Shown here: positions 1 through 44,722 of the stretch, in pieces
Position numbering within the stretch: the first letter of the stretch is position 1
How the letters are laid out: each line of letters begins with the position of its first letter
DNA from: Halioglobus sp.
GTDB lineage: Bacteria > Pseudomonadota > Gammaproteobacteria > Pseudomonadales > Halieaceae
DNA length: 44,722 bases
Assembly: GCA_020443425.1 (NCBI GenBank)
Contig: JAGRIE010000033.1
Coordinates: 1 to 44,722, forward strand
Reading direction: 5' to 3'
Notes under the pieces: generated by a model
The model's input: only the letters and a program-made list of their open reading frames with translations
What the model was told of the DNA's origin: nothing
Database searches by the model: none
Program-made: the position numbers and the translations under genes

Positions 1-284
1 TCTGGTTCGGCCATATCGGCGATGGCAATGTCCACCTCAATATCCTCAAGCCCGATGATTTGCCCATGGCGGAGTTCCAACAGCGCTGCGGCGAGGTGAG
101 CAAATGGGTCTTCGATATTGTGCAGCGTTATGGCGGCAGTATCTCGGCGGAACACGGCGTCGGGTTGCTGAAAAAGGACTACCTGCACTACAGCCGCTCG
201 GCGCTTGAGGTGTCGATTATGCGCCAGATCAAAAAGGCGTTCGATCCGCAGGGAATCATGAATCCCGGGAAGATTTTTGACTAG
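1..284 (+). CDS. FAD-linked oxidase, C-terminal end (D-2-hydroxyglutarate dehydrogenase/GlcD type), 5' truncated by window
   Basis: Only the last 93 codons are present, read from base 3 to the TAG at 282-284. The segment opens with GHIGDGNVHLNIL, the histidine-rich motif of the FAD-oxidase C-terminal domain. It then carries EHGVGLLKK and ends with DPQGIMNPGKIFD, the usual finish of this superfamily. Known members oxidise D-2-hydroxy acids such as D-2-hydroxyglutarate, D-lactate or glycolate in the cytoplasm or at the membrane. The tail fits D-2-hydroxyglutarate dehydrogenases well, but substrate cannot be settled from this piece. It is convergent with the next gene, 67 bases away, and marks the left housekeeping border of the glycan island. 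Confidence 0.88.
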   Translation, partial: WFGHIGDGNVHLNILKPDDLPMAEFQQRCGEVSKWVFDIVQRYGGSISAEHGVGLLKKDYLHYSRSALEVSIMRQIKKAFDPQGIMNPGKIFD

Positions 285-351
285 CCGCTAATCGGCGCAA
301 TGCGGTGCGCACCCGACTGCACTGCCTTCGCTTTGGCGGGGCCGCGTTCCT

Positions 352-1245
352 CTAGTCCGGAGCTGCCGGTTTTCTCGCCAGGATAAACTGTTTGCTGGGA
401 AGGGCTTTTTCCAATGCAGCCTTGATCGCTGCACCCCTCTCGTGATTTAGGACGGTGTGCCAGGTCTTGCTCCAGTTCACCAGCGCCGGATGCGGGTTGG
501 CAAAGTCGCTTCCCGTGGGCCAGAAGATCGAAAAGAAAACCGTCCAGAACGCTCCGAACGCCTGATACCGCTCGATCTCAAGGCCTGCGCCTTCCACCAG
601 CCTGCGAAAGTCGTGCTCGGTAAAGATGCGGATGTGGTTTGGCTTTTCAAAGTACTGGGGAGGGGCCGTGTCTTTCATGACGCTCTCACCCACCTCATGC
701 GGTACCGTCAGCAGGTACAGGGCACCGGGCTTGCCGATTCTTGCCATCTCTGCCACCAGCCTCTGCGGGTCGTCGACATGTTCCAGAACCTCTGTGCAGA
801 TCACCTTGTCGGCAATGCCATCGTCGAGATCAATCTGTTCCCCGGTACCGGCGATCGCTGTCAGCTTGCCGCGGGCAGACCCCTGCAGCTGGGCCTCGAT
901 ACTTTTTACCTTTTCCTCGTTGATATCGAGGAATATAACGTCGGCGCCCTGGTTGGCGCAGAACTTGATGGCACCGCCGTCGCCACAACCGACATCCACT
1001 ACCACGTCAGTGGCAGCGATGGGCACGCCTTTACAAATCTCGCCGGTCCCGCTGTTGAACCAGCCCGAATCAACGATATCCAGCAGCCCGACCGCCGCGG
1101 GGTTGTCAGCCGGGTCACGGCCGGCAGGGGCGGATGCCGCGGCGCCCGGCTTGAACGTCGGCGCGCTCAGTTCCGGGCCACTCTCCTGCACTGGCGGCGG
1201 GGTCGGCTTTTTTCGTAGCTGCTTGATGAAATCAGCGAGAGACAT
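352..1245 (-). CDS. SAM-dependent class I methyltransferase (paralogue A)
   Basis: 297 residues. After a proline/alanine-rich N-terminal segment (about 1-45) comes a Rossmann methyltransferase with motif I DVGCGDG near residues 84-90. Downstream are the acidic loop FLDINEE, the post-motif CTEVLEHVDDP, and TVPHE followed by YFEKPNHIRIF. The same string of signatures, including a GW[FCY]N segment just before motif I, recurs in the genes at 5842-6633 and 33404-34234, so the three are paralogues. By family it methylates a small molecule or glycan using SAM in the cytoplasm. O-methylation of a sugar is the likely job given the neighbours, but the acceptor is unknown. It is the last gene of the minus-strand run that begins with the glycosyltransferases upstream (68-base gap). 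The proline-rich N-terminus is not shared by its paralogues. Confidence 0.85.
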   Translation of the reverse strand: MSLADFIKQLRKKPTPPPVQESGPELSAPTFKPGAAASAPAGRDPADNPAAVGLLDIVDSGWFNSGTGEICKGVPIAATDVVVDVGCGDGGAIKFCANQGADVIFLDINEEKVKSIEAQLQGSARGKLTAIAGTGEQIDLDDGIADKVICTEVLEHVDDPQRLVAEMARIGKPGALYLLTVPHEVGESVMKDTAPPQYFEKPNHIRIFTEHDFRRLVEGAGLEIERYQAFGAFWTVFFSIFWPTGSDFANPHPALVNWSKTWHTVLNHERGAAIKAALEKALPSKQFILARKPAAPD

Positions 1246-1313
1246 GGGGCCTGCGCACCTCGGTGGATTTGTACAGGGCGGTACTGCCGGCCTGCGATAA
1301 TTGTCTGTAGTCG

Positions 1314-3101
1314 CTACTGGGCAACGGTGGACTGATGGCGGACTGCATCTGTATCCGACGCCTTGGTGGCGGTGGTGTCGAAATAGTGCTTCATTTTTTT
1401 ATACACCACCTCCTGCCCGGCTGATTGTTCGATGGAGCGGATGCTGCTATTCCGCAGCGACTTGTATTTCCCCGGCTGGTTCATCGCGATATCAAAACTC
1501 TCCCGATACGCCTCCATCAATGAGTTCCAGTCTATGCGGTAACACAGTGTGCGAATTGCCCTGCGTTCATCAATGGGCCAGAAGGTGGGGTACTGGCTGG
1601 ACTTCACGATCAATGCGTTAGTGTCATCAATATAGTCCAGCATCGCTGTATGACGCGGCGCGATTGCCGGAATGCCCTGTCCCATGAACTCCATCAGCGG
1701 TAGGCACTGGCCCTCACAGTGTGAGCTGTTGACGACAAAATGCGTGCTGTTCATCAGGGCCTGGTACTGCTCGTCTGTCAGGAAGCCGTGTACTGCAACC
1801 ACGCGACACTTGAACGGTGACATCTGGGAGTACAGGAGCAGTAACTTGCCGAGGAATGTTGTCAGGTTGTGGTGTGTCATTTTCAGCACGAGGGTCGCAT
1901 TCTCCTCCTCGCGGAAGGCCCAGCAGAATGCGGTCACGATGTCTTCCCAGTTTTTACGGCCGTCCTGGGGGTTCAGCACTGTGGAGTAGACAATGCCCTG
2001 CAGTTGCAACCTGTTTACGTTGGTCGGGTGCGCGCCCGGAAGCTTGTCTGTCACAAAGGCGCGCAACTTGTGCAGGGCGCTGGCAAAAATCCCGCTGCTC
2101 TCCTTCTGGTAATTGTCAGGCCTGCGCATGGCCATGGACTTGATGCCAATACCCAGGGAGCGGTGATCGCGCGCGCCGGGCGCATGGGTCAGGTCCAGGT
2201 TATGGAATTTGATGATGTCGGCATCGGTCTGCGGGTTGAAATTGAAAGTGAAGGACTGGGGAAGCCCATTGGGCGTGAAAGCCAGCTGCTCTGAACCCAG
2301 CGCTACAGTGATTTCACGGTCGATATTGGTGCCATAGGCAACCAACTCCAGTTCGATAGTCACCGGGCCGCGGACGTTGTGCGGCAGCATCACCCAGGGG
2401 GAGCCGGTCCTCGACCAGGCGCCCCAGTCCTCCGCACTGTAGAAACCCACCAGCAGTTCAATGGAGTCGGGGTCATTCTCTGTGAACGACAGCTTGATCG
2501 GGGCATCGTCCCAGGGTTCCATTTTCAGCGGATCCCTGGATCCCCTGACTTCGTCGTTGACCATATCGGTGGACAGGTTGTATGTGCGACTGTCATACAG
2601 GGTGGCTTTGACATCAATCGTCACCTTGCGCGGTTTTTTCCGCAGTGATCCCTGTGGCACGGTGTCGACCGCTGCCGGCAAGACGGTGAGATTGAGACCC
2701 TCCGGAACTGCTTTACGCACCACCTCGGCCGCGTACTCGGATATCGTCAAGGCATTGCCCAGCTGGGAAAGGACCCTGGCCCAGTTGTACTCGGGTTTAT
2801 CGTGCCAGTACTCTTCGGGTATGGTGCTGAACTCCCAGGCGAATACACAGACGGTGGGACACTCCAGGTCGAGCACAGTCCGGTGCGGGGGAGAAAAAGA
2901 CAGGAAGATACAGGGTTCGTCGGGGTTCTCCCGGTAGATACGGTCGACTTCAGTGGCGGGGTCGTTCACTGCAACCAGTGTTCCCAGTCGCTGCATCGCG
3001 GGCAGGTACTTTTTGTAAATAAAATAGTAGCTGTACTCCGCCTTGCCGAGGCGCTGCTCGATGGTTTCCGCGTTGGTTTCCGAGTAAGTGATGATTTTCA
3101 T
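1314..3101 (-). CDS. Glycosyltransferase (GT4-like) with inserted beta-rich segment, copy 1
   Basis: 595 residues. The C-terminal half has the GT4-like nucleotide-sugar-binding signatures LNPQDGRKNWEDI (from about residue 377) and an E-x7-E motif in HCEGQCLPLMEF (E463, E471), followed by GIPAIAP. Between the N-terminal region and this half sits a segment of roughly residues 205-326 with GFYSAEDWGAWS (219-230) near its start and DHRSLGIGI near its end. It looks like a beta-sandwich, probably carbohydrate-recognising, and is not part of a standard GT4. Start is ATG at 3101, overlapping the TGA of the upstream gene by four bases (ATGA), so the pair is probably translationally coupled. It shares the whole architecture with the gene at 3098-4810, implying a tandem duplication. 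Donor and acceptor sugars are unknown. Confidence 0.83.
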   Translation of the reverse strand: MKIITYSETNAETIEQRLGKAEYSYYFIYKKYLPAMQRLGTLVAVNDPATEVDRIYRENPDEPCIFLSFSPPHRTVLDLECPTVCVFAWEFSTIPEEYWHDKPEYNWARVLSQLGNALTISEYAAEVVRKAVPEGLNLTVLPAAVDTVPQGSLRKKPRKVTIDVKATLYDSRTYNLSTDMVNDEVRGSRDPLKMEPWDDAPIKLSFTENDPDSIELLVGFYSAEDWGAWSRTGSPWVMLPHNVRGPVTIELELVAYGTNIDREITVALGSEQLAFTPNGLPQSFTFNFNPQTDADIIKFHNLDLTHAPGARDHRSLGIGIKSMAMRRPDNYQKESSGIFASALHKLRAFVTDKLPGAHPTNVNRLQLQGIVYSTVLNPQDGRKNWEDIVTAFCWAFREEENATLVLKMTHHNLTTFLGKLLLLYSQMSPFKCRVVAVHGFLTDEQYQALMNSTHFVVNSSHCEGQCLPLMEFMGQGIPAIAPRHTAMLDYIDDTNALIVKSSQYPTFWPIDERRAIRTLCYRIDWNSLMEAYRESFDIAMNQPGKYKSLRNSSIRSIEQSAGQEVVYKKMKHYFDTTATKASDTDAVRHQSTVAQ

Positions 3102-4810
3102 ACCGGCGCTGGCTGCCTGATCTGTTTCAACAGGGATTCTAGTCGGGGTTTCAGTTTGTCCATGGAACAGAATTGATACTGGCTTTCCCAGGCGCAGCGG
3201 GACATTCGCTGGTACCTGTCAGGGTCATTGATGGCCACCTCGTAGCTGTCCCGGTACGCGTTGTACAATGACTCCCAGCTGGGCCGGTACCACAGCGTCG
3301 TGAAAACCTGCTGTGGGTCGTGCGGCCAATAGTGAGGTTCTGGACTGGATTCAACCACAAAGGCGTTGTCCTCGCAGATATAGTCAGCCATCGCGGTATT
3401 GTCCGGTGCGATGGCAGGAATACCCGATGACATGTATTCCATCAGCGGCAGGCACTGCCCCTCGCTGCGCGAGGCATTGACGATGTAGCTTGTCGCTTCC
3501 GCCAGCGAGCGGTATTCGTCAAAGGCTATGTAACCGTGCACTACGACAATGCGGCATTTAAATGGATGTAACTGGCAGAACAGCGCGAAGATGTCCTCAA
3601 GATAGCCCGACATATCCTTGTAGGTCATTTTCAGTATCAGGGTGACATCCTCATGATCGCGAAACGCCAGACAGAATGCGGTGAGTATATCCTCCCAGTT
3701 CTTGCGTCCGTCGCGAGGGTTCAGGATGGTGGTATAGACAACGCCATCGAGCGCTATCTTGTGTTCTGTCACATTCAGGGGTGCTGCCACTGCGGCAGCC
3801 TCATCGCGGGAAAGGTTCTCGATACAGACCCTGGCCAGTCCGATACCGATAGTGCGGGGGTCGACGATGGTTCTCTTGGCGCTGATGTCCACGCCGGAGA
3901 ATGTGATGAAGTTGCTGGGCTGGCTGACCTCAAGTTCAAACTCATACTGTGCCAAAGCGACCTGCGGCTGAACGATGACGCACTGGTCCCCGATGCGGAC
4001 CTCGATGTCGCGATTGATGTTGTTGCCGTGAGCATTCATGTCAATGGTCAAGCGGACCCGGCCTGATACTACGCTGGGCAGCATAATCCAGGGGCTGGTG
4101 GTTTTTGACCAGGCACCCCAACCTTCCGGTGCGTAAAAACCGACCATCCACACATCCGGGTTGCTCTGGCCGAAATTGATATCGAGATCGTTGCAGGGTT
4201 CGGGCTTGCTGCCTCCCAGCGGGCGGGCGATCTGGCTGGCGGGGGCGATGCTCTCAGATGCGATATGGAAGTCCCGGTTGTCGATCACTGTGGTGCCCAG
4301 TGTAATGCTGGTGTGCTTGACTGCGTGCCGGCTCGCCGCCGCAGAGCGCAGTTCGGCGCAGGTGTCCCAGAGCGGGGCTGGCACTGCTTCTATAGGAAAG
4401 TCAGCCCCCATGTCCTGCAGCACGACCTGCTTTGCATAGGACGAGTGCGTCAGCGCCTGCCGGAAGTGCTCCAGACAGTAGGTCCAGCTGTCTTTCGGGT
4501 CACTGATGAACTTGCGGTTGGGGATGCTGGAGTATTCCCAGGCAAAAACCGGGATTACGGGGCATGGCATTCCGAACGGGATCTTGTGTGGTGGCGCAAA
4601 CGCCAACAGGCAGCACGCATTGCCACTCTCCAACTCCTGCCTGCAAGCGCTGACGAATGCTTCGTCGAGAGAGTCGATGACCCGCGTATCGCCCAGCGTT
4701 TGAAGCAGCGGCAGATAGGACTTGAGGACAAAATAGTAACTGTAATCAGCATCGCCCAAGCGCGACTCAATAGTTGCGTCGCCAATTTCAGAATAGCAAT
4801 AGAAAAGCAT
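3098..4810 (-). CDS. Glycosyltransferase (GT4-like) with inserted beta-rich segment, copy 2
   Basis: 570 residues. I place the start at the ATG at 4810. An open frame extends 14 codons upstream, but MLFYCYSEIGDATIE aligns directly with the first residues of the downstream paralogue (MKIITYSETNAETIE), and AGGG lies a few bases before the ATG. It has the same three-part build: N-terminal region containing DYSYYFVLKSYLPLLQ, a beta-rich insert opening with GFYAPEGWGAWS and closing with DPRTIGIGL, then the transferase half with LNPRDGRKNWEDI and an E-x7-E in SEGQCLPLMEYM. As a cytoplasmic glycosyltransferase it should add a sugar from a nucleotide donor to the growing glycan. Its stop overlaps the next start (ATGA). 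The specificity is unassigned. Confidence 0.83.
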   Translation of the reverse strand: MLFYCYSEIGDATIESRLGDADYSYYFVLKSYLPLLQTLGDTRVIDSLDEAFVSACRQELESGNACCLLAFAPPHKIPFGMPCPVIPVFAWEYSSIPNRKFISDPKDSWTYCLEHFRQALTHSSYAKQVVLQDMGADFPIEAVPAPLWDTCAELRSAAASRHAVKHTSITLGTTVIDNRDFHIASESIAPASQIARPLGGSKPEPCNDLDINFGQSNPDVWMVGFYAPEGWGAWSKTTSPWIMLPSVVSGRVRLTIDMNAHGNNINRDIEVRIGDQCVIVQPQVALAQYEFELEVSQPSNFITFSGVDISAKRTIVDPRTIGIGLARVCIENLSRDEAAAVAAPLNVTEHKIALDGVVYTTILNPRDGRKNWEDILTAFCLAFRDHEDVTLILKMTYKDMSGYLEDIFALFCQLHPFKCRIVVVHGYIAFDEYRSLAEATSYIVNASRSEGQCLPLMEYMSSGIPAIAPDNTAMADYICEDNAFVVESSPEPHYWPHDPQQVFTTLWYRPSWESLYNAYRDSYEVAINDPDRYQRMSRCAWESQYQFCSMDKLKPRLESLLKQIRQPAPV

Positions 4811-4970
4811 GTAACCCTGTTCGCCTGCCTGTGTTTTCGTTATGCGGAACACCGTGCCCGTATTAGGCTACTTCCAGCGGTGCAAGTCCACCTGTATTCA
4901 TCCTATCCCGTCAGCGGCGAAAAAAGGAATCGCCCATCGTGAAAGTGTGGACAAACTATCACTTTTCCCG

Positions 4971-5861
4971 CTACTTGCTGAGCCTGGCGGCAGGCACGTC
5001 GAGGTTCCAGTAGGCCGGCTGTTTACCACAGTGCTGCAGGAATCGCCGGCTGTCCGGTGCGATCTCGGTATCAAACACTTGCAGCGCATACTTGTCCCAC
5101 GCCAGCGGTTTTTTGCCGAAAGGCCGTCGCAGGCCCAGGCGGGAGAAGATCTGGTCCTGTCGTGCGCCCTCGATCCTGGCGAGTTTCATACCGGTGAAGC
5201 GATTTGAGCGGAGGAAACGAAACAACCGGGAGTCATATAATTTCCTGGAGCCCGCATTCAGCTTGATCTCCTTGGTATCCGGCATGTCGCTGGCAGACAG
5301 GCCGATGTGGTTGAGACAGTCAGCCAGTACTTTGTCCCGGTTGGCCTTCAGCTCTTCCAGAAAGACCACCAGAATAGCCTCATCGCCGAATATGTCGCGG
5401 TAAGTGCCAAGGCGTTCCCAGAACAGTGTGTCCTGGATCATCTGGGGGAACACGCGCAGGCAATCACCGAGCGCATAGGGCGCATTCAGGCCAAAATTGA
5501 CGCCACTGTGATGCATCTCGCGGTAACTCGATTCGATACGGGCGCGGGGATTGCGTGCTATAAATATGAAGCGGCAGTCGGGGTTGTTGTCAAAAATACG
5601 CTGCGCCGCGACCTTCTCGCGCAGGTAACCGGTGTAGTCGGTACTGCCATCGCCCAGAAGCTGGCCGTCCCGGGCGCCGGCATAGTGTTCGTCGTAGCAT
5701 TCATGCTGTGTTTCAAACGCGTCGTGCGAAAAGTACCAGGGCTCCTTGATAGCCGGAATAAATACGCCCGGATGCAGATCCAGCAGTGCGCACAGTGTGG
5801 TGGTGCCGCATTTGCTGAAACCCGGGACAATAAAGTCAATCTTAACCTGGGTGGGCACCAT
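4971..5861 (-). CDS. Sulfotransferase (PAPS-dependent family)
   Basis: 296 residues. The 5'-phosphosulfate loop is PGFSKCGTTTLC (about 13-24) and the 3'-phosphate-binding region is ARNPRARIESSYREMH (R103 to S111 within it), the two hallmarks of PAPS sulfotransferases. It would move sulfate from PAPS to a hydroxyl of a sugar or other small acceptor in the cytoplasm. It is closely similar along its length to the frameshifted gene at 42781-43649. The start overlaps the end of the upstream methyltransferase by 20 bases, so the two are likely co-translated. An AGGAGG lies only one base before the ATG but four before the GTG second codon (5858), so translation may really begin at that GTG. No signal peptide is seen. 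Confidence 0.87.
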   Translation of the reverse strand: MVPTQVKIDFIVPGFSKCGTTTLCALLDLHPGVFIPAIKEPWYFSHDAFETQHECYDEHYAGARDGQLLGDGSTDYTGYLREKVAAQRIFDNNPDCRFIFIARNPRARIESSYREMHHSGVNFGLNAPYALGDCLRVFPQMIQDTLFWERLGTYRDIFGDEAILVVFLEELKANRDKVLADCLNHIGLSASDMPDTKEIKLNAGSRKLYDSRLFRFLRSNRFTGMKLARIEGARQDQIFSRLGLRRPFGKKPLAWDKYALQVFDTEIAPDSRRFLQHCGKQPAYWNLDVPAARLSK

Positions 5862-6633
5862 TCCTCCTGGCTATGATCATCTGGCATCGTGGCAGGGCGT
5901 TGTTCAACGCCATCCTCATTTTCTCCCCGTTGGGGTGATTCAATACCTCCTGCCAGGTCTGTGTCCACAGTATTGTGGCCGGATGTACATTCTCCGTCAG
6001 TGTCTCTCCTGGCTGCGAGGTTGCCCACTTCAGCAGGTAGAAAATGGCCCAGAATCCCGCCAGGTACTCGTGGCGTACAACGTCCAGTCCACAACTCCTG
6101 ACAAGCGCCTCAAAGTCGTCCGAGGAGAAAATCTGGATGTGGTTGGGCTCTTCAAAATACGCTGAGTGCGCGATGTCCTTGACAAGATTCTCACCCCTGG
6201 CGTCCGGCACGGTGAGCACCCAGGTGGCATCTTCGCGGCCTACGCGGACGATTTCAGACAGGAAGTCCTGAGGCCTGCGTACGTGTTCCAGTACCTCTGT
6301 GCTGATGACCAGATCGGCATGCCCGTCGGGTATGGGGATAGGGTTGCACTCGGAGACAATGCCGCGGACTTCTCCGGTGGCAAAACCTTTCACGCGTTCT
6401 TCCAAGGCTCGAACCTTGTTCTCCTGCATGTCCACAAACGTGACATTGGCTCCCATTTTAGCGCAGAAGTTGACATAACCCCCATCGCCACAACCAATGT
6501 CCACTACATTCATACCTGGCTTGACGAAGACGCCGGGAACGAACTCGCCAGTCTTGTCATTGCACCAGCCGCTCATTGTCCTATCGCGCAGCCCGACGTC
6601 GATTGCGCTCGATTTGATATCACTGGAACTCAC
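5842..6633 (-). CDS. SAM-dependent class I methyltransferase (paralogue B)
   Basis: 263 residues with a GTG start at 6633, well supported by a GAGGAG eight bases upstream. Motif I is DIGCGDGG (about 45-52), followed by TFVDMQENK, STEVLEHVRRP, TVPDARGE and YFEEPNHIQIF. These match the signature series in the methyltransferases at 352-1245 and 33404-34234. The role is SAM-dependent methylation, most likely of a glycan sugar. Its 20-base overlap with the sulfotransferase at 4971-5861 makes a methylation-sulfation pair that could act on the same residue, which is an inference from gene order only. Confidence 0.86.
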   Translation of the reverse strand: MSSSDIKSSAIDVGLRDRTMSGWCNDKTGEFVPGVFVKPGMNVVDIGCGDGGYVNFCAKMGANVTFVDMQENKVRALEERVKGFATGEVRGIVSECNPIPIPDGHADLVISTEVLEHVRRPQDFLSEIVRVGREDATWVLTVPDARGENLVKDIAHSAYFEEPNHIQIFSSDDFEALVRSCGLDVVRHEYLAGFWAIFYLLKWATSQPGETLTENVHPATILWTQTWQEVLNHPNGEKMRMALNNALPRCQMIIARRNGAHPG

Positions 6634-6999
6634 GGTAAGTCTCCTCAGGTAGCGATGCCAGCTGTTTAACGGTCGTTATATTTCTGTTTCATAAACGGCT
6701 GGGTTTCAACATGACACCAGATCGTAGCGTGTCCGGAATCGCAAGCTGGCGATCAGACCATCACTGCATAGTTGCACTGCGCAAGCGTTGTTTCCAGCGC
6801 TGTGTGACGACCTGTAAGGACCCGAAGAATTTTGCCATAAAGCCCATAGTAAGTATAGAAAGCCTGGAACCGCTGGCGCTGAGTGAGTATAGGCATACGG
6901 GGTCTACGAGGTCGACAGTTCACCGAGGTGTCCACCTGCATACTGTGAACTCACGCACAAAAACTGCGCGCACTATCCCCGGGCTGCTCGAAATGCCAT
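6634..6999. other. Intergenic stretch with no supported gene
   Basis: 366 bases between two minus-strand genes. A 47-codon minus-strand reading frame starting with MPILTQRQRF ends near 6753, but it lacks a ribosome-binding site and resembles nothing I recognise. The base directly ahead of the 6633 start carries the GAGGAG ribosome-binding site. The stretch could hold the promoter for the methyltransferase-sulfotransferase pair or be a decayed gene. Confidence 0.4.
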
Positions 7000-8286
7000 T
7001 TACTGTATCCGGATTGGCTGAGCACAAGTGACGTGTAGAGGAGACAGGTCTTCAATCAAAAACGAATCTCCAATCTGCATTGATACGGTGACGCTGCTGG
7101 GTGTGTTGCCAAGCTCGGGAGGAACAAAAAGACTCAGGGTTTCCCACGCCTGGCTATTGCCTTGCAGGGTATCGATGGCCAGTGTGTGATACTGAATGGG
7201 TGCGAGGAGATTACCGGAGAGATCGCGCAGGCGGCAGGCCAGGTAGCAGGGGCCGTTGGAATGCAGGGCCAGTGGGCGCGACTTGGAATTAACAATGAGA
7301 ATTTGCAGCACACCGTGACCCGAAGCGTTCACCGCGAAAAACCCCTTGGAGTACAGCGTCAGCGAGCGTGCGATGGCGGGCATATCAGTGACCGGTGAGG
7401 TGGAGACGGGTTGATGCCCCAAGCGCATGCCGGACTGTTGGGGCACAAAGTCGGACAGCCCCTTGCGCGCGGCATCGTATAGCGCCATATCTTCACAAAA
7501 GTAGTCCTGTAAACGAGAGACCAGTTCCGGGTCCATAAAGTCACCCGGCGCGAGTATGCCGACATCATCCAACTCTGATGGCAGTTTGTCCACGTAGCGC
7601 CCCGGCGAGGTGTCGTAAACGTGGTCATGGCGTAGGCTTGTATTGTGCTTGCCGAGTGAAATAGCCTGCCCAGTCCTCTGTGTGAGCCGAGCCGCCAGCT
7701 GATCCAGTTGTTCCACACAGAATATATCGTTATAGCGAACAGCACTCGCAAGTTGGTAATGCTGAGAACTCCAATGTGGATCGAGGTCGGCTGGGTCGCT
7801 CGCCAGCAGGTAGTCTACAAATTCGCGAAAACTGATGCCCTCATATGTGTCCACGGCGCTCCTGCCACGGACAGAGCGTATCAGGTCGATTGTATGCAGA
7901 ACGTTTCCGGGCAGTGTGCGATTGACAAGAAACTTCTCAGAGTAGGCGCTGATAGTGCGACTGACCGGTTCGCGGATTACAGAGAACTTGTAATAGTCAT
8001 CGCTGGATAACACCTTGTTTGCTGCCTCGGGTGCATAGTCCTTCAACAGTACGCCAGTGTTAAAGTTGGCAGTGACAGGATGCACGCCGAATTTGAGAAT
8101 GATGTCGCGGTGCTCCGCGCCGGACAGATCCACCATAAGATGTTTCAGTGTAGTACAGGCACACTTGGCAACCGGTGAGTACAGCAGCTTGTGACGCTCG
8201 CTGATAAACATATTCATCTGCGGTTGGGGAAGCTGGGACTCACCGGCGCGGGAGAAATATTGACCAACGTCATCAAGCCAATTCAT
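7000..8286 (-). CDS. Sulfotransferase family 2-like protein with C-terminal beta-rich domain
   Basis: 428 residues. The N-terminal half has a sulfotransferase P-loop-like motif SPVAKCACTTLKHL (about 37-50) and the 3'-phosphate-binding motif IREPVSRTISAY (about 104-115), as in carbohydrate sulfotransferases of the Sulfotransfer_2 type. From about residue 300 to the end is a separate hydrophobic/beta-rich region with VLQILIVNSKSRPLAL, a pattern of alternating residues that looks like a sugar-binding sandwich. A similar tail is found on the sulfotransferase at 20599-22074. Start ATG at 8286 has AAGGGA nine bases upstream. It likely sulfates a glycan hydroxyl; the acceptor is unknown. The odd point is the extra domain, which single-domain bacterial sulfotransferases lack. 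Confidence 0.8.
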   Translation of the reverse strand: MNWLDDVGQYFSRAGESQLPQPQMNMFISERHKLLYSPVAKCACTTLKHLMVDLSGAEHRDIILKFGVHPVTANFNTGVLLKDYAPEAANKVLSSDDYYKFSVIREPVSRTISAYSEKFLVNRTLPGNVLHTIDLIRSVRGRSAVDTYEGISFREFVDYLLASDPADLDPHWSSQHYQLASAVRYNDIFCVEQLDQLAARLTQRTGQAISLGKHNTSLRHDHVYDTSPGRYVDKLPSELDDVGILAPGDFMDPELVSRLQDYFCEDMALYDAARKGLSDFVPQQSGMRLGHQPVSTSPVTDMPAIARSLTLYSKGFFAVNASGHGVLQILIVNSKSRPLALHSNGPCYLACRLRDLSGNLLAPIQYHTLAIDTLQGNSQAWETLSLFVPPELGNTPSSVTVSMQIGDSFLIEDLSPLHVTCAQPIRIQ

Positions 8287-8625
8287 CTGTTATTGTCCCT
8301 TTCTGTCCAGTCGGGCCGATTGTGAGGGCTGCGCCAGGAAAGGCTGGTTGCCTTACCAATGTTCTTCTTTCTGACCGAGGTACGATACCGGACTAACACG
8401 GTTGTGCCAACGTAGTGAGGATCGTGGATGGGGTCTCGGCTGAACAGATGTCGTGTGGTCCTGCAGTATATTACTGATTTGCTTGGGGCAGGTATGCGGA
8501 TAGAGCGCTTTATCGCTGGTACCCGGATTGCGACCAGGAACTGTGAACCTGGCCCTGTAACGAGGAGCTCGATTCCTGTGTTTATCGTGGCAGCGCCAGC
8601 CTGAATAGGTATGACGGCCTTAGCT
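8287..8625. other. Intergenic stretch with no supported gene
   Basis: 339 bases between minus-strand genes. A minus-strand frame runs through it, but it is the extension of a shadow frame of the methyltransferase upstream. Its translation has no recognisable motif. The only element I can support is the AAGGGA ribosome-binding site for the downstream gene, just above 8286. Confidence 0.4.
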
Positions 8626-9399
8626 TCAACGTCGTTTGAGAACCAGGTACTGGCTGTTGCCCACATCAGCCAGTTCATGCGGTGCAACGCCGTCCAGCCA
8701 CGCGAAATAGTCGAGGTACTCTGGGCGACAGTAGGAATATTGCCCCCAGGAAATAATTTCAAAGCCTGACGGCACGATCGACTCGAATTCCGAGCGGGAG
8801 AATCGTCGCACCGGCAAGCCCTTGTCCTGCGACTGGGTGTCGGCCGCATAGCGGTTGAACTCGTCTTCGCTGATTCTGGGGCGGGGTTGGCCCTGAGCGA
8901 TATTTTGATAGGAGAAGCACCGTGCTTTTTCCAGTGCGTGAGTCGTGGAAACTACGGCCAATCCGCCCGTTTTTGTCAGGCTGAGAATGTCATCCATTAT
9001 AGCTGTCGTTATATAGGTAGGGAGGTGTTGCACCACCATGCCGAGAATGACGAGATCAAAATGGGTTTCCGGGTGACGTGAAATATAATCCCCGGTTGTC
9101 TCGTTGAGCACAGTTACATTGTGGTGCGTATTAACCAGGTCACGGGTATATTCGTAGCGAAGGGTATCCGGCTCCAAAGCCACCACTTCATTCATGATTG
9201 GAGCGAGAGCCTGGGTTGTTCTTCCCATACCACATCCTATATCTGCGGCAGAGCCCCTACTGAGCGCGTGGGCCAATAGCAGGGTCATGGCATGAAATGC
9301 TTCCTCGTGGTGCCCGCTGCCATCGCCGATACGACTGGAAAATTTTTCGGACAGAACCGGCATTTTGAGATCTTTATCGTTATAAGTGTAATCAGCCAC
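8626..9399 (-). CDS. SAM-dependent methyltransferase (second family, copy 1)
   Basis: 257 residues, GTG start at 9399. Motif I is ADIGCGMGRTT (about 56-66), followed by EVVALEPD and LVILGMVVQHL, typical of class I methyltransferases. It is clearly paralogous to the gene at 17983-18765. Shared landmarks are IGD[GS]SGHHE near the N-terminus, VVALEPD, a STTH segment, GLPVRRFS and DVGNSQ near the end. The family is distinct from the other methyltransferases in the window. SAM-dependent methylation of a sugar is the best guess from context. The ribosome-binding site is weak, so the start is less certain than the frame. Confidence 0.83.
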   Translation of the reverse strand: MADYTYNDKDLKMPVLSEKFSSRIGDGSGHHEEAFHAMTLLLAHALSRGSAADIGCGMGRTTQALAPIMNEVVALEPDTLRYEYTRDLVNTHHNVTVLNETTGDYISRHPETHFDLVILGMVVQHLPTYITTAIMDDILSLTKTGGLAVVSTTHALEKARCFSYQNIAQGQPRPRISEDEFNRYAADTQSQDKGLPVRRFSRSEFESIVPSGFEIISWGQYSYCRPEYLDYFAWLDGVAPHELADVGNSQYLVLKRR

Positions 9400-9903
9400 G
9401 TGAATTCAACCGTTATTCAAGCCAGTCAGTCTTCTAGTATATGCTGTCGAAAAAGCCTATTGAACCTAAACATGCTGTTCTCCCGAATTTACAGCTGGCG
9501 CGCTCAGGCTTGTATTGGTGGGGGTATACTTCTAGGGCCACAGTGCCACGCGAGTGATCATTGGTGACCATAGCGCGTTATTCGATATGCGTGGCGAGAT
9601 GGTCCTTACGGTACCGATAGATGAGTCGGTGAGAGCGCATGGTGTTCGTATTGTACTTGAGCATCAGTTCCCGCCCGCAACCGGGGACAGGGCCGCCGCT
9701 ATTGCCTACAAATTAAGGTCTGCGTCGTACAGCTTTGCCTGGGAGTGATACTCAGGCCTACGCTGATATTCGGGCTCCATCATTTGCCCTGCGTAGTGTA
9801 ATGATGAAGCCGTATGGCAACGCTACTCGCTGCCCCACATCCAGTGAGGCAAGGGCGCGCTTTAACCGCGCACTAATATCACTGCCTGCGGCGGGTAAAC
9901 CTG
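9400..9903. other. Intergenic stretch, partly occupied by a gene relic
   Basis: 504 bases between two minus-strand genes. Its middle (9507-9748) holds the decayed plus-strand fragment described separately. The rest shows no gene, no RNA and no convincing promoter. The part just above 9399 is the likely leader of the methyltransferase gene. Confidence 0.4.
9507..9748 (+). pseudogene. Decayed fragment of a glycan-cluster beta-rich domain
   Basis: In the plus strand, one frame from 9507 reads GLYWWGYTSRATVP and then stops at 9557. A second frame continues from about 9536 through TRVIIGDHSALF and VPIDESVRAHGVRIVLEH to QFPPATGDRAAAIAYKL, stopping at 9748. The two parts resemble, in order, the start (GFYSAEDWGAWSRT) and the late part (DHRSLGIGIK) of the beta-rich insert in the glycosyltransferases at 1314-4810. 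A frameshift, a TAG at 9533 and the missing enzyme domain all suggest a relic. The match is by eye over short strings, so a chance open frame cannot be excluded. Confidence 0.35.
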
Positions 9904-10713
9904 TCAGAATGGCTGGGGTTTGCCGGTATAGTCGATAAACTTGCCCGAATCGATCATCGTCAGGCTATCGATGACCTCCACCATAGAGCCCACACTCTCA
10001 GACGGTTCCATCAAGCCAGGGAATTTTATGTCTTTCAGTTTTTCGCTGCGTACCCCACCGGGGTGGAACATGATTACCACGATGTCGTCTTTCTTGAGGT
10101 CATAGGCGAGGTTCTTCATCATCATATTCAATGCGACCTTGCTGGCTTTATACCAGTAGCCTTCACGAAATGGTGAAATAGGCGGGCAAATGGAGCCGGC
10201 AGTAGAGCTGATATTGACGATTTTGCCATCCTTGCTCGCCCTGAGATTGTCTACAAAAGCCTCGGCAATCTTGATTGGCCCCATGACGTTGGTGTGCATG
10301 AAGGTGTCGAACTGTTCATAGTCCAGCGTGCCGAACTCCTGCGCTGCAGTGACTTCGGGGTCGCCAAGCTTGCCAATTACCATGACGCCGGCATTGTTGA
10401 TCAGTACGTCGATGGGGGTATCTTTCATTTTTTGCGCGAGGCTGTCGATCTCAGCGTTATTGGTTACGTCCATACGTTCCACCTGTACGGTGTCGTATTT
10501 CTGTGCCAGTTCCTTGAGTGTCTCGGGAGTTTCCGAGCGGCGATGCGTGGCAATTACGTCCCACCCCATAGATGCATACTTCTCGGCAAATGCGAATCCG
10601 ATTCCGGAGTTAGAACCGGTTACCAGTACTGTCTCAGCAGAACAGAGCGCCGTAAGCCCCGTAAGAAGAACACCGGTCAATACAGCAGAAAAAGATTTTT
10701 TATCAGGCAGCAT
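9904..10713 (-). CDS. Short-chain dehydrogenase/reductase with an N-terminal signal peptide
   Basis: 269 residues from the ATG at 10713. A longer frame exists upstream, but this start gives a textbook signal peptide and has GGAG ten bases ahead. Residues 1-26 are a charged start (DKK), a hydrophobic core (VLTGVLLTGLTAL) and a CSA|E cleavage site. The mature part begins directly with the Rossmann strand: TGSNSGIG (32-39), NNAG (106-109), serine near 170 and catalytic Y188-x3-K192. By family it is an NAD(P)-dependent oxidoreductase. An exported form is unusual because the cofactor is normally cytoplasmic. The hydrophobic stretch might instead anchor it to the membrane. The substrate is unknown; a sugar or polyketide-like alcohol is possible. 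A 93-base gap separates it from the glycosyltransferase upstream. Confidence 0.8.
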   Translation of the reverse strand: MLPDKKSFSAVLTGVLLTGLTALCSAETVLVTGSNSGIGFAFAEKYASMGWDVIATHRRSETPETLKELAQKYDTVQVERMDVTNNAEIDSLAQKMKDTPIDVLINNAGVMVIGKLGDPEVTAAQEFGTLDYEQFDTFMHTNVMGPIKIAEAFVDNLRASKDGKIVNISSTAGSICPPISPFREGYWYKASKVALNMMMKNLAYDLKKDDIVVIMFHPGGVRSEKLKDIKFPGLMEPSESVGSMVEVIDSLTMIDSGKFIDYTGKPQPF

Positions 10714-10806
10714 AGAACCTACACTCCAACCGTGGATATGAGCCAGCAACCATACAAGGATTCGGAATGGCAGACAAACTGTTTCCGTGACCGAGCACAC
10801 AGGCTG

Positions 10807-13677
10807 CTAAAGCAACCGCGATCGCCCACTTAGCGCTCTGGCCGGTATTACACTGTTCGCCAACTGTGCGGCACTTCGCTGCCAATCGACTGATTGGATC
10901 CAGCTGGAATCCGGAAGTACGCCGTCACGGTAAGCCCCGAACCAGGTCTTGATTTCTGTGGCCAGGCCGGTGCTATCGGTTGCGTCAAAATACCAGGCAT
11001 ATTCGCCGCAGATCTCCCGGAATACAGGCAAGTTCCTGACCAGTAGCGCTGAGCCATGATACGCGGCCTCCAGCAGGGACAGGCTGAATCCTTCGCCACT
11101 GGATGCCAGCAAAGTACCTGCGGCGCGTTGGTACAGCACTTTGAGCATGGCATCACTAACACAACCCACCCAGTAGATGGATGAAGAGCCATCACCAAGC
11201 TGTTGAATGCGATCTGCATAGTGCTGATGGTTCTCGTCGATACTGCCGGCGATCACCAGCGACAGCCTGCATCCCTGTCGCTGCAGTTCGTTGAATGCTT
11301 CCACTACCTGCTCGTGCCCCTTGCGGGGGGTAATGCCACCAGCCATCAGCAAATAGGGCTGGTGTTGAAGTTTCTCCAGCAGAGCTTGCTCAGTCGCATT
11401 AAGCGCACCTCCGCCACTCCGGGCCTCCATATCAGCGCCCAACTGGAATTCAGTTATCACCGGGATGGCTGGCGCGCCTGAATTTTCTGACTGCAGCCAC
11501 TGACGGTACTCATGGGCCACGGTTCGAGAGGGGCAGGCTACGCGATCGCTAATCGCGGTGATAGCTGTCAGCCAATTGGTGTAAACGGTGATCTCATCCG
11601 ATGTGAAGCCCTCCGCCAATGAGACCGGCAAGAGATCGTAAACGACGTGGCAGATTCGCACCCCCCGACCGCGCCAGAACTGAAGCCATTGGCGGGAATC
11701 TGCCTGCTGCGCAACGCGGTAGCACAGGTCCAGGCCCAGATAGATGTCCCCGGGCATCGCCTCTACGGTGTCATCTGACAGGTGCAGGGGGGCGGTGTGG
11801 AGAAACCGGTTGGTAAAAGCTCTGGCGTATAGAAAGTAGCCTGTTGCAGAATCAAAAAATATAGGCTCGACACGGTAGCCGAGGTAGCGATTCAGTAGCA
11901 GCTCACGCAGTATATTGCGAACAACCCGTTGTACTCCCCGTTGGTGGTCGTGCTGTACCAGCGACGAGATATCGACAAACAATTGCGAGCCGGCCAGGGC
12001 CGTTCTCCTGACCCCGGCACAGCGCATAAGGTCCTCTATCGCATCGCTGCACGCAAAAATCTTGTCGGCAGGTAGCTCCCGCAGCTTTGATCCGATGATG
12101 TCTGCCTGCAACTGGTCAATCAGTACGTCCGGCGACTGTATATAGCTTGCTTCCATGTGATCACGGTATGCGGAGGCGGCCGTTGCCGGGCTGTGATGAG
12201 CCTTTACGTAAGCCCTTGCCGTCCGCCCGACCTCCCGCCTGGACTCCGTATCCGTAGCGAAAGAGGTGAGCGCTTCTGCCAGGTCCGACGCAGTAAAATC
12301 GTCGTTCAGCTTCAGTACAGTCTCGTCCGGCACTTCAGACATGCTGCCGTGTGCATTGATAATGGTAGGCAGGCCAGCACCCATGCAGTCAAGCAGCGCC
12401 GCAGAGGATTCGCCACGCGAATTGCGCCTCAGCTGCAAGGCGACATCCGAGGCGCCCAGATACAGATCGTACTCTTCAGAGGAGACGTATCCTGTCAGCG
12501 TCACTTGTTGCGGATCGGGGAGGCGTGAAATCCAGTTTGAAATCCTGTTCTCCATCTCCCAGTCGCGATTGCCGCCGCCAACAAAGTAGAGTTTTACGGA
12601 GGGGTTGTTGGCAAGCCCCGAGCTGACCCAGCTGTCCATTAGTTCAACCAGGCATTTATTCGGGTTGATCATGCCAAAGGTACTGTAGAGCGTAATCTCC
12701 TCAGGGATGCCCAGCTCTTGCCGGGCCGCTGATCTGTCCGGAAGCCTTTTCAGTTGTCGTGCCAGCGGCACCTCGCCCAATGTCGTCAGCATCTCGGGTT
12801 CCAGGCTCTGGTACAAAATCTCTTTCGCGTGACGATTGTGAACTACAACACCGTAGCTGCCATTAAAAACGGAGGCACAGGCGGGGTAGAGGTTGATGGT
12901 CTGTTTAACGGGGCCGTCGCAGTCTGGCATGGCGGCCCAGCCATGAGATGCATAGACTTTCTGGAGCAGCTCTGTTGTCCCGAACTGTGCATGATTGCTG
13001 ATGATACAATGGCCCAGATAGGCGTCGTGCAATACAACTACACCGGGGTGAGCCTGCAACAACAAAAAGTATTCGTAGTGGAACCAGGAGTTGCCAAAGT
13101 GATACATGACGCGATCAAACCGTCCCCCATCACGCATCATCTGTTTATGGTCTATGGTCTCATACATACTGGCAAGAGAGTGGTCGAGATCTTCGGGGTT
13201 GGCAACCACCAGGGTGATATCGTAGTTTTCTGCAAGATACGGGAGTATCTCAGCACAATAACCCGCAACTCCGGAGGCGGCAGGTGGCAGCGGCGAGACA
13301 AAGGCCAATTGCGGTTTGCAGCTCTCCAATTTGCCTTGTTGTAAGCGCGATTCCAGCCGGATTGGAGAGGTCGGCGGCGACGAGCCGGGAGCTATTGTTA
13401 CGTATTGCTCTGCACCCAGGCACTGCAGGAAAACACGGTGGAGCTTGTCTCTATCCCCGCGCTCCAAATGCTGTTGCAAGACGCTGTAATCGGGGTAGGC
13501 CAGTAATCGCTCGGGCAGTGGTGCGATCGCCCGCAAGGCCGTCAAGTCATCCGGATGCGTCAGGCGGCAAACCAACCGCGCATCGTTTTCAGACAACCAG
13601 TCGGAGGTTAACCAGGAGGGCCATTGTGAAGCAGCAAGCCATCCTTCGGATTCCTGTAGATCGACAATCATGCTCAT
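10807..13677 (-). CDS. Two-domain glycosyltransferase (GT4 + GT4 fusion)
   Basis: 956 residues. I use the ATG at 13677 because it overlaps the upstream TGA as ATGA; seven more upstream codons are open but lack a ribosome-binding site. Domain 1 starts near residue 124 with LAFVSPLPPAASGVAGY and has FGMINPNKCLVELMDSW and GESSAALLDCMGAGLPTI. Domain 2 starts near residue 570 with VDISSLVQHDHQRGVQRVVR, and later has MAGGITPRKGHEQVVEAF and SSGEGFSLSLLEA with E-x7-E spacing. Both are GT-B retaining-type transferases using nucleotide sugars in the cytoplasm. A fusion suggests two consecutive linkages made by one polypeptide. A short N-terminal region of about 120 residues is not recognised. Donors are unknown, but GDP-D-rhamnose made at 26440-28370 is a candidate. 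Confidence 0.85.
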   Translation of the reverse strand: MSMIVDLQESEGWLAASQWPSWLTSDWLSENDARLVCRLTHPDDLTALRAIAPLPERLLAYPDYSVLQQHLERGDRDKLHRVFLQCLGAEQYVTIAPGSSPPTSPIRLESRLQQGKLESCKPQLAFVSPLPPAASGVAGYCAEILPYLAENYDITLVVANPEDLDHSLASMYETIDHKQMMRDGGRFDRVMYHFGNSWFHYEYFLLLQAHPGVVVLHDAYLGHCIISNHAQFGTTELLQKVYASHGWAAMPDCDGPVKQTINLYPACASVFNGSYGVVVHNRHAKEILYQSLEPEMLTTLGEVPLARQLKRLPDRSAARQELGIPEEITLYSTFGMINPNKCLVELMDSWVSSGLANNPSVKLYFVGGGNRDWEMENRISNWISRLPDPQQVTLTGYVSSEEYDLYLGASDVALQLRRNSRGESSAALLDCMGAGLPTIINAHGSMSEVPDETVLKLNDDFTASDLAEALTSFATDTESRREVGRTARAYVKAHHSPATAASAYRDHMEASYIQSPDVLIDQLQADIIGSKLRELPADKIFACSDAIEDLMRCAGVRRTALAGSQLFVDISSLVQHDHQRGVQRVVRNILRELLLNRYLGYRVEPIFFDSATGYFLYARAFTNRFLHTAPLHLSDDTVEAMPGDIYLGLDLCYRVAQQADSRQWLQFWRGRGVRICHVVYDLLPVSLAEGFTSDEITVYTNWLTAITAISDRVACPSRTVAHEYRQWLQSENSGAPAIPVITEFQLGADMEARSGGGALNATEQALLEKLQHQPYLLMAGGITPRKGHEQVVEAFNELQRQGCRLSLVIAGSIDENHQHYADRIQQLGDGSSSIYWVGCVSDAMLKVLYQRAAGTLLASSGEGFSLSLLEAAYHGSALLVRNLPVFREICGEYAWYFDATDSTGLATEIKTWFGAYRDGVLPDSSWIQSVDWQRSAAQLANSVIPARALSGRSRLL

Positions 13678-14411
13678 GGTGAGCCGGCGCTCCCGCATAT
13701 CGCGGTGGCTTGCCCGTTTGTGCTGACTCTCAACACGCTCATCTCCGCTCTGCTGAGTGACAGAAGGTCAGGTGATTCATCATCGCGAACAAGGGGCGTT
13801 GTGGTGAGTCCATAATCTTGCAACATAGCCCTTCGCTGGGGGCAGAGTTGCTGCAATAGCAGCCAGTGTGCGCGCTCCCCGGTCATGCCGCCTTCAGCGG
13901 GCGATACGACATTCACCGGGCGATCGTAGACAGAGGGCGTGAAGACTTCAGTGTGGCGAACGATCTTTTGCCTGATAAACCCCATTAAGTCCCTCAGTGG
14001 ACGGATTTTCCATAATGTCCGCCATACCAGGTCGCGTCCCGCAGGAAATAATATAAGTAATGTGAGCACCGGCCAGAAAGGCAGGGTGACAAGTCCCAAC
14101 GCAGCAACCAGCAGCAGTAACTTCCAGCGGTGCTTCAGCTCGGGAAGAATTCGAACAACACTGAGTATTCGCCAGGATGGGTTGCTCTGGATCTCTCTCA
14201 GTTGGTCTTCATGCTGCCTGGCCAGAAGCTTCCAGCGCAATAACTCCCTGCGCAACTGAACGTTGTCCCATTGGGCCTTCTCCAGTTCGGCTTGCAATGC
14301 GGATACTGACTCACTCTGTACGCTCGTCTCTGCCAAGGGGGGGGCGGTCACCACATTATTCTCCGCATATACTGAGAGCGCCAGTATATCAAGCTTACTA
14401 CTGCAGACCAT
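13674..14411 (-). CDS. Coiled-coil and membrane-hairpin protein of unknown function
   Basis: 245 residues, not assigned to a named family. Residues about 35-75 (SALQAELEKAQWDNVQLRR onward) form a clear heptad coiled coil. This ends in NPSWRILSVVR, a form of the SWR-x-[TS]-x-[PV]-[LV]R motif that I know from tails of glycan-cluster transferases and methyltransferases. Next comes a hydrophobic hairpin of about 35 residues (LLLLVAALGLVTLPFWPVLTL) and then a soluble C-terminal part. It probably sits at the inner membrane and could organise or tether the glycosyltransferase downstream. Its stop overlaps that start by four bases (ATGA), supporting coupling. No clear ribosome-binding site precedes the ATG, so the start is tentative. 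Confidence 0.65.
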   Translation of the reverse strand: MVCSSKLDILALSVYAENNVVTAPPLAETSVQSESVSALQAELEKAQWDNVQLRRELLRWKLLARQHEDQLREIQSNPSWRILSVVRILPELKHRWKLLLLVAALGLVTLPFWPVLTLLILFPAGRDLVWRTLWKIRPLRDLMGFIRQKIVRHTEVFTPSVYDRPVNVVSPAEGGMTGERAHWLLLQQLCPQRRAMLQDYGLTTTPLVRDDESPDLLSLSRAEMSVLRVSTNGQATAICGSAGSP

Positions 14412-14867
14412 CTTGCCAGCGTGCTGCAGTGCGCATAGTTGTCACAATTCTATAGCAGGATGCCGCCTATGCCGGGGTTTTTGAGCAGGCGGCTTGCTGG
14501 TTGCCATGCACCAGGGCCTTCAGCCCAACATTCAGTATTCTGTGTGGTAGTGCACATTCTGGCGGGGCTGACCGCTAAAGATTTGATGGTACATCTTTCA
14601 AAATATGCTAGTGTATTCTTAATAATTGCGTTTCCGCACAGATGCCAACGTTATTGATTGAAAGCCTTATATGAAGCTGCAGCACGTTTATCGCTCTATT
14701 AGCAGGGCCGACTGTATACCCTGCGGGATGTTTCCTCAGGCCATCACTGAGCGATCTGGAACCTCGGAGCCCACCTCGACTGCGCGCCACTGTAAACAAT
14801 TGGTGCTTGAAGATTGCAATTGGAGGCCTGTGGCACCCCATTCCCCATTGATAAAAGGCGTGGCGAT
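14412..14867. other. Divergent intergenic region
   Basis: 456 bases between a minus-strand operon and a plus-strand operon, so promoters for both are expected here. The most AT-rich patch is about 14581-14635 (fragments such as TTCAAAATATGC and TTAATAATTG). I see no pair of boxes good enough to call. Several short plus-strand frames exist but none has coding character. A near-consensus AAGG lies just ahead of the 14868 start. Confidence 0.45.
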
Positions 14868-15518
14868 ATGATCCGCAGCAGGCAGCTGAGCTTTGAGCAG
14901 AACGAAGAGTTTACTGCCCGAAACATGCAGTTGCTGCGGGACAGAATCGTACTTTCCGAGCGCGACGAGGTATTGGAGTACATCGATTTTTTGATACCCC
15001 GGTATGCAATGCCTGCAGGCGGTATCGGCAAGACTGCAAGCCGGCGTCTGGATTATGACTGGTCAGAATTTCTTGGGCTCCACGGTGAGGAGTTTATTCG
15101 CAACGCCTATCTGGGCATTGTCAAACGGGAGGCGGATGATGCCGCGCTCGCCGCATCGGCAGAGCTCGGTGCGGATGAATGTTCGCATATCCTGTTTTTG
15201 TGGCGATTACGCGACTCTGAGGAGGGGCGCGCGCAAGGGACGAGGATCAAGGGACTTTGGCTCCGTTATCGTTTCCAGCTGGCTAACCTGGAGCAAAAGC
15301 CATTCAGCAAGTTGTTGTTCGGGTGCTTACTGAAGTTGGAAAAGCTGTTTCGTCGACGAATAGATGATGTATTAGAAGGTCAACGGCTTGAGCTTGCGGA
15401 GTGTCGACGTGAATTGTGCAAACTTGAAATGCGCCTGATGCGGCATTACAACGACACCTTGACATATGTAAAGCACGAGGTCGGCGAAGCCTTCACAGCA
15501 GACATTAAGAACCGGTAG
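14868..15518 (+). CDS. DUF4214-like domain protein
   Basis: 216 residues from the ATG at 14868, preferred over an upstream TTG because AAGG lies about nine bases ahead. The central segment EEFIRNAYLGIVKREADDAAL, followed about 20 residues later by HILFLWRLRDSEEG, follows the DUF4214 pattern of F-x2-LY-x-x-[IL]-x-R-x-[PA]-D and a late S-x-E. That domain is frequent in glycan clusters and in proteins carrying glycosyl- or methyltransferase domains. The C-terminal third (LELAECRRELCKLEMRLM) is charged and helical, probably coiled. It heads a plus-strand run, 16 bases before a GT4 gene. The biochemical role is unknown; recognition of sugar or scaffolding is possible. Confidence 0.6.
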   Translation: MIRSRQLSFEQNEEFTARNMQLLRDRIVLSERDEVLEYIDFLIPRYAMPAGGIGKTASRRLDYDWSEFLGLHGEEFIRNAYLGIVKREADDAALAASAELGADECSHILFLWRLRDSEEGRAQGTRIKGLWLRYRFQLANLEQKPFSKLLFGCLLKLEKLFRRRIDDVLEGQRLELAECRRELCKLEMRLMRHYNDTLTYVKHEVGEAFTADIKNR

Positions 15519-15534
15519 ATTAGGCGAAAATTGA

Positions 15535-16581
15535 ATGAATATAGCAGTTCTGAATGCACAAATACCGTTTTGCGAAGGCGGCGCGGAGTTGCTGGCGGAC
15601 GATCTGGTGGATGCGCTGGCAGCCCGCGGTTACAACCCGACGTTGATTACAGTCCCCTTCAAGTGGTATCCGCAGCAGACGCTCGTGGACTCCATTATCG
15701 CGTGTAAGTTGCTGGACATTGAGGAGTACAATGGCATAAGAATCGATAAGGTCATTGCATTAAGATTTCCGCTTTGGTTGGTGGAACACCACAACAAGGC
15801 CCTATGGATACTGCACCAGCACCGTACAGCCTATGATTTATGGGACACAGAATTTAATGATCTGGTGCATATGCCTGATGGCCGCCGTGTTAGAAACTTG
15901 ATAGTCAGAGAAGACAATACTGCGATCTCATCTTGCGAGAGAGTGTTCACTATTTCCCAAAACGTGACAGATCGCTTGTACCAGTACAACGGGCTGGAGT
16001 CTTCCATTCTGTATCCACCCCCTAGGTCAATGGAGAAATTTTATTTCGAAGAGTACGGTGATTTCTTCTTCTTCCCCAGCCGCATTACACCTTTGAAGCG
16101 TCAGGAACTGGTGATAGAGGCGCTCGCATTCTGCTCGGCAGACATCAAGGTGGTGTTTGCCGGCAAGGCGGACGATGAAAAGTACTTCGAGCGGTTGAAA
16201 GCACGCGCGGCAGAACTGAATGTTGAAGGCCAGATTACATGGCTGGGGCATATTGGAGAGCAAGAGAAGCTGGATCTTTATGCAAAGTGCCTGATGGTGC
16301 TTTTCCCGTCTTTTAATGAAGACTTCGGGTTTATCACCCCTGAAGGCATGCTGTCGTCGAAGGGTGTTATGACCCTTACAGATTCTGGCGGCGCACTTGA
16401 GTTTGTTACTCACGATGAAACCGGCTGCGTAGTGCAGCCTGATGCCCGGCAGTTAGGTGAAGAGCTTGATCGTATATGGAACAGCAGAGACTTGGCCAAA
16501 ACATACGGTGACAACGCAAATAGCAAAGTTAAGAGTATGGATATTTCGTGGGACAACGTGGTCGGTAGTTTACTGTCATGA
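15535..16581 (+). CDS. GT4-family glycosyltransferase (copy 1)
   Basis: 348 residues, ATG start with a TTAGGCG about ten bases upstream. N-terminal acceptor-side motifs are QIPFCEGGAE (about 9-18) and VPFKWYPQQTLV. The donor half has FPSRITPLKRQELVIEAL, HIGEQEKLDLYA and the E-x7-E of NEDFGFITPEGM, then LTDSGGALEFV. This is a retaining GT-B enzyme that uses a nucleotide sugar in the cytoplasm. It is paralogous end to end with the minus-strand gene at 22208-23398. It overlaps the following glycosyltransferase by four bases (ATGA), so the two are likely made in equal amounts and act in sequence. Confidence 0.88.
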   Translation: MNIAVLNAQIPFCEGGAELLADDLVDALAARGYNPTLITVPFKWYPQQTLVDSIIACKLLDIEEYNGIRIDKVIALRFPLWLVEHHNKALWILHQHRTAYDLWDTEFNDLVHMPDGRRVRNLIVREDNTAISSCERVFTISQNVTDRLYQYNGLESSILYPPPRSMEKFYFEEYGDFFFFPSRITPLKRQELVIEALAFCSADIKVVFAGKADDEKYFERLKARAAELNVEGQITWLGHIGEQEKLDLYAKCLMVLFPSFNEDFGFITPEGMLSSKGVMTLTDSGGALEFVTHDETGCVVQPDARQLGEELDRIWNSRDLAKTYGDNANSKVKSMDISWDNVVGSLLS

Positions 16582-17876
16582 TTAATACTCGATGGTTTTC
16601 TCCGTTAGATTCGACGACGACAGAAATTGCCAGGTACTCGCAGGCTATATTGCCTTTTTTGCATAAGCACTTTTCTCTAGGCCTGGTCAGCGATGGGGTG
16701 GACGATGCCACAGCTTTTCAGTGCGAGAATCCGGTCGTGGGTATGGAGCCGATAAATATCTATAATATAGGTAATAGCCATCTGCACTGTTCCATACTGC
16801 GACTATCCATGCAAAAACCTGGTGTTGTGATACTGCACGATGTGAGTCTGTTTGAGTTGGCATTGGCCTATGCGCGAAAGCATGCTGATTTCCCCCTTCG
16901 TGATTTAATTATTGAAGAACATGGTTTCTATGCAGTGAAGGCGTTTGATCAAATATTCAGTGGCAGCGCCTATGAATGGTGTGGCCGGTCGCAAGCGGAT
17001 TATGATAATTTCGTGACATCATATCCACTGTTTCAGTCGTTTATCAGCAATGCCCGTGGAATTGTTGTACATTCCGACTTCGCGCTGAAGCGGGTAAAGA
17101 AGGTCTATCGCGGTCCGGTACTCAAATTGGAGCTACCCTACGCGGTACCCTCATCCAGAATTCCCCTTCGCCAGCATGAAGAGCCGTGCCATATAGTGTT
17201 CTGCGGACATGCTGGGCCAAACCGGCGTCTCAGGGAGTTTATTCAGGCTTGGGCGGCGACGTCTCAACCAGATTTCTTTCGTTTGTCATTGTACGGGGCG
17301 ATCGATAAAGCGGATGAAATCATGGCGCTGGCGGAGAAGCTTGGCGTGGCGGAACTAGTGAACATCATCGGATTTGTCAGTGAAGAGCAGCTCGATAGTG
17401 CTTTGTCTGATTCCCATATGGCTGTGAATTTACGATACCCAACGATGGGAGAAACATCAGCTAGCCAACTGCGCTACTGGTCAAAAGGGCTGCCTTCTAT
17501 AGTGTCTGATATTGGCTGGTATAGTGAACTTCCTCACGATGTCGTGATGAAAGTGTCGCCCAAACGAGAGCAACAAGACATTATCTCCATCCTTGAGCAA
17601 TTTATATCTGGCGGGCATCCATACTACGACTATGGTGTGAATGGCTATAAGCATCTCAGTGAAAAACACAGTATTGAGCGTTATGTGAGTCGTCTGGCAG
17701 AGCACGTTGCCCAGATAGAGAAAAACCGTTTTAGAATTTCAGAAGTTGATGAGAGGTTAATCGGTTTTCTTGGAGCAATGTGTGATGAATTGGACGATTC
17801 CGTACTGTTTGAGAATGTCATAAACAAGATATCGGAAACATTCAACGGGATAGAACAAGTTCAATCAGACAGATAA
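16578..17876 (+). CDS. GT4-family glycosyltransferase
   Basis: 432 residues, start ATG overlapping the upstream stop (ATGA). Early residues MINTRWFSPLDSTTTEIARYS and HDVSLFELALAY match GT4 enzymes that open with a short TxxA/S-x-GIA-type loop. The donor half has FCGHAGPNRRLREFIQAW, IIGFVSEEQLDSALS and RYPTMGETSASQLRYWSKGLP, where the E of GETS begins the usual acidic motif. The segment WYSELPHDVV to DIISIL is recalled, in broken form, at 26183-26260. About 60 residues of charged helical sequence follow the catalytic fold. It is predicted to be a cytoplasmic sugar transferase; the donor is unknown. Confidence 0.85.
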   Translation: MINTRWFSPLDSTTTEIARYSQAILPFLHKHFSLGLVSDGVDDATAFQCENPVVGMEPINIYNIGNSHLHCSILRLSMQKPGVVILHDVSLFELALAYARKHADFPLRDLIIEEHGFYAVKAFDQIFSGSAYEWCGRSQADYDNFVTSYPLFQSFISNARGIVVHSDFALKRVKKVYRGPVLKLELPYAVPSSRIPLRQHEEPCHIVFCGHAGPNRRLREFIQAWAATSQPDFFRLSLYGAIDKADEIMALAEKLGVAELVNIIGFVSEEQLDSALSDSHMAVNLRYPTMGETSASQLRYWSKGLPSIVSDIGWYSELPHDVVMKVSPKREQQDIISILEQFISGGHPYYDYGVNGYKHLSEKHSIERYVSRLAEHVAQIEKNRFRISEVDERLIGFLGAMCDELDDSVLFENVINKISETFNGIEQVQSDR

Positions 17877-17982
17877 TGTCAAAGACGGACGCTTTATTTT
17901 CTTGCCTACCGATGTATCTATGAGGACGCTGTTGATGATGTATCGGGTAAAATCCTATTGTCCGGCCATGCGTTAAGTTTTT

Positions 17983-18765
17983 ATGTCCGACTATACTTAC
18001 CACTTTGACGATGCCGCCATCGATCGATTCAATGAGATTCTGGAGAATCGAATTGGTGACAGTTCAGGTCATCACGAGCAGGATTTCTTTGACACACTGA
18101 ATGTACTGCTTGCGCTGAATCGAGAAGGTTCTTGCCTGGATGTTGGAGCTGGCGTCGGTCGTATTACATCAATCGCCAGAGAGACTGTTGCAGAGGTTGT
18201 AGCACTCGAGCCTGATGAAATGCGGTGGGGAGAATGCCTCCGCCATTATCATCAGGAGCGATCTTGCGAAGTCCTTTGTCAAACCACTAGCCAGTACATA
18301 CGTAGCAATCCGTGCAGGCGTTTCGACCTGATTATCGTTAGCATGGTGATACAGCATCTTTCTACCGAAGCTACCAAGGAGCTGATGCGCGATATAGCCC
18401 ATCTACTTAAACCCACTGGTACGGCAATCATTTCTACTACGCATACTATAGAGGCTGCAAAAGGTTTTTCATTTTCCGGAGATCCACATCGGGTTTACAT
18501 AGGGAAAAAGGAGTTTGATGACTACGCCAGTGCGCCTTCTTCAGCACAGAAAAATGGGCTTCCGGTAAGGCGTTTCAGCAAAGAGGATTTATATGAGGAG
18601 ATACAAGCAGTGGGTCTCCATGCCATCCTGTGGCGACAAATCTCGTACTATAAACCCAACGGCGCGAGGTTTTTCGCAAATCGACTAGGAGTTGATGTGC
18701 AGGATCTGCAAGATGTTGGCAACAGCCAGTTTATTGTGGTGCAAAACAGGCCCCTCGGGTCTTAA
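17983..18765 (+). CDS. SAM-dependent methyltransferase (second family, copy 2)
   Basis: 260 residues. Motif I is LDVGAGVGRIT (about 56-66), followed by EVVALEPDEMRW and DLIIVSMVIQHLS. It matches the minus-strand gene at 8626-9399 from MSDYTYHFDD to DVGNSQFIVV, so this is a diverged second copy on the opposite strand. It should use SAM to methylate a sugar or sugar precursor. It is the last gene of the plus-strand run and meets the next gene tail to tail across 45 AT-rich bases. The ribosome-binding site is weak. Confidence 0.83.
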   Translation: MSDYTYHFDDAAIDRFNEILENRIGDSSGHHEQDFFDTLNVLLALNREGSCLDVGAGVGRITSIARETVAEVVALEPDEMRWGECLRHYHQERSCEVLCQTTSQYIRSNPCRRFDLIIVSMVIQHLSTEATKELMRDIAHLLKPTGTAIISTTHTIEAAKGFSFSGDPHRVYIGKKEFDDYASAPSSAQKNGLPVRRFSKEDLYEEIQAVGLHAILWRQISYYKPNGARFFANRLGVDVQDLQDVGNSQFIVVQNRPLGS

Positions 18766-18810
18766 TATGAAGACCAGAGTTCTGTTTTGTTCAAATAAAA
18801 TATCCCGCTC

Positions 18811-19893
18811 TCATAAATTTTTCAGTAATTCGAGATAGCCCTCTCGGGTTCCGCCATTTTTCCAGTAGTCGACAATACCGCTTGATTCAAGACTTTGGTA
18901 GAGGCGTGAAGACTCAGGGTCGACAAATGGTAGTGCCCACTCCGGTTGAGCCAAATCAGCAAATTCGGCAGCTAACCCCTCCCTTTCGGGAGATGCATTC
19001 TTATGCCCCTTCCGTTTATGAGATGAGTTTTCATGAGGAATATCAGGTTGTCTGCCAAATAATGCGGATAGCATCTGGCCTTGCTCTGACATGTGAGCAA
19101 TAAAAACCTTATTGTCTTTCAGGTCCTTCATTATTGAAGCATGATCTGGTTGCTCCTGAAAAGACAGATATGCAGCGATTGATGGTGAGTCGGTTTCAAG
19201 GATTCTATGGGCAAGAGTTTCCGGTTGGGATCTTACCATTTCGGTGAATTTTTCAGCGTCTGTTTCCAGATGTTCAAGCAAGCTCAATGATTCAGGCCGT
19301 TCTGGATACTGAAGCGTATGATAGACACGATAGGACATCATGCTTTTAAGAATCTCCTCAGGGGCACGCACTGTAGTGAAAAAGATATCGGTATCCGCTC
19401 GAAAAAATGGTAGAAACCCTCGGGCTTTCTTGTGGCCGAGTATGAATATTTTTTGGGGGTTCTGGAGTAGAAGATACCCGGCGTAGACGTGGAGAAACCG
19501 GCTATGTAGGTCCATTCCTGTGTCATTTGTCATATAAGGGTGTAACAGGGATGCCTGAGGGCTATTCGGGGGGAAGGACTGAGTCATATACCTGATAGAT
19601 TGCTCAAGCGCACCGCTGCCCGGTACCGGTACCGGTGCACACCGGTTCTTGTCTACTAGAAGCTTGCGAATAGATGTGCCGCCACATTTGGGCACATGGA
19701 TAAAAAATATTCGTTGTAATGAGGGCTGCAAATTCATTAGCCCAAAATAATGTGTTTCACCTATACCGTGCGCATGCATGGCGTCAGCTAGTTGCGCTAT
19801 ATCCTGTGTTGCGGCGCTTAACTTGGACGGGTCTGAGAGCTCAGAAATTGAATAGTGTTTAGTATACTCGAGAAATAAATTGTTGGTAGACAT
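18811..19893 (-). CDS. Sulfotransferase family 2-like protein
   Basis: 360 residues from the ATG at 19893; a TTG 13 codons upstream is a poorer start. The P-loop-like motif is FFIHVPKCGGTSIRKLL (about 63-79), the classic opening of this family, here preceded by about 60 residues of helical sequence. FFTTVRAPEEILKSMMSYR supplies the second phosphate-binding region. The acceptor is unknown, but a glycan hydroxyl is likely given the cluster. No signal peptide or membrane segment is seen. Upstream on the same strand is the IS scar, which may have separated it from its original promoter. Confidence 0.78.
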   Translation of the reverse strand: MSTNNLFLEYTKHYSISELSDPSKLSAATQDIAQLADAMHAHGIGETHYFGLMNLQPSLQRIFFIHVPKCGGTSIRKLLVDKNRCAPVPVPGSGALEQSIRYMTQSFPPNSPQASLLHPYMTNDTGMDLHSRFLHVYAGYLLLQNPQKIFILGHKKARGFLPFFRADTDIFFTTVRAPEEILKSMMSYRVYHTLQYPERPESLSLLEHLETDAEKFTEMVRSQPETLAHRILETDSPSIAAYLSFQEQPDHASIMKDLKDNKVFIAHMSEQGQMLSALFGRQPDIPHENSSHKRKGHKNASPEREGLAAEFADLAQPEWALPFVDPESSRLYQSLESSGIVDYWKNGGTREGYLELLKNL

Positions 19894-20053
19894 GATTATT
19901 GAGAACCCTAGTTGGTTTCCAGCAGTGACCAATTATGCGTGAATTGAGCAACTGTAAGTTCAGACCTGATCTGACAACTTGTTTGCAATAAGTGAGGGGA
20001 ATCGGTTTTGATAGAAGTACATCCTTTCAATCAGAACAATGGAGATAACCCTC

Positions 20054-20134
20054 ATGACTCAGTCTACACATAGAATTATCAGAAATAAAATCGGCTTGCT
20101 CAATCTCATTGAAGAGTTTGCAATGATAACGTAA
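20054..20134 (+). pseudogene. N-terminal stub of an IS481-family transposase
   Basis: 26 codons from an ATG with GGAG ten bases ahead. The translation MTQSTHRIIRNKIGLLNLIEEF follows the well-conserved opening of IS481-family transposases (typically RN[KR][VI]GLLNLAEEL). After about codon 22 the similarity ends and the frame stops at 20134. The helix-turn-helix continuation and the whole DDE domain are missing. It cannot be functional. Confidence 0.6.
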
Positions 20135-20155
20135 TGCACATCCAGCTGGCCGGTT

Positions 20156-20437
20156 TCACCACTTGTCTCCCAGAACATCCTTTAGCATGGCCTTGTCCAA
20201 CTCGGCTTCTGCCGGGAGTAGCTTCAGGCGGCCATTCTCTTGCTTTAGTTGACGAAGTCGCTTGGCGTCGCTCAATTCCATACCGCCATACTTGGGCTTC
20301 CAGTGGTAAAAGCTCTGCTCTGAAGAGCAGTCCTCGCGCATCAGGCCATCGATTCTGGGACCAGCTTCATGTGCGTTCAGGAATCCGATGATTTGCCTTT
20401 CTGTATACCGTTTGCCCTTAGTATCGAGAACTCTCAT
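20156..20437 (-). pseudogene. IS3-family OrfA remnant (OrfB lost)
   Basis: 93 residues with the OrfA features RYTERQIIGFLNAHEAG, SFYHWKPKYGGMELSDAKRL and a C-terminal leucine-zipper-like part ending KDVLGDKW. This is the helix-turn-helix subunit of IS3-type transposases. In intact elements OrfB follows in the -1 frame, often from a start like V-x-PA. Here that frame reads VKPAS and then turns into unrelated sequence, so the catalytic DDE protein has been cut off almost at its first codon. OrfA itself appears full length, but the element cannot move on its own. Confidence 0.8.
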
Positions 20438-20598
20438 AAGTCAGTTCAGCGGGAAATCTCGTACTTGCCGTGATTACCCTGGCGAGGAGACGATCAGCCC
20501 TCCAGAAACTCGGATGAAGCACTTATGGACATCAGTTATCGTAATCGTTCTGTAGTATTACGTGAAACGATCAGAATCTGTATTAGAAATCAGTTGGC
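20438..20598. other. Non-coding flank of the IS scar
   Basis: 161 bases after the IS3-like OrfA start and before the stop of the next minus-strand gene. The IS3 end repeat should lie here but I could not identify it. No gene is supported. Confidence 0.3.
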
Positions 20599-22074
20599 TT
20601 AGACCAGTAATGCCCAGGCAGAATTCAAAGGGTGCTCTTCATTTAACCACTTTCCGCGTTCAATGAAAGAAAACTCAATGAAGCATGCCTTCTCAATATT
20701 GTCGCTTCCAATATCTGGACGGAAAGCTACAGATACTAGTCTGAAAGTACCTGGAGGAATAACTTTTTCCACCTGAACATTACCGCATAGCTTATCAAGC
20801 TGATTTCCCGCTTTATCCATTAATCTCCAGCCGATCGAGTAATGACAGCTCGGCTTCTCCGAAAACTCCAGAGGTTCCGTTGAGGTGTTCCTGATCACCA
20901 GCGATGCGTGCATCACTCCATGGCGATTGGCTTTTATCAGGCCTTTTCCGAAAAGAGAAACATTGCCCCAGTCAAACGGGATTCCAGCATGACCTAGATA
21001 AATATCTTCAATCAGCTGCTGGGCCTCTTTGACATACTGTGATCCCAAAAGGGAGCTGCCATTATCTCTTACTACTTGAAGTACTCGATCCAATGCTCTC
21101 CTGCCATTTTTGGAGAACTCTTCATCTATGGGTACGTCTGTATCTGGTACCGGGAATAATGCTTTGCGATTTGGGAAATAAGTTTCTTGTACCTTCGTAT
21201 TGGATTCCAAGAAGCTCTCATAAATCGACTTTCTGGTAGGTAAATCAAGCTGTCGACCCCTTCCCTTCAATAGGTTGTAGATTTCCTCCCGACATAGCAC
21301 GCGAATACTTTCGGCGCCGCCTTGCGTCCGAGGAAATGCGCAGTTAACGCCTAGTAGTAGCCGTTGACCTTCAGGCGATAATGATTGATTTGCCTGTTGT
21401 TCGTAAGGTTTCAGCTGCCCCAATAGCGTTGGATCGATTCGGTATGTGAAATCTTTGAGAAGGTCTCCTTCTAGAAATTCTGACTTGTCATAAATCGCCA
21501 AGTCGACTGAGCCTTGCCCGAAAGAACCTGCCCATCGGGAGAGTAATTGCTCATAGTTAAAATAGTAGTTCTGCGGACGGCACTGCTTCTCCGTAAAAGC
21601 TTCCAGGGTTCTACAAAGCCCGGATTTCAGTGCGGTGGAGTACCACGACGTACACATTGCCCCCTGTTCACGTAGATAGCAAATTACTTTAAAATTCTGA
21701 AAATACTTCTTAAGAAGAGTTTGAAGCTTCTTCATTGCTCGATCGGTTCTAACCGTAGAGTGAAAGTGCTCGCTGCTAATAATTACCGTATGAACGTTGG
21801 TAGGCAGAGAGTTGAGTTCTTTATCAATTTTTAGTTCTAAATCAGTCCTGAATGCCTCCCTAGCCTCAGTGGAGTTTATCCCATGCTCTTGGAAGTAATA
21901 GTCGACTTCATTATCGGCACGGGTATAGGCGGCTATGGCTCGCTGATCGTATTCACCTGCGGCGCGCATGAGATGAAAACCATTTTTTGGTAATCTGTTG
22001 CGATTAAGGTGAAGAAAGTGTTGGATCGAACTTGTGCCAGTCTTTTCCGTTCCAATATGTAAAATAACTTTCAA
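20599..22074 (-). CDS. Sulfotransferase-like protein with C-terminal beta-rich domain
   Basis: 491 residues from a TTG at 22074, chosen because AAGGGG lies eight to nine bases ahead and because MKVILHIGTEKTGTSSIQHFL places the P-loop (residues 6-16) at the very start, as usual for this family. Other family marks are TVIISSEHFHS and VICYLREQGAMCTSWYS. From about residue 380 there is an extra region with WGNVSLFGKGLIKANRHG, LVIRNTSTEPLEF and a run of alternating hydrophobic residues, probably a beta-sandwich like the tail at 7000-8286. It would transfer sulfate from PAPS to a glycan. Base composition here is noticeably more AT-rich than at the window ends. Confidence 0.76.
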   Translation of the reverse strand: MKVILHIGTEKTGTSSIQHFLHLNRNRLPKNGFHLMRAAGEYDQRAIAAYTRADNEVDYYFQEHGINSTEAREAFRTDLELKIDKELNSLPTNVHTVIISSEHFHSTVRTDRAMKKLQTLLKKYFQNFKVICYLREQGAMCTSWYSTALKSGLCRTLEAFTEKQCRPQNYYFNYEQLLSRWAGSFGQGSVDLAIYDKSEFLEGDLLKDFTYRIDPTLLGQLKPYEQQANQSLSPEGQRLLLGVNCAFPRTQGGAESIRVLCREEIYNLLKGRGRQLDLPTRKSIYESFLESNTKVQETYFPNRKALFPVPDTDVPIDEEFSKNGRRALDRVLQVVRDNGSSLLGSQYVKEAQQLIEDIYLGHAGIPFDWGNVSLFGKGLIKANRHGVMHASLVIRNTSTEPLEFSEKPSCHYSIGWRLMDKAGNQLDKLCGNVQVEKVIPPGTFRLVSVAFRPDIGSDNIEKACFIEFSFIERGKWLNEEHPLNSAWALLV

Positions 22075-22207
22075 GCGGGCGTTCCCCTTAAACAATACAC
22101 AATGTCAAGCAGTTTACACTACGCGTCAGAATCGATGCGAGGAGAAATTCGGATGGTAAAGCACCCAAGGCTAGCCATTTCACTCCTGCGGGAGATTGCA
22201 AGCTCTG

Positions 22208-23398
22208 CTAATAGGCAGCTTCTAACAGTGCGTCTATTACGGGTTGCCAGGTGATGTGCTCGACATTTTGAAATCCAGATTGCCCCATTTTTGCGCAAAG
22301 AGGCTTATCCGAAACCAAGCGTTCAATACTTTTTGCCAGCTCTTCGGGATGTAGGCTTTGCAAGATTAGGCCATTCAATTCATGTTCCACAAACTCAAGC
22401 GGTCCTCCAGCATCAGCGGTAGTGATGACTGGCTTCTGTGAAAGGAATGCTTCAAGGGTGATATATCCGTAATCTTCATCCTGAGGAGCAAAATATACAG
22501 CCGAGCTTCTCCCGTAAAGCTGAATCAGATCGTCATCACTCACATATCCAAGGAACTCCACCCGGTCAGATACGTTAAACTTCCTCGCAAGTTTCTCCAG
22601 TGAATCTCTTTCGGGACCAGATCCGGCAATCTTGCATTTAATCGTGCTGTTGAGAAAGGGCAGCGCGCTAATCAGAGCATCCAGACGTTTAAGTTTATCC
22701 AGGCGACCTACGGAAAGTACGTAGTCCTCGTAACTAATGTTCTGGTACTTGCCAACCAATCGTGGGGGATGATAGAGAGCTCGCGATTCAAGTCCGTTGT
22801 ACTTCTGTAACCGGTTAGCGGTGTTCTGTGCATTTGTGAAACGGTATTTGTAAGAGGAAAGCGCTTCAGTATCCATGGCTACGAACTCATCACGCAGCTG
22901 CCGGTCTTTGGCATTATTCATGTCAAAGCCGGAATAAGGAGAGTCAAGAAGGTCGTACATCTGCCGGTACTGGTGTATTAACCATAAGACCTTCCGGGGG
23001 TGTTGGATAAAATAGGAAGGAAACTTGGTGGCAATCACCATGTCAATTTTCTTGCCGTTGGATTCAGTTAAATCGAGTTTCTTCCAGAAATCCATAATGT
23101 CCAGAAGCTGGCTGTGTGGATACCATTTATAGGGGATGTTGATGAGCTCCACCTCATAGCCCCTATTACGAAGTTGCTCGATCAAAGCGTTAACATGGAT
23201 CTCGGCGCCGCCCGAAAAGAAAGGTACCTGCGCTGCACAGACGGCGATTGTCTTTATCTCCGGCTGACCAAAACTATCATTGAGCATGTCGATGTTTCTC
23301 TTAAGTCGATAGGGTAGTTTGCGAAGGAATCGGGATAGAAAACTCAAACTGGTAGGCTCCGATGGGAGTGCCGAATACTGCAGATAGTCTAGTAGCAT
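22208..23398 (-). CDS. GT4-family glycosyltransferase (copy 2)
   Basis: 396 residues. The core begins about residue 50 with IKTIAVCAAQVPFFSGGAE and IPYKWYPHSQLL. The donor half has SVGRLDKLKRLDALISAL, FLGYVSDDDLIQLYG and the E-x7-E of DEDYGYITLEAF, then TTADAGGPLEFVEH. These parts align with the plus-strand enzyme at 15535-16581. This copy has about 45 extra residues in front, and a later ATG at 23287 would remove most of them, so the start is uncertain. It is a cytoplasmic retaining GT-B transferase; the donor is unknown. A 133-base gap separates it from the sulfotransferase downstream. Confidence 0.86.
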   Translation of the reverse strand: MLLDYLQYSALPSEPTSLSFLSRFLRKLPYRLKRNIDMLNDSFGQPEIKTIAVCAAQVPFFSGGAEIHVNALIEQLRNRGYEVELINIPYKWYPHSQLLDIMDFWKKLDLTESNGKKIDMVIATKFPSYFIQHPRKVLWLIHQYRQMYDLLDSPYSGFDMNNAKDRQLRDEFVAMDTEALSSYKYRFTNAQNTANRLQKYNGLESRALYHPPRLVGKYQNISYEDYVLSVGRLDKLKRLDALISALPFLNSTIKCKIAGSGPERDSLEKLARKFNVSDRVEFLGYVSDDDLIQLYGRSSAVYFAPQDEDYGYITLEAFLSQKPVITTADAGGPLEFVEHELNGLILQSLHPEELAKSIERLVSDKPLCAKMGQSGFQNVEHITWQPVIDALLEAAY

Positions 23399-23909
23399 TG
23401 CTGACGGTTAACAAGCCGACTGACCCAGGATCAAACCTGTAAGTTGTTATACTCACATGTCGAATAGGTCGCATTAATTACGTGATCTGCTATGAGCACT
23501 TCCGCACAGAATATAAGGGACACTCCGTGAACTTGAGTGTGGAGAGCACCTGACCATGCCCATTGCCGGGAGTGACCGCCAGAGCGCTATCACCGTAGCG
23601 CCGGCCGAGACCTCGTGTAATGAGAGAGGTTCTTCTGGTGGGCCTGGTGATACACGCAAGTACCGCAGCGCTGTCACCGGGAGAAACCTCCTGCGCCGCA
23701 GCGGCCGGGTAATTGCCCCATGCGGACAATCTCATTCCTGTTCCCGCGTAATCAATACAAAGCGCTTATCAAAATGGCGCAAGAGTGGGCGTACAACTGC
23801 CGGACTATTTACTGGCCCAGCAGGTTCACTACAGTGGCAACAACTGCGAAAAACCTGTACTTTTGAGCGGTTCTCACCATTTAGGTGATCATTGTATGGG
23901 GTAATAAAT
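23399..23909. other. Divergent intergenic region with small inverted repeats
   Basis: 511 bases between a minus-strand and a plus-strand gene. It should contain promoters for both. Two hairpins are visible: ACACTC/GAGTGT around 23521-23541 and GCGCTA/TAGCGC at 23584-23601. Several short frames cross the region but none has a recognisable product. The base before 23910 carries GGGG as a ribosome-binding site. Confidence 0.4.
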
Positions 23910-25001
23910 ATGGGGAAAAAGTTTGAGAAATTCATCATCCATATCGGAGGCGACAAAACCGGTTCTACATCTATTCAGCGGTCATTAAGAACACATAGGG
24001 AGAAACTGTTAGTGGAATCCGATTTTCTCTATCCTTTTAGTGGTTGGCACGCGGTATTAGGTTCATTTTTCTCCAAGAACCCTGAAGACTACATTGCTAA
24101 CCGAGATCGGGGGCTTACTGATAGGAAGCAGATCAAGGAGCGAGACAGAATATACTTTAAAAACTTTGAGAACGCTCTGAACTCAGCTATAGGCGCCAAA
24201 TCAATAATCGTCTCTTATGAAGGGTTTATTCAAGCGGATGTTTCGGTTCTGGAGGGGCTAAGGGACTACGGCGAGAGTTTGGCAAATGAAGTGATCGTTG
24301 TTGTGTATGTTCGCCCTCCAATTTCCTGGGCCTTAAGTGCGATGAGTCAACGTGTCAAAAGCGGTCGTAGGCCTTTTCCGGACGAAAAGGCTCCTTGTAC
24401 ACCTTATAGAAAACGGTTAGAGCAGGTCGTGAAGGTTTTTGGGAAAAGTAGAGTGAATGTCAGGCGGTTCGATAGGAGGTCACTTATCAATGGCGATATC
24501 GTCAATGACTTTCTGAGTCATTGTGGTGTTCCCAAAGTAACCTATGAAGGCATACAGGTTGATAAAAGCAAAACAAATTCGAGCTTGTCTTTAGAGGGGC
24601 TATTATATGGTGATGCGGTAATTAAGGAGATGACCCGACGGGATCTAGTAACGGCTTACACTGCTGAGGGGTTTAAAGATAGAATTGGGCAGTTTTTGGT
24701 ACATATCCCGGGAAATAGAATCGCTATTTCCGAAAAATATTCGCAGGAACTGCTGCAGCGATTTAGAGGTGACCATGATTACCTGTTTACCGAGTTCGGT
24801 GTAGATATGTCCGAGGCTTATGACGCTCCCGACCCGAACGCAGCCTATGATCCCGAAATCGCATTTCCAGAGCTTGATAACCTCGCAAAGGTTCAAGTTG
24901 GCATGCTGGAGCAAGCGATATTGGATAAGAAATTGCTGGAGAAGACGCAAATGGAGAAAGCGCAACTGGAAAAAAAACTGGCGGAACAAGAAGCAATTTA
25001 G
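23910..25001 (+). CDS. Sulfotransferase-like protein with coiled-coil tail
   Basis: 363 residues from the ATG at 23910 (GGGG nine bases ahead); a TTG six codons earlier is less likely. The P-loop IIHIGGDKTGSTSIQRSL (about 9-26) matches the HIG-x-x-KTG-[TS]-[TS]-SIQ form seen at 20599-22074. VIVVVYVRPPISWALSAMSQ is the second motif. The final 35 residues (LEQAILDKKLLEKTQMEKA and on) are heptads rich in leucine, lysine and glutamate, indicating a coiled coil, perhaps for oligomerisation or partner binding. The role would be PAPS-dependent sulfation. This gene is among the most AT-rich of the window (25 G/C in the 60 bases 24001-24060). Confidence 0.76.
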   Translation: MGKKFEKFIIHIGGDKTGSTSIQRSLRTHREKLLVESDFLYPFSGWHAVLGSFFSKNPEDYIANRDRGLTDRKQIKERDRIYFKNFENALNSAIGAKSIIVSYEGFIQADVSVLEGLRDYGESLANEVIVVVYVRPPISWALSAMSQRVKSGRRPFPDEKAPCTPYRKRLEQVVKVFGKSRVNVRRFDRRSLINGDIVNDFLSHCGVPKVTYEGIQVDKSKTNSSLSLEGLLYGDAVIKEMTRRDLVTAYTAEGFKDRIGQFLVHIPGNRIAISEKYSQELLQRFRGDHDYLFTEFGVDMSEAYDAPDPNAAYDPEIAFPELDNLAKVQVGMLEQAILDKKLLEKTQMEKAQLEKKLAEQEAI

Positions 25002-25092
25002 CTTGCAGCGGTGACACATTCGTGACTGCGTCACCCATAGACTTACTCATGAATGATGCGCAGCTCAGAGAGAATAAATTGATGGCGTGTCA

Positions 25093-25212
25093 TTACGACA
25101 GCCATTCTACATCCTGTGTCTGGGGCAGGAAGAGAAATATCACAGCCACCAATGGCACGAGTACGATGGCTGCGGTGACGCACCAGCGTCTGAGTTTCTT
25201 GTATCGAGTCAT
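25093..25212 (-). CDS. Small single-span membrane protein (39 residues)
   Basis: A 39-codon gene, ATG at 25212, with AAGGA five bases ahead of the start. The peptide opens MTRYKKLRRW, continues with about 20 hydrophobic residues (CVTAAIVLVPLVAVIFLFLP) and closes with a short acidic tail. This is the pattern of a small inner-membrane protein with its basic N-terminus in the cytoplasm. It starts 49 bases after the stop of the mutarotase gene on the same strand, so it may be its last cistron. I do not recognise a family. It is short, so chance cannot be ruled out, but the combination of ribosome-binding site, charge pattern and hydrophobic span is good. Confidence 0.6.
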   Translation of the reverse strand: MTRYKKLRRWCVTAAIVLVPLVAVIFLFLPQTQDVEWLS

Positions 25213-25261
25213 GTCCGTCCTTGAAATCAGGTTTCTGATTCACGAGAGCCAGCGAGTGGCA

Positions 25262-26107
25262 CTACAGCAAACTGATTCGCGTAGCCAATATCTGTGAGCA
25301 GCCTGGCATCACGGTTGCGGCTCTGTTGTTGGCGATGGCCGCCTCAATACAACAGAATCTCTGGTAGTCTGCGTCCGGCAGGTCAGCGAGTGCCGCGGCT
25401 TTATCCACCCATGGATTCCAGACTACGGTGGAGGGGCTGCCGTTCTTCTCAATGAGTACAGTACGTGCACTAACGTCATCGACGAGTGTGGTGTGCTCGG
25501 TGCTGTCATAAATACGATCCACTTCACCGGCGAACGTCAAATCTCCTGCCTGGGTTCGCAGGCTGGGTGTTCCCACCATGTCGATATAAGGGCAGTCATC
25601 CAGGTTCGTCACTCTGGCCTTGCGGATATCGGAAACAGCGAGATAGGTGTGCAGTGCACCCGAAACCCTGATCGGGGCTTTGGACTCATTCTGTGATATC
25701 AGCGTTACTTCCAGTTGCTCGCCTGCCTGTACTCGTAGCTGCGCATTCCAACTGCCGTCTTGCACTCCAAATAGCAGGGTCACCCCGGATGCGTCGGAGC
25801 CCGCATACAATAGCTCCCAGAAACGCCCCCGAACCAGTCCGTGCGAAGGCAGGGCTGGGTCGTTGGGGTGCCTGTTGAACCAGGGCCAGCAAACGGGGAT
25901 TCCGCCGCGAATCGGCGTTCCCTCCTGAAACACCGCGTCCGGGCTCAGGTAGAGCACCTCTTCGTGGCCGACCGGCCTCCAGGACATCACGTGGGCACCG
26001 TGCAGCGCCACCCGTGCTGAGCATTTCGAATGCGATATCTCAAACACGGGATAACCGGTTTCAGGCTCTGTCAAACAGACTGCGTCGGGAAGTACCATGT
26101 TCACCAT
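25262..26107 (-). CDS. D-hexose-6-phosphate mutarotase (YeaD-like aldose 1-epimerase family)
   Basis: 281 residues. Family marks are HGAHVMSWRPVG (about 36-47), GTPIRGGIPVCWPWFNRHP, SHGLVRGRFWEL, the catalytic-histidine region GALHTYLAVSDI, and the late VVWNPWVDKAAALADLPD with a glutamate in CIEAA. These belong to the YeaD/glucose-6-phosphate 1-epimerase group of the galactose-mutarotase superfamily, which interconverts the alpha and beta anomers of hexose 6-phosphates in the cytoplasm. Length is normal. No clear ribosome-binding site precedes the ATG at 26107. It may be a housekeeping sugar enzyme carried in the island or help supply sugar phosphate. Confidence 0.85.
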   Translation of the reverse strand: MVNMVLPDAVCLTEPETGYPVFEISHSKCSARVALHGAHVMSWRPVGHEEVLYLSPDAVFQEGTPIRGGIPVCWPWFNRHPNDPALPSHGLVRGRFWELLYAGSDASGVTLLFGVQDGSWNAQLRVQAGEQLEVTLISQNESKAPIRVSGALHTYLAVSDIRKARVTNLDDCPYIDMVGTPSLRTQAGDLTFAGEVDRIYDSTEHTTLVDDVSARTVLIEKNGSPSTVVWNPWVDKAAALADLPDADYQRFCCIEAAIANNRAATVMPGCSQILATRISLL

Positions 26108-26182
26108 TCAGTTTAAGGATTTCGCAGCTGTGCGACCGTCAGTTCCCGAAATACTGCCATGGGGCGGCGTTCCAACCCCAGA

Positions 26183-26260
26183 TGGTATAGTGAACTTCTT
26201 CACAGTGTGCTGAAAAATACGTCGCTTGGCCTCTAGAAGCGAGACATTATTTCTATACTG
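26183..26260 (+). pseudogene. Relic of a GT4 glycosyltransferase C-terminal part
   Basis: Twenty-six codons read in the plus strand as WYSELLHSVLKNTSLGL, a TAG stop, then KRDIISIL. They align without gaps to codons at 17517-17594 of the GT4 gene at 16578-17876 (WYSELPHDVV to DIISIL). By hand count 14 of 26 residues are identical, and the first 16 bases are the same. The flanks do not extend the match convincingly. The in-frame stop and lack of the rest of the enzyme make it a pseudogene fragment upstream of gmd. Confidence 0.6.
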
Positions 26261-26439
26261 ACATAATGTACGGTCATAGATGCGCTCTACATTGACTATG
26301 CAATAAATCGTGTTCAATATCGGCTCGGTGAACAGATCGCCAGTGTATCGCAGGTTCAGCCCTGACGGTGGAGTGGTTTTTCATTAGCGTCGCGCTGAAA
26401 TGGACAAACTATCAGCAAACTCTAACCTTGGAAAATAGA

Positions 26440-27474
26440 ATGAAAAAAGCAGTTGTAACAGGAGTGACCGGCCAGGATGGGGCATATCTGGCTGCATTGT
26501 TGTTAGAGAAGGGCTACAAGGTCTACGGTGCCTGTCGACGCACCAGTGCAGTCAACTTCTGGCGCATGCAGGAGTTGGGTGTGCTTGAACACCCTAATCT
26601 TGAGATTGTGGACTACGACCTCACAGACGCAATGGATGCTGTCAGGTTGTTGGAGGATACAGAGGCCCGGGAGGTTTATAACCTGGCGGCCCAAAGTTTT
26701 GTCGGGGTGTCTTTCAAACAGCCGATGGCGACTTCAAAGATCACCGGGTTGGGCGCCTTGAACCTGCTCGAGGCCATACGGGCGGTGGATCGCAGCATAC
26801 GCTTCTATCAGGCGTCCACGTCGGAGATGTTCGGCAAGGTGCAAGCGGTCCCCCAGAATGAGGAAACACCCTTCTACCCGCGAAGCCCCTACGGTGTGGC
26901 GAAGCTGTACGCGCACTGGATGACAGTCAACTATAGAGAGTCATACGATATATTCGGATGCAGTGGAATTCTGTTCAATCACGAGTCACCACTGCGCGGC
27001 AAGGAGTTTGTCACCCGGAAGATCACCGACACGGTGGCGAAGATCCACCTGGGCCAGGCCGATGTGCTGGAGCTAGGCAACATGGATGCCAAAAGGGACT
27101 GGGGTTTTGCCAGGGATTATGTCGACGGTATGTGGCGGATGATGCAAACGGATGTTCCCGACACGTTCGTGTTGGCGACAAACCGCACTGAAACGGTAAG
27201 AAATTTCGTTGAGCTGGCGTTTGCCGCGGTAGACGTATCGCTGGATTGGAGTGGCTCGGAAGAATCAGAAGTGGGTAAGTGCAGGAAATCAGGCAAGACC
27301 CTGGTCAGGGTTAACCCACAGTACTATCGCCCCGCGGAGGTCGACCTGCTGATCGGGGACCCATCCAAGGCGAAAAAGGTGCTCAACTGGAGTGCTGAAA
27401 CAAAACTGGAACAGCTGTGTGACATGATGGTGGAGGCTGATATCAGGCGCAATAAAGCGGGTGTTTCATATTGA
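26440..27474 (+). CDS. gmd: GDP-mannose 4,6-dehydratase
   Basis: 344 residues from the ATG at 26440 (MKKAVVTG). An upstream extension of 24 codons is open but lies outside the normal length. TTGGA sits about nine bases ahead. The Rossmann glycine motif is [11 protein letters not shown] (8-18), which is diagnostic for this enzyme. The catalytic set is T127, S128-E129 (STSEMFG) and Y151-x3-K155 in [21 protein letters not shown] and the [11 protein letters not shown] segment are also typical. It converts GDP-D-mannose to GDP-4-keto-6-deoxy-D-mannose in the cytoplasm, using bound NADP. Its stop overlaps the next start (ATGA), coupling it to the reductase. Confidence 0.93.
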
Positions 27475-28370
27475 TGACACGTGTATTGATCACAGGCATA
27501 GGAAGCTTCACGGGCCCTTATATAGCGCGGGAGCTGGGTCGGGCCGGGTTTGAAGTCTTTGGGCTGAGCCAGAATCCGGAGACCAGTGAACATGCACGTG
27601 TACTGGTCGGCAGCATACTTGACCCGGCCACTCTGGAGGAGGCTATCAAGGTCTCACGCCCACAGGTCGTGATTCACCTGGCTGCCGTGACGTATGTGCC
27701 ACATGGCGATGTCGGCGAGATTTACCAGACCAATGTCGTTGGTACCCGGAACTTGCTCGACGCACTGTCCAGGCAGGAAGTTATTCCGGAGAAAGTGCTG
27801 CTCGCCAGCAGCGCCAACGTGTACGGAAACACGGAAGCCGCAGCGCTGGACGAAAGTGCCGCATTCTCGCCTGAGAACGATTACGCAGTGAGCAAGGTCG
27901 CCATGGAATACATGGCCAGAACCTGGTCAGACCGGCTGCCCATATCCATCGTACGGCCGTTCAACTACACCGGCGTGGGCCAGGCGAGCAAGTTTCTGAT
28001 CCCCAAAATCGTCAGTCACTTCAAACAGCAAAAAGCTGTGATCGAGCTTGGCAATACGGATGTGACCCGGGATTTCTCTGATGTCCGTTTCGTCGGCAGT
28101 GCCTATCGGGAACTGGTTGAGAAGGCCGAGCCCGGCGAGGCATACAATATCTGTTCCGGGGAGGGTCACTCGCTGCACCAGATCATCGAAACCATGAATG
28201 ATATAGCCGGCTACAAGATATCTGTGACGGTTAATCCCGCGTTTGTCCGCGAAAACGAAGTGAAGAAGCTGGTCGGCAGTAACAGCAAGTTGCTCGGGCT
28301 TTGCCCGTCCCTGGAGAGGATGCCGATAAGGGATACACTTGAATGGATGTATTCCGACGACACCATGTGA
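27471..28370 (+). CDS. rmd: GDP-4-keto-6-deoxy-D-mannose reductase (GDP-D-rhamnose forming, probable)
   Basis: 299 residues, ATG overlapping the gmd stop by four bases. It is an extended short-chain dehydrogenase with [15 protein letters not shown] at the N-terminus (nucleotide loop about 8-15), SSANVYG near 113-119 and catalytic Y138-x3-K142 (YAVSK). [19 protein letters not shown] and [17 protein letters not shown] closely follow the RMD family pattern. That enzyme reduces GDP-4-keto-6-deoxymannose to GDP-D-rhamnose. A GDP-6-deoxy-D-talose product is the main alternative, since the families are close. The gmd-rmd pair is the only nucleotide-sugar pathway complete in the window, and it is probably the source of one sugar of the glycan. 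Confidence 0.8.
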
Positions 28371-28414
28371 GCGTGGCTTCTGGCGCGCAGCCAGCGGTTT
28401 GTTCCGGAGCCTGT

Positions 28415-29950
28415 TCAGGGCTTGATATGCGGCAGCCGGGTGTCATCCAGATTGAGGCGGTACATGATCTGGTTGTAGTCATATCGAGGCGTGGCCTGGT
28501 CATTGCCTGAAAAACTCTGGGTATAGGTCCCTTCGAAGTAGATATAGTTCCCTTTGGCGAAATAGGGGTGCTGCTTGACGTTGTAGAAGCTGTAACGATC
28601 GTGTGTGACGATCTTGCGGGCCTCGGACCATGGCCCTTCAGGATGCAGTGCCTCCGCATACCAGACTTCACCCAGTACGCTGGTGGTGCCCCAAAGCTGT
28701 CCAAATATCAAGATCCAGCGCTGCCGGTGTTCATTCCAGCTCACACTTCCGGAGTGGGGCAATACCCTGTCACCGGTTTCACTGTCAATGAACACAAACC
28801 CCGCGTCACCCGGATCGACCAGCCCTTTTTTCTGCAGAACCGCCCAGCGACCCGCCGTAATTACATCAGTGTCAGGTTTCCAGCCCCAGACAAGGTTGCC
28901 GGCCTCATCGCGCTCCAATGGGGGATTATTGTCATTCCAGCGACTGCCGGGTTGCAGGCAGGTATACCCCTGGTAGCTGCGTGGATCAGACAGTGCACTG
29001 AGGTTTGCCTGTACCCGAATATTGGGCGTAGAGTGCCCGAAATATATCCACTTTTCACCGTCAGTAACAATTTCCAGCGGCAGGCCTCGCGGGGTGAGTG
29101 GTGCGCCCAACGGAAACTCGACGAGCTTCTCAAACTCCTCCTTGTCATCGTTCCACCTGGCAAGGCCAATCTCCTGTTGTTCAAATGAGGGGCTGATACG
29201 CGCGTAACCGCAAAGCATGTGCTCGCGTTGGTTCTCCTCGATAACCAGAAGGCCGTCGATCCATATTGCCCCTTCTCCCGGGAATGGACACATCTGCCGG
29301 ACGAATCCATCCTCGCCCGCGAAGTACGTGAGATCAACCGCATCGGACGGGTCGTAGGGACTGGCCTCTGGCAGCGGCGACACGGCGCCGGAGACTTTGA
29401 AGTTCCCCAGCGGCCCATCCGCTCGCCGGGTGTCCCCCCAGAACCAGTATAGCTTGTTGTTGTAGAGTGCATTCGCGACAGAGTCCTGTCCAAAGACACC
29501 GCCCTTGGGCCTCTGCTGATAGGGCAGTGGTGTGCTCGCACCTACGAGTTGTGAATCGTAGTAGATCCCCTCACCCGTCACCCGGTACAGACGTTGGGCA
29601 ATGTTGATGCGATGCAGCGGGACCGTTTGTGTCTTTCCGGGTGCCAGCGTTACGGTAATGCCTTGGCTACCCTGGTCATTCCCCGGCAATTGATAGCCAT
29701 CGCTTCGGATATCGAAATAGATTGCAGGACTTCCCAGCGCGCCGGATTTAATAGCAATTCGTCCGGCACTGTCGCTGATGTAGCGGACACGGTTAGTGGT
29801 CTCTACCTGCACCAGCGGTACGCCCCGACCGGTCTCTTTGTCTACAAACTGCAAAGTGAAATAGTCGGCCTTGGCGGTGCTGCAGCCTGTCAACCAAAGC
29901 CACACAAGCAATGTCAGGGCGCTTTTGAAATCCGGTTGGAACGTTATCAT
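28415..29950 (-). CDS. Lipoprotein, probable beta-propeller (glycoside-hydrolase-like) with N-terminal regulatory-type domain
   Basis: 511 residues from the ATG at 29950, preferred to an earlier frame start because it exposes a lipoprotein signal: a hydrophobic run (SALTLLVWLWLTG) then C, so LTGC is the lipobox. Next comes a domain of about 100 residues with TGRGVPLVQVETTNRVRYISD, resembling the carboxypeptidase regulatory-like beta fold. The rest has repeated W/Y/G-rich blades (KLYWFWGDTR, EKWIYFGHST, NYIYFEGTYTQ), as in five-bladed propellers of GH43/sialidase-like proteins. It is predicted to be anchored to a membrane facing the periplasm or outside. It may bind or cut glycan; the catalytic residues are not identified. 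It converges with rmd over 44 bases. Confidence 0.68.
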   Translation of the reverse strand: MITFQPDFKSALTLLVWLWLTGCSTAKADYFTLQFVDKETGRGVPLVQVETTNRVRYISDSAGRIAIKSGALGSPAIYFDIRSDGYQLPGNDQGSQGITVTLAPGKTQTVPLHRINIAQRLYRVTGEGIYYDSQLVGASTPLPYQQRPKGGVFGQDSVANALYNNKLYWFWGDTRRADGPLGNFKVSGAVSPLPEASPYDPSDAVDLTYFAGEDGFVRQMCPFPGEGAIWIDGLLVIEENQREHMLCGYARISPSFEQQEIGLARWNDDKEEFEKLVEFPLGAPLTPRGLPLEIVTDGEKWIYFGHSTPNIRVQANLSALSDPRSYQGYTCLQPGSRWNDNNPPLERDEAGNLVWGWKPDTDVITAGRWAVLQKKGLVDPGDAGFVFIDSETGDRVLPHSGSVSWNEHRQRWILIFGQLWGTTSVLGEVWYAEALHPEGPWSEARKIVTHDRYSFYNVKQHPYFAKGNYIYFEGTYTQSFSGNDQATPRYDYNQIMYRLNLDDTRLPHIKP

Positions 29951-30251
29951 GCGTGGTATCGGCACAGTGGCTCTAATGTCCGGGGTGTTAACGATTATAG
30001 CGGTTCCAGCTGGTAAAAAATGCGCCGCGCCAAATTCAGTATGTCGCAACCACGGCTGTTTGCAATGTCCGGTTCGTGCAGTTGCTGAGACAGCGATAGC
30101 AACCTGCCATCAGTCGTTCCCTGGCCAACTTGACCCTGAATACTACAGCCAGCGCAAATGGGTGCCCCGAGCTTTGCAAGCTATCCGGAAAACTCTAGAA
30201 TAAAGCGTTAGAACATACCGATAATCAGTATTGCACAGGGATGACATCGTT
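29951..30251. other. Divergent intergenic region
   Basis: 301 bases between the lipoprotein gene (minus) and the Tat-signal gene (plus). A candidate plus-strand promoter at 30174-30201 is listed separately. I see no other element. Confidence 0.45.
30174..30201 (+). promoter_or_regulatory. Candidate sigma70-type promoter
   Basis: TTGCAA (30174-30179) and TAGAAT (30196-30201) are separated by 16 bases. They match the -35 box at 4 of 6 and the -10 box at 5 of 6 positions. The site lies 50 bases before the start of the Tat-signal gene and would drive it with the GMC oxidoreductase. It is a by-eye match only. Confidence 0.35.
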
Positions 30252-30704
30252 ATGCAAACCCCGACAATGAACCCGCTGGCGCCATCTGGCTCGCGCAGCA
30301 CGCGCCGCGGTTTCCTGCAGCGGGCAATCGGCATTTTGATGTCTGCTGCATCGATATCAGCATTTACCCCACTGCTGGCTCGCAGCAGTACTGTTGTTCC
30401 TGACGAAGCCGACCTGGAAATTGCCGCCCTCGGTGACTGGTTGTTACAGGCCGAGCCTGACCTGGCGGCGCAGTTGGAGGCGGAGGCCCGCCGAGCCAGC
30501 GGTTTGTCTGCTGAACAGCCGGTTGACTGGTCTGCTGCGCAGCATGCGCGAGCGCTACTTACTAAGAACACAATCACTGCGGCAGAGTTGGCGCGTGATG
30601 ATGTCGTTTTCGTGGATGGCTGGCCGCTCGCGCGTTCTGAAGCGGGTGCAGCAATCCTGTACTCGGTCGCCAGCGCACACATGCAGGCAGGGCTCGGGGG
30701 GTGA
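30252..30704 (+). CDS. Tat-signal small subunit-like protein partnered with GMC oxidoreductase
   Basis: 150 residues from the ATG at 30252. The N-terminus has a twin-arginine motif STRRGFLQRA followed by a hydrophobic run (IGILMSAASISAF) and an A-x-A-like cleavage area near LLA. The mature part is small, acidic and helical (DLEIAALGDWLLQAEPDL) and has a VFVDGWPL segment. Tat-signal small subunits of this sort accompany FAD-dependent sugar and alcohol dehydrogenases and carry the folded flavoprotein across the membrane. The next gene overlaps by four bases (GTGA) and encodes such a flavoprotein without its own signal. I infer hitchhiker export of the pair to the periplasm. The exact family is not recognised. 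Confidence 0.7.
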   Translation: MQTPTMNPLAPSGSRSTRRGFLQRAIGILMSAASISAFTPLLARSSTVVPDEADLEIAALGDWLLQAEPDLAAQLEAEARRASGLSAEQPVDWSAAQHARALLTKNTITAAELARDDVVFVDGWPLARSEAGAAILYSVASAHMQAGLGG

Positions 30705-32221
30705 TCACCAATGGCCTTGAGGTAGAGGATGGCACCACGTTTGAGGCCGATATCTGCGTGGTGGGTGCTGGCGCCGCCGGGCTTACCCTGGCGCTTGAGC
30801 TAGCGCAGCGAGGACTGGAGGTGCTGCTGGTCGAGAGCGGCGGCCTGCAGTTTCGGGAGCGGTCGCATGAATTGCTCGATATCGAGCTGAGTGGCCGCAG
30901 TAGCCAGGAACTCGTGCAGTTTACCCGCGAGCGTTTTTTTGGTGGAACAACCAACCACTGGGGCGGGGAAATTCGCACATTCGGCGCGTTTGAATTCGAG
31001 CCTCATCCATGGGTGCCGAACAGCGGCTGGCCGATCACCCGTTCGGACCTGGATCCATATTACATTCAGGCAGCGGAACTACTGGGGCTTACTGAGGTAG
31101 ACCGGCCCTATGACGCAGCCGCATTTGGCTTTGGTGAATACCCGCGCCTGGTCAGCGAGACAGAAATGGCGGTGCAAGCCCAGCAATGGGGGAAGGTGCC
31201 AAATGATCACCTGCGACTGGGCCAGGCCCGACGTAAGGAGACATTTAACACCCGATCAGTACATTGCCTGCTGAATACGACCATCACAGAGATTCATCCT
31301 GATGCGTCCCGTGAACGCATAGAGTCGGTGGAAGGCCGGACCTACGATGGTGCAACCCTCCATTTTCGCGCCCGGGAGTTTGTCCTTTGTACCGGGGCTA
31401 TTGAAAACCCCCGTCTTCTGCTGGCTTCAGACAGTGTCGTGCCCGGGGGGCTGGGAAATGAACACGACCTTGTGGGACGGTACTTTATGGACCATCCCTC
31501 GGCTATGATGGGGCCGCTGTTGGTAACGGACCCGGTGGGAAGCTTTTTCCAGGAAGAGCTGCTCGCAGATAGCGGTATGGTGGGTTGGGCGACTACGCCG
31601 GAAACACGTACAGAGTTTCAGCTGCAGGGGTTTATGGCCATCCAGTGGCCAAAAGCTCCTCGCGTTCAGGAGCCGCTTCCCCATGCCCTGGGCATTCGCA
31701 AACTTGTAGGCTCGGCCGGCGAATTCAATCCCGATGTGCCGCCGCGCTACTTGAATGTCGCGGTGAACTGGGAGCAGTCTCCCAACCCCCTCAGCCGGGT
31801 GACGCTGTCGAAGAAACTCGATGCACTGGGTGTCCGCAAGCCTGATCTGCACTGGGAAGTGACCGCCGGTGATATAGCGAGCGCACATAAGAGCTCTGAA
31901 CTGCTGTGCCTGGCCGTCGCCCGTTCAGGCCATGGTCGCCTGCGCCGGCTTGAGCTGCAGGATATGCCCGGCGTGTCCCTTACGATCGGTGGAGGGCACC
32001 AGATGGGCACCACCCGGATGTCGGATGACCCGAGCCATGGTGTCACTGATGCAAATGGACGTGTGCATTCGATCGAGAACCTGTTTATTGGCGGGAGTTC
32101 GCTGTTTCCGACCGGTGGCTGGCAAAACCCGACGTTTACCATTATGGCCCTCACCTTGCGGCAGGCGGACTTCCTGGCGTCCCGCGCGGGGCTTCCGGTT
32201 GCCGCTGCTGTAAAGCGTTAA
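30701..32221 (+). CDS. GMC-family FAD oxidoreductase
   Basis: 506 residues, GTG start overlapping the previous stop. The FAD-binding motif GAGAAG is at residues 22-27 with VLLVESGG closing the first Rossmann unit. RFFGGTTNHWGG is the typical GMC loop. The C-terminal GMC domain has GGGHQMGTTRM, with the probable active-site histidine, and GGSSLFPTGGWQNPTFT. GMC enzymes oxidise primary or secondary alcohols, often of sugars. With a Tat-signal partner upstream, periplasmic oxidation of a glycan or sugar alcohol is plausible. It converges with the hydroxylase gene 15 bases away. No haem-binding cytochrome subunit is adjacent, so the electron acceptor is unclear. Confidence 0.87.
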   Translation: MITNGLEVEDGTTFEADICVVGAGAAGLTLALELAQRGLEVLLVESGGLQFRERSHELLDIELSGRSSQELVQFTRERFFGGTTNHWGGEIRTFGAFEFEPHPWVPNSGWPITRSDLDPYYIQAAELLGLTEVDRPYDAAAFGFGEYPRLVSETEMAVQAQQWGKVPNDHLRLGQARRKETFNTRSVHCLLNTTITEIHPDASRERIESVEGRTYDGATLHFRAREFVLCTGAIENPRLLLASDSVVPGGLGNEHDLVGRYFMDHPSAMMGPLLVTDPVGSFFQEELLADSGMVGWATTPETRTEFQLQGFMAIQWPKAPRVQEPLPHALGIRKLVGSAGEFNPDVPPRYLNVAVNWEQSPNPLSRVTLSKKLDALGVRKPDLHWEVTAGDIASAHKSSELLCLAVARSGHGRLRRLELQDMPGVSLTIGGGHQMGTTRMSDDPSHGVTDANGRVHSIENLFIGGSSLFPTGGWQNPTFTIMALTLRQADFLASRAGLPVAAAVKR

Positions 32222-32236
32222 CCGGAGCTTCAAGCG

Positions 32237-33046
32237 TCACATTTTGATGGGGCGGGCCCTGTTCGCTTTCCAGCACATTTTGTTCGGTGGTTGGAAAGTG
32301 AGCACCATCGCTCTTCGGCTCTCATCAGTATGATTGCCTTTTGACCCGTGAATTACATGTACGTGGAAAAATATGACGCTGCCGGCGGGCACCTCAATGG
32401 GTACCGGTTCCTGGCCCTGGAATCGCTCCATGTCGGTATAGAGGCGGTCGAGAACCCCTTTGCCCTGGACACAGGGCAGAATCCCGTTTTTGTGGCTGCC
32501 GGGGACCATCCACAGGCAGCCGTTTTCTGCGGTTGCGTTATCCATGTAGATTTGCATGCTGACCAACTGTTCCACGTGTTTGCAGTCCAGCGCGAAATAG
32601 GGGCTGTCCTGGTGGAACGGAAACGGCGCGCCACCGGGTCGTTTAAAATTGAGTTTGTCGGTGAACAGGGACAGCTGGTCAAGACCCAGAACCGATTTGG
32701 CGGGCATCCATAGCCGTTGGTCGTCGACCAGGTTTTCAAGATCGGGGTGTAGATGCAGGAAGGGCTCCATCGAGCGAATATCCGAGCTGCCCTCACTCCA
32801 CTCCCATTTCACGACAGAATCCTGCAGGGCTTGATAGCGCTTGTCATCAACCAGTTGCATCGGGGGCGCGTCGTTTGACGCGGCAGCCTGATTGATAGAA
32901 GCGTGAATATCCTCTACCGCATGACGCATAAGATCCAGTTCTTCTGCACCAAACACACTTTCCCTGACAAAGAACCCCTGTGAATTGAACTGTGCCATTT
33001 CCATCTCGGATGCGGCGTACATCGCGTTCTCATTTGATGTTGTCAT
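32237..33046 (-). CDS. Phytanoyl-CoA dioxygenase (PhyH)-family Fe(II)/2-oxoglutarate hydroxylase
   Basis: 269 residues from the ATG at 33046 (GGTGG about nine bases ahead); the frame is open 23 codons further but without a site. The iron triad is visible as H145-x-D147 in FHQDSPYF and H233 in VHVIHGS. The 2-oxoglutarate-binding arginine is probably R244 or R245 in DESRRA. Family members hydroxylate small molecules or lipids using O2 and 2-oxoglutarate in the cytoplasm, and some act in natural-product or glycan clusters. Its substrate here is unknown. It lies tail to tail with the GMC oxidoreductase and head to head with the methyltransferase at 33404. It is not obviously part of either operon. 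Confidence 0.85.
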   Translation of the reverse strand: MTTSNENAMYAASEMEMAQFNSQGFFVRESVFGAEELDLMRHAVEDIHASINQAAASNDAPPMQLVDDKRYQALQDSVVKWEWSEGSSDIRSMEPFLHLHPDLENLVDDQRLWMPAKSVLGLDQLSLFTDKLNFKRPGGAPFPFHQDSPYFALDCKHVEQLVSMQIYMDNATAENGCLWMVPGSHKNGILPCVQGKGVLDRLYTDMERFQGQEPVPIEVPAGSVIFFHVHVIHGSKGNHTDESRRAMVLTFQPPNKMCWKANRARPIKM

Positions 33047-33403
33047 TGCATTGTCCACCAGTGGCTGCTCCTGGCCCTGTCTGGGCCGATTTTGCCGGAA
33101 TACGCTCGGTTCCAACTCCCCCGTGCGGGCGATTTCAGGCCCGTTTTACCCTTAGTATACGGTTATCCAGTTGTTTCAGTCAGCAGTTTTGTCGTTCTGC
33201 TCCCCGCCAATTATTGAATTTTGAGACGCAGTTTTGCGAGGTGGACTATGTTGTCCACGTAGGCGCCAGATTGGCGCCCCCCGGTGCCTCACCGGGCAAG
33301 CGTGACACAGGGGGCAGTTTTGAAGCGCGGCTTTTACTATCATGGCTATTTAAGTTTAATATGTGCCATCGTCACGGATAATCAGTCCATTAGGGGAAAA
33401 AGC
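33047..33403. other. Divergent intergenic region
   Basis: 357 bases between the PhyH-family gene and the long plus-strand run. Promoters for both are expected. AT-rich candidates lie around 33150-33175 and 33335-33360, but no pair of boxes is good enough to call. An AGGGG directly before 33404 serves as ribosome-binding site. Confidence 0.4.
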
Positions 33404-34234
33404 GTGAGTGTTCTCGGTTCCGGCTTGCCCGAAGTAAATGACCCGCGCTGGGTCGGTTTGATCGATGCAGAACAAACCGGTTGGTACTTGAATAAGACCG
33501 ATGAACTGTTCCGCGGGTTCCCTATCACTGCCGACGACAACGTCCTGGATGTGGGTTGTGGGCCGGGACACGCCACAATATTCTGTGCCACCCGCGGAGC
33601 TCACGTTACCTTCACTGATGTGGTGCCCGAGTCTATCGCCGAGCTGGAGGCGAAGGTCCGGGAACTGGGCTCTGCACGGGGGTTCAAAGGCATAGTCAGT
33701 GACAGTGATCCACTGATGGTGCCCGATGCAGAGGCGACCAGAGTCGTCTGCCAGGAGGTACTCGAGCACGTCGAGGACCCGGATCGCGTACTGGCGGAAC
33801 TGGTGCGCGCGGGGCAGCCGGGCGCGCTTTATTTGCTCACTGTGCCCGGGGAGCGCGGTGAGAAAGTGCAGCAGACGTTCGCGCCTTCGATGTATTTTGA
33901 ACACCCGAACCATATCCGTATCTTCAGTCAGGAGGACTTCCTGTCATTGGTGGAGCGATCCGGGCTGGAACTGATCAGCTATACGCCCTACGGATTCTAC
34001 TGGTTCTTCGGCATGTGCATGCACTGGGCAATACAGGCAGCGAAAGGCGAAGACTTTGAAAGTCAGCCCTTTGCCGTCTACGCGTCCATCACCCCCCCTT
34101 TCGACCCGAGCCTGCAATCCTGGGCCACCCTCTGGCGCCGTTTAATCACAACGCCAGAGGGGCAGGCCCTCAAGCGCGAGCTGGACGTAATCCTGCCCAA
34201 GAGTCAGGTGATTCTGGCGCGTAAGCCGCAATAG
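33404..34234 (+). CDS. SAM-dependent class I methyltransferase (paralogue C)
   Basis: 276 residues. I choose the GTG at 33404 because AGGGG lies seven to eight bases ahead; the open frame runs 40 codons further upstream with no support. Motif I is LDVGCGPGHATIFC (about 48-61), then TFTDVVPES, CQEVLEHVEDP, TVPGERGE and YFEHPNHIRIF. It shares these with the methyltransferases at 352-1245 and 5842-6633, but is on the opposite strand and about 30 kb away. SAM-dependent methylation of a glycan component is the likely role. It opens the plus-strand run that ends at the FkbM-like gene, though a 409-base gap follows it. Confidence 0.86.
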   Translation: MSVLGSGLPEVNDPRWVGLIDAEQTGWYLNKTDELFRGFPITADDNVLDVGCGPGHATIFCATRGAHVTFTDVVPESIAELEAKVRELGSARGFKGIVSDSDPLMVPDAEATRVVCQEVLEHVEDPDRVLAELVRAGQPGALYLLTVPGERGEKVQQTFAPSMYFEHPNHIRIFSQEDFLSLVERSGLELISYTPYGFYWFFGMCMHWAIQAAKGEDFESQPFAVYASITPPFDPSLQSWATLWRRLITTPEGQALKRELDVILPKSQVILARKPQ

Positions 34235-34643
34235 CAGAGCATCCTGGTCAAGCCTGACAAACCCATTTGTCGGCAGCGAGAAGCGCGCGTTTACCTAACT
34301 GACTTGTTCACACATGAATGCCTTTCAGCCGACTGGAGTTTTTTTGCTGTTGATGGGTGAGCAAAAGACCGCACAAGTGCAGCGAAACTAGAGATAAACC
34401 TCAGGCTGAAGCAGCAGTCTTCAAAGGCTACCTCGACAAGGTGTTTGTCTTCTTGCACTAGAACAGACCACCCATGACGTGTGCCACTGGAATGGGGGTA
34501 GTGACGCAGGTCACACCTTGCGAAGGGTTGGTGTGAAATGATTCACGATTAAATAGTAGTGGGGTGCAACGCCACACGCGCTGTGCCAAATTGCGGTTAA
34601 ATAGGCGTTGTGGGCGTATGACGCCCTGGAAAAGGATAATCTG
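34235..34643. other. Intergenic region before the YfhO-like pair
   Basis: 409 bases. Besides the inverted repeat at 34254-34273 there is a small dyad GTGAC-GCAG-GTCAC at 34501-34514, which could be an operator. No gene is supported. The region probably includes the promoter for the first YfhO-like gene. Confidence 0.4.
34254..34273 (+). repeat. Short inverted repeat after methyltransferase gene
   Basis: CTGACAAA and TTTGTCGG flank a four-base loop, giving an eight-pair stem with one G-T pair, 20 bases after the methyltransferase stop. No run of T follows, so it is not a standard intrinsic terminator. It may slow RNA decay or have no function. Confidence 0.35.
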
Positions 34644-37046
34644 ATGCTAAGCCGCAAGGAGCGTAGCAGTTCCAACAAACACAGGGAAACCGCATATGAC
34701 GGTAGCTTGTGTAATGGTCATGGCTCAGTGTGGCAGGGGCAATTGGCGATAGCTATTCTTATCGCTATGGTGAGCTACTTCTGGTGGCCGGCGCTGACGC
34801 AGGGGAAGGTGATTCTACATACCGACTCTGCACACCATGGCTTGTCACTGCTGACCATGCTTCACCAGTGGCTACATCACGAGCTAGACAGTTTATTGTG
34901 GACACCGGGAATCTACGGTGGCCATCCGCTGTTTGCCGAGGGCCAGGGGGCCTTCCTTAATCCGCTCAATGTGATCGTGGCCTATTTCTTTCCTCCCACG
35001 GACGCCATTGGCATTGTGCACTGGTTGGATATGCTGGCAAGCGGCCTCGGTGTCTATGTGCTCTGTCGATTGTTGAATCTGGGAATTTGGCCCGCGTTGT
35101 TCGCGGCCCTCGTAGTTATTTATTCTACAATTTGGTTGATGGCGCAAAACAACCTTACAGTTCACAGTACTATGGTGTGGTTGGCTTGGACTATGGCTGC
35201 ATTGCAGTATTGGCTTAATGAGCCTTCAGTGACAAGGTCGGCGCTGATGGCGGTTCCTGCAACCTTTCTCGTGTATTCAGGATATCCCCAGCTTGCGCAT
35301 GGTCTCGCTATTTATTTTGTTTGTATGGCGATTGGCTGGCTGTGGCGCAGCGAAGGGCGGGAGTATCTTTCTGAAAACTACCGCAAACTGGCAGTGGGAG
35401 GCGTTGTGGCATTAGTTTTGGCTATATGTCTTTCCGCAGTACAGCTGCTACCATTGTTGGAGCTGGTAGATAACTCTCATCGCAGTGATGGCGTCGACTT
35501 GGTTTTGGGTAATGAATCGACGGCGAAGCCCTATTTCTCGGGGCTGTTGTTTTTCTCCTGGTTTGGTGGAGAAGATGCATATATCGGCATATTCGGTATC
35601 CTCTCGGCGACTATCCTTGTCGTCCTTTGCACATTGCTAAAGATTAATTACAAAATTACGGGTTACTTATTGGCGACCCTTGTTATTTTCAACCTGGGCA
35701 TTGGAAACGCTTCTCCGCTGTTTCGTATTATCCACGAGTACGGGCTGATCCCGGGGCTGCGAGGATTCCGTCTGATGCTCCCCTATCTGCTGATAGCCGT
35801 GATTGGTCTGGGTATTCTCGCCGCTGTTTCGATCTCGACGTTATCGAGTGTGTCGAGATTGGTTTTCATCCGGGTGTTGGGCGGCAGCCGCTTTCAGGAG
35901 TTGCCGGTTTTGGCATGCATCTTCTTACTGTGCCTTGTCGTTAGTTACTACTTCTATCTGCCGTCGATGAGCGGCTGGAACTATGTATTCGGGCTGGGCT
36001 GCATCGCCGCCATTGTGACGTTGAGATACACCGGTAAGCGAGACTGGATAGGGCCTGTGATGGTCCTGTTGCTGGTAGGTGAAATTCTGGTGCTGCGAAC
36101 CAATATATACAATTTTTATGGTGTTGAGGTGTTTGACCGGCCTGAGAGCATTGCAGCGGTGCAACAAGACCCGGATTACCAAGATTACTACTCCTATAGC
36201 CAGAACAGCATAAGAGTCATAATTGGCCTGATGGTAATACCGCCCAATGACCCCGAATTGGATAAGTTCTACCATGAGGTAATTGGTAACCTTATGCCAT
36301 TTCCGGTACAGCAATGGAAAATCTCATCTATAGACGGATCTTTGGCACTTGCCCTACACAGGCGTGCAATACTGTCTGACACGCTGCTGGCTGAGTCCCG
36401 TCGAAATTCAACTGTGCCACCCGGTCAAAGATTGATTGATGTGTTGGGGGTTCGCTACTTTTCGTTCAATTCTAGAATCGATGTGCCGGGTTTCACCAAT
36501 ATCTACGATAATTCCGAAGGCAAGCTGTACATATACAGCAACGACTATGCCCTTCCCAAATTGCGCAGCTACTTCACGGCGCGGCGAGCAACTAGTCCGG
36601 AAGAAGCGATGGATATGTTGACGCGCGTGGGGCCAGATACGATCGTCGTCGAGTCTGACACGCGACCTGAACGTGATCGCCTCCAGCGGTGTTCGCCAGC
36701 TGAGATGCAGGCCAACATTGAGCGACAGAAGTTCTCGTCAACCTATTACAGGATAACAGTGGATAGCCCTTGTTCCGGCTGGCTTTATCTCGGCGACGCC
36801 TACTATCCCGGTTGGTCTGCGCGGGTTGACGGTGAGCCGGTTCAGCTTTACCCCGCCCAGGTGTTGGGTAAGGCGGTGCAAGTGCCACAGGGTATCAGTG
36901 TGGTAGAGTTCGAGTTCTTGCCACGCAGTTTTTATTTCGGTGCGGTAGTGTCTGGCGTAGCCTGGGTGGTGCTATTTTTCTTGCTGTGGTATGGGCGCAC
37001 TGTTTTGTTTGGTGACCGTTTCAGACTGCGACATCCCGCTCACTAG
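34644..37046 (+). CDS. YfhO-like polytopic membrane protein, copy 1 (putative GT-C glycosyltransferase)
   Basis: 800 residues from the ATG at 34644, with AAGGA about seven bases ahead; a TTG 12 codons earlier is unlikely. After a short polar N-terminus there are about a dozen membrane spans. An early outside-facing loop has HTDSAHHGLSLLTMLHQW and IYGGHPLFAEGQGAFLNPLN, the pattern of YfhO-type proteins. The last 130 residues are a soluble beta-rich domain with CSGWLYLGDAYYPGWSARVDG, then PQGISVVEFEF and a final membrane span. YfhO proteins are thought to be GT-C-fold transferases that use lipid-linked sugars on the outer face of the inner membrane. The copy at 37186-39573 is highly similar. 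The sugar is unknown. Confidence 0.8.
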   Translation: MLSRKERSSSNKHRETAYDGSLCNGHGSVWQGQLAIAILIAMVSYFWWPALTQGKVILHTDSAHHGLSLLTMLHQWLHHELDSLLWTPGIYGGHPLFAEGQGAFLNPLNVIVAYFFPPTDAIGIVHWLDMLASGLGVYVLCRLLNLGIWPALFAALVVIYSTIWLMAQNNLTVHSTMVWLAWTMAALQYWLNEPSVTRSALMAVPATFLVYSGYPQLAHGLAIYFVCMAIGWLWRSEGREYLSENYRKLAVGGVVALVLAICLSAVQLLPLLELVDNSHRSDGVDLVLGNESTAKPYFSGLLFFSWFGGEDAYIGIFGILSATILVVLCTLLKINYKITGYLLATLVIFNLGIGNASPLFRIIHEYGLIPGLRGFRLMLPYLLIAVIGLGILAAVSISTLSSVSRLVFIRVLGGSRFQELPVLACIFLLCLVVSYYFYLPSMSGWNYVFGLGCIAAIVTLRYTGKRDWIGPVMVLLLVGEILVLRTNIYNFYGVEVFDRPESIAAVQQDPDYQDYYSYSQNSIRVIIGLMVIPPNDPELDKFYHEVIGNLMPFPVQQWKISSIDGSLALALHRRAILSDTLLAESRRNSTVPPGQRLIDVLGVRYFSFNSRIDVPGFTNIYDNSEGKLYIYSNDYALPKLRSYFTARRATSPEEAMDMLTRVGPDTIVVESDTRPERDRLQRCSPAEMQANIERQKFSSTYYRITVDSPCSGWLYLGDAYYPGWSARVDGEPVQLYPAQVLGKAVQVPQGISVVEFEFLPRSFYFGAVVSGVAWVVLFFLLWYGRTVLFGDRFRLRHPAH

Positions 37047-37084
37047 GCGTTAAGTGGTGAGCTTATGTAAATCGACTGCCACGG

Positions 37085-37098
37085 AAACCGTACGGTTT
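37085..37098. repeat. Perfect 14-base palindrome followed by T residues
   Basis: AAACCGTACGGTTT reads the same on both strands and is followed by two more T. It lies between the tandem YfhO-like genes. It could be an operator. It is a poor terminator because there is no loop. Confidence 0.35.
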
Positions 37099-37185
37099 TT
37101 GGTCGGCGTGCTAACAATAAGAGGCGACATCGCGAGAGATAAAGACGCTGATATTCGTGTATAGCCGCAGATTTGAGTCAAATTT

Positions 37186-39573
37186 ATGACAGGCAGTACA
37201 GAAAGTAACTTGCATAAAAATCACAGTGATAGCTCGTATAGAAGCGACGGGGTGCACACAGGATTTGCCTCGCGTTGGCAGGACTGCCTGGCGATAACTT
37301 TGCTTATCGCGCTGGTAAGCTACTTCTGGTGGCCGGCGCTGGCTGCGGGTAAGGTAATTGTGCACGCAGACTCCGCACACCATGGCCTGTCATTACTGAC
37401 AATGCTTCATCAGTGGTTGCATCAGGAGCTGGACAGTTTGTTGTGGTCACCCAGTATTTACGGCGGCCACCCCCTGTTTGCAGAGAGTCAGGGTGGTTTC
37501 CTCAATCCGTTGAATCTGGTTGCGGCATACCTGTTTTCACCAACTGTTGCACTTGGCATCGTACATTGGTTGGATATGTTAGCAAGTGGCCTGGGGGTCT
37601 ATTCGCTTTGCCGGTTGCTGAATCTGGGTGCCTGGCCGGCGTTGTTCGCTGCTGTTGCGGTTACTCATGGCACGCTCTGGTTGATGGGGCAGAACAATCT
37701 CGCAGTGCACGGTACCATGGTTTGGGTAGCTTGGACCATGGCGGCTGTGCAGTACTGGCTGAACGCCCCGTCACTGACGCGAGCGCTTTTGGTGGCGGTG
37801 CCCGCAACGTTCATTGTTTATTCGGGCTACCCGCACCTTGCACATGGTCTGGCCGTTTTTTTTGTTTGTATGATGATCGGTTGGTTGCTGCGCAGCGAGG
37901 GGCGGGCCTATCTTTCCGAGAATCTCGGCGCGCTGGCAGCTGGCAGTGTCGCTGCCCTGATACTGGCCTTCAGCCTTTCCGCCGTGCAACTTTTGCCGCT
38001 GCTGGAGTTGGTTGCGAATTCGCATCGTAGTGAGGGTGTGCAGCTGTCGTTTATTGGCATGGTGAATGCGAAGTCCTATTTCTCCGGGACATTGTTTTTT
38101 TCCTGGTTTGACAGAGGCGGTGTCCCTATCGGCTTGACTGGTATCCTGTCTGCTTCAATCCTTGTTGCCCTGTGTGTGCTGCTGAGGGTCAACTATACAA
38201 TCACTGGCTATTTGCTGGCCACTTTCGTGCTTTACAACCTGGGTATTGGCAACGCTTCACCGCTATTCCGGTTCGTTTATGAGTATGGCCTGATACCAGG
38301 CCTGCGAGGGTTCCGCCTAATGCAGCCCTTTCTGCTGATTGCCGTGGTCGGACTCGGTGTGCTCACTGCTGTTGCAATCTCAAAATTGTCTTCCATTTCC
38401 AGGTTGGTATTTATTCGTCCGTTGGGTGGCGGGCGACTACAGGAACTGCCTGTGTTGGTGATTTTCTTTCTATTGTGCCTGGTTGTTAGCTACTACTTTT
38501 ATATGCCGTCGATGAGCGGCTGGAATTATGTTTTCGGCATAACCAGCCTGGCCGCTATTGTGCTGCTGATCTACATTGGCAAGCGACACTGGATAGGACC
38601 TGTACTGGCGCTGCTGCTGGTGGGCGAAATGTTGGTGCTGCGACATGGGATTTACAATTTTTACAATGTTGATGTGTTGGCGCGCCCGGAAAGTGTCGCG
38701 GCGATACAGAAGGAAGAGGACTACCAGGACTATTACTCCTATAGCCTGAACAGCAGAATAGGTTATGCATTTTTGCCGCCTAATCGGCCCGACCTTGATG
38801 TTCTATATCGCTATTATCTTGGAAGCCTTTCACCATTACCGGCCTTGCAGTGGGGTGTGTCCTCCATCAACGGTGCGCTGGCACTGGACCTCCACAGGCG
38901 TGCGATACTGGATGATGTCTTGCAGGCTGAGTCTCTCGGTAACTCAGCCGTGCTGCCGGGACAGAGGCTGATCGACGTATTGGGGGTGCGCTACTTCTCA
39001 TACAAGGCGGCGGTTGATGTGCCGGGATTCACAAACATATACAGTAGACCCGATGGCAGATTGTTGATTTACCGCAATGATTATGCGCAGCCGAAACTGC
39101 GCACCTACTTTTCGGCGCAGCGAGCGGCTAGTCCGGACGAGGCGATGGATATGTTGACACGGGTTGAGCCGGGTACGATTGTGATTGAATCTGATACGCT
39201 GCCTGTGGATGCCAGAGCTCAGCCATGCCCGGCGGGCGTTGCTCCGGCTCACATTGAGAGACGGGATTTCTCGTCACAATACTACAGGATAGCGGTCGAC
39301 AGCCCCTGTTCGGGCTGGCTTTACCTCGGGGACGCCTACTACCCCGGCTGGTCTGCGCAGGTTGACGGTGAGCCGGCCCCGCTCTACCCCGCCCAGGTGC
39401 TGGGAAAGGCGGTGCGAGTGCCGCAGGGGAGCAGTGTGGTAGAGTTCATATTCACGCCTCGCAGCTTTTTTATTGGCACACTAGTGTCCAGTGTTGCCTG
39501 GATTGGGCTCTGTGTCTTCATGCTGTGGCGAGGTATCAGTGTCGTGCGTGAACGCAGGTTTCGAACCACATGA
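37186..39573 (+). CDS. YfhO-like polytopic membrane protein, copy 2 (putative GT-C glycosyltransferase)
   Basis: 795 residues, ATG at 37186 with no strong ribosome-binding site. It mirrors the preceding gene almost segment for segment: VSYFWWPAL, HADSAHHGLSLLTMLHQW, IYGGHPLFAESQGGFLNPLN, LIPGLRGFRLM and SGWLYLGDAYYPGWSAQVDG. The copies differ most in loop residues around 290-310 and in the late hydrophilic part. The gene pair is a tandem duplication. Each may add a different branch sugar, or one may be redundant. A role outside the cytoplasmic membrane is expected from the family. It is followed after 43 bases by the GT2 gene. Confidence 0.8.
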   Translation: MTGSTESNLHKNHSDSSYRSDGVHTGFASRWQDCLAITLLIALVSYFWWPALAAGKVIVHADSAHHGLSLLTMLHQWLHQELDSLLWSPSIYGGHPLFAESQGGFLNPLNLVAAYLFSPTVALGIVHWLDMLASGLGVYSLCRLLNLGAWPALFAAVAVTHGTLWLMGQNNLAVHGTMVWVAWTMAAVQYWLNAPSLTRALLVAVPATFIVYSGYPHLAHGLAVFFVCMMIGWLLRSEGRAYLSENLGALAAGSVAALILAFSLSAVQLLPLLELVANSHRSEGVQLSFIGMVNAKSYFSGTLFFSWFDRGGVPIGLTGILSASILVALCVLLRVNYTITGYLLATFVLYNLGIGNASPLFRFVYEYGLIPGLRGFRLMQPFLLIAVVGLGVLTAVAISKLSSISRLVFIRPLGGGRLQELPVLVIFFLLCLVVSYYFYMPSMSGWNYVFGITSLAAIVLLIYIGKRHWIGPVLALLLVGEMLVLRHGIYNFYNVDVLARPESVAAIQKEEDYQDYYSYSLNSRIGYAFLPPNRPDLDVLYRYYLGSLSPLPALQWGVSSINGALALDLHRRAILDDVLQAESLGNSAVLPGQRLIDVLGVRYFSYKAAVDVPGFTNIYSRPDGRLLIYRNDYAQPKLRTYFSAQRAASPDEAMDMLTRVEPGTIVIESDTLPVDARAQPCPAGVAPAHIERRDFSSQYYRIAVDSPCSGWLYLGDAYYPGWSAQVDGEPAPLYPAQVLGKAVRVPQGSSVVEFIFTPRSFFIGTLVSSVAWIGLCVFMLWRGISVVRERRFRTT

Positions 39574-39616
39574 GCTCCAGATACTACATTTTGATCGGCG
39601 TTAGCGGAGAAGCCGG

Positions 39617-40603
39617 GTGAACAAGAACGCAGCTGAACACACCATTGGTGTAATAATTCCGTGCTTTAAAGTCAGGAAAAAGATCCTCGATGTTATTGCT
39701 GCTATTGGCGCGGAGTGTTCGAGAATCTACGTTGTCGATGACTGCTGCCCGGAAGGGAGTGGTGATCTGGTAGAGGAGGTCTGTACAGACAGTCGCGTCA
39801 CCGTGCTGCGGAACGATACCAACCTGGGTGTGGGTGGCGCTGTGATGGCAGGGTATCAGGCGGCGATAGACGATGGTATTACTCTACTGGTGAAAGTCGA
39901 TGGCGACGGCCAGATGGACCCCCGGCTCATCATGGAGTTTGTGGCACCCATCATTGCTGGTGAGGCAGACTATACCAAGGGTAATCGTTTTTTCGATCTC
40001 GAACAGGTGAAGGCTATGCCTGCGCCCAGGATATTCGGGAATGCCATCTTGTCTTTTATGGCAAAGTTTTCCACGGGTTACTGGGATATATTTGATCCGA
40101 CCAACGGGTTTACAGCGATTCATAGAGATGTGGCCAGAAGTCTCCCGTTTCATAAAATAAGCCGCCGCTTCTTTTTTGAAACCGATATGTTATTCCGGCT
40201 TAACATTCTGCGGGCTGCAGTGGTGGATGTGCCAATGGACGCAAAATATGCGGATGAGGTCAGCAACCTCAAGATCTCCAATGTGATCGGCGAGTTCTTC
40301 ATCAAACACATCAGGAATTTTTTCAAGCGTATTTTCTACAGTTACTATTTGAGAGATATGTCTCTGGCATCGATGGAGCTGCCGCTGGGGCTGGGCATGA
40401 TAGTATTCGGCAGTGTCTTCGGAGCGTACAGCTGGATAGAGTCTATGCATGCCTATAGAGCAACGCCGGCAGGTACCGTGATGCTGGCCGTTCTGCCAAT
40501 TCTGGTGGGGCTGCAGTTTGTATTGGCTTTTATTTCACACGATGTGTCATCAGTACCGAAAAGACCACTGCATCCACGACTGCGCTGGCGGCGCAGGGGG
40601 TGA
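39617..40603 (+). CDS. GT2 family glycosyltransferase (polyprenyl-phosphate sugar synthase-like)
   Basis: 328 residues, GTG start with GGAG eight bases ahead. The GT-A fold is shown by IIPCFKVRKKILDVI (about 13-27), YVVDDCCPEGSGD and the metal-binding KVDGDGQMDPRL. FDPTNGFTAI and FFFETDMLFRLN are also typical of DPM1/GtrB-like enzymes. Two C-terminal hydrophobic spans (around 255-275 and 285-310) anchor it. Such enzymes charge undecaprenyl phosphate with a sugar for use outside the membrane. Its stop overlaps the GtrA-like gene (GTGA), reproducing the known GtrA-GtrB pairing. It probably provides the lipid-linked donor for the YfhO-like proteins, which is inferred from order. Confidence 0.87.
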   Translation: MNKNAAEHTIGVIIPCFKVRKKILDVIAAIGAECSRIYVVDDCCPEGSGDLVEEVCTDSRVTVLRNDTNLGVGGAVMAGYQAAIDDGITLLVKVDGDGQMDPRLIMEFVAPIIAGEADYTKGNRFFDLEQVKAMPAPRIFGNAILSFMAKFSTGYWDIFDPTNGFTAIHRDVARSLPFHKISRRFFFETDMLFRLNILRAAVVDVPMDAKYADEVSNLKISNVIGEFFIKHIRNFFKRIFYSYYLRDMSLASMELPLGLGMIVFGSVFGAYSWIESMHAYRATPAGTVMLAVLPILVGLQFVLAFISHDVSSVPKRPLHPRLRWRRRG

Positions 40604-40977
40604 CACCAAACGTGACACAGCGCTGGCAATTCCCGGTTTTTGTCGCTATCGGCCTTGTTTCTGCAGCGGTTGATATTTTTATACTTCAGGTTCTGGTTTG
40701 GTCGGGCTTCCATTACACGGTTGCCGTCACACTGGGCTTTCTCACAGGTTTTCTGGTCAACTATCTCGGGCATACTCGCGTTACTTTTAAAAAGCAGGAA
40801 ACAGTGGCGAATGTACTGGGATTCATACTGGTCGTGTTGCTGAATTACCTGATTACGCTGTCCTTTGTTGCGTTATCAGAGGTTTTTTTGGATAGTGTTG
40901 TAACAGGTAAGATTGTCTCGTTACCGGTTGTAGCGGTAAACGGGTTTCTCTGGGGAAAATACTTGGTGTTCAAATAA
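40600..40977 (+). CDS. GtrA-like membrane protein
   Basis: 125 residues with four hydrophobic spans, the usual size and topology of GtrA family proteins. FVAIGLVSAAVDIFILQVL opens it, GFLTGFLVNYLGHTRVTFK is the typical middle, and NGFLWGKYLVFK the end. GtrA proteins are thought to move polyprenyl-phosphate-linked sugars across the inner membrane. It overlaps the GT2 gene by four bases and the GNAT gene by one base (TAATG), so the three are tightly coupled. Confidence 0.85.
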   Translation: MTPNVTQRWQFPVFVAIGLVSAAVDIFILQVLVWSGFHYTVAVTLGFLTGFLVNYLGHTRVTFKKQETVANVLGFILVVLLNYLITLSFVALSEVFLDSVVTGKIVSLPVVAVNGFLWGKYLVFK

Positions 40978-41843
40978 TGGAACTTCGACCTCTGGACTTT
41001 TCGCAAGAATCTCTTCTGCGTTATCAGCAGCTTTTTCATACTGCCTTTGCACCGCATCCGAAGTTTTCACCGCAGGCATTGCACTGGTTGTATGTCCAGA
41101 ATCCCGATGGCGAGGCTGTCGGATACGATGCCTATGACGGAGACCGACTGGCGGCGCATTACGCCTGTATACCGACACGCTCCCGAGTGCATGGGAAAAT
41201 TGTCAAGGGGCTGTTGTCGCTCAATACGTCAACGCATCCGGATTACCAGGGCCAGGGTTTGTTTTTCAAGCTCGTGAAGAAGACCTATGAAGCGGCGGCA
41301 GAGCAGGGCTTTGATCATGTACAGGGTGCAGCCAATGCCCAGAGCACACCGCTCTTCATCAGGAAGCTGGGCTTCAGGGAGATCAGGCAGGTTGATGCAC
41401 TGGTTGGTTTCGGTGGTCTGGGCGTCGATCTTGAGGCGGCGAGCCGCGACGCTGAGTATGAACAGGTCTGGTCAGGTGATGCCCTGCGCTGGCGCATGCA
41501 GAATCCAAATAACCCGGTGCGTGCGAGTGCCATCCCTGGCGGCTGGAGCTTTCATGCCGGATCCTTCAGTCGCCTGGTGCCTGCTTACGGAGAGCTGGGC
41601 GCTGCAACCATCAGTGGTGTGGCGATGCATGATGAAATGGTTGGGCGGGCGCCGTTGTCGCCAACGAGATTGTATATAGGACTCCTGCCGGCGAGCGCAG
41701 GAAAACCAAAGGGTTATTTCAGCATACCGGAGCGGTTCAAGCCCTCTCCTTTGAATTTCTTGTTCCAATCTTTCCATGACTCCTCGATCATGATCGACCC
41801 TGAGAGCATTCATTACACCTTCCTGGACTTTGATGCCTACTGA
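40977..41843 (+). CDS. GNAT-family acyltransferase
   Basis: 288 residues. The GNAT acetyl-CoA-binding motif is seen in LSLNTSTHPDYQGQGLFFKL (about 79-98), where Q-x-G-x-G/L is the pyrophosphate loop, followed by the helix LVKKTYEAAAEQGFDHVQG and the LGFREIRQVDALVG strand. The second half, with WSGDALRWRMQNPNNP, resembles longer sugar-cluster GNATs. It would move an acetyl or similar acyl group to an amine or hydroxyl of a sugar. Start ATG overlaps the GtrA stop by one base; the end overlaps the deacetylase gene by 11 bases. Placement beside a deacetylase suggests linked N-acyl chemistry, not proven. Confidence 0.78.
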   Translation: MELRPLDFSQESLLRYQQLFHTAFAPHPKFSPQALHWLYVQNPDGEAVGYDAYDGDRLAAHYACIPTRSRVHGKIVKGLLSLNTSTHPDYQGQGLFFKLVKKTYEAAAEQGFDHVQGAANAQSTPLFIRKLGFREIRQVDALVGFGGLGVDLEAASRDAEYEQVWSGDALRWRMQNPNNPVRASAIPGGWSFHAGSFSRLVPAYGELGAATISGVAMHDEMVGRAPLSPTRLYIGLLPASAGKPKGYFSIPERFKPSPLNFLFQSFHDSSIMIDPESIHYTFLDFDAY

Positions 41844-42657
41844 CCCGTCACCGCCTGTGATGCCTGTAGCGGTAGTGCTTATTTGTCATCAGGATGATGA
41901 GTGCGGTACGTATTTGCAGATTCTCAGGCATCGCCAACTCGGTCGCCGTGTAGTGTGTGCATGCTTCACCCGTGGTGTTATGGGCGAACGGGATGAGACG
42001 CAGAGGAACGCCGAGAGTATAGAGGTGCTGCGCAGGCTCGGCGTCGATGCCGCAGATATCGTTTTCGCCGGCAGTCTGCTGGGCATTGATGATCAGTCGC
42101 TGATCGACAACCTGCCACAGGCCGCTGCTTGGCTGCGGGCCTGGCTGGTTTCACTCGGCCCGGTGGAAGTCATCTACACGACGGCATGGGAGGGTGGTCA
42201 CCCAGACCACGACGCCCTGCATGTGATCAGCGCGCAGGTCTGCCATGAATTGGGGCTGCTGGGGAAACTGCGTCAATATCCGCTGTATAACAGCTACCAG
42301 CGGCCATGGCAGTTTTTCCGCTCACTGTACCCGCTACCGGCCAACGGCCCGGTGGAAAGGATCCGTGTGCCCTGGTCCCTGCGTGTCAGGTTCCTCAGTT
42401 ATTCCTTTATGTATCCTTCGCAGCTGAAGAGCTGGCTCGGGATATTCCCGTTTTTTGTTGCTCACTACATATTCAAGGGAACAGCGCAACTGCAAGCCGT
42501 CAGTCTGGAGAGGATTGCCGAGCGTCCACATGAGGGCGCGCTGTATTACGAAAAGCGTGGTTTTAGTACTTGGAAACATATGCGTGCGCGTATCGATGAA
42601 TGGCTGGGCAGTGTGCCTACTGGCGCGGTGCGCTTTTCGTCCTCGCAGTCCCGGTAG
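41833..42657 (+). CDS. LmbE/PIG-L-family deacetylase
   Basis: 274 residues from the ATG at 41833. The zinc-binding motif usually reads A-H-P-D-D-E; here it is LICHQDDECG (about 16-25), keeping H and DDE but with Q for P. The second part is GGHPDHDALH, keeping the H-x-x-H ligands. Family members hydrolyse N-acetyl groups from GlcNAc-type sugars or lipids. It overlaps the acyltransferase gene by 11 bases. The C-terminal part (RVRFLSYSFMYPSQL, YYEKRGF) matches larger glycan-cluster members. It may prepare a free amine for the neighbouring transferase or for N-sulfation, an inference only. Confidence 0.85.
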   Translation: MPTDPSPPVMPVAVVLICHQDDECGTYLQILRHRQLGRRVVCACFTRGVMGERDETQRNAESIEVLRRLGVDAADIVFAGSLLGIDDQSLIDNLPQAAAWLRAWLVSLGPVEVIYTTAWEGGHPDHDALHVISAQVCHELGLLGKLRQYPLYNSYQRPWQFFRSLYPLPANGPVERIRVPWSLRVRFLSYSFMYPSQLKSWLGIFPFFVAHYIFKGTAQLQAVSLERIAERPHEGALYYEKRGFSTWKHMRARIDEWLGSVPTGAVRFSSSQSR

Positions 42658-42659
42658 GT

Positions 42660-42713
42660 GGAAGCGCGGTCGGGTCGCCGCTGTCGGTCACAGTCAGCGG
42701 TGGGCGCGCTTCC
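42660..42713 (+). repeat. Nested hairpin (54 bases) between deacetylase and sulfotransferase genes
   Basis: An outer nine-base stem (GGAAGCGCG at 42660-42668 with CGCGCTTCC at 42705-42713) encloses an inner six-base stem (CCGCTG at 42678-42683 with CAGCGG at 42695-42700). It begins two bases after the deacetylase stop. No T run follows. It may be an RNA-stabilising or transcription-slowing structure, or a REP-like repeat. Confidence 0.5.
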
Positions 42714-42780
42714 TATAACGGCGACACGTTTCCAGGTTTGTTGGGGCCGAGGTGTATGCCCAAGGGTTTGAAGTAACGGT

Positions 42781-43649
42781 ATGACAGTACAAGCGCCAAC
42801 AATCGATTTCATGGTCGCCGGCTTCAGTAAGTGCGGCACCACCTCTCTATGCGACGCGCTCGCGCAGCATCCCGATATCTTTATACTGGCGGAAAAGAAC
42901 CGCGTTATTTTTCATCCCCGATATTTGAAAAGCGGCGTCCGGCATTTGCAGGTATGTATGCCCCTGCCCGGGACGGGCAGAAGCTGGGTGATGGCAGCCT
43001 TGTATACAGCGCTGCGGCGCTTGCCAACATCGCTATCCCCCGCATCCGGACCAACAACCCCGACGTTCGGTTTATTTTTATCGCGCGACACCCGCGCAAG
43101 CGTATTGAGTCACTCTACCGGGAAATGCACCACAGCGGCGCGCATTTCGGGGTGGCACCGCCGTTCAGGTTGTCGAGTTTTTTCCAGGATCACGTCGATG
43201 CGATTGAGAACACCCTGTTTTTTGACCGCATCAGCACCTTCATCAAGCAGTTTGGGCGGGATGCGATACTGCCGGTATTCCTTGAAGACTTCCATGCCGA
43301 TAGCCAAAACGTCACCCGTATTTGCTGTGAACATATCGGGGTAGATCCGGAGAAACTACCGCCTGTGGGAGACAGTGTCCTGCATTCAGGCAGTGCCAAG
43401 CTTTACGACACCTGGTTGTTGCGCAGAATGCGCCGTCATCCGCTCACTGGATTTCGCATCGCCAGTTTAACACCAGAGCAGCAGAACCATTTTTTTCAGA
43501 AGATAGGTTTGCGACGTGCTTTCGGCAACAAGCCCGTGGTTTGGGATGAGCCAGCAGAAGTGATGTATAGGGATAAAGTCGTTCCGCAGGCGCGTAAGTT
43601 TCTGGAATTGTGCGGGAAGTCGCAGAGTTTCTGGAAGCTTGACGTGTAG
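42781..43649 (+). pseudogene. Sulfotransferase with a -1 frameshift near its N-terminus
   Basis: The start (MTVQAPTIDFMVAGFSKCGTTSLC, PAPS loop about 13-24) and DIFIL are in one frame. The rest, from KEPRYFSSPIFEKR through IARHPRKRIESLYREMH to the end FWKLDV, is in the -1 frame. The break falls at the A run 42893-42896. One more A would give GCG GAA AAA GAA CCG and restore a 289-residue protein matching the sulfotransferase at 4971-5861 throughout, including the N-terminal PGFSKCGTT-like and KEPWYF/KEPRYF segments. So this is a recently broken gene, a sequencing error in a homopolymer, or much less likely a programmed shift. If intact it would be a PAPS sulfotransferase. Confidence 0.85.
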
Positions 43650-43681
43650 TGGCTGTCTGCTGGTAACTCAGGCGACACAGC

Positions 43682-44575
43682 ATGAGACGCTTATCCCGCT
43701 ACCGCCTTCCGCCGCCGCTGCCCCGCGAGAGCGTTGACAAGGGTGCGCAGATGTTGCTCGCGTTGCGTTACAGGGAGTTGGCCCGCCAGGGCGAGGTGTT
43801 GCCCTTCGATGCTGTCGAGTTCCGCAATTACTCCCAGTTTGGAGAAGACGGCATTCTCCACTACCTGTTCTCTCTTGTGGGGACGACAAGTCGTCGTGCG
43901 GTGGAAATGTGTGCGGGTAACGGTATCGAGTGCAACGCCACCAACCTGATTCTCAATCACAGCTGGCACGCACTACTGCTTGATGGCGGTAGTAAAAATG
44001 TCGAGGAGGGCCGGCGCTTTTACAGTACCCATCCGCCCACCCAGTTTATGGCGCCAGTATTCTTGCACAGCTGGATCACACGCGACAATGTGAACACTGT
44101 GCTGCGCGACAGTGGCTTCAGTGGGGAGGTGGACCTGTTCAGCCTGGATATGGACGGCACGGACTACTGGATATGGGATGCCATTACCGAGATATCACCG
44201 CGAATTGTGATGGCGGAGGTCAATCTGCACATGGGCCCTGAGCCGCTCACGGTACCCTACAGTGACAAATTCCTGGCCCAGTGGATAGAGCTGCAGCCCG
44301 AAGCAGGCAGTGAGCGCTCCGAGGGCCGGCAGTTGCAGAACTGGACCATGTACGGCGGTGCGTCGCTGGCGGCCCTCAACAAACTGGCAAAACGGAAGGG
44401 CTACCGGCTGGTCGGTTGTAACAGCCTGGGCTTTAACGTTTTCTTTATGCGCGAGGATGTGGGCGTCGACCTGTTCCCTGAGGTGAGCGTCGCAAGCTGC
44501 CGGTCGCCGGGTGCCAGCAGTGATACCGAGCGTGCAACACAAGTGCTACTGCAACAGGAATTGCAGAGGGTATGA
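43682..44575 (+). CDS. FkbM-like methyltransferase family protein
   Basis: 297 residues. NYSQFGEDGILHYLFSLVG (about 49-67), VEMCAGNGIECNATNLI and LLLDGGSKNVEEG form the SAM-binding half in the style of a divergent FkbM-like group common in surface-glycan clusters. FSLDMDGTDYWIWDAI and IVMAEVN are further landmarks. It lacks the plain GxGxG motif I of the other methyltransferases in the window, having A-G-N-G instead. O-methylation of a sugar is the best inference. It follows the frameshifted sulfotransferase by 32 bases, ends the plus-strand run and converges with rpiA over 36 bases. Confidence 0.72.
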   Translation: MRRLSRYRLPPPLPRESVDKGAQMLLALRYRELARQGEVLPFDAVEFRNYSQFGEDGILHYLFSLVGTTSRRAVEMCAGNGIECNATNLILNHSWHALLLDGGSKNVEEGRRFYSTHPPTQFMAPVFLHSWITRDNVNTVLRDSGFSGEVDLFSLDMDGTDYWIWDAITEISPRIVMAEVNLHMGPEPLTVPYSDKFLAQWIELQPEAGSERSEGRQLQNWTMYGGASLAALNKLAKRKGYRLVGCNSLGFNVFFMREDVGVDLFPEVSVASCRSPGASSDTERATQVLLQQELQRV

Positions 44576-44611
44576 CTTCAGTGAGGTTGCTCGGTATCCA
44601 CTCTACAGGGA

Positions 44612-44722
44612 CTACTCGGCATAAAGCGTCTTAACCCCGGTGGCCGTGCCCAGCAGAAGTACATCCGCCGGTTTCAGCGCAAACAGGCCGTTGGTCACCA
44701 CGCCGGTGATATTGTTGATTTT
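44612..44722 (-). CDS. rpiA: Ribose-5-phosphate isomerase A, C-terminal end (cut by window)
   Basis: The last 36 codons and stop, read on the minus strand from the window edge to the TAG at 44612-44614. The residues [16 protein letters not shown] and [17 protein letters not shown] match the RpiA C-terminus. The enzyme interconverts ribose 5-phosphate and ribulose 5-phosphate in the pentose phosphate pathway. It marks the right housekeeping border of the island. Confidence 0.92.

Follow-up and report, generated by a model that had tools for sequence, protein, structure and literature searches.

What does a marine bacterium make with a gene cluster in which six sulfotransferase-type loci lie among glycosyltransferase and methyltransferase genes? 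The window (the whole stretch of DNA analysed, 44,722 nucleotides) is a complete contig, C149, of a Halieaceae-type MAG. We consider it probable that it holds a strain-variable locus for a surface polysaccharide of the common-polysaccharide-antigen (CPA) type, an LPS O-chain or a capsule being the likeliest product.

The island and its insertion seat

A Pfam scan covered 37 ORFs of the window. They include a 44 kb glycan island of 33 genes, the majority glycan-related by Pfam; ORFs 8283-8849, 23556-23888 and 30143-30682, without Pfam match, were left out of this count. Genes are named below by their first coordinate. The island is flanked by:

3..284, plus strand, FAD-binding oxidase, C-terminal end, left seat (93 codons plus stop, running open off the contig edge)
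44611..44722, minus strand, rpiA, C-terminal end, right seat

That the island sits between core genes, as a sequence-only reading had proposed, was borne out. The oxidase end is 67-96% identical in relatives, and the interval from oxidase to rpiA is almost empty (31-710 bp) in 14 of 17 genus relatives, rather than filled with ordinary conserved genes. At the same seat, genome G002 carries 11.7 kb without window homologues, and contig C176 of the same MAG carries about 2.2 kb. Island genes have 44-60% GC; nine stretches elsewhere in the MAG have 57-65%.

Might non-neighbouring pieces have been joined in assembly, or another species been binned with this one? Two contigs of one MAG, C149 and C176, do end at the same oxidase-rpiA junction, their rpiA ends being 91.8% identical over 98 bp and their oxidase ends 98.8% over 85 bp. 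However, both edges match the genus, and independent genomes show the same internal order, one module after another. We hold such an artefact to be very improbable; the simplest reading of the two contigs is two strains in one bin.

Sulfotransferase-type genes and a shared accessory domain

Are the six loci sulfotransferases? They are as follows.

4971..5861, minus, sulfotransferase, Sulfotransfer_1/3 type (39.0 and 38.9 bits, over cut-off)
7000..8286, minus, sulfotransferase, Sulfotransfer_2 (91.3 bits), with C-terminal accessory domain (aa 299-425)
18811..19932, minus, sulfotransferase-like protein (hhalign; PAPS-site-like motifs at aa 79-87 and 189-197)
20599..22095, minus, sulfotransferase, KTGTSSIQ type (Pfam 18.3 bits, cut-off 22), with C-terminal accessory domain (aa 369-498)
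23892..25001, plus, sulfotransferase-like protein, KTGSTSIQ type, homologue of 20599
42781..43649, plus, frameshifted sulfotransferase, paralogue of 4971 (two frames, 16.9 and 25.2 bits, cut-off 27)

Six genes had been claimed; five are open, and 42781 is a frameshifted relative of the intact 4971 (45% over 251 aa, 64% over 33 aa). Some sulfotransferase profile of Pfam matches four of the loci (4971, 7000, 20599, 42781), the first two alone passing the cut-off. In the PDB, 4971 matches 3rnl (E 1.9e-15). No sulfotransferase model in Pfam matched 23892. The family profile of 20599 and 23892 (24 rows) places the sulfotransferase 3rnl first in the PDB (E 4.9e-6), followed by Tel1 kinase (0.066) and HS3ST5 (0.19), and this family aligns with that of 4971 (hhalign 86.1%, control 0.2%). 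By family profile, the assignment of both proteins to a sulfotransferase family is well supported. For 18811 there is no match in Pfam or NCBIfam, nor in the PDB searched with its family profile; alignment of its family with that of 7000 (hhalign 92.5%, control 0.2%) and its motifs moderately support a sulfotransferase. AlphaFold2 models were of low confidence (pLDDT 37 for 18811, 39 for 20599).

On inspection, each of the five intact window proteins shows both PAPS-site motifs, which we take to be the 5'-PSB lysine loop and the 3'-PB Arg...Ser. The K, R and S residues are each kept in 10/10 family rows of the 4971 type, in 10, 10 and 9 of 10 of the 18811 type, and each in 8/10 of the 7000 type. 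For the 20599/23892 type they are kept in 25, 23 and 25 of 26 rows, a set that takes in two Sulfotransfer_2 proteins aligning only by their C-terminus.

Is their grouping special? The six loci fall within 1% of the MAG, and matches to their own types lie mostly in the window (2 of 3 for the 23892 query, 1 of 1 for 7000, 1 of 2 for 18811), so the grouping is more than chance. However, sulfotransferases abound in the MAG as a whole, with 13 matches to Sulfotransfer_1 (1 in the window), 2 to Sulfotransfer_2 (1) and 26 to Sulfotransfer_3 (2), the three lists overlapping. This abundance counts against a special enrichment. The 24 Sulfotransfer_3 matches outside the window would also suit proteins acting on small molecules, lipids or the LPS core instead of a polymer, as would the ten stretches around some Sulfotransfer_1 genes of the MAG, which share with the window only weak methyltransferase or dehydrogenase matches. 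Non-polymer substrates are nevertheless improbable in our judgement: the methyltransferase-sulfotransferase pair 5842-4971 is adjacent in 7/7 genomes behind the 12 loci L117-L128 (L117, L118, L119, L121, L126, L127, L128), and in L118 and L125 enzymes with the accessory domain of 20599 adjoin the orthologue of glycosyltransferase 22208.

That accessory domain is common to 7000 and 20599 (hhalign 95.6%, controls 0.1-0.2%), two proteins of different catalytic families, and in two relatives it is carried by a different catalytic family in the same gene slot. Catalytic and accessory parts thus appear to be mixed and matched among related bacteria, and the accessory domain probably holds or recognises the glycan. 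As a tentative extension, a CPA locus may have turned into a sulfation machine, in which a fixed glycan-holding domain is fitted, by swapping, with entire catalytic domains from different sulfotransferase families. Within one bacterial family, such swaps in the same slot would change the sulfate pattern, and strains would either carry the whole island at a common insertion site or lack it.

The core module and the predicted glycan

The remaining genes of the island are listed here.

352..1245, minus, SAM methyltransferase (Methyltransf_23, 68.8 bits; 44% to 5842, 42% to 33284)
1314..3101, minus, DUF7024 glycosyltransferase (PF22895, 40 bits)
3098..4852, minus, DUF7024 glycosyltransferase, paralogue of 1314 (36%)
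5842..6633, minus, SAM methyltransferase (Pfam), overlaps 4971
8626..9399, minus, SAM methyltransferase (Pfam; 43% to 17983)
9904..10800, minus, short-chain dehydrogenase (PF00106, 137 bits)
10807..13698, minus, two-domain GT4 glycosyltransferase, 963 aa (two Glycos_transf_1 stretches)
13674..14411, minus, protein without Pfam match, kept beside 10807 (coiled coil and membrane stretch by eye)
14814..15518, plus, conserved core protein without Pfam match
15535..16581, plus, GT4 glycosyltransferase (80.5 bits)
16578..17876, plus, GT4 glycosyltransferase (33.4 bits)
17983..18765, plus, SAM methyltransferase (49.5 bits)
22208..23398, minus, GT4 glycosyltransferase (118 bits)
25262..26107, minus, aldose 1-epimerase family (PF01263, 126 bits)
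26368..27474, plus, GDP-mannose 4,6-dehydratase, gmd (TIGR01472, 466.6 bits, cut-off 415)
27471..28370, plus, GDP-4-keto-6-deoxyhexose reductase-like, rmd type (4lw8 286 bits, 2pk3 134.7, 6x3b 130.2)
28415..30049, minus, weak DUF4185 match (15.8 bits, below cut-off), lipoprotein-like by eye
30701..32221, plus, GMC/FAD oxidoreductase (70.2 bits)
32237..33115, minus, PhyH-type dioxygenase (111.6 bits)
33284..34234, plus, SAM methyltransferase (66.9 bits)
34608..37046, plus, YfhO-type membrane glycosyltransferase (32.8 bits, cut-off 28.5)
37186..39573, plus, YfhO-type tandem copy, 69.5% identical (26.7 bits, just below cut-off)
39617..40603, plus, GT2, presumed lipid-phosphate-sugar synthase (64.4 bits)
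40600..40977, plus, GtrA-type flippase (52 bits)
40977..41843, plus, GNAT acetyltransferase (40.7 bits)
41830..42657, plus, PIG-L deacetylase (46.5 bits)
43682..44575, plus, protein without Pfam or NCBIfam match (47% homologue in L142)

Among the seven or more glycosyltransferases of the sequence-only reading, 3098, 10807, 15535, 16578, 22208 and 39617 pass the cut-off; 1314 passes DUF7024, its glycosyltransferase match (24 bits) falling just under the cut-off of 27, and the two YfhO-type proteins come besides. Five of its six methyltransferases (352, 5842, 8626, 17983, 33284) pass Pfam cut-offs, and 43682, possibly the sixth, is matchless. As for its gmd-rmd pair, gmd stands and passes TIGR01472. 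The gene next to it resembles reductases, its best solved match being an uncharacterised 'putative epimerase' (286 bits), ahead of two GDP-6-deoxy-sugar reductases or rmd enzymes (130-135 bits); it is 33-36% identical to rmd homologues in most of the Pseudomonas loci. Its product might be another 6-deoxyhexose, such as 6-deoxy-talose.

Which of these genes belong together? One scan used 1314 together with its relatives. Eleven core genes were considered: gmd, reductase, 1314, 3098, 4971, 5842, 15535, 16578, 14814, 13674 and 10807. All eleven occur in L117, L118 and L119, and ten in L121, where the reductase is missing from a stretch that ends in gmd. Missing are 13674 and 10807 from L126, the same two plus 14814 from L128, and 4971 and 5842 from L125. 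Homologues of 13674 occur in L117, L118, L119, L121 and L125, and those of 28415 in L117 and L119. To judge by homology, the core (gmd, reductase, DUF7024 glycosyltransferases and the methyltransferase-sulfotransferase pair) forms a module that related genomes have retained. Alternatively, the island could be a composite: independent glycan modules would have gathered at a hot spot of insertion, without a single product and with some genes passengers or decaying. This would fit the per-gene GC range, the paralogue pairs, the frameshifted sulfotransferase and the different contents of the same seat. It would also fit L127 (GT2, YfhO) and L155 (GtrA, GT2, YfhO, PIG-L, GNAT), which are without gmd in the stretches examined. 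But several species have the modules in the same order at other seats, and in L121 YfhO, GT2 and PIG-L accompany the core; we find a composite rather unlikely.

Under the preferred reading of one surface polysaccharide, gmd and the reductase would convert GDP-mannose to a GDP-6-deoxyhexose, probably GDP-D-rhamnose. The DUF7024 and GT4 enzymes would build the chain in the cytoplasm, and methyltransferases and sulfotransferases would attach O-methyl and sulfate groups to it, chromosomal genes supplying PAPS. A transporter encoded outside the island would export the polymer, and the GT2-GtrA-YfhO set would add a side sugar in the periplasm. Gain of sulfotransferase genes, together with exchange of catalytic domains on the shared accessory domain, would vary the sulfation pattern. 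The sulfated, methylated, D-rhamnose-containing product of the sequence-only reading stands as an inference.

The Pfam scan of window ORFs found no Wzm/Wzt, Wzx, Wzy or PAPS synthesis gene in the island, and none of the 12 loci L117-L128 has a Wzm, which makes the export route conjectural. The earlier statement that polymerase, ABC exporter and PAPS genes are absent thus holds within the island; elsewhere the MAG has ABC exporters and PAPS synthesis, including an APS kinase on contig C111 (235 bits) and, by eye, a Wzm-like/Wzt-like pair on C167. 'No flippase' was inexact, given the GtrA at 40600.

Bacterial sulfotransferases acting on polysaccharides are described as little known (PMC11641403). 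A compact kept module that combines a fixed methyltransferase-sulfotransferase pair with modular, domain-exchanged sulfotransferases offers testable candidates, whose predicted substrate is a D-rhamnan-like chain. If the reading is true, sulfation would be a variable surface-glycan trait in a marine bacterial family, and it would probably affect phage recognition, grazing and how much sulfated polysaccharide is supplied.

Comparison with known systems

Is the system new? To call it undescribed was too strong: the core is a kept module resembling gmd-rmd CPA loci, and marine sulfotransferase clusters have been published. With the Pseudomonas locus for the common polysaccharide antigen (A-band, D-rhamnan), the window shares gmd, reductase, DUF7024 glycosyltransferases, methyltransferases and GT4 enzymes; it differs in lacking Wzm/Wzt and the acyltransferase and in its added sulfotransferases. 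Among 50 loci, L144-L193, mostly from Pseudomonas and Collimonas, gmd and rmd homologues are both found in 40 and Wzm in 43, with at least one homologous methyltransferase in 50/50 and at least two in 32/50. The four sulfotransferase profiles of this analysis had no match among ORFs of at least 200 aa in these loci, where other sulfotransferase types are possible. The P. syringae member, L163, agrees in gene content with a region described as a CPA locus with gmd, rmd and wzm (PMC12608077).

This comparison bears on whether the glycan could be a free exopolysaccharide or protein-attached, instead of an O-chain or capsule. Such a fate would suit an island without Wzm/Wzt or Wzy, and Pontiella sulfatireligans F21, which is described as making sulfated exopolymers, has a similar cluster (PMC7356697). 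Nevertheless, the largest set of loci with DUF7024, gmd/rmd and methyltransferase genes has Wzm/Wzt, and its P. syringae member is, by the published description, an O-chain locus; we regard the exopolysaccharide or protein-attached fate as unlikely. The F21 cluster, as listed there, shares gmd, GT2/GT4, methyltransferase, sulfotransferase, yfhO and gtrA with the window, and is also alike in an undecaprenyl-phosphate mannosyltransferase. It differs in phylum, in tuaB, which the window lacks, and in holding one of the strain's three sulfotransferase genes.

The set at 34608-40977, where GT2, GtrA and YfhO-type genes stand side by side, is of a known three-part glycosylation kind; GT2, GtrA and the first YfhO are over cut-off. 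It corresponds to the GT-A, GtrA and YfhO of the CsbB/GtcA/YfhO transmembrane system as described in PMC8035078, and differs by two tandem YfhO copies and a Gram-negative host.

The sulfated capsule clusters of Vibrio sp. KMM 8419 (PMC11641403) and Cobetia marina KMM 1449 (PMC11766843), also marine Gammaproteobacteria, are those for which isolation of the sulfated product is reported. Like the window, they are described with sulfotransferases amid glycosyltransferase and nucleotide-sugar genes; unlike it, they hold PAPS genes, an ABC exporter and dTDP-rhamnose genes. The Vibrio cluster is reported with three sulfotransferase genes among 80, against six loci (one broken) among 33 genes in the window.

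Seat of the island and its variability

Is the glycan island a variable part of the chromosome? The window is one entire contig, C149 (44,722 bp), of a MAG that comprises 222 contigs (4.33 Mb; 94% complete, 4% contaminated). The island had been read as seated between core genes, and the flanks are as claimed, with the C-terminus of an FAD-oxidase at the left edge and that of rpiA at the right. The rpiA gene is present in all 18 genus genomes, the MAG counted among them, and comparison of the oxidase-rpiA interval across the 17 relatives gave 31-710 bp in 14 of them. In G002, another species of the genus, 11.7 kb lies between the two genes (locus L044, contig C363, about 989-12730), and this insert holds no window homologues. 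In G015 oxidase and rpiA are not together within 39 kb, and in G011 the seat is interrupted by a contig end.

A second copy of the seat occurs in the same MAG. Contig C176 (1-4000, L056) carries the oxidase end, then about 2.2 kb of other sequence, then rpiA. Identity to the window is 91.8% across 98 bp for the rpiA end (window 44625-44722) and 98.8% across 85 bp for the oxidase end (window 196-280). The simplest reading is that two strains were binned together and that only one of them carries the 44 kb island; a chimera is a possible alternative. The inserts of C149, the window contig (44 kb), and C176 (about 2.2 kb) suggest that the oxidase-rpiA junction is an insertion hot spot. The island genes have a GC content of 44-60%; nine stretches from elsewhere in the MAG span 57-65%. 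No tRNA or Rfam element was found in the window, and comparison of the island ends for direct repeats gave short matches (best E 0.27) and no clear terminal repeat. Contigs of the MAG considered as twin islands (the whole of C139, C148 and C174, parts of C144 and C189) were rejected, having only weak methyltransferase or dehydrogenase matches.

Sulfotransferase families and a shared accessory domain

Six genes, named here by window start, had been put forward as candidate PAPS-sulfotransferases on their motifs. A Pfam search of 37 window ORFs bears this out in part: 4971 and 7000 are over the cut-off, 20599 and both frames of the broken locus (42781/42831) fall below it, and no sulfotransferase model matches 18811 or 23892. 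Both PAPS-site motifs are present in all five intact proteins. The sixth locus (42781) is frameshifted, its longer frame being 45% identical to 4971; the frameshift may be genuine or an assembly error.

The proteins 20599 and 23892 are homologous (25% identity, E 2e-8), and their family is matched in 54 of 140 genomes of the bacterial family (MAG counted), many with multiple copies. A 24-member profile of it, excluding the Sulfotransfer_2 proteins of loci L118 and L125, has the solved sulfotransferase 3rnl as first match (E 4.9e-6), followed weakly by Tel1 kinase (0.066) and heparan sulfate 3-O-sulfotransferase 5 (HS3ST5, 0.19), and gives 86.1% in hhalign against the 4971 family (control 0.2%); with both proteins included the values are 9e-6 for 3rnl, 0.039 for HS3ST5 and 91.3%. 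Taken one by one, few members match Pfam: of 26 rows searched at E 0.01, Sulfotransfer_3 matched 3, Sulfotransfer_2 2, and Sulfotransfer_4 and Sulfotransfer_1 one each. Relatives of 18811 occur in 10 of the 140 genomes, its own counted. None of ten such rows matched Pfam and their profile had no match among PDB sequences; hhalign against the 7000 family gave 92.5%, with P-loop-like and Arg stretches aligned (one control, 0.2%). AlphaFold2 models were of low confidence, with pLDDT 37 for 18811 (with one relative) and 39 for 20599 (with 23892 and one relative), and were set aside as evidence on the fold. Sulfation by the island's predicted enzymes is probable.

Over its C-terminal 130 residues, 20599 is 30-34% identical to the C-terminal domain of sulfotransferases in four other loci; in all four enzymes the catalytic part is Sulfotransfer_2, over the cut-off.

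Sulfotransfer_2 enzymes with a 20599-type accessory domain
L118, 1952-3139: Sulfotransfer_2 enzyme with 20599-type accessory domain
L125, 5417-6619: Sulfotransfer_2 enzyme with 20599-type accessory domain
L119, 12730-13905: Sulfotransfer_2 enzyme with 20599-type accessory domain
L234, 416-1591: Sulfotransfer_2 enzyme with 20599-type accessory domain

Between the catalytic part of 20599 and those of the four enzymes, blastp (E up to 1) found no similarity, and the L118 and L125 proteins have only the C-terminal domain in common with 20599. Close homologues of the window's GT4 glycosyltransferase GT_22208 are found in these same two loci (75 and 77% identity; at most 40% in others), where they adjoin the accessory-domain sulfotransferase, strand and order being as for 20599 in the window. 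The slot and the accessory domain are thus shared, and the catalytic family differs.

A domain of this kind also forms the C-terminus of 7000 (hhalign 95.6% over 118 columns; controls from one unrelated alignment 0.1-0.2%), and in locus L128 a relative of 7000 bears it at the N-terminus (E 5.6e-5). The domain has no Pfam match; it may hold the glycan or serve in docking. Is it a relative of Wzt_C? Beyond sulfotransferases its profile matched three Wzt C-termini only (E 0.005-0.03), and a second profile round was circular because a Wzt stretch had entered the profile. Direct hhalign gave only 4.3% and 2.9% (controls 0.0-0.8%), and kinship is not established.

A conserved module in related genomes

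The scan with DUF7024 enzymes covered the best 77 loci of 222 confirmed relatives, and the following locus counts refer to this best-scoring part. Twelve of these loci (L117-L128) come from 7 genomes, named Haliea, Halioglobus, Parahaliea or plain Gammaproteobacteria, and a pair of a 5842-type methyltransferase and a 4971-type sulfotransferase is present in all 7 genomes. All eleven core genes (gmd, reductase, 1314, 3098, 4971, 5842, 15535, 16578, 14814, 13674, 10807) occur in L117, L118 and L119, and most in L121, L125, L126 and L128; L120, L122, L123, L124 and L127 have DUF7024 enzymes and few or no other core genes. The module is seated at other chromosomal places in G015 and in the cultured Parahaliea mediterranea TN14-10 (NZ_JAFKCZ010000001.1, about 278-299 kb), the neighbours being judged by eye. 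The claimed glycan island is real and variable, with a conserved core.

The window's sulfotransferase profiles match ORFs in 12 of the 77 loci, L138 adding a tblastn match, and in none of the 50 loci L144-L193, mostly from Pseudomonas and Collimonas. The exporter gene Wzm is found in 43 of those 50 versus 0 of the 12 loci L117-L128. Locus L135 (CAMAXE010000027.1), titled as a Klebsiella pneumoniae MAG, has DUF7024, gmd and Wzm homologues and a 4971-type sulfotransferase of 40% identity; the title looks like a mislabel. At 28415-30049 the window encodes a lipoprotein-like product (by eye) with a weak DUF4185 match, possibly glycan-acting; in L117 and L119 its homologues lie next to the paired methyltransferase and sulfotransferase genes.

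Supply, export and comparison with known loci

The MAG has one APS kinase gene, beside a gene that by eye looks like ATP sulfurylase. Among the MAG's 7 ABC2_membrane matches, one, on C167, adjoins a Wzt-like ATPase (by eye), and this pair is a candidate exporter. Wzt_C is found in 7 of the 18 genus genomes and was not found in the MAG. Of five Wzy_C matches over the cut-off in the MAG, none lies in the window. The statement that no flippase is visible needs qualification, because the island's GtrA, GT2 and two YfhO genes make up a three-component glycosylation set, like that in the available part of PMC8035078. The YfhO genes are a tandem pair (34608-39573, 69.5% identical), a duplicated gene for a presumed periplasmic glycosyltransferase.

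Is such a number of sulfotransferases uncommon? Available parts of two reports describe an 80-gene cluster with three sulfotransferase genes in Vibrio sp. KMM 8419 (PMC11641403), and one sulfotransferase in a Pontiella F21 cluster also holding gmd, yfhO, gtrA and a methyltransferase (PMC7356697). With five open and one broken gene in 44 kb, the window is dense. Within the same MAG, C148 (9-23 kb; L062, L063) has four Sulfotransfer_3 matches in 14 kb, and C138 (30-43 kb, L263) has another four in 12 kb, of which two fall below the cut-off. In the C138 group glycosyltransferases also seem, by eye, to be present. Among relatives, three 23892-type matches each lie in 5 kb of G014 C49 and in 13 kb of G079 C1. 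The count by itself is therefore less surprising than had been claimed. More can be learned from the fixed pairing of methyltransferase with sulfotransferase and from the exchange of domains. A search of open-licence PMC literature found no published account of this locus.

The nearest known locus kind is that of the common polysaccharide antigen (CPA) of Pseudomonas. The P. syringae locus (L163) contains GT, GT, Wzt, Wzm, gmd, rmd, DUF7024 enzymes, methyltransferase, acyltransferase, methyltransferase, and Pfam finds Wzt_C. Five further CPA genes were reportedly described by Hao et al. in 2013; these, PA5455-PA5459, we take to be of the DUF7024/methyltransferase kind. The gene content of the P. 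syringae locus agrees with the region reported as the CPA locus in the available part of PMC12608077. The island is a variable, conserved-core form of an already known kind of surface-polysaccharide locus.
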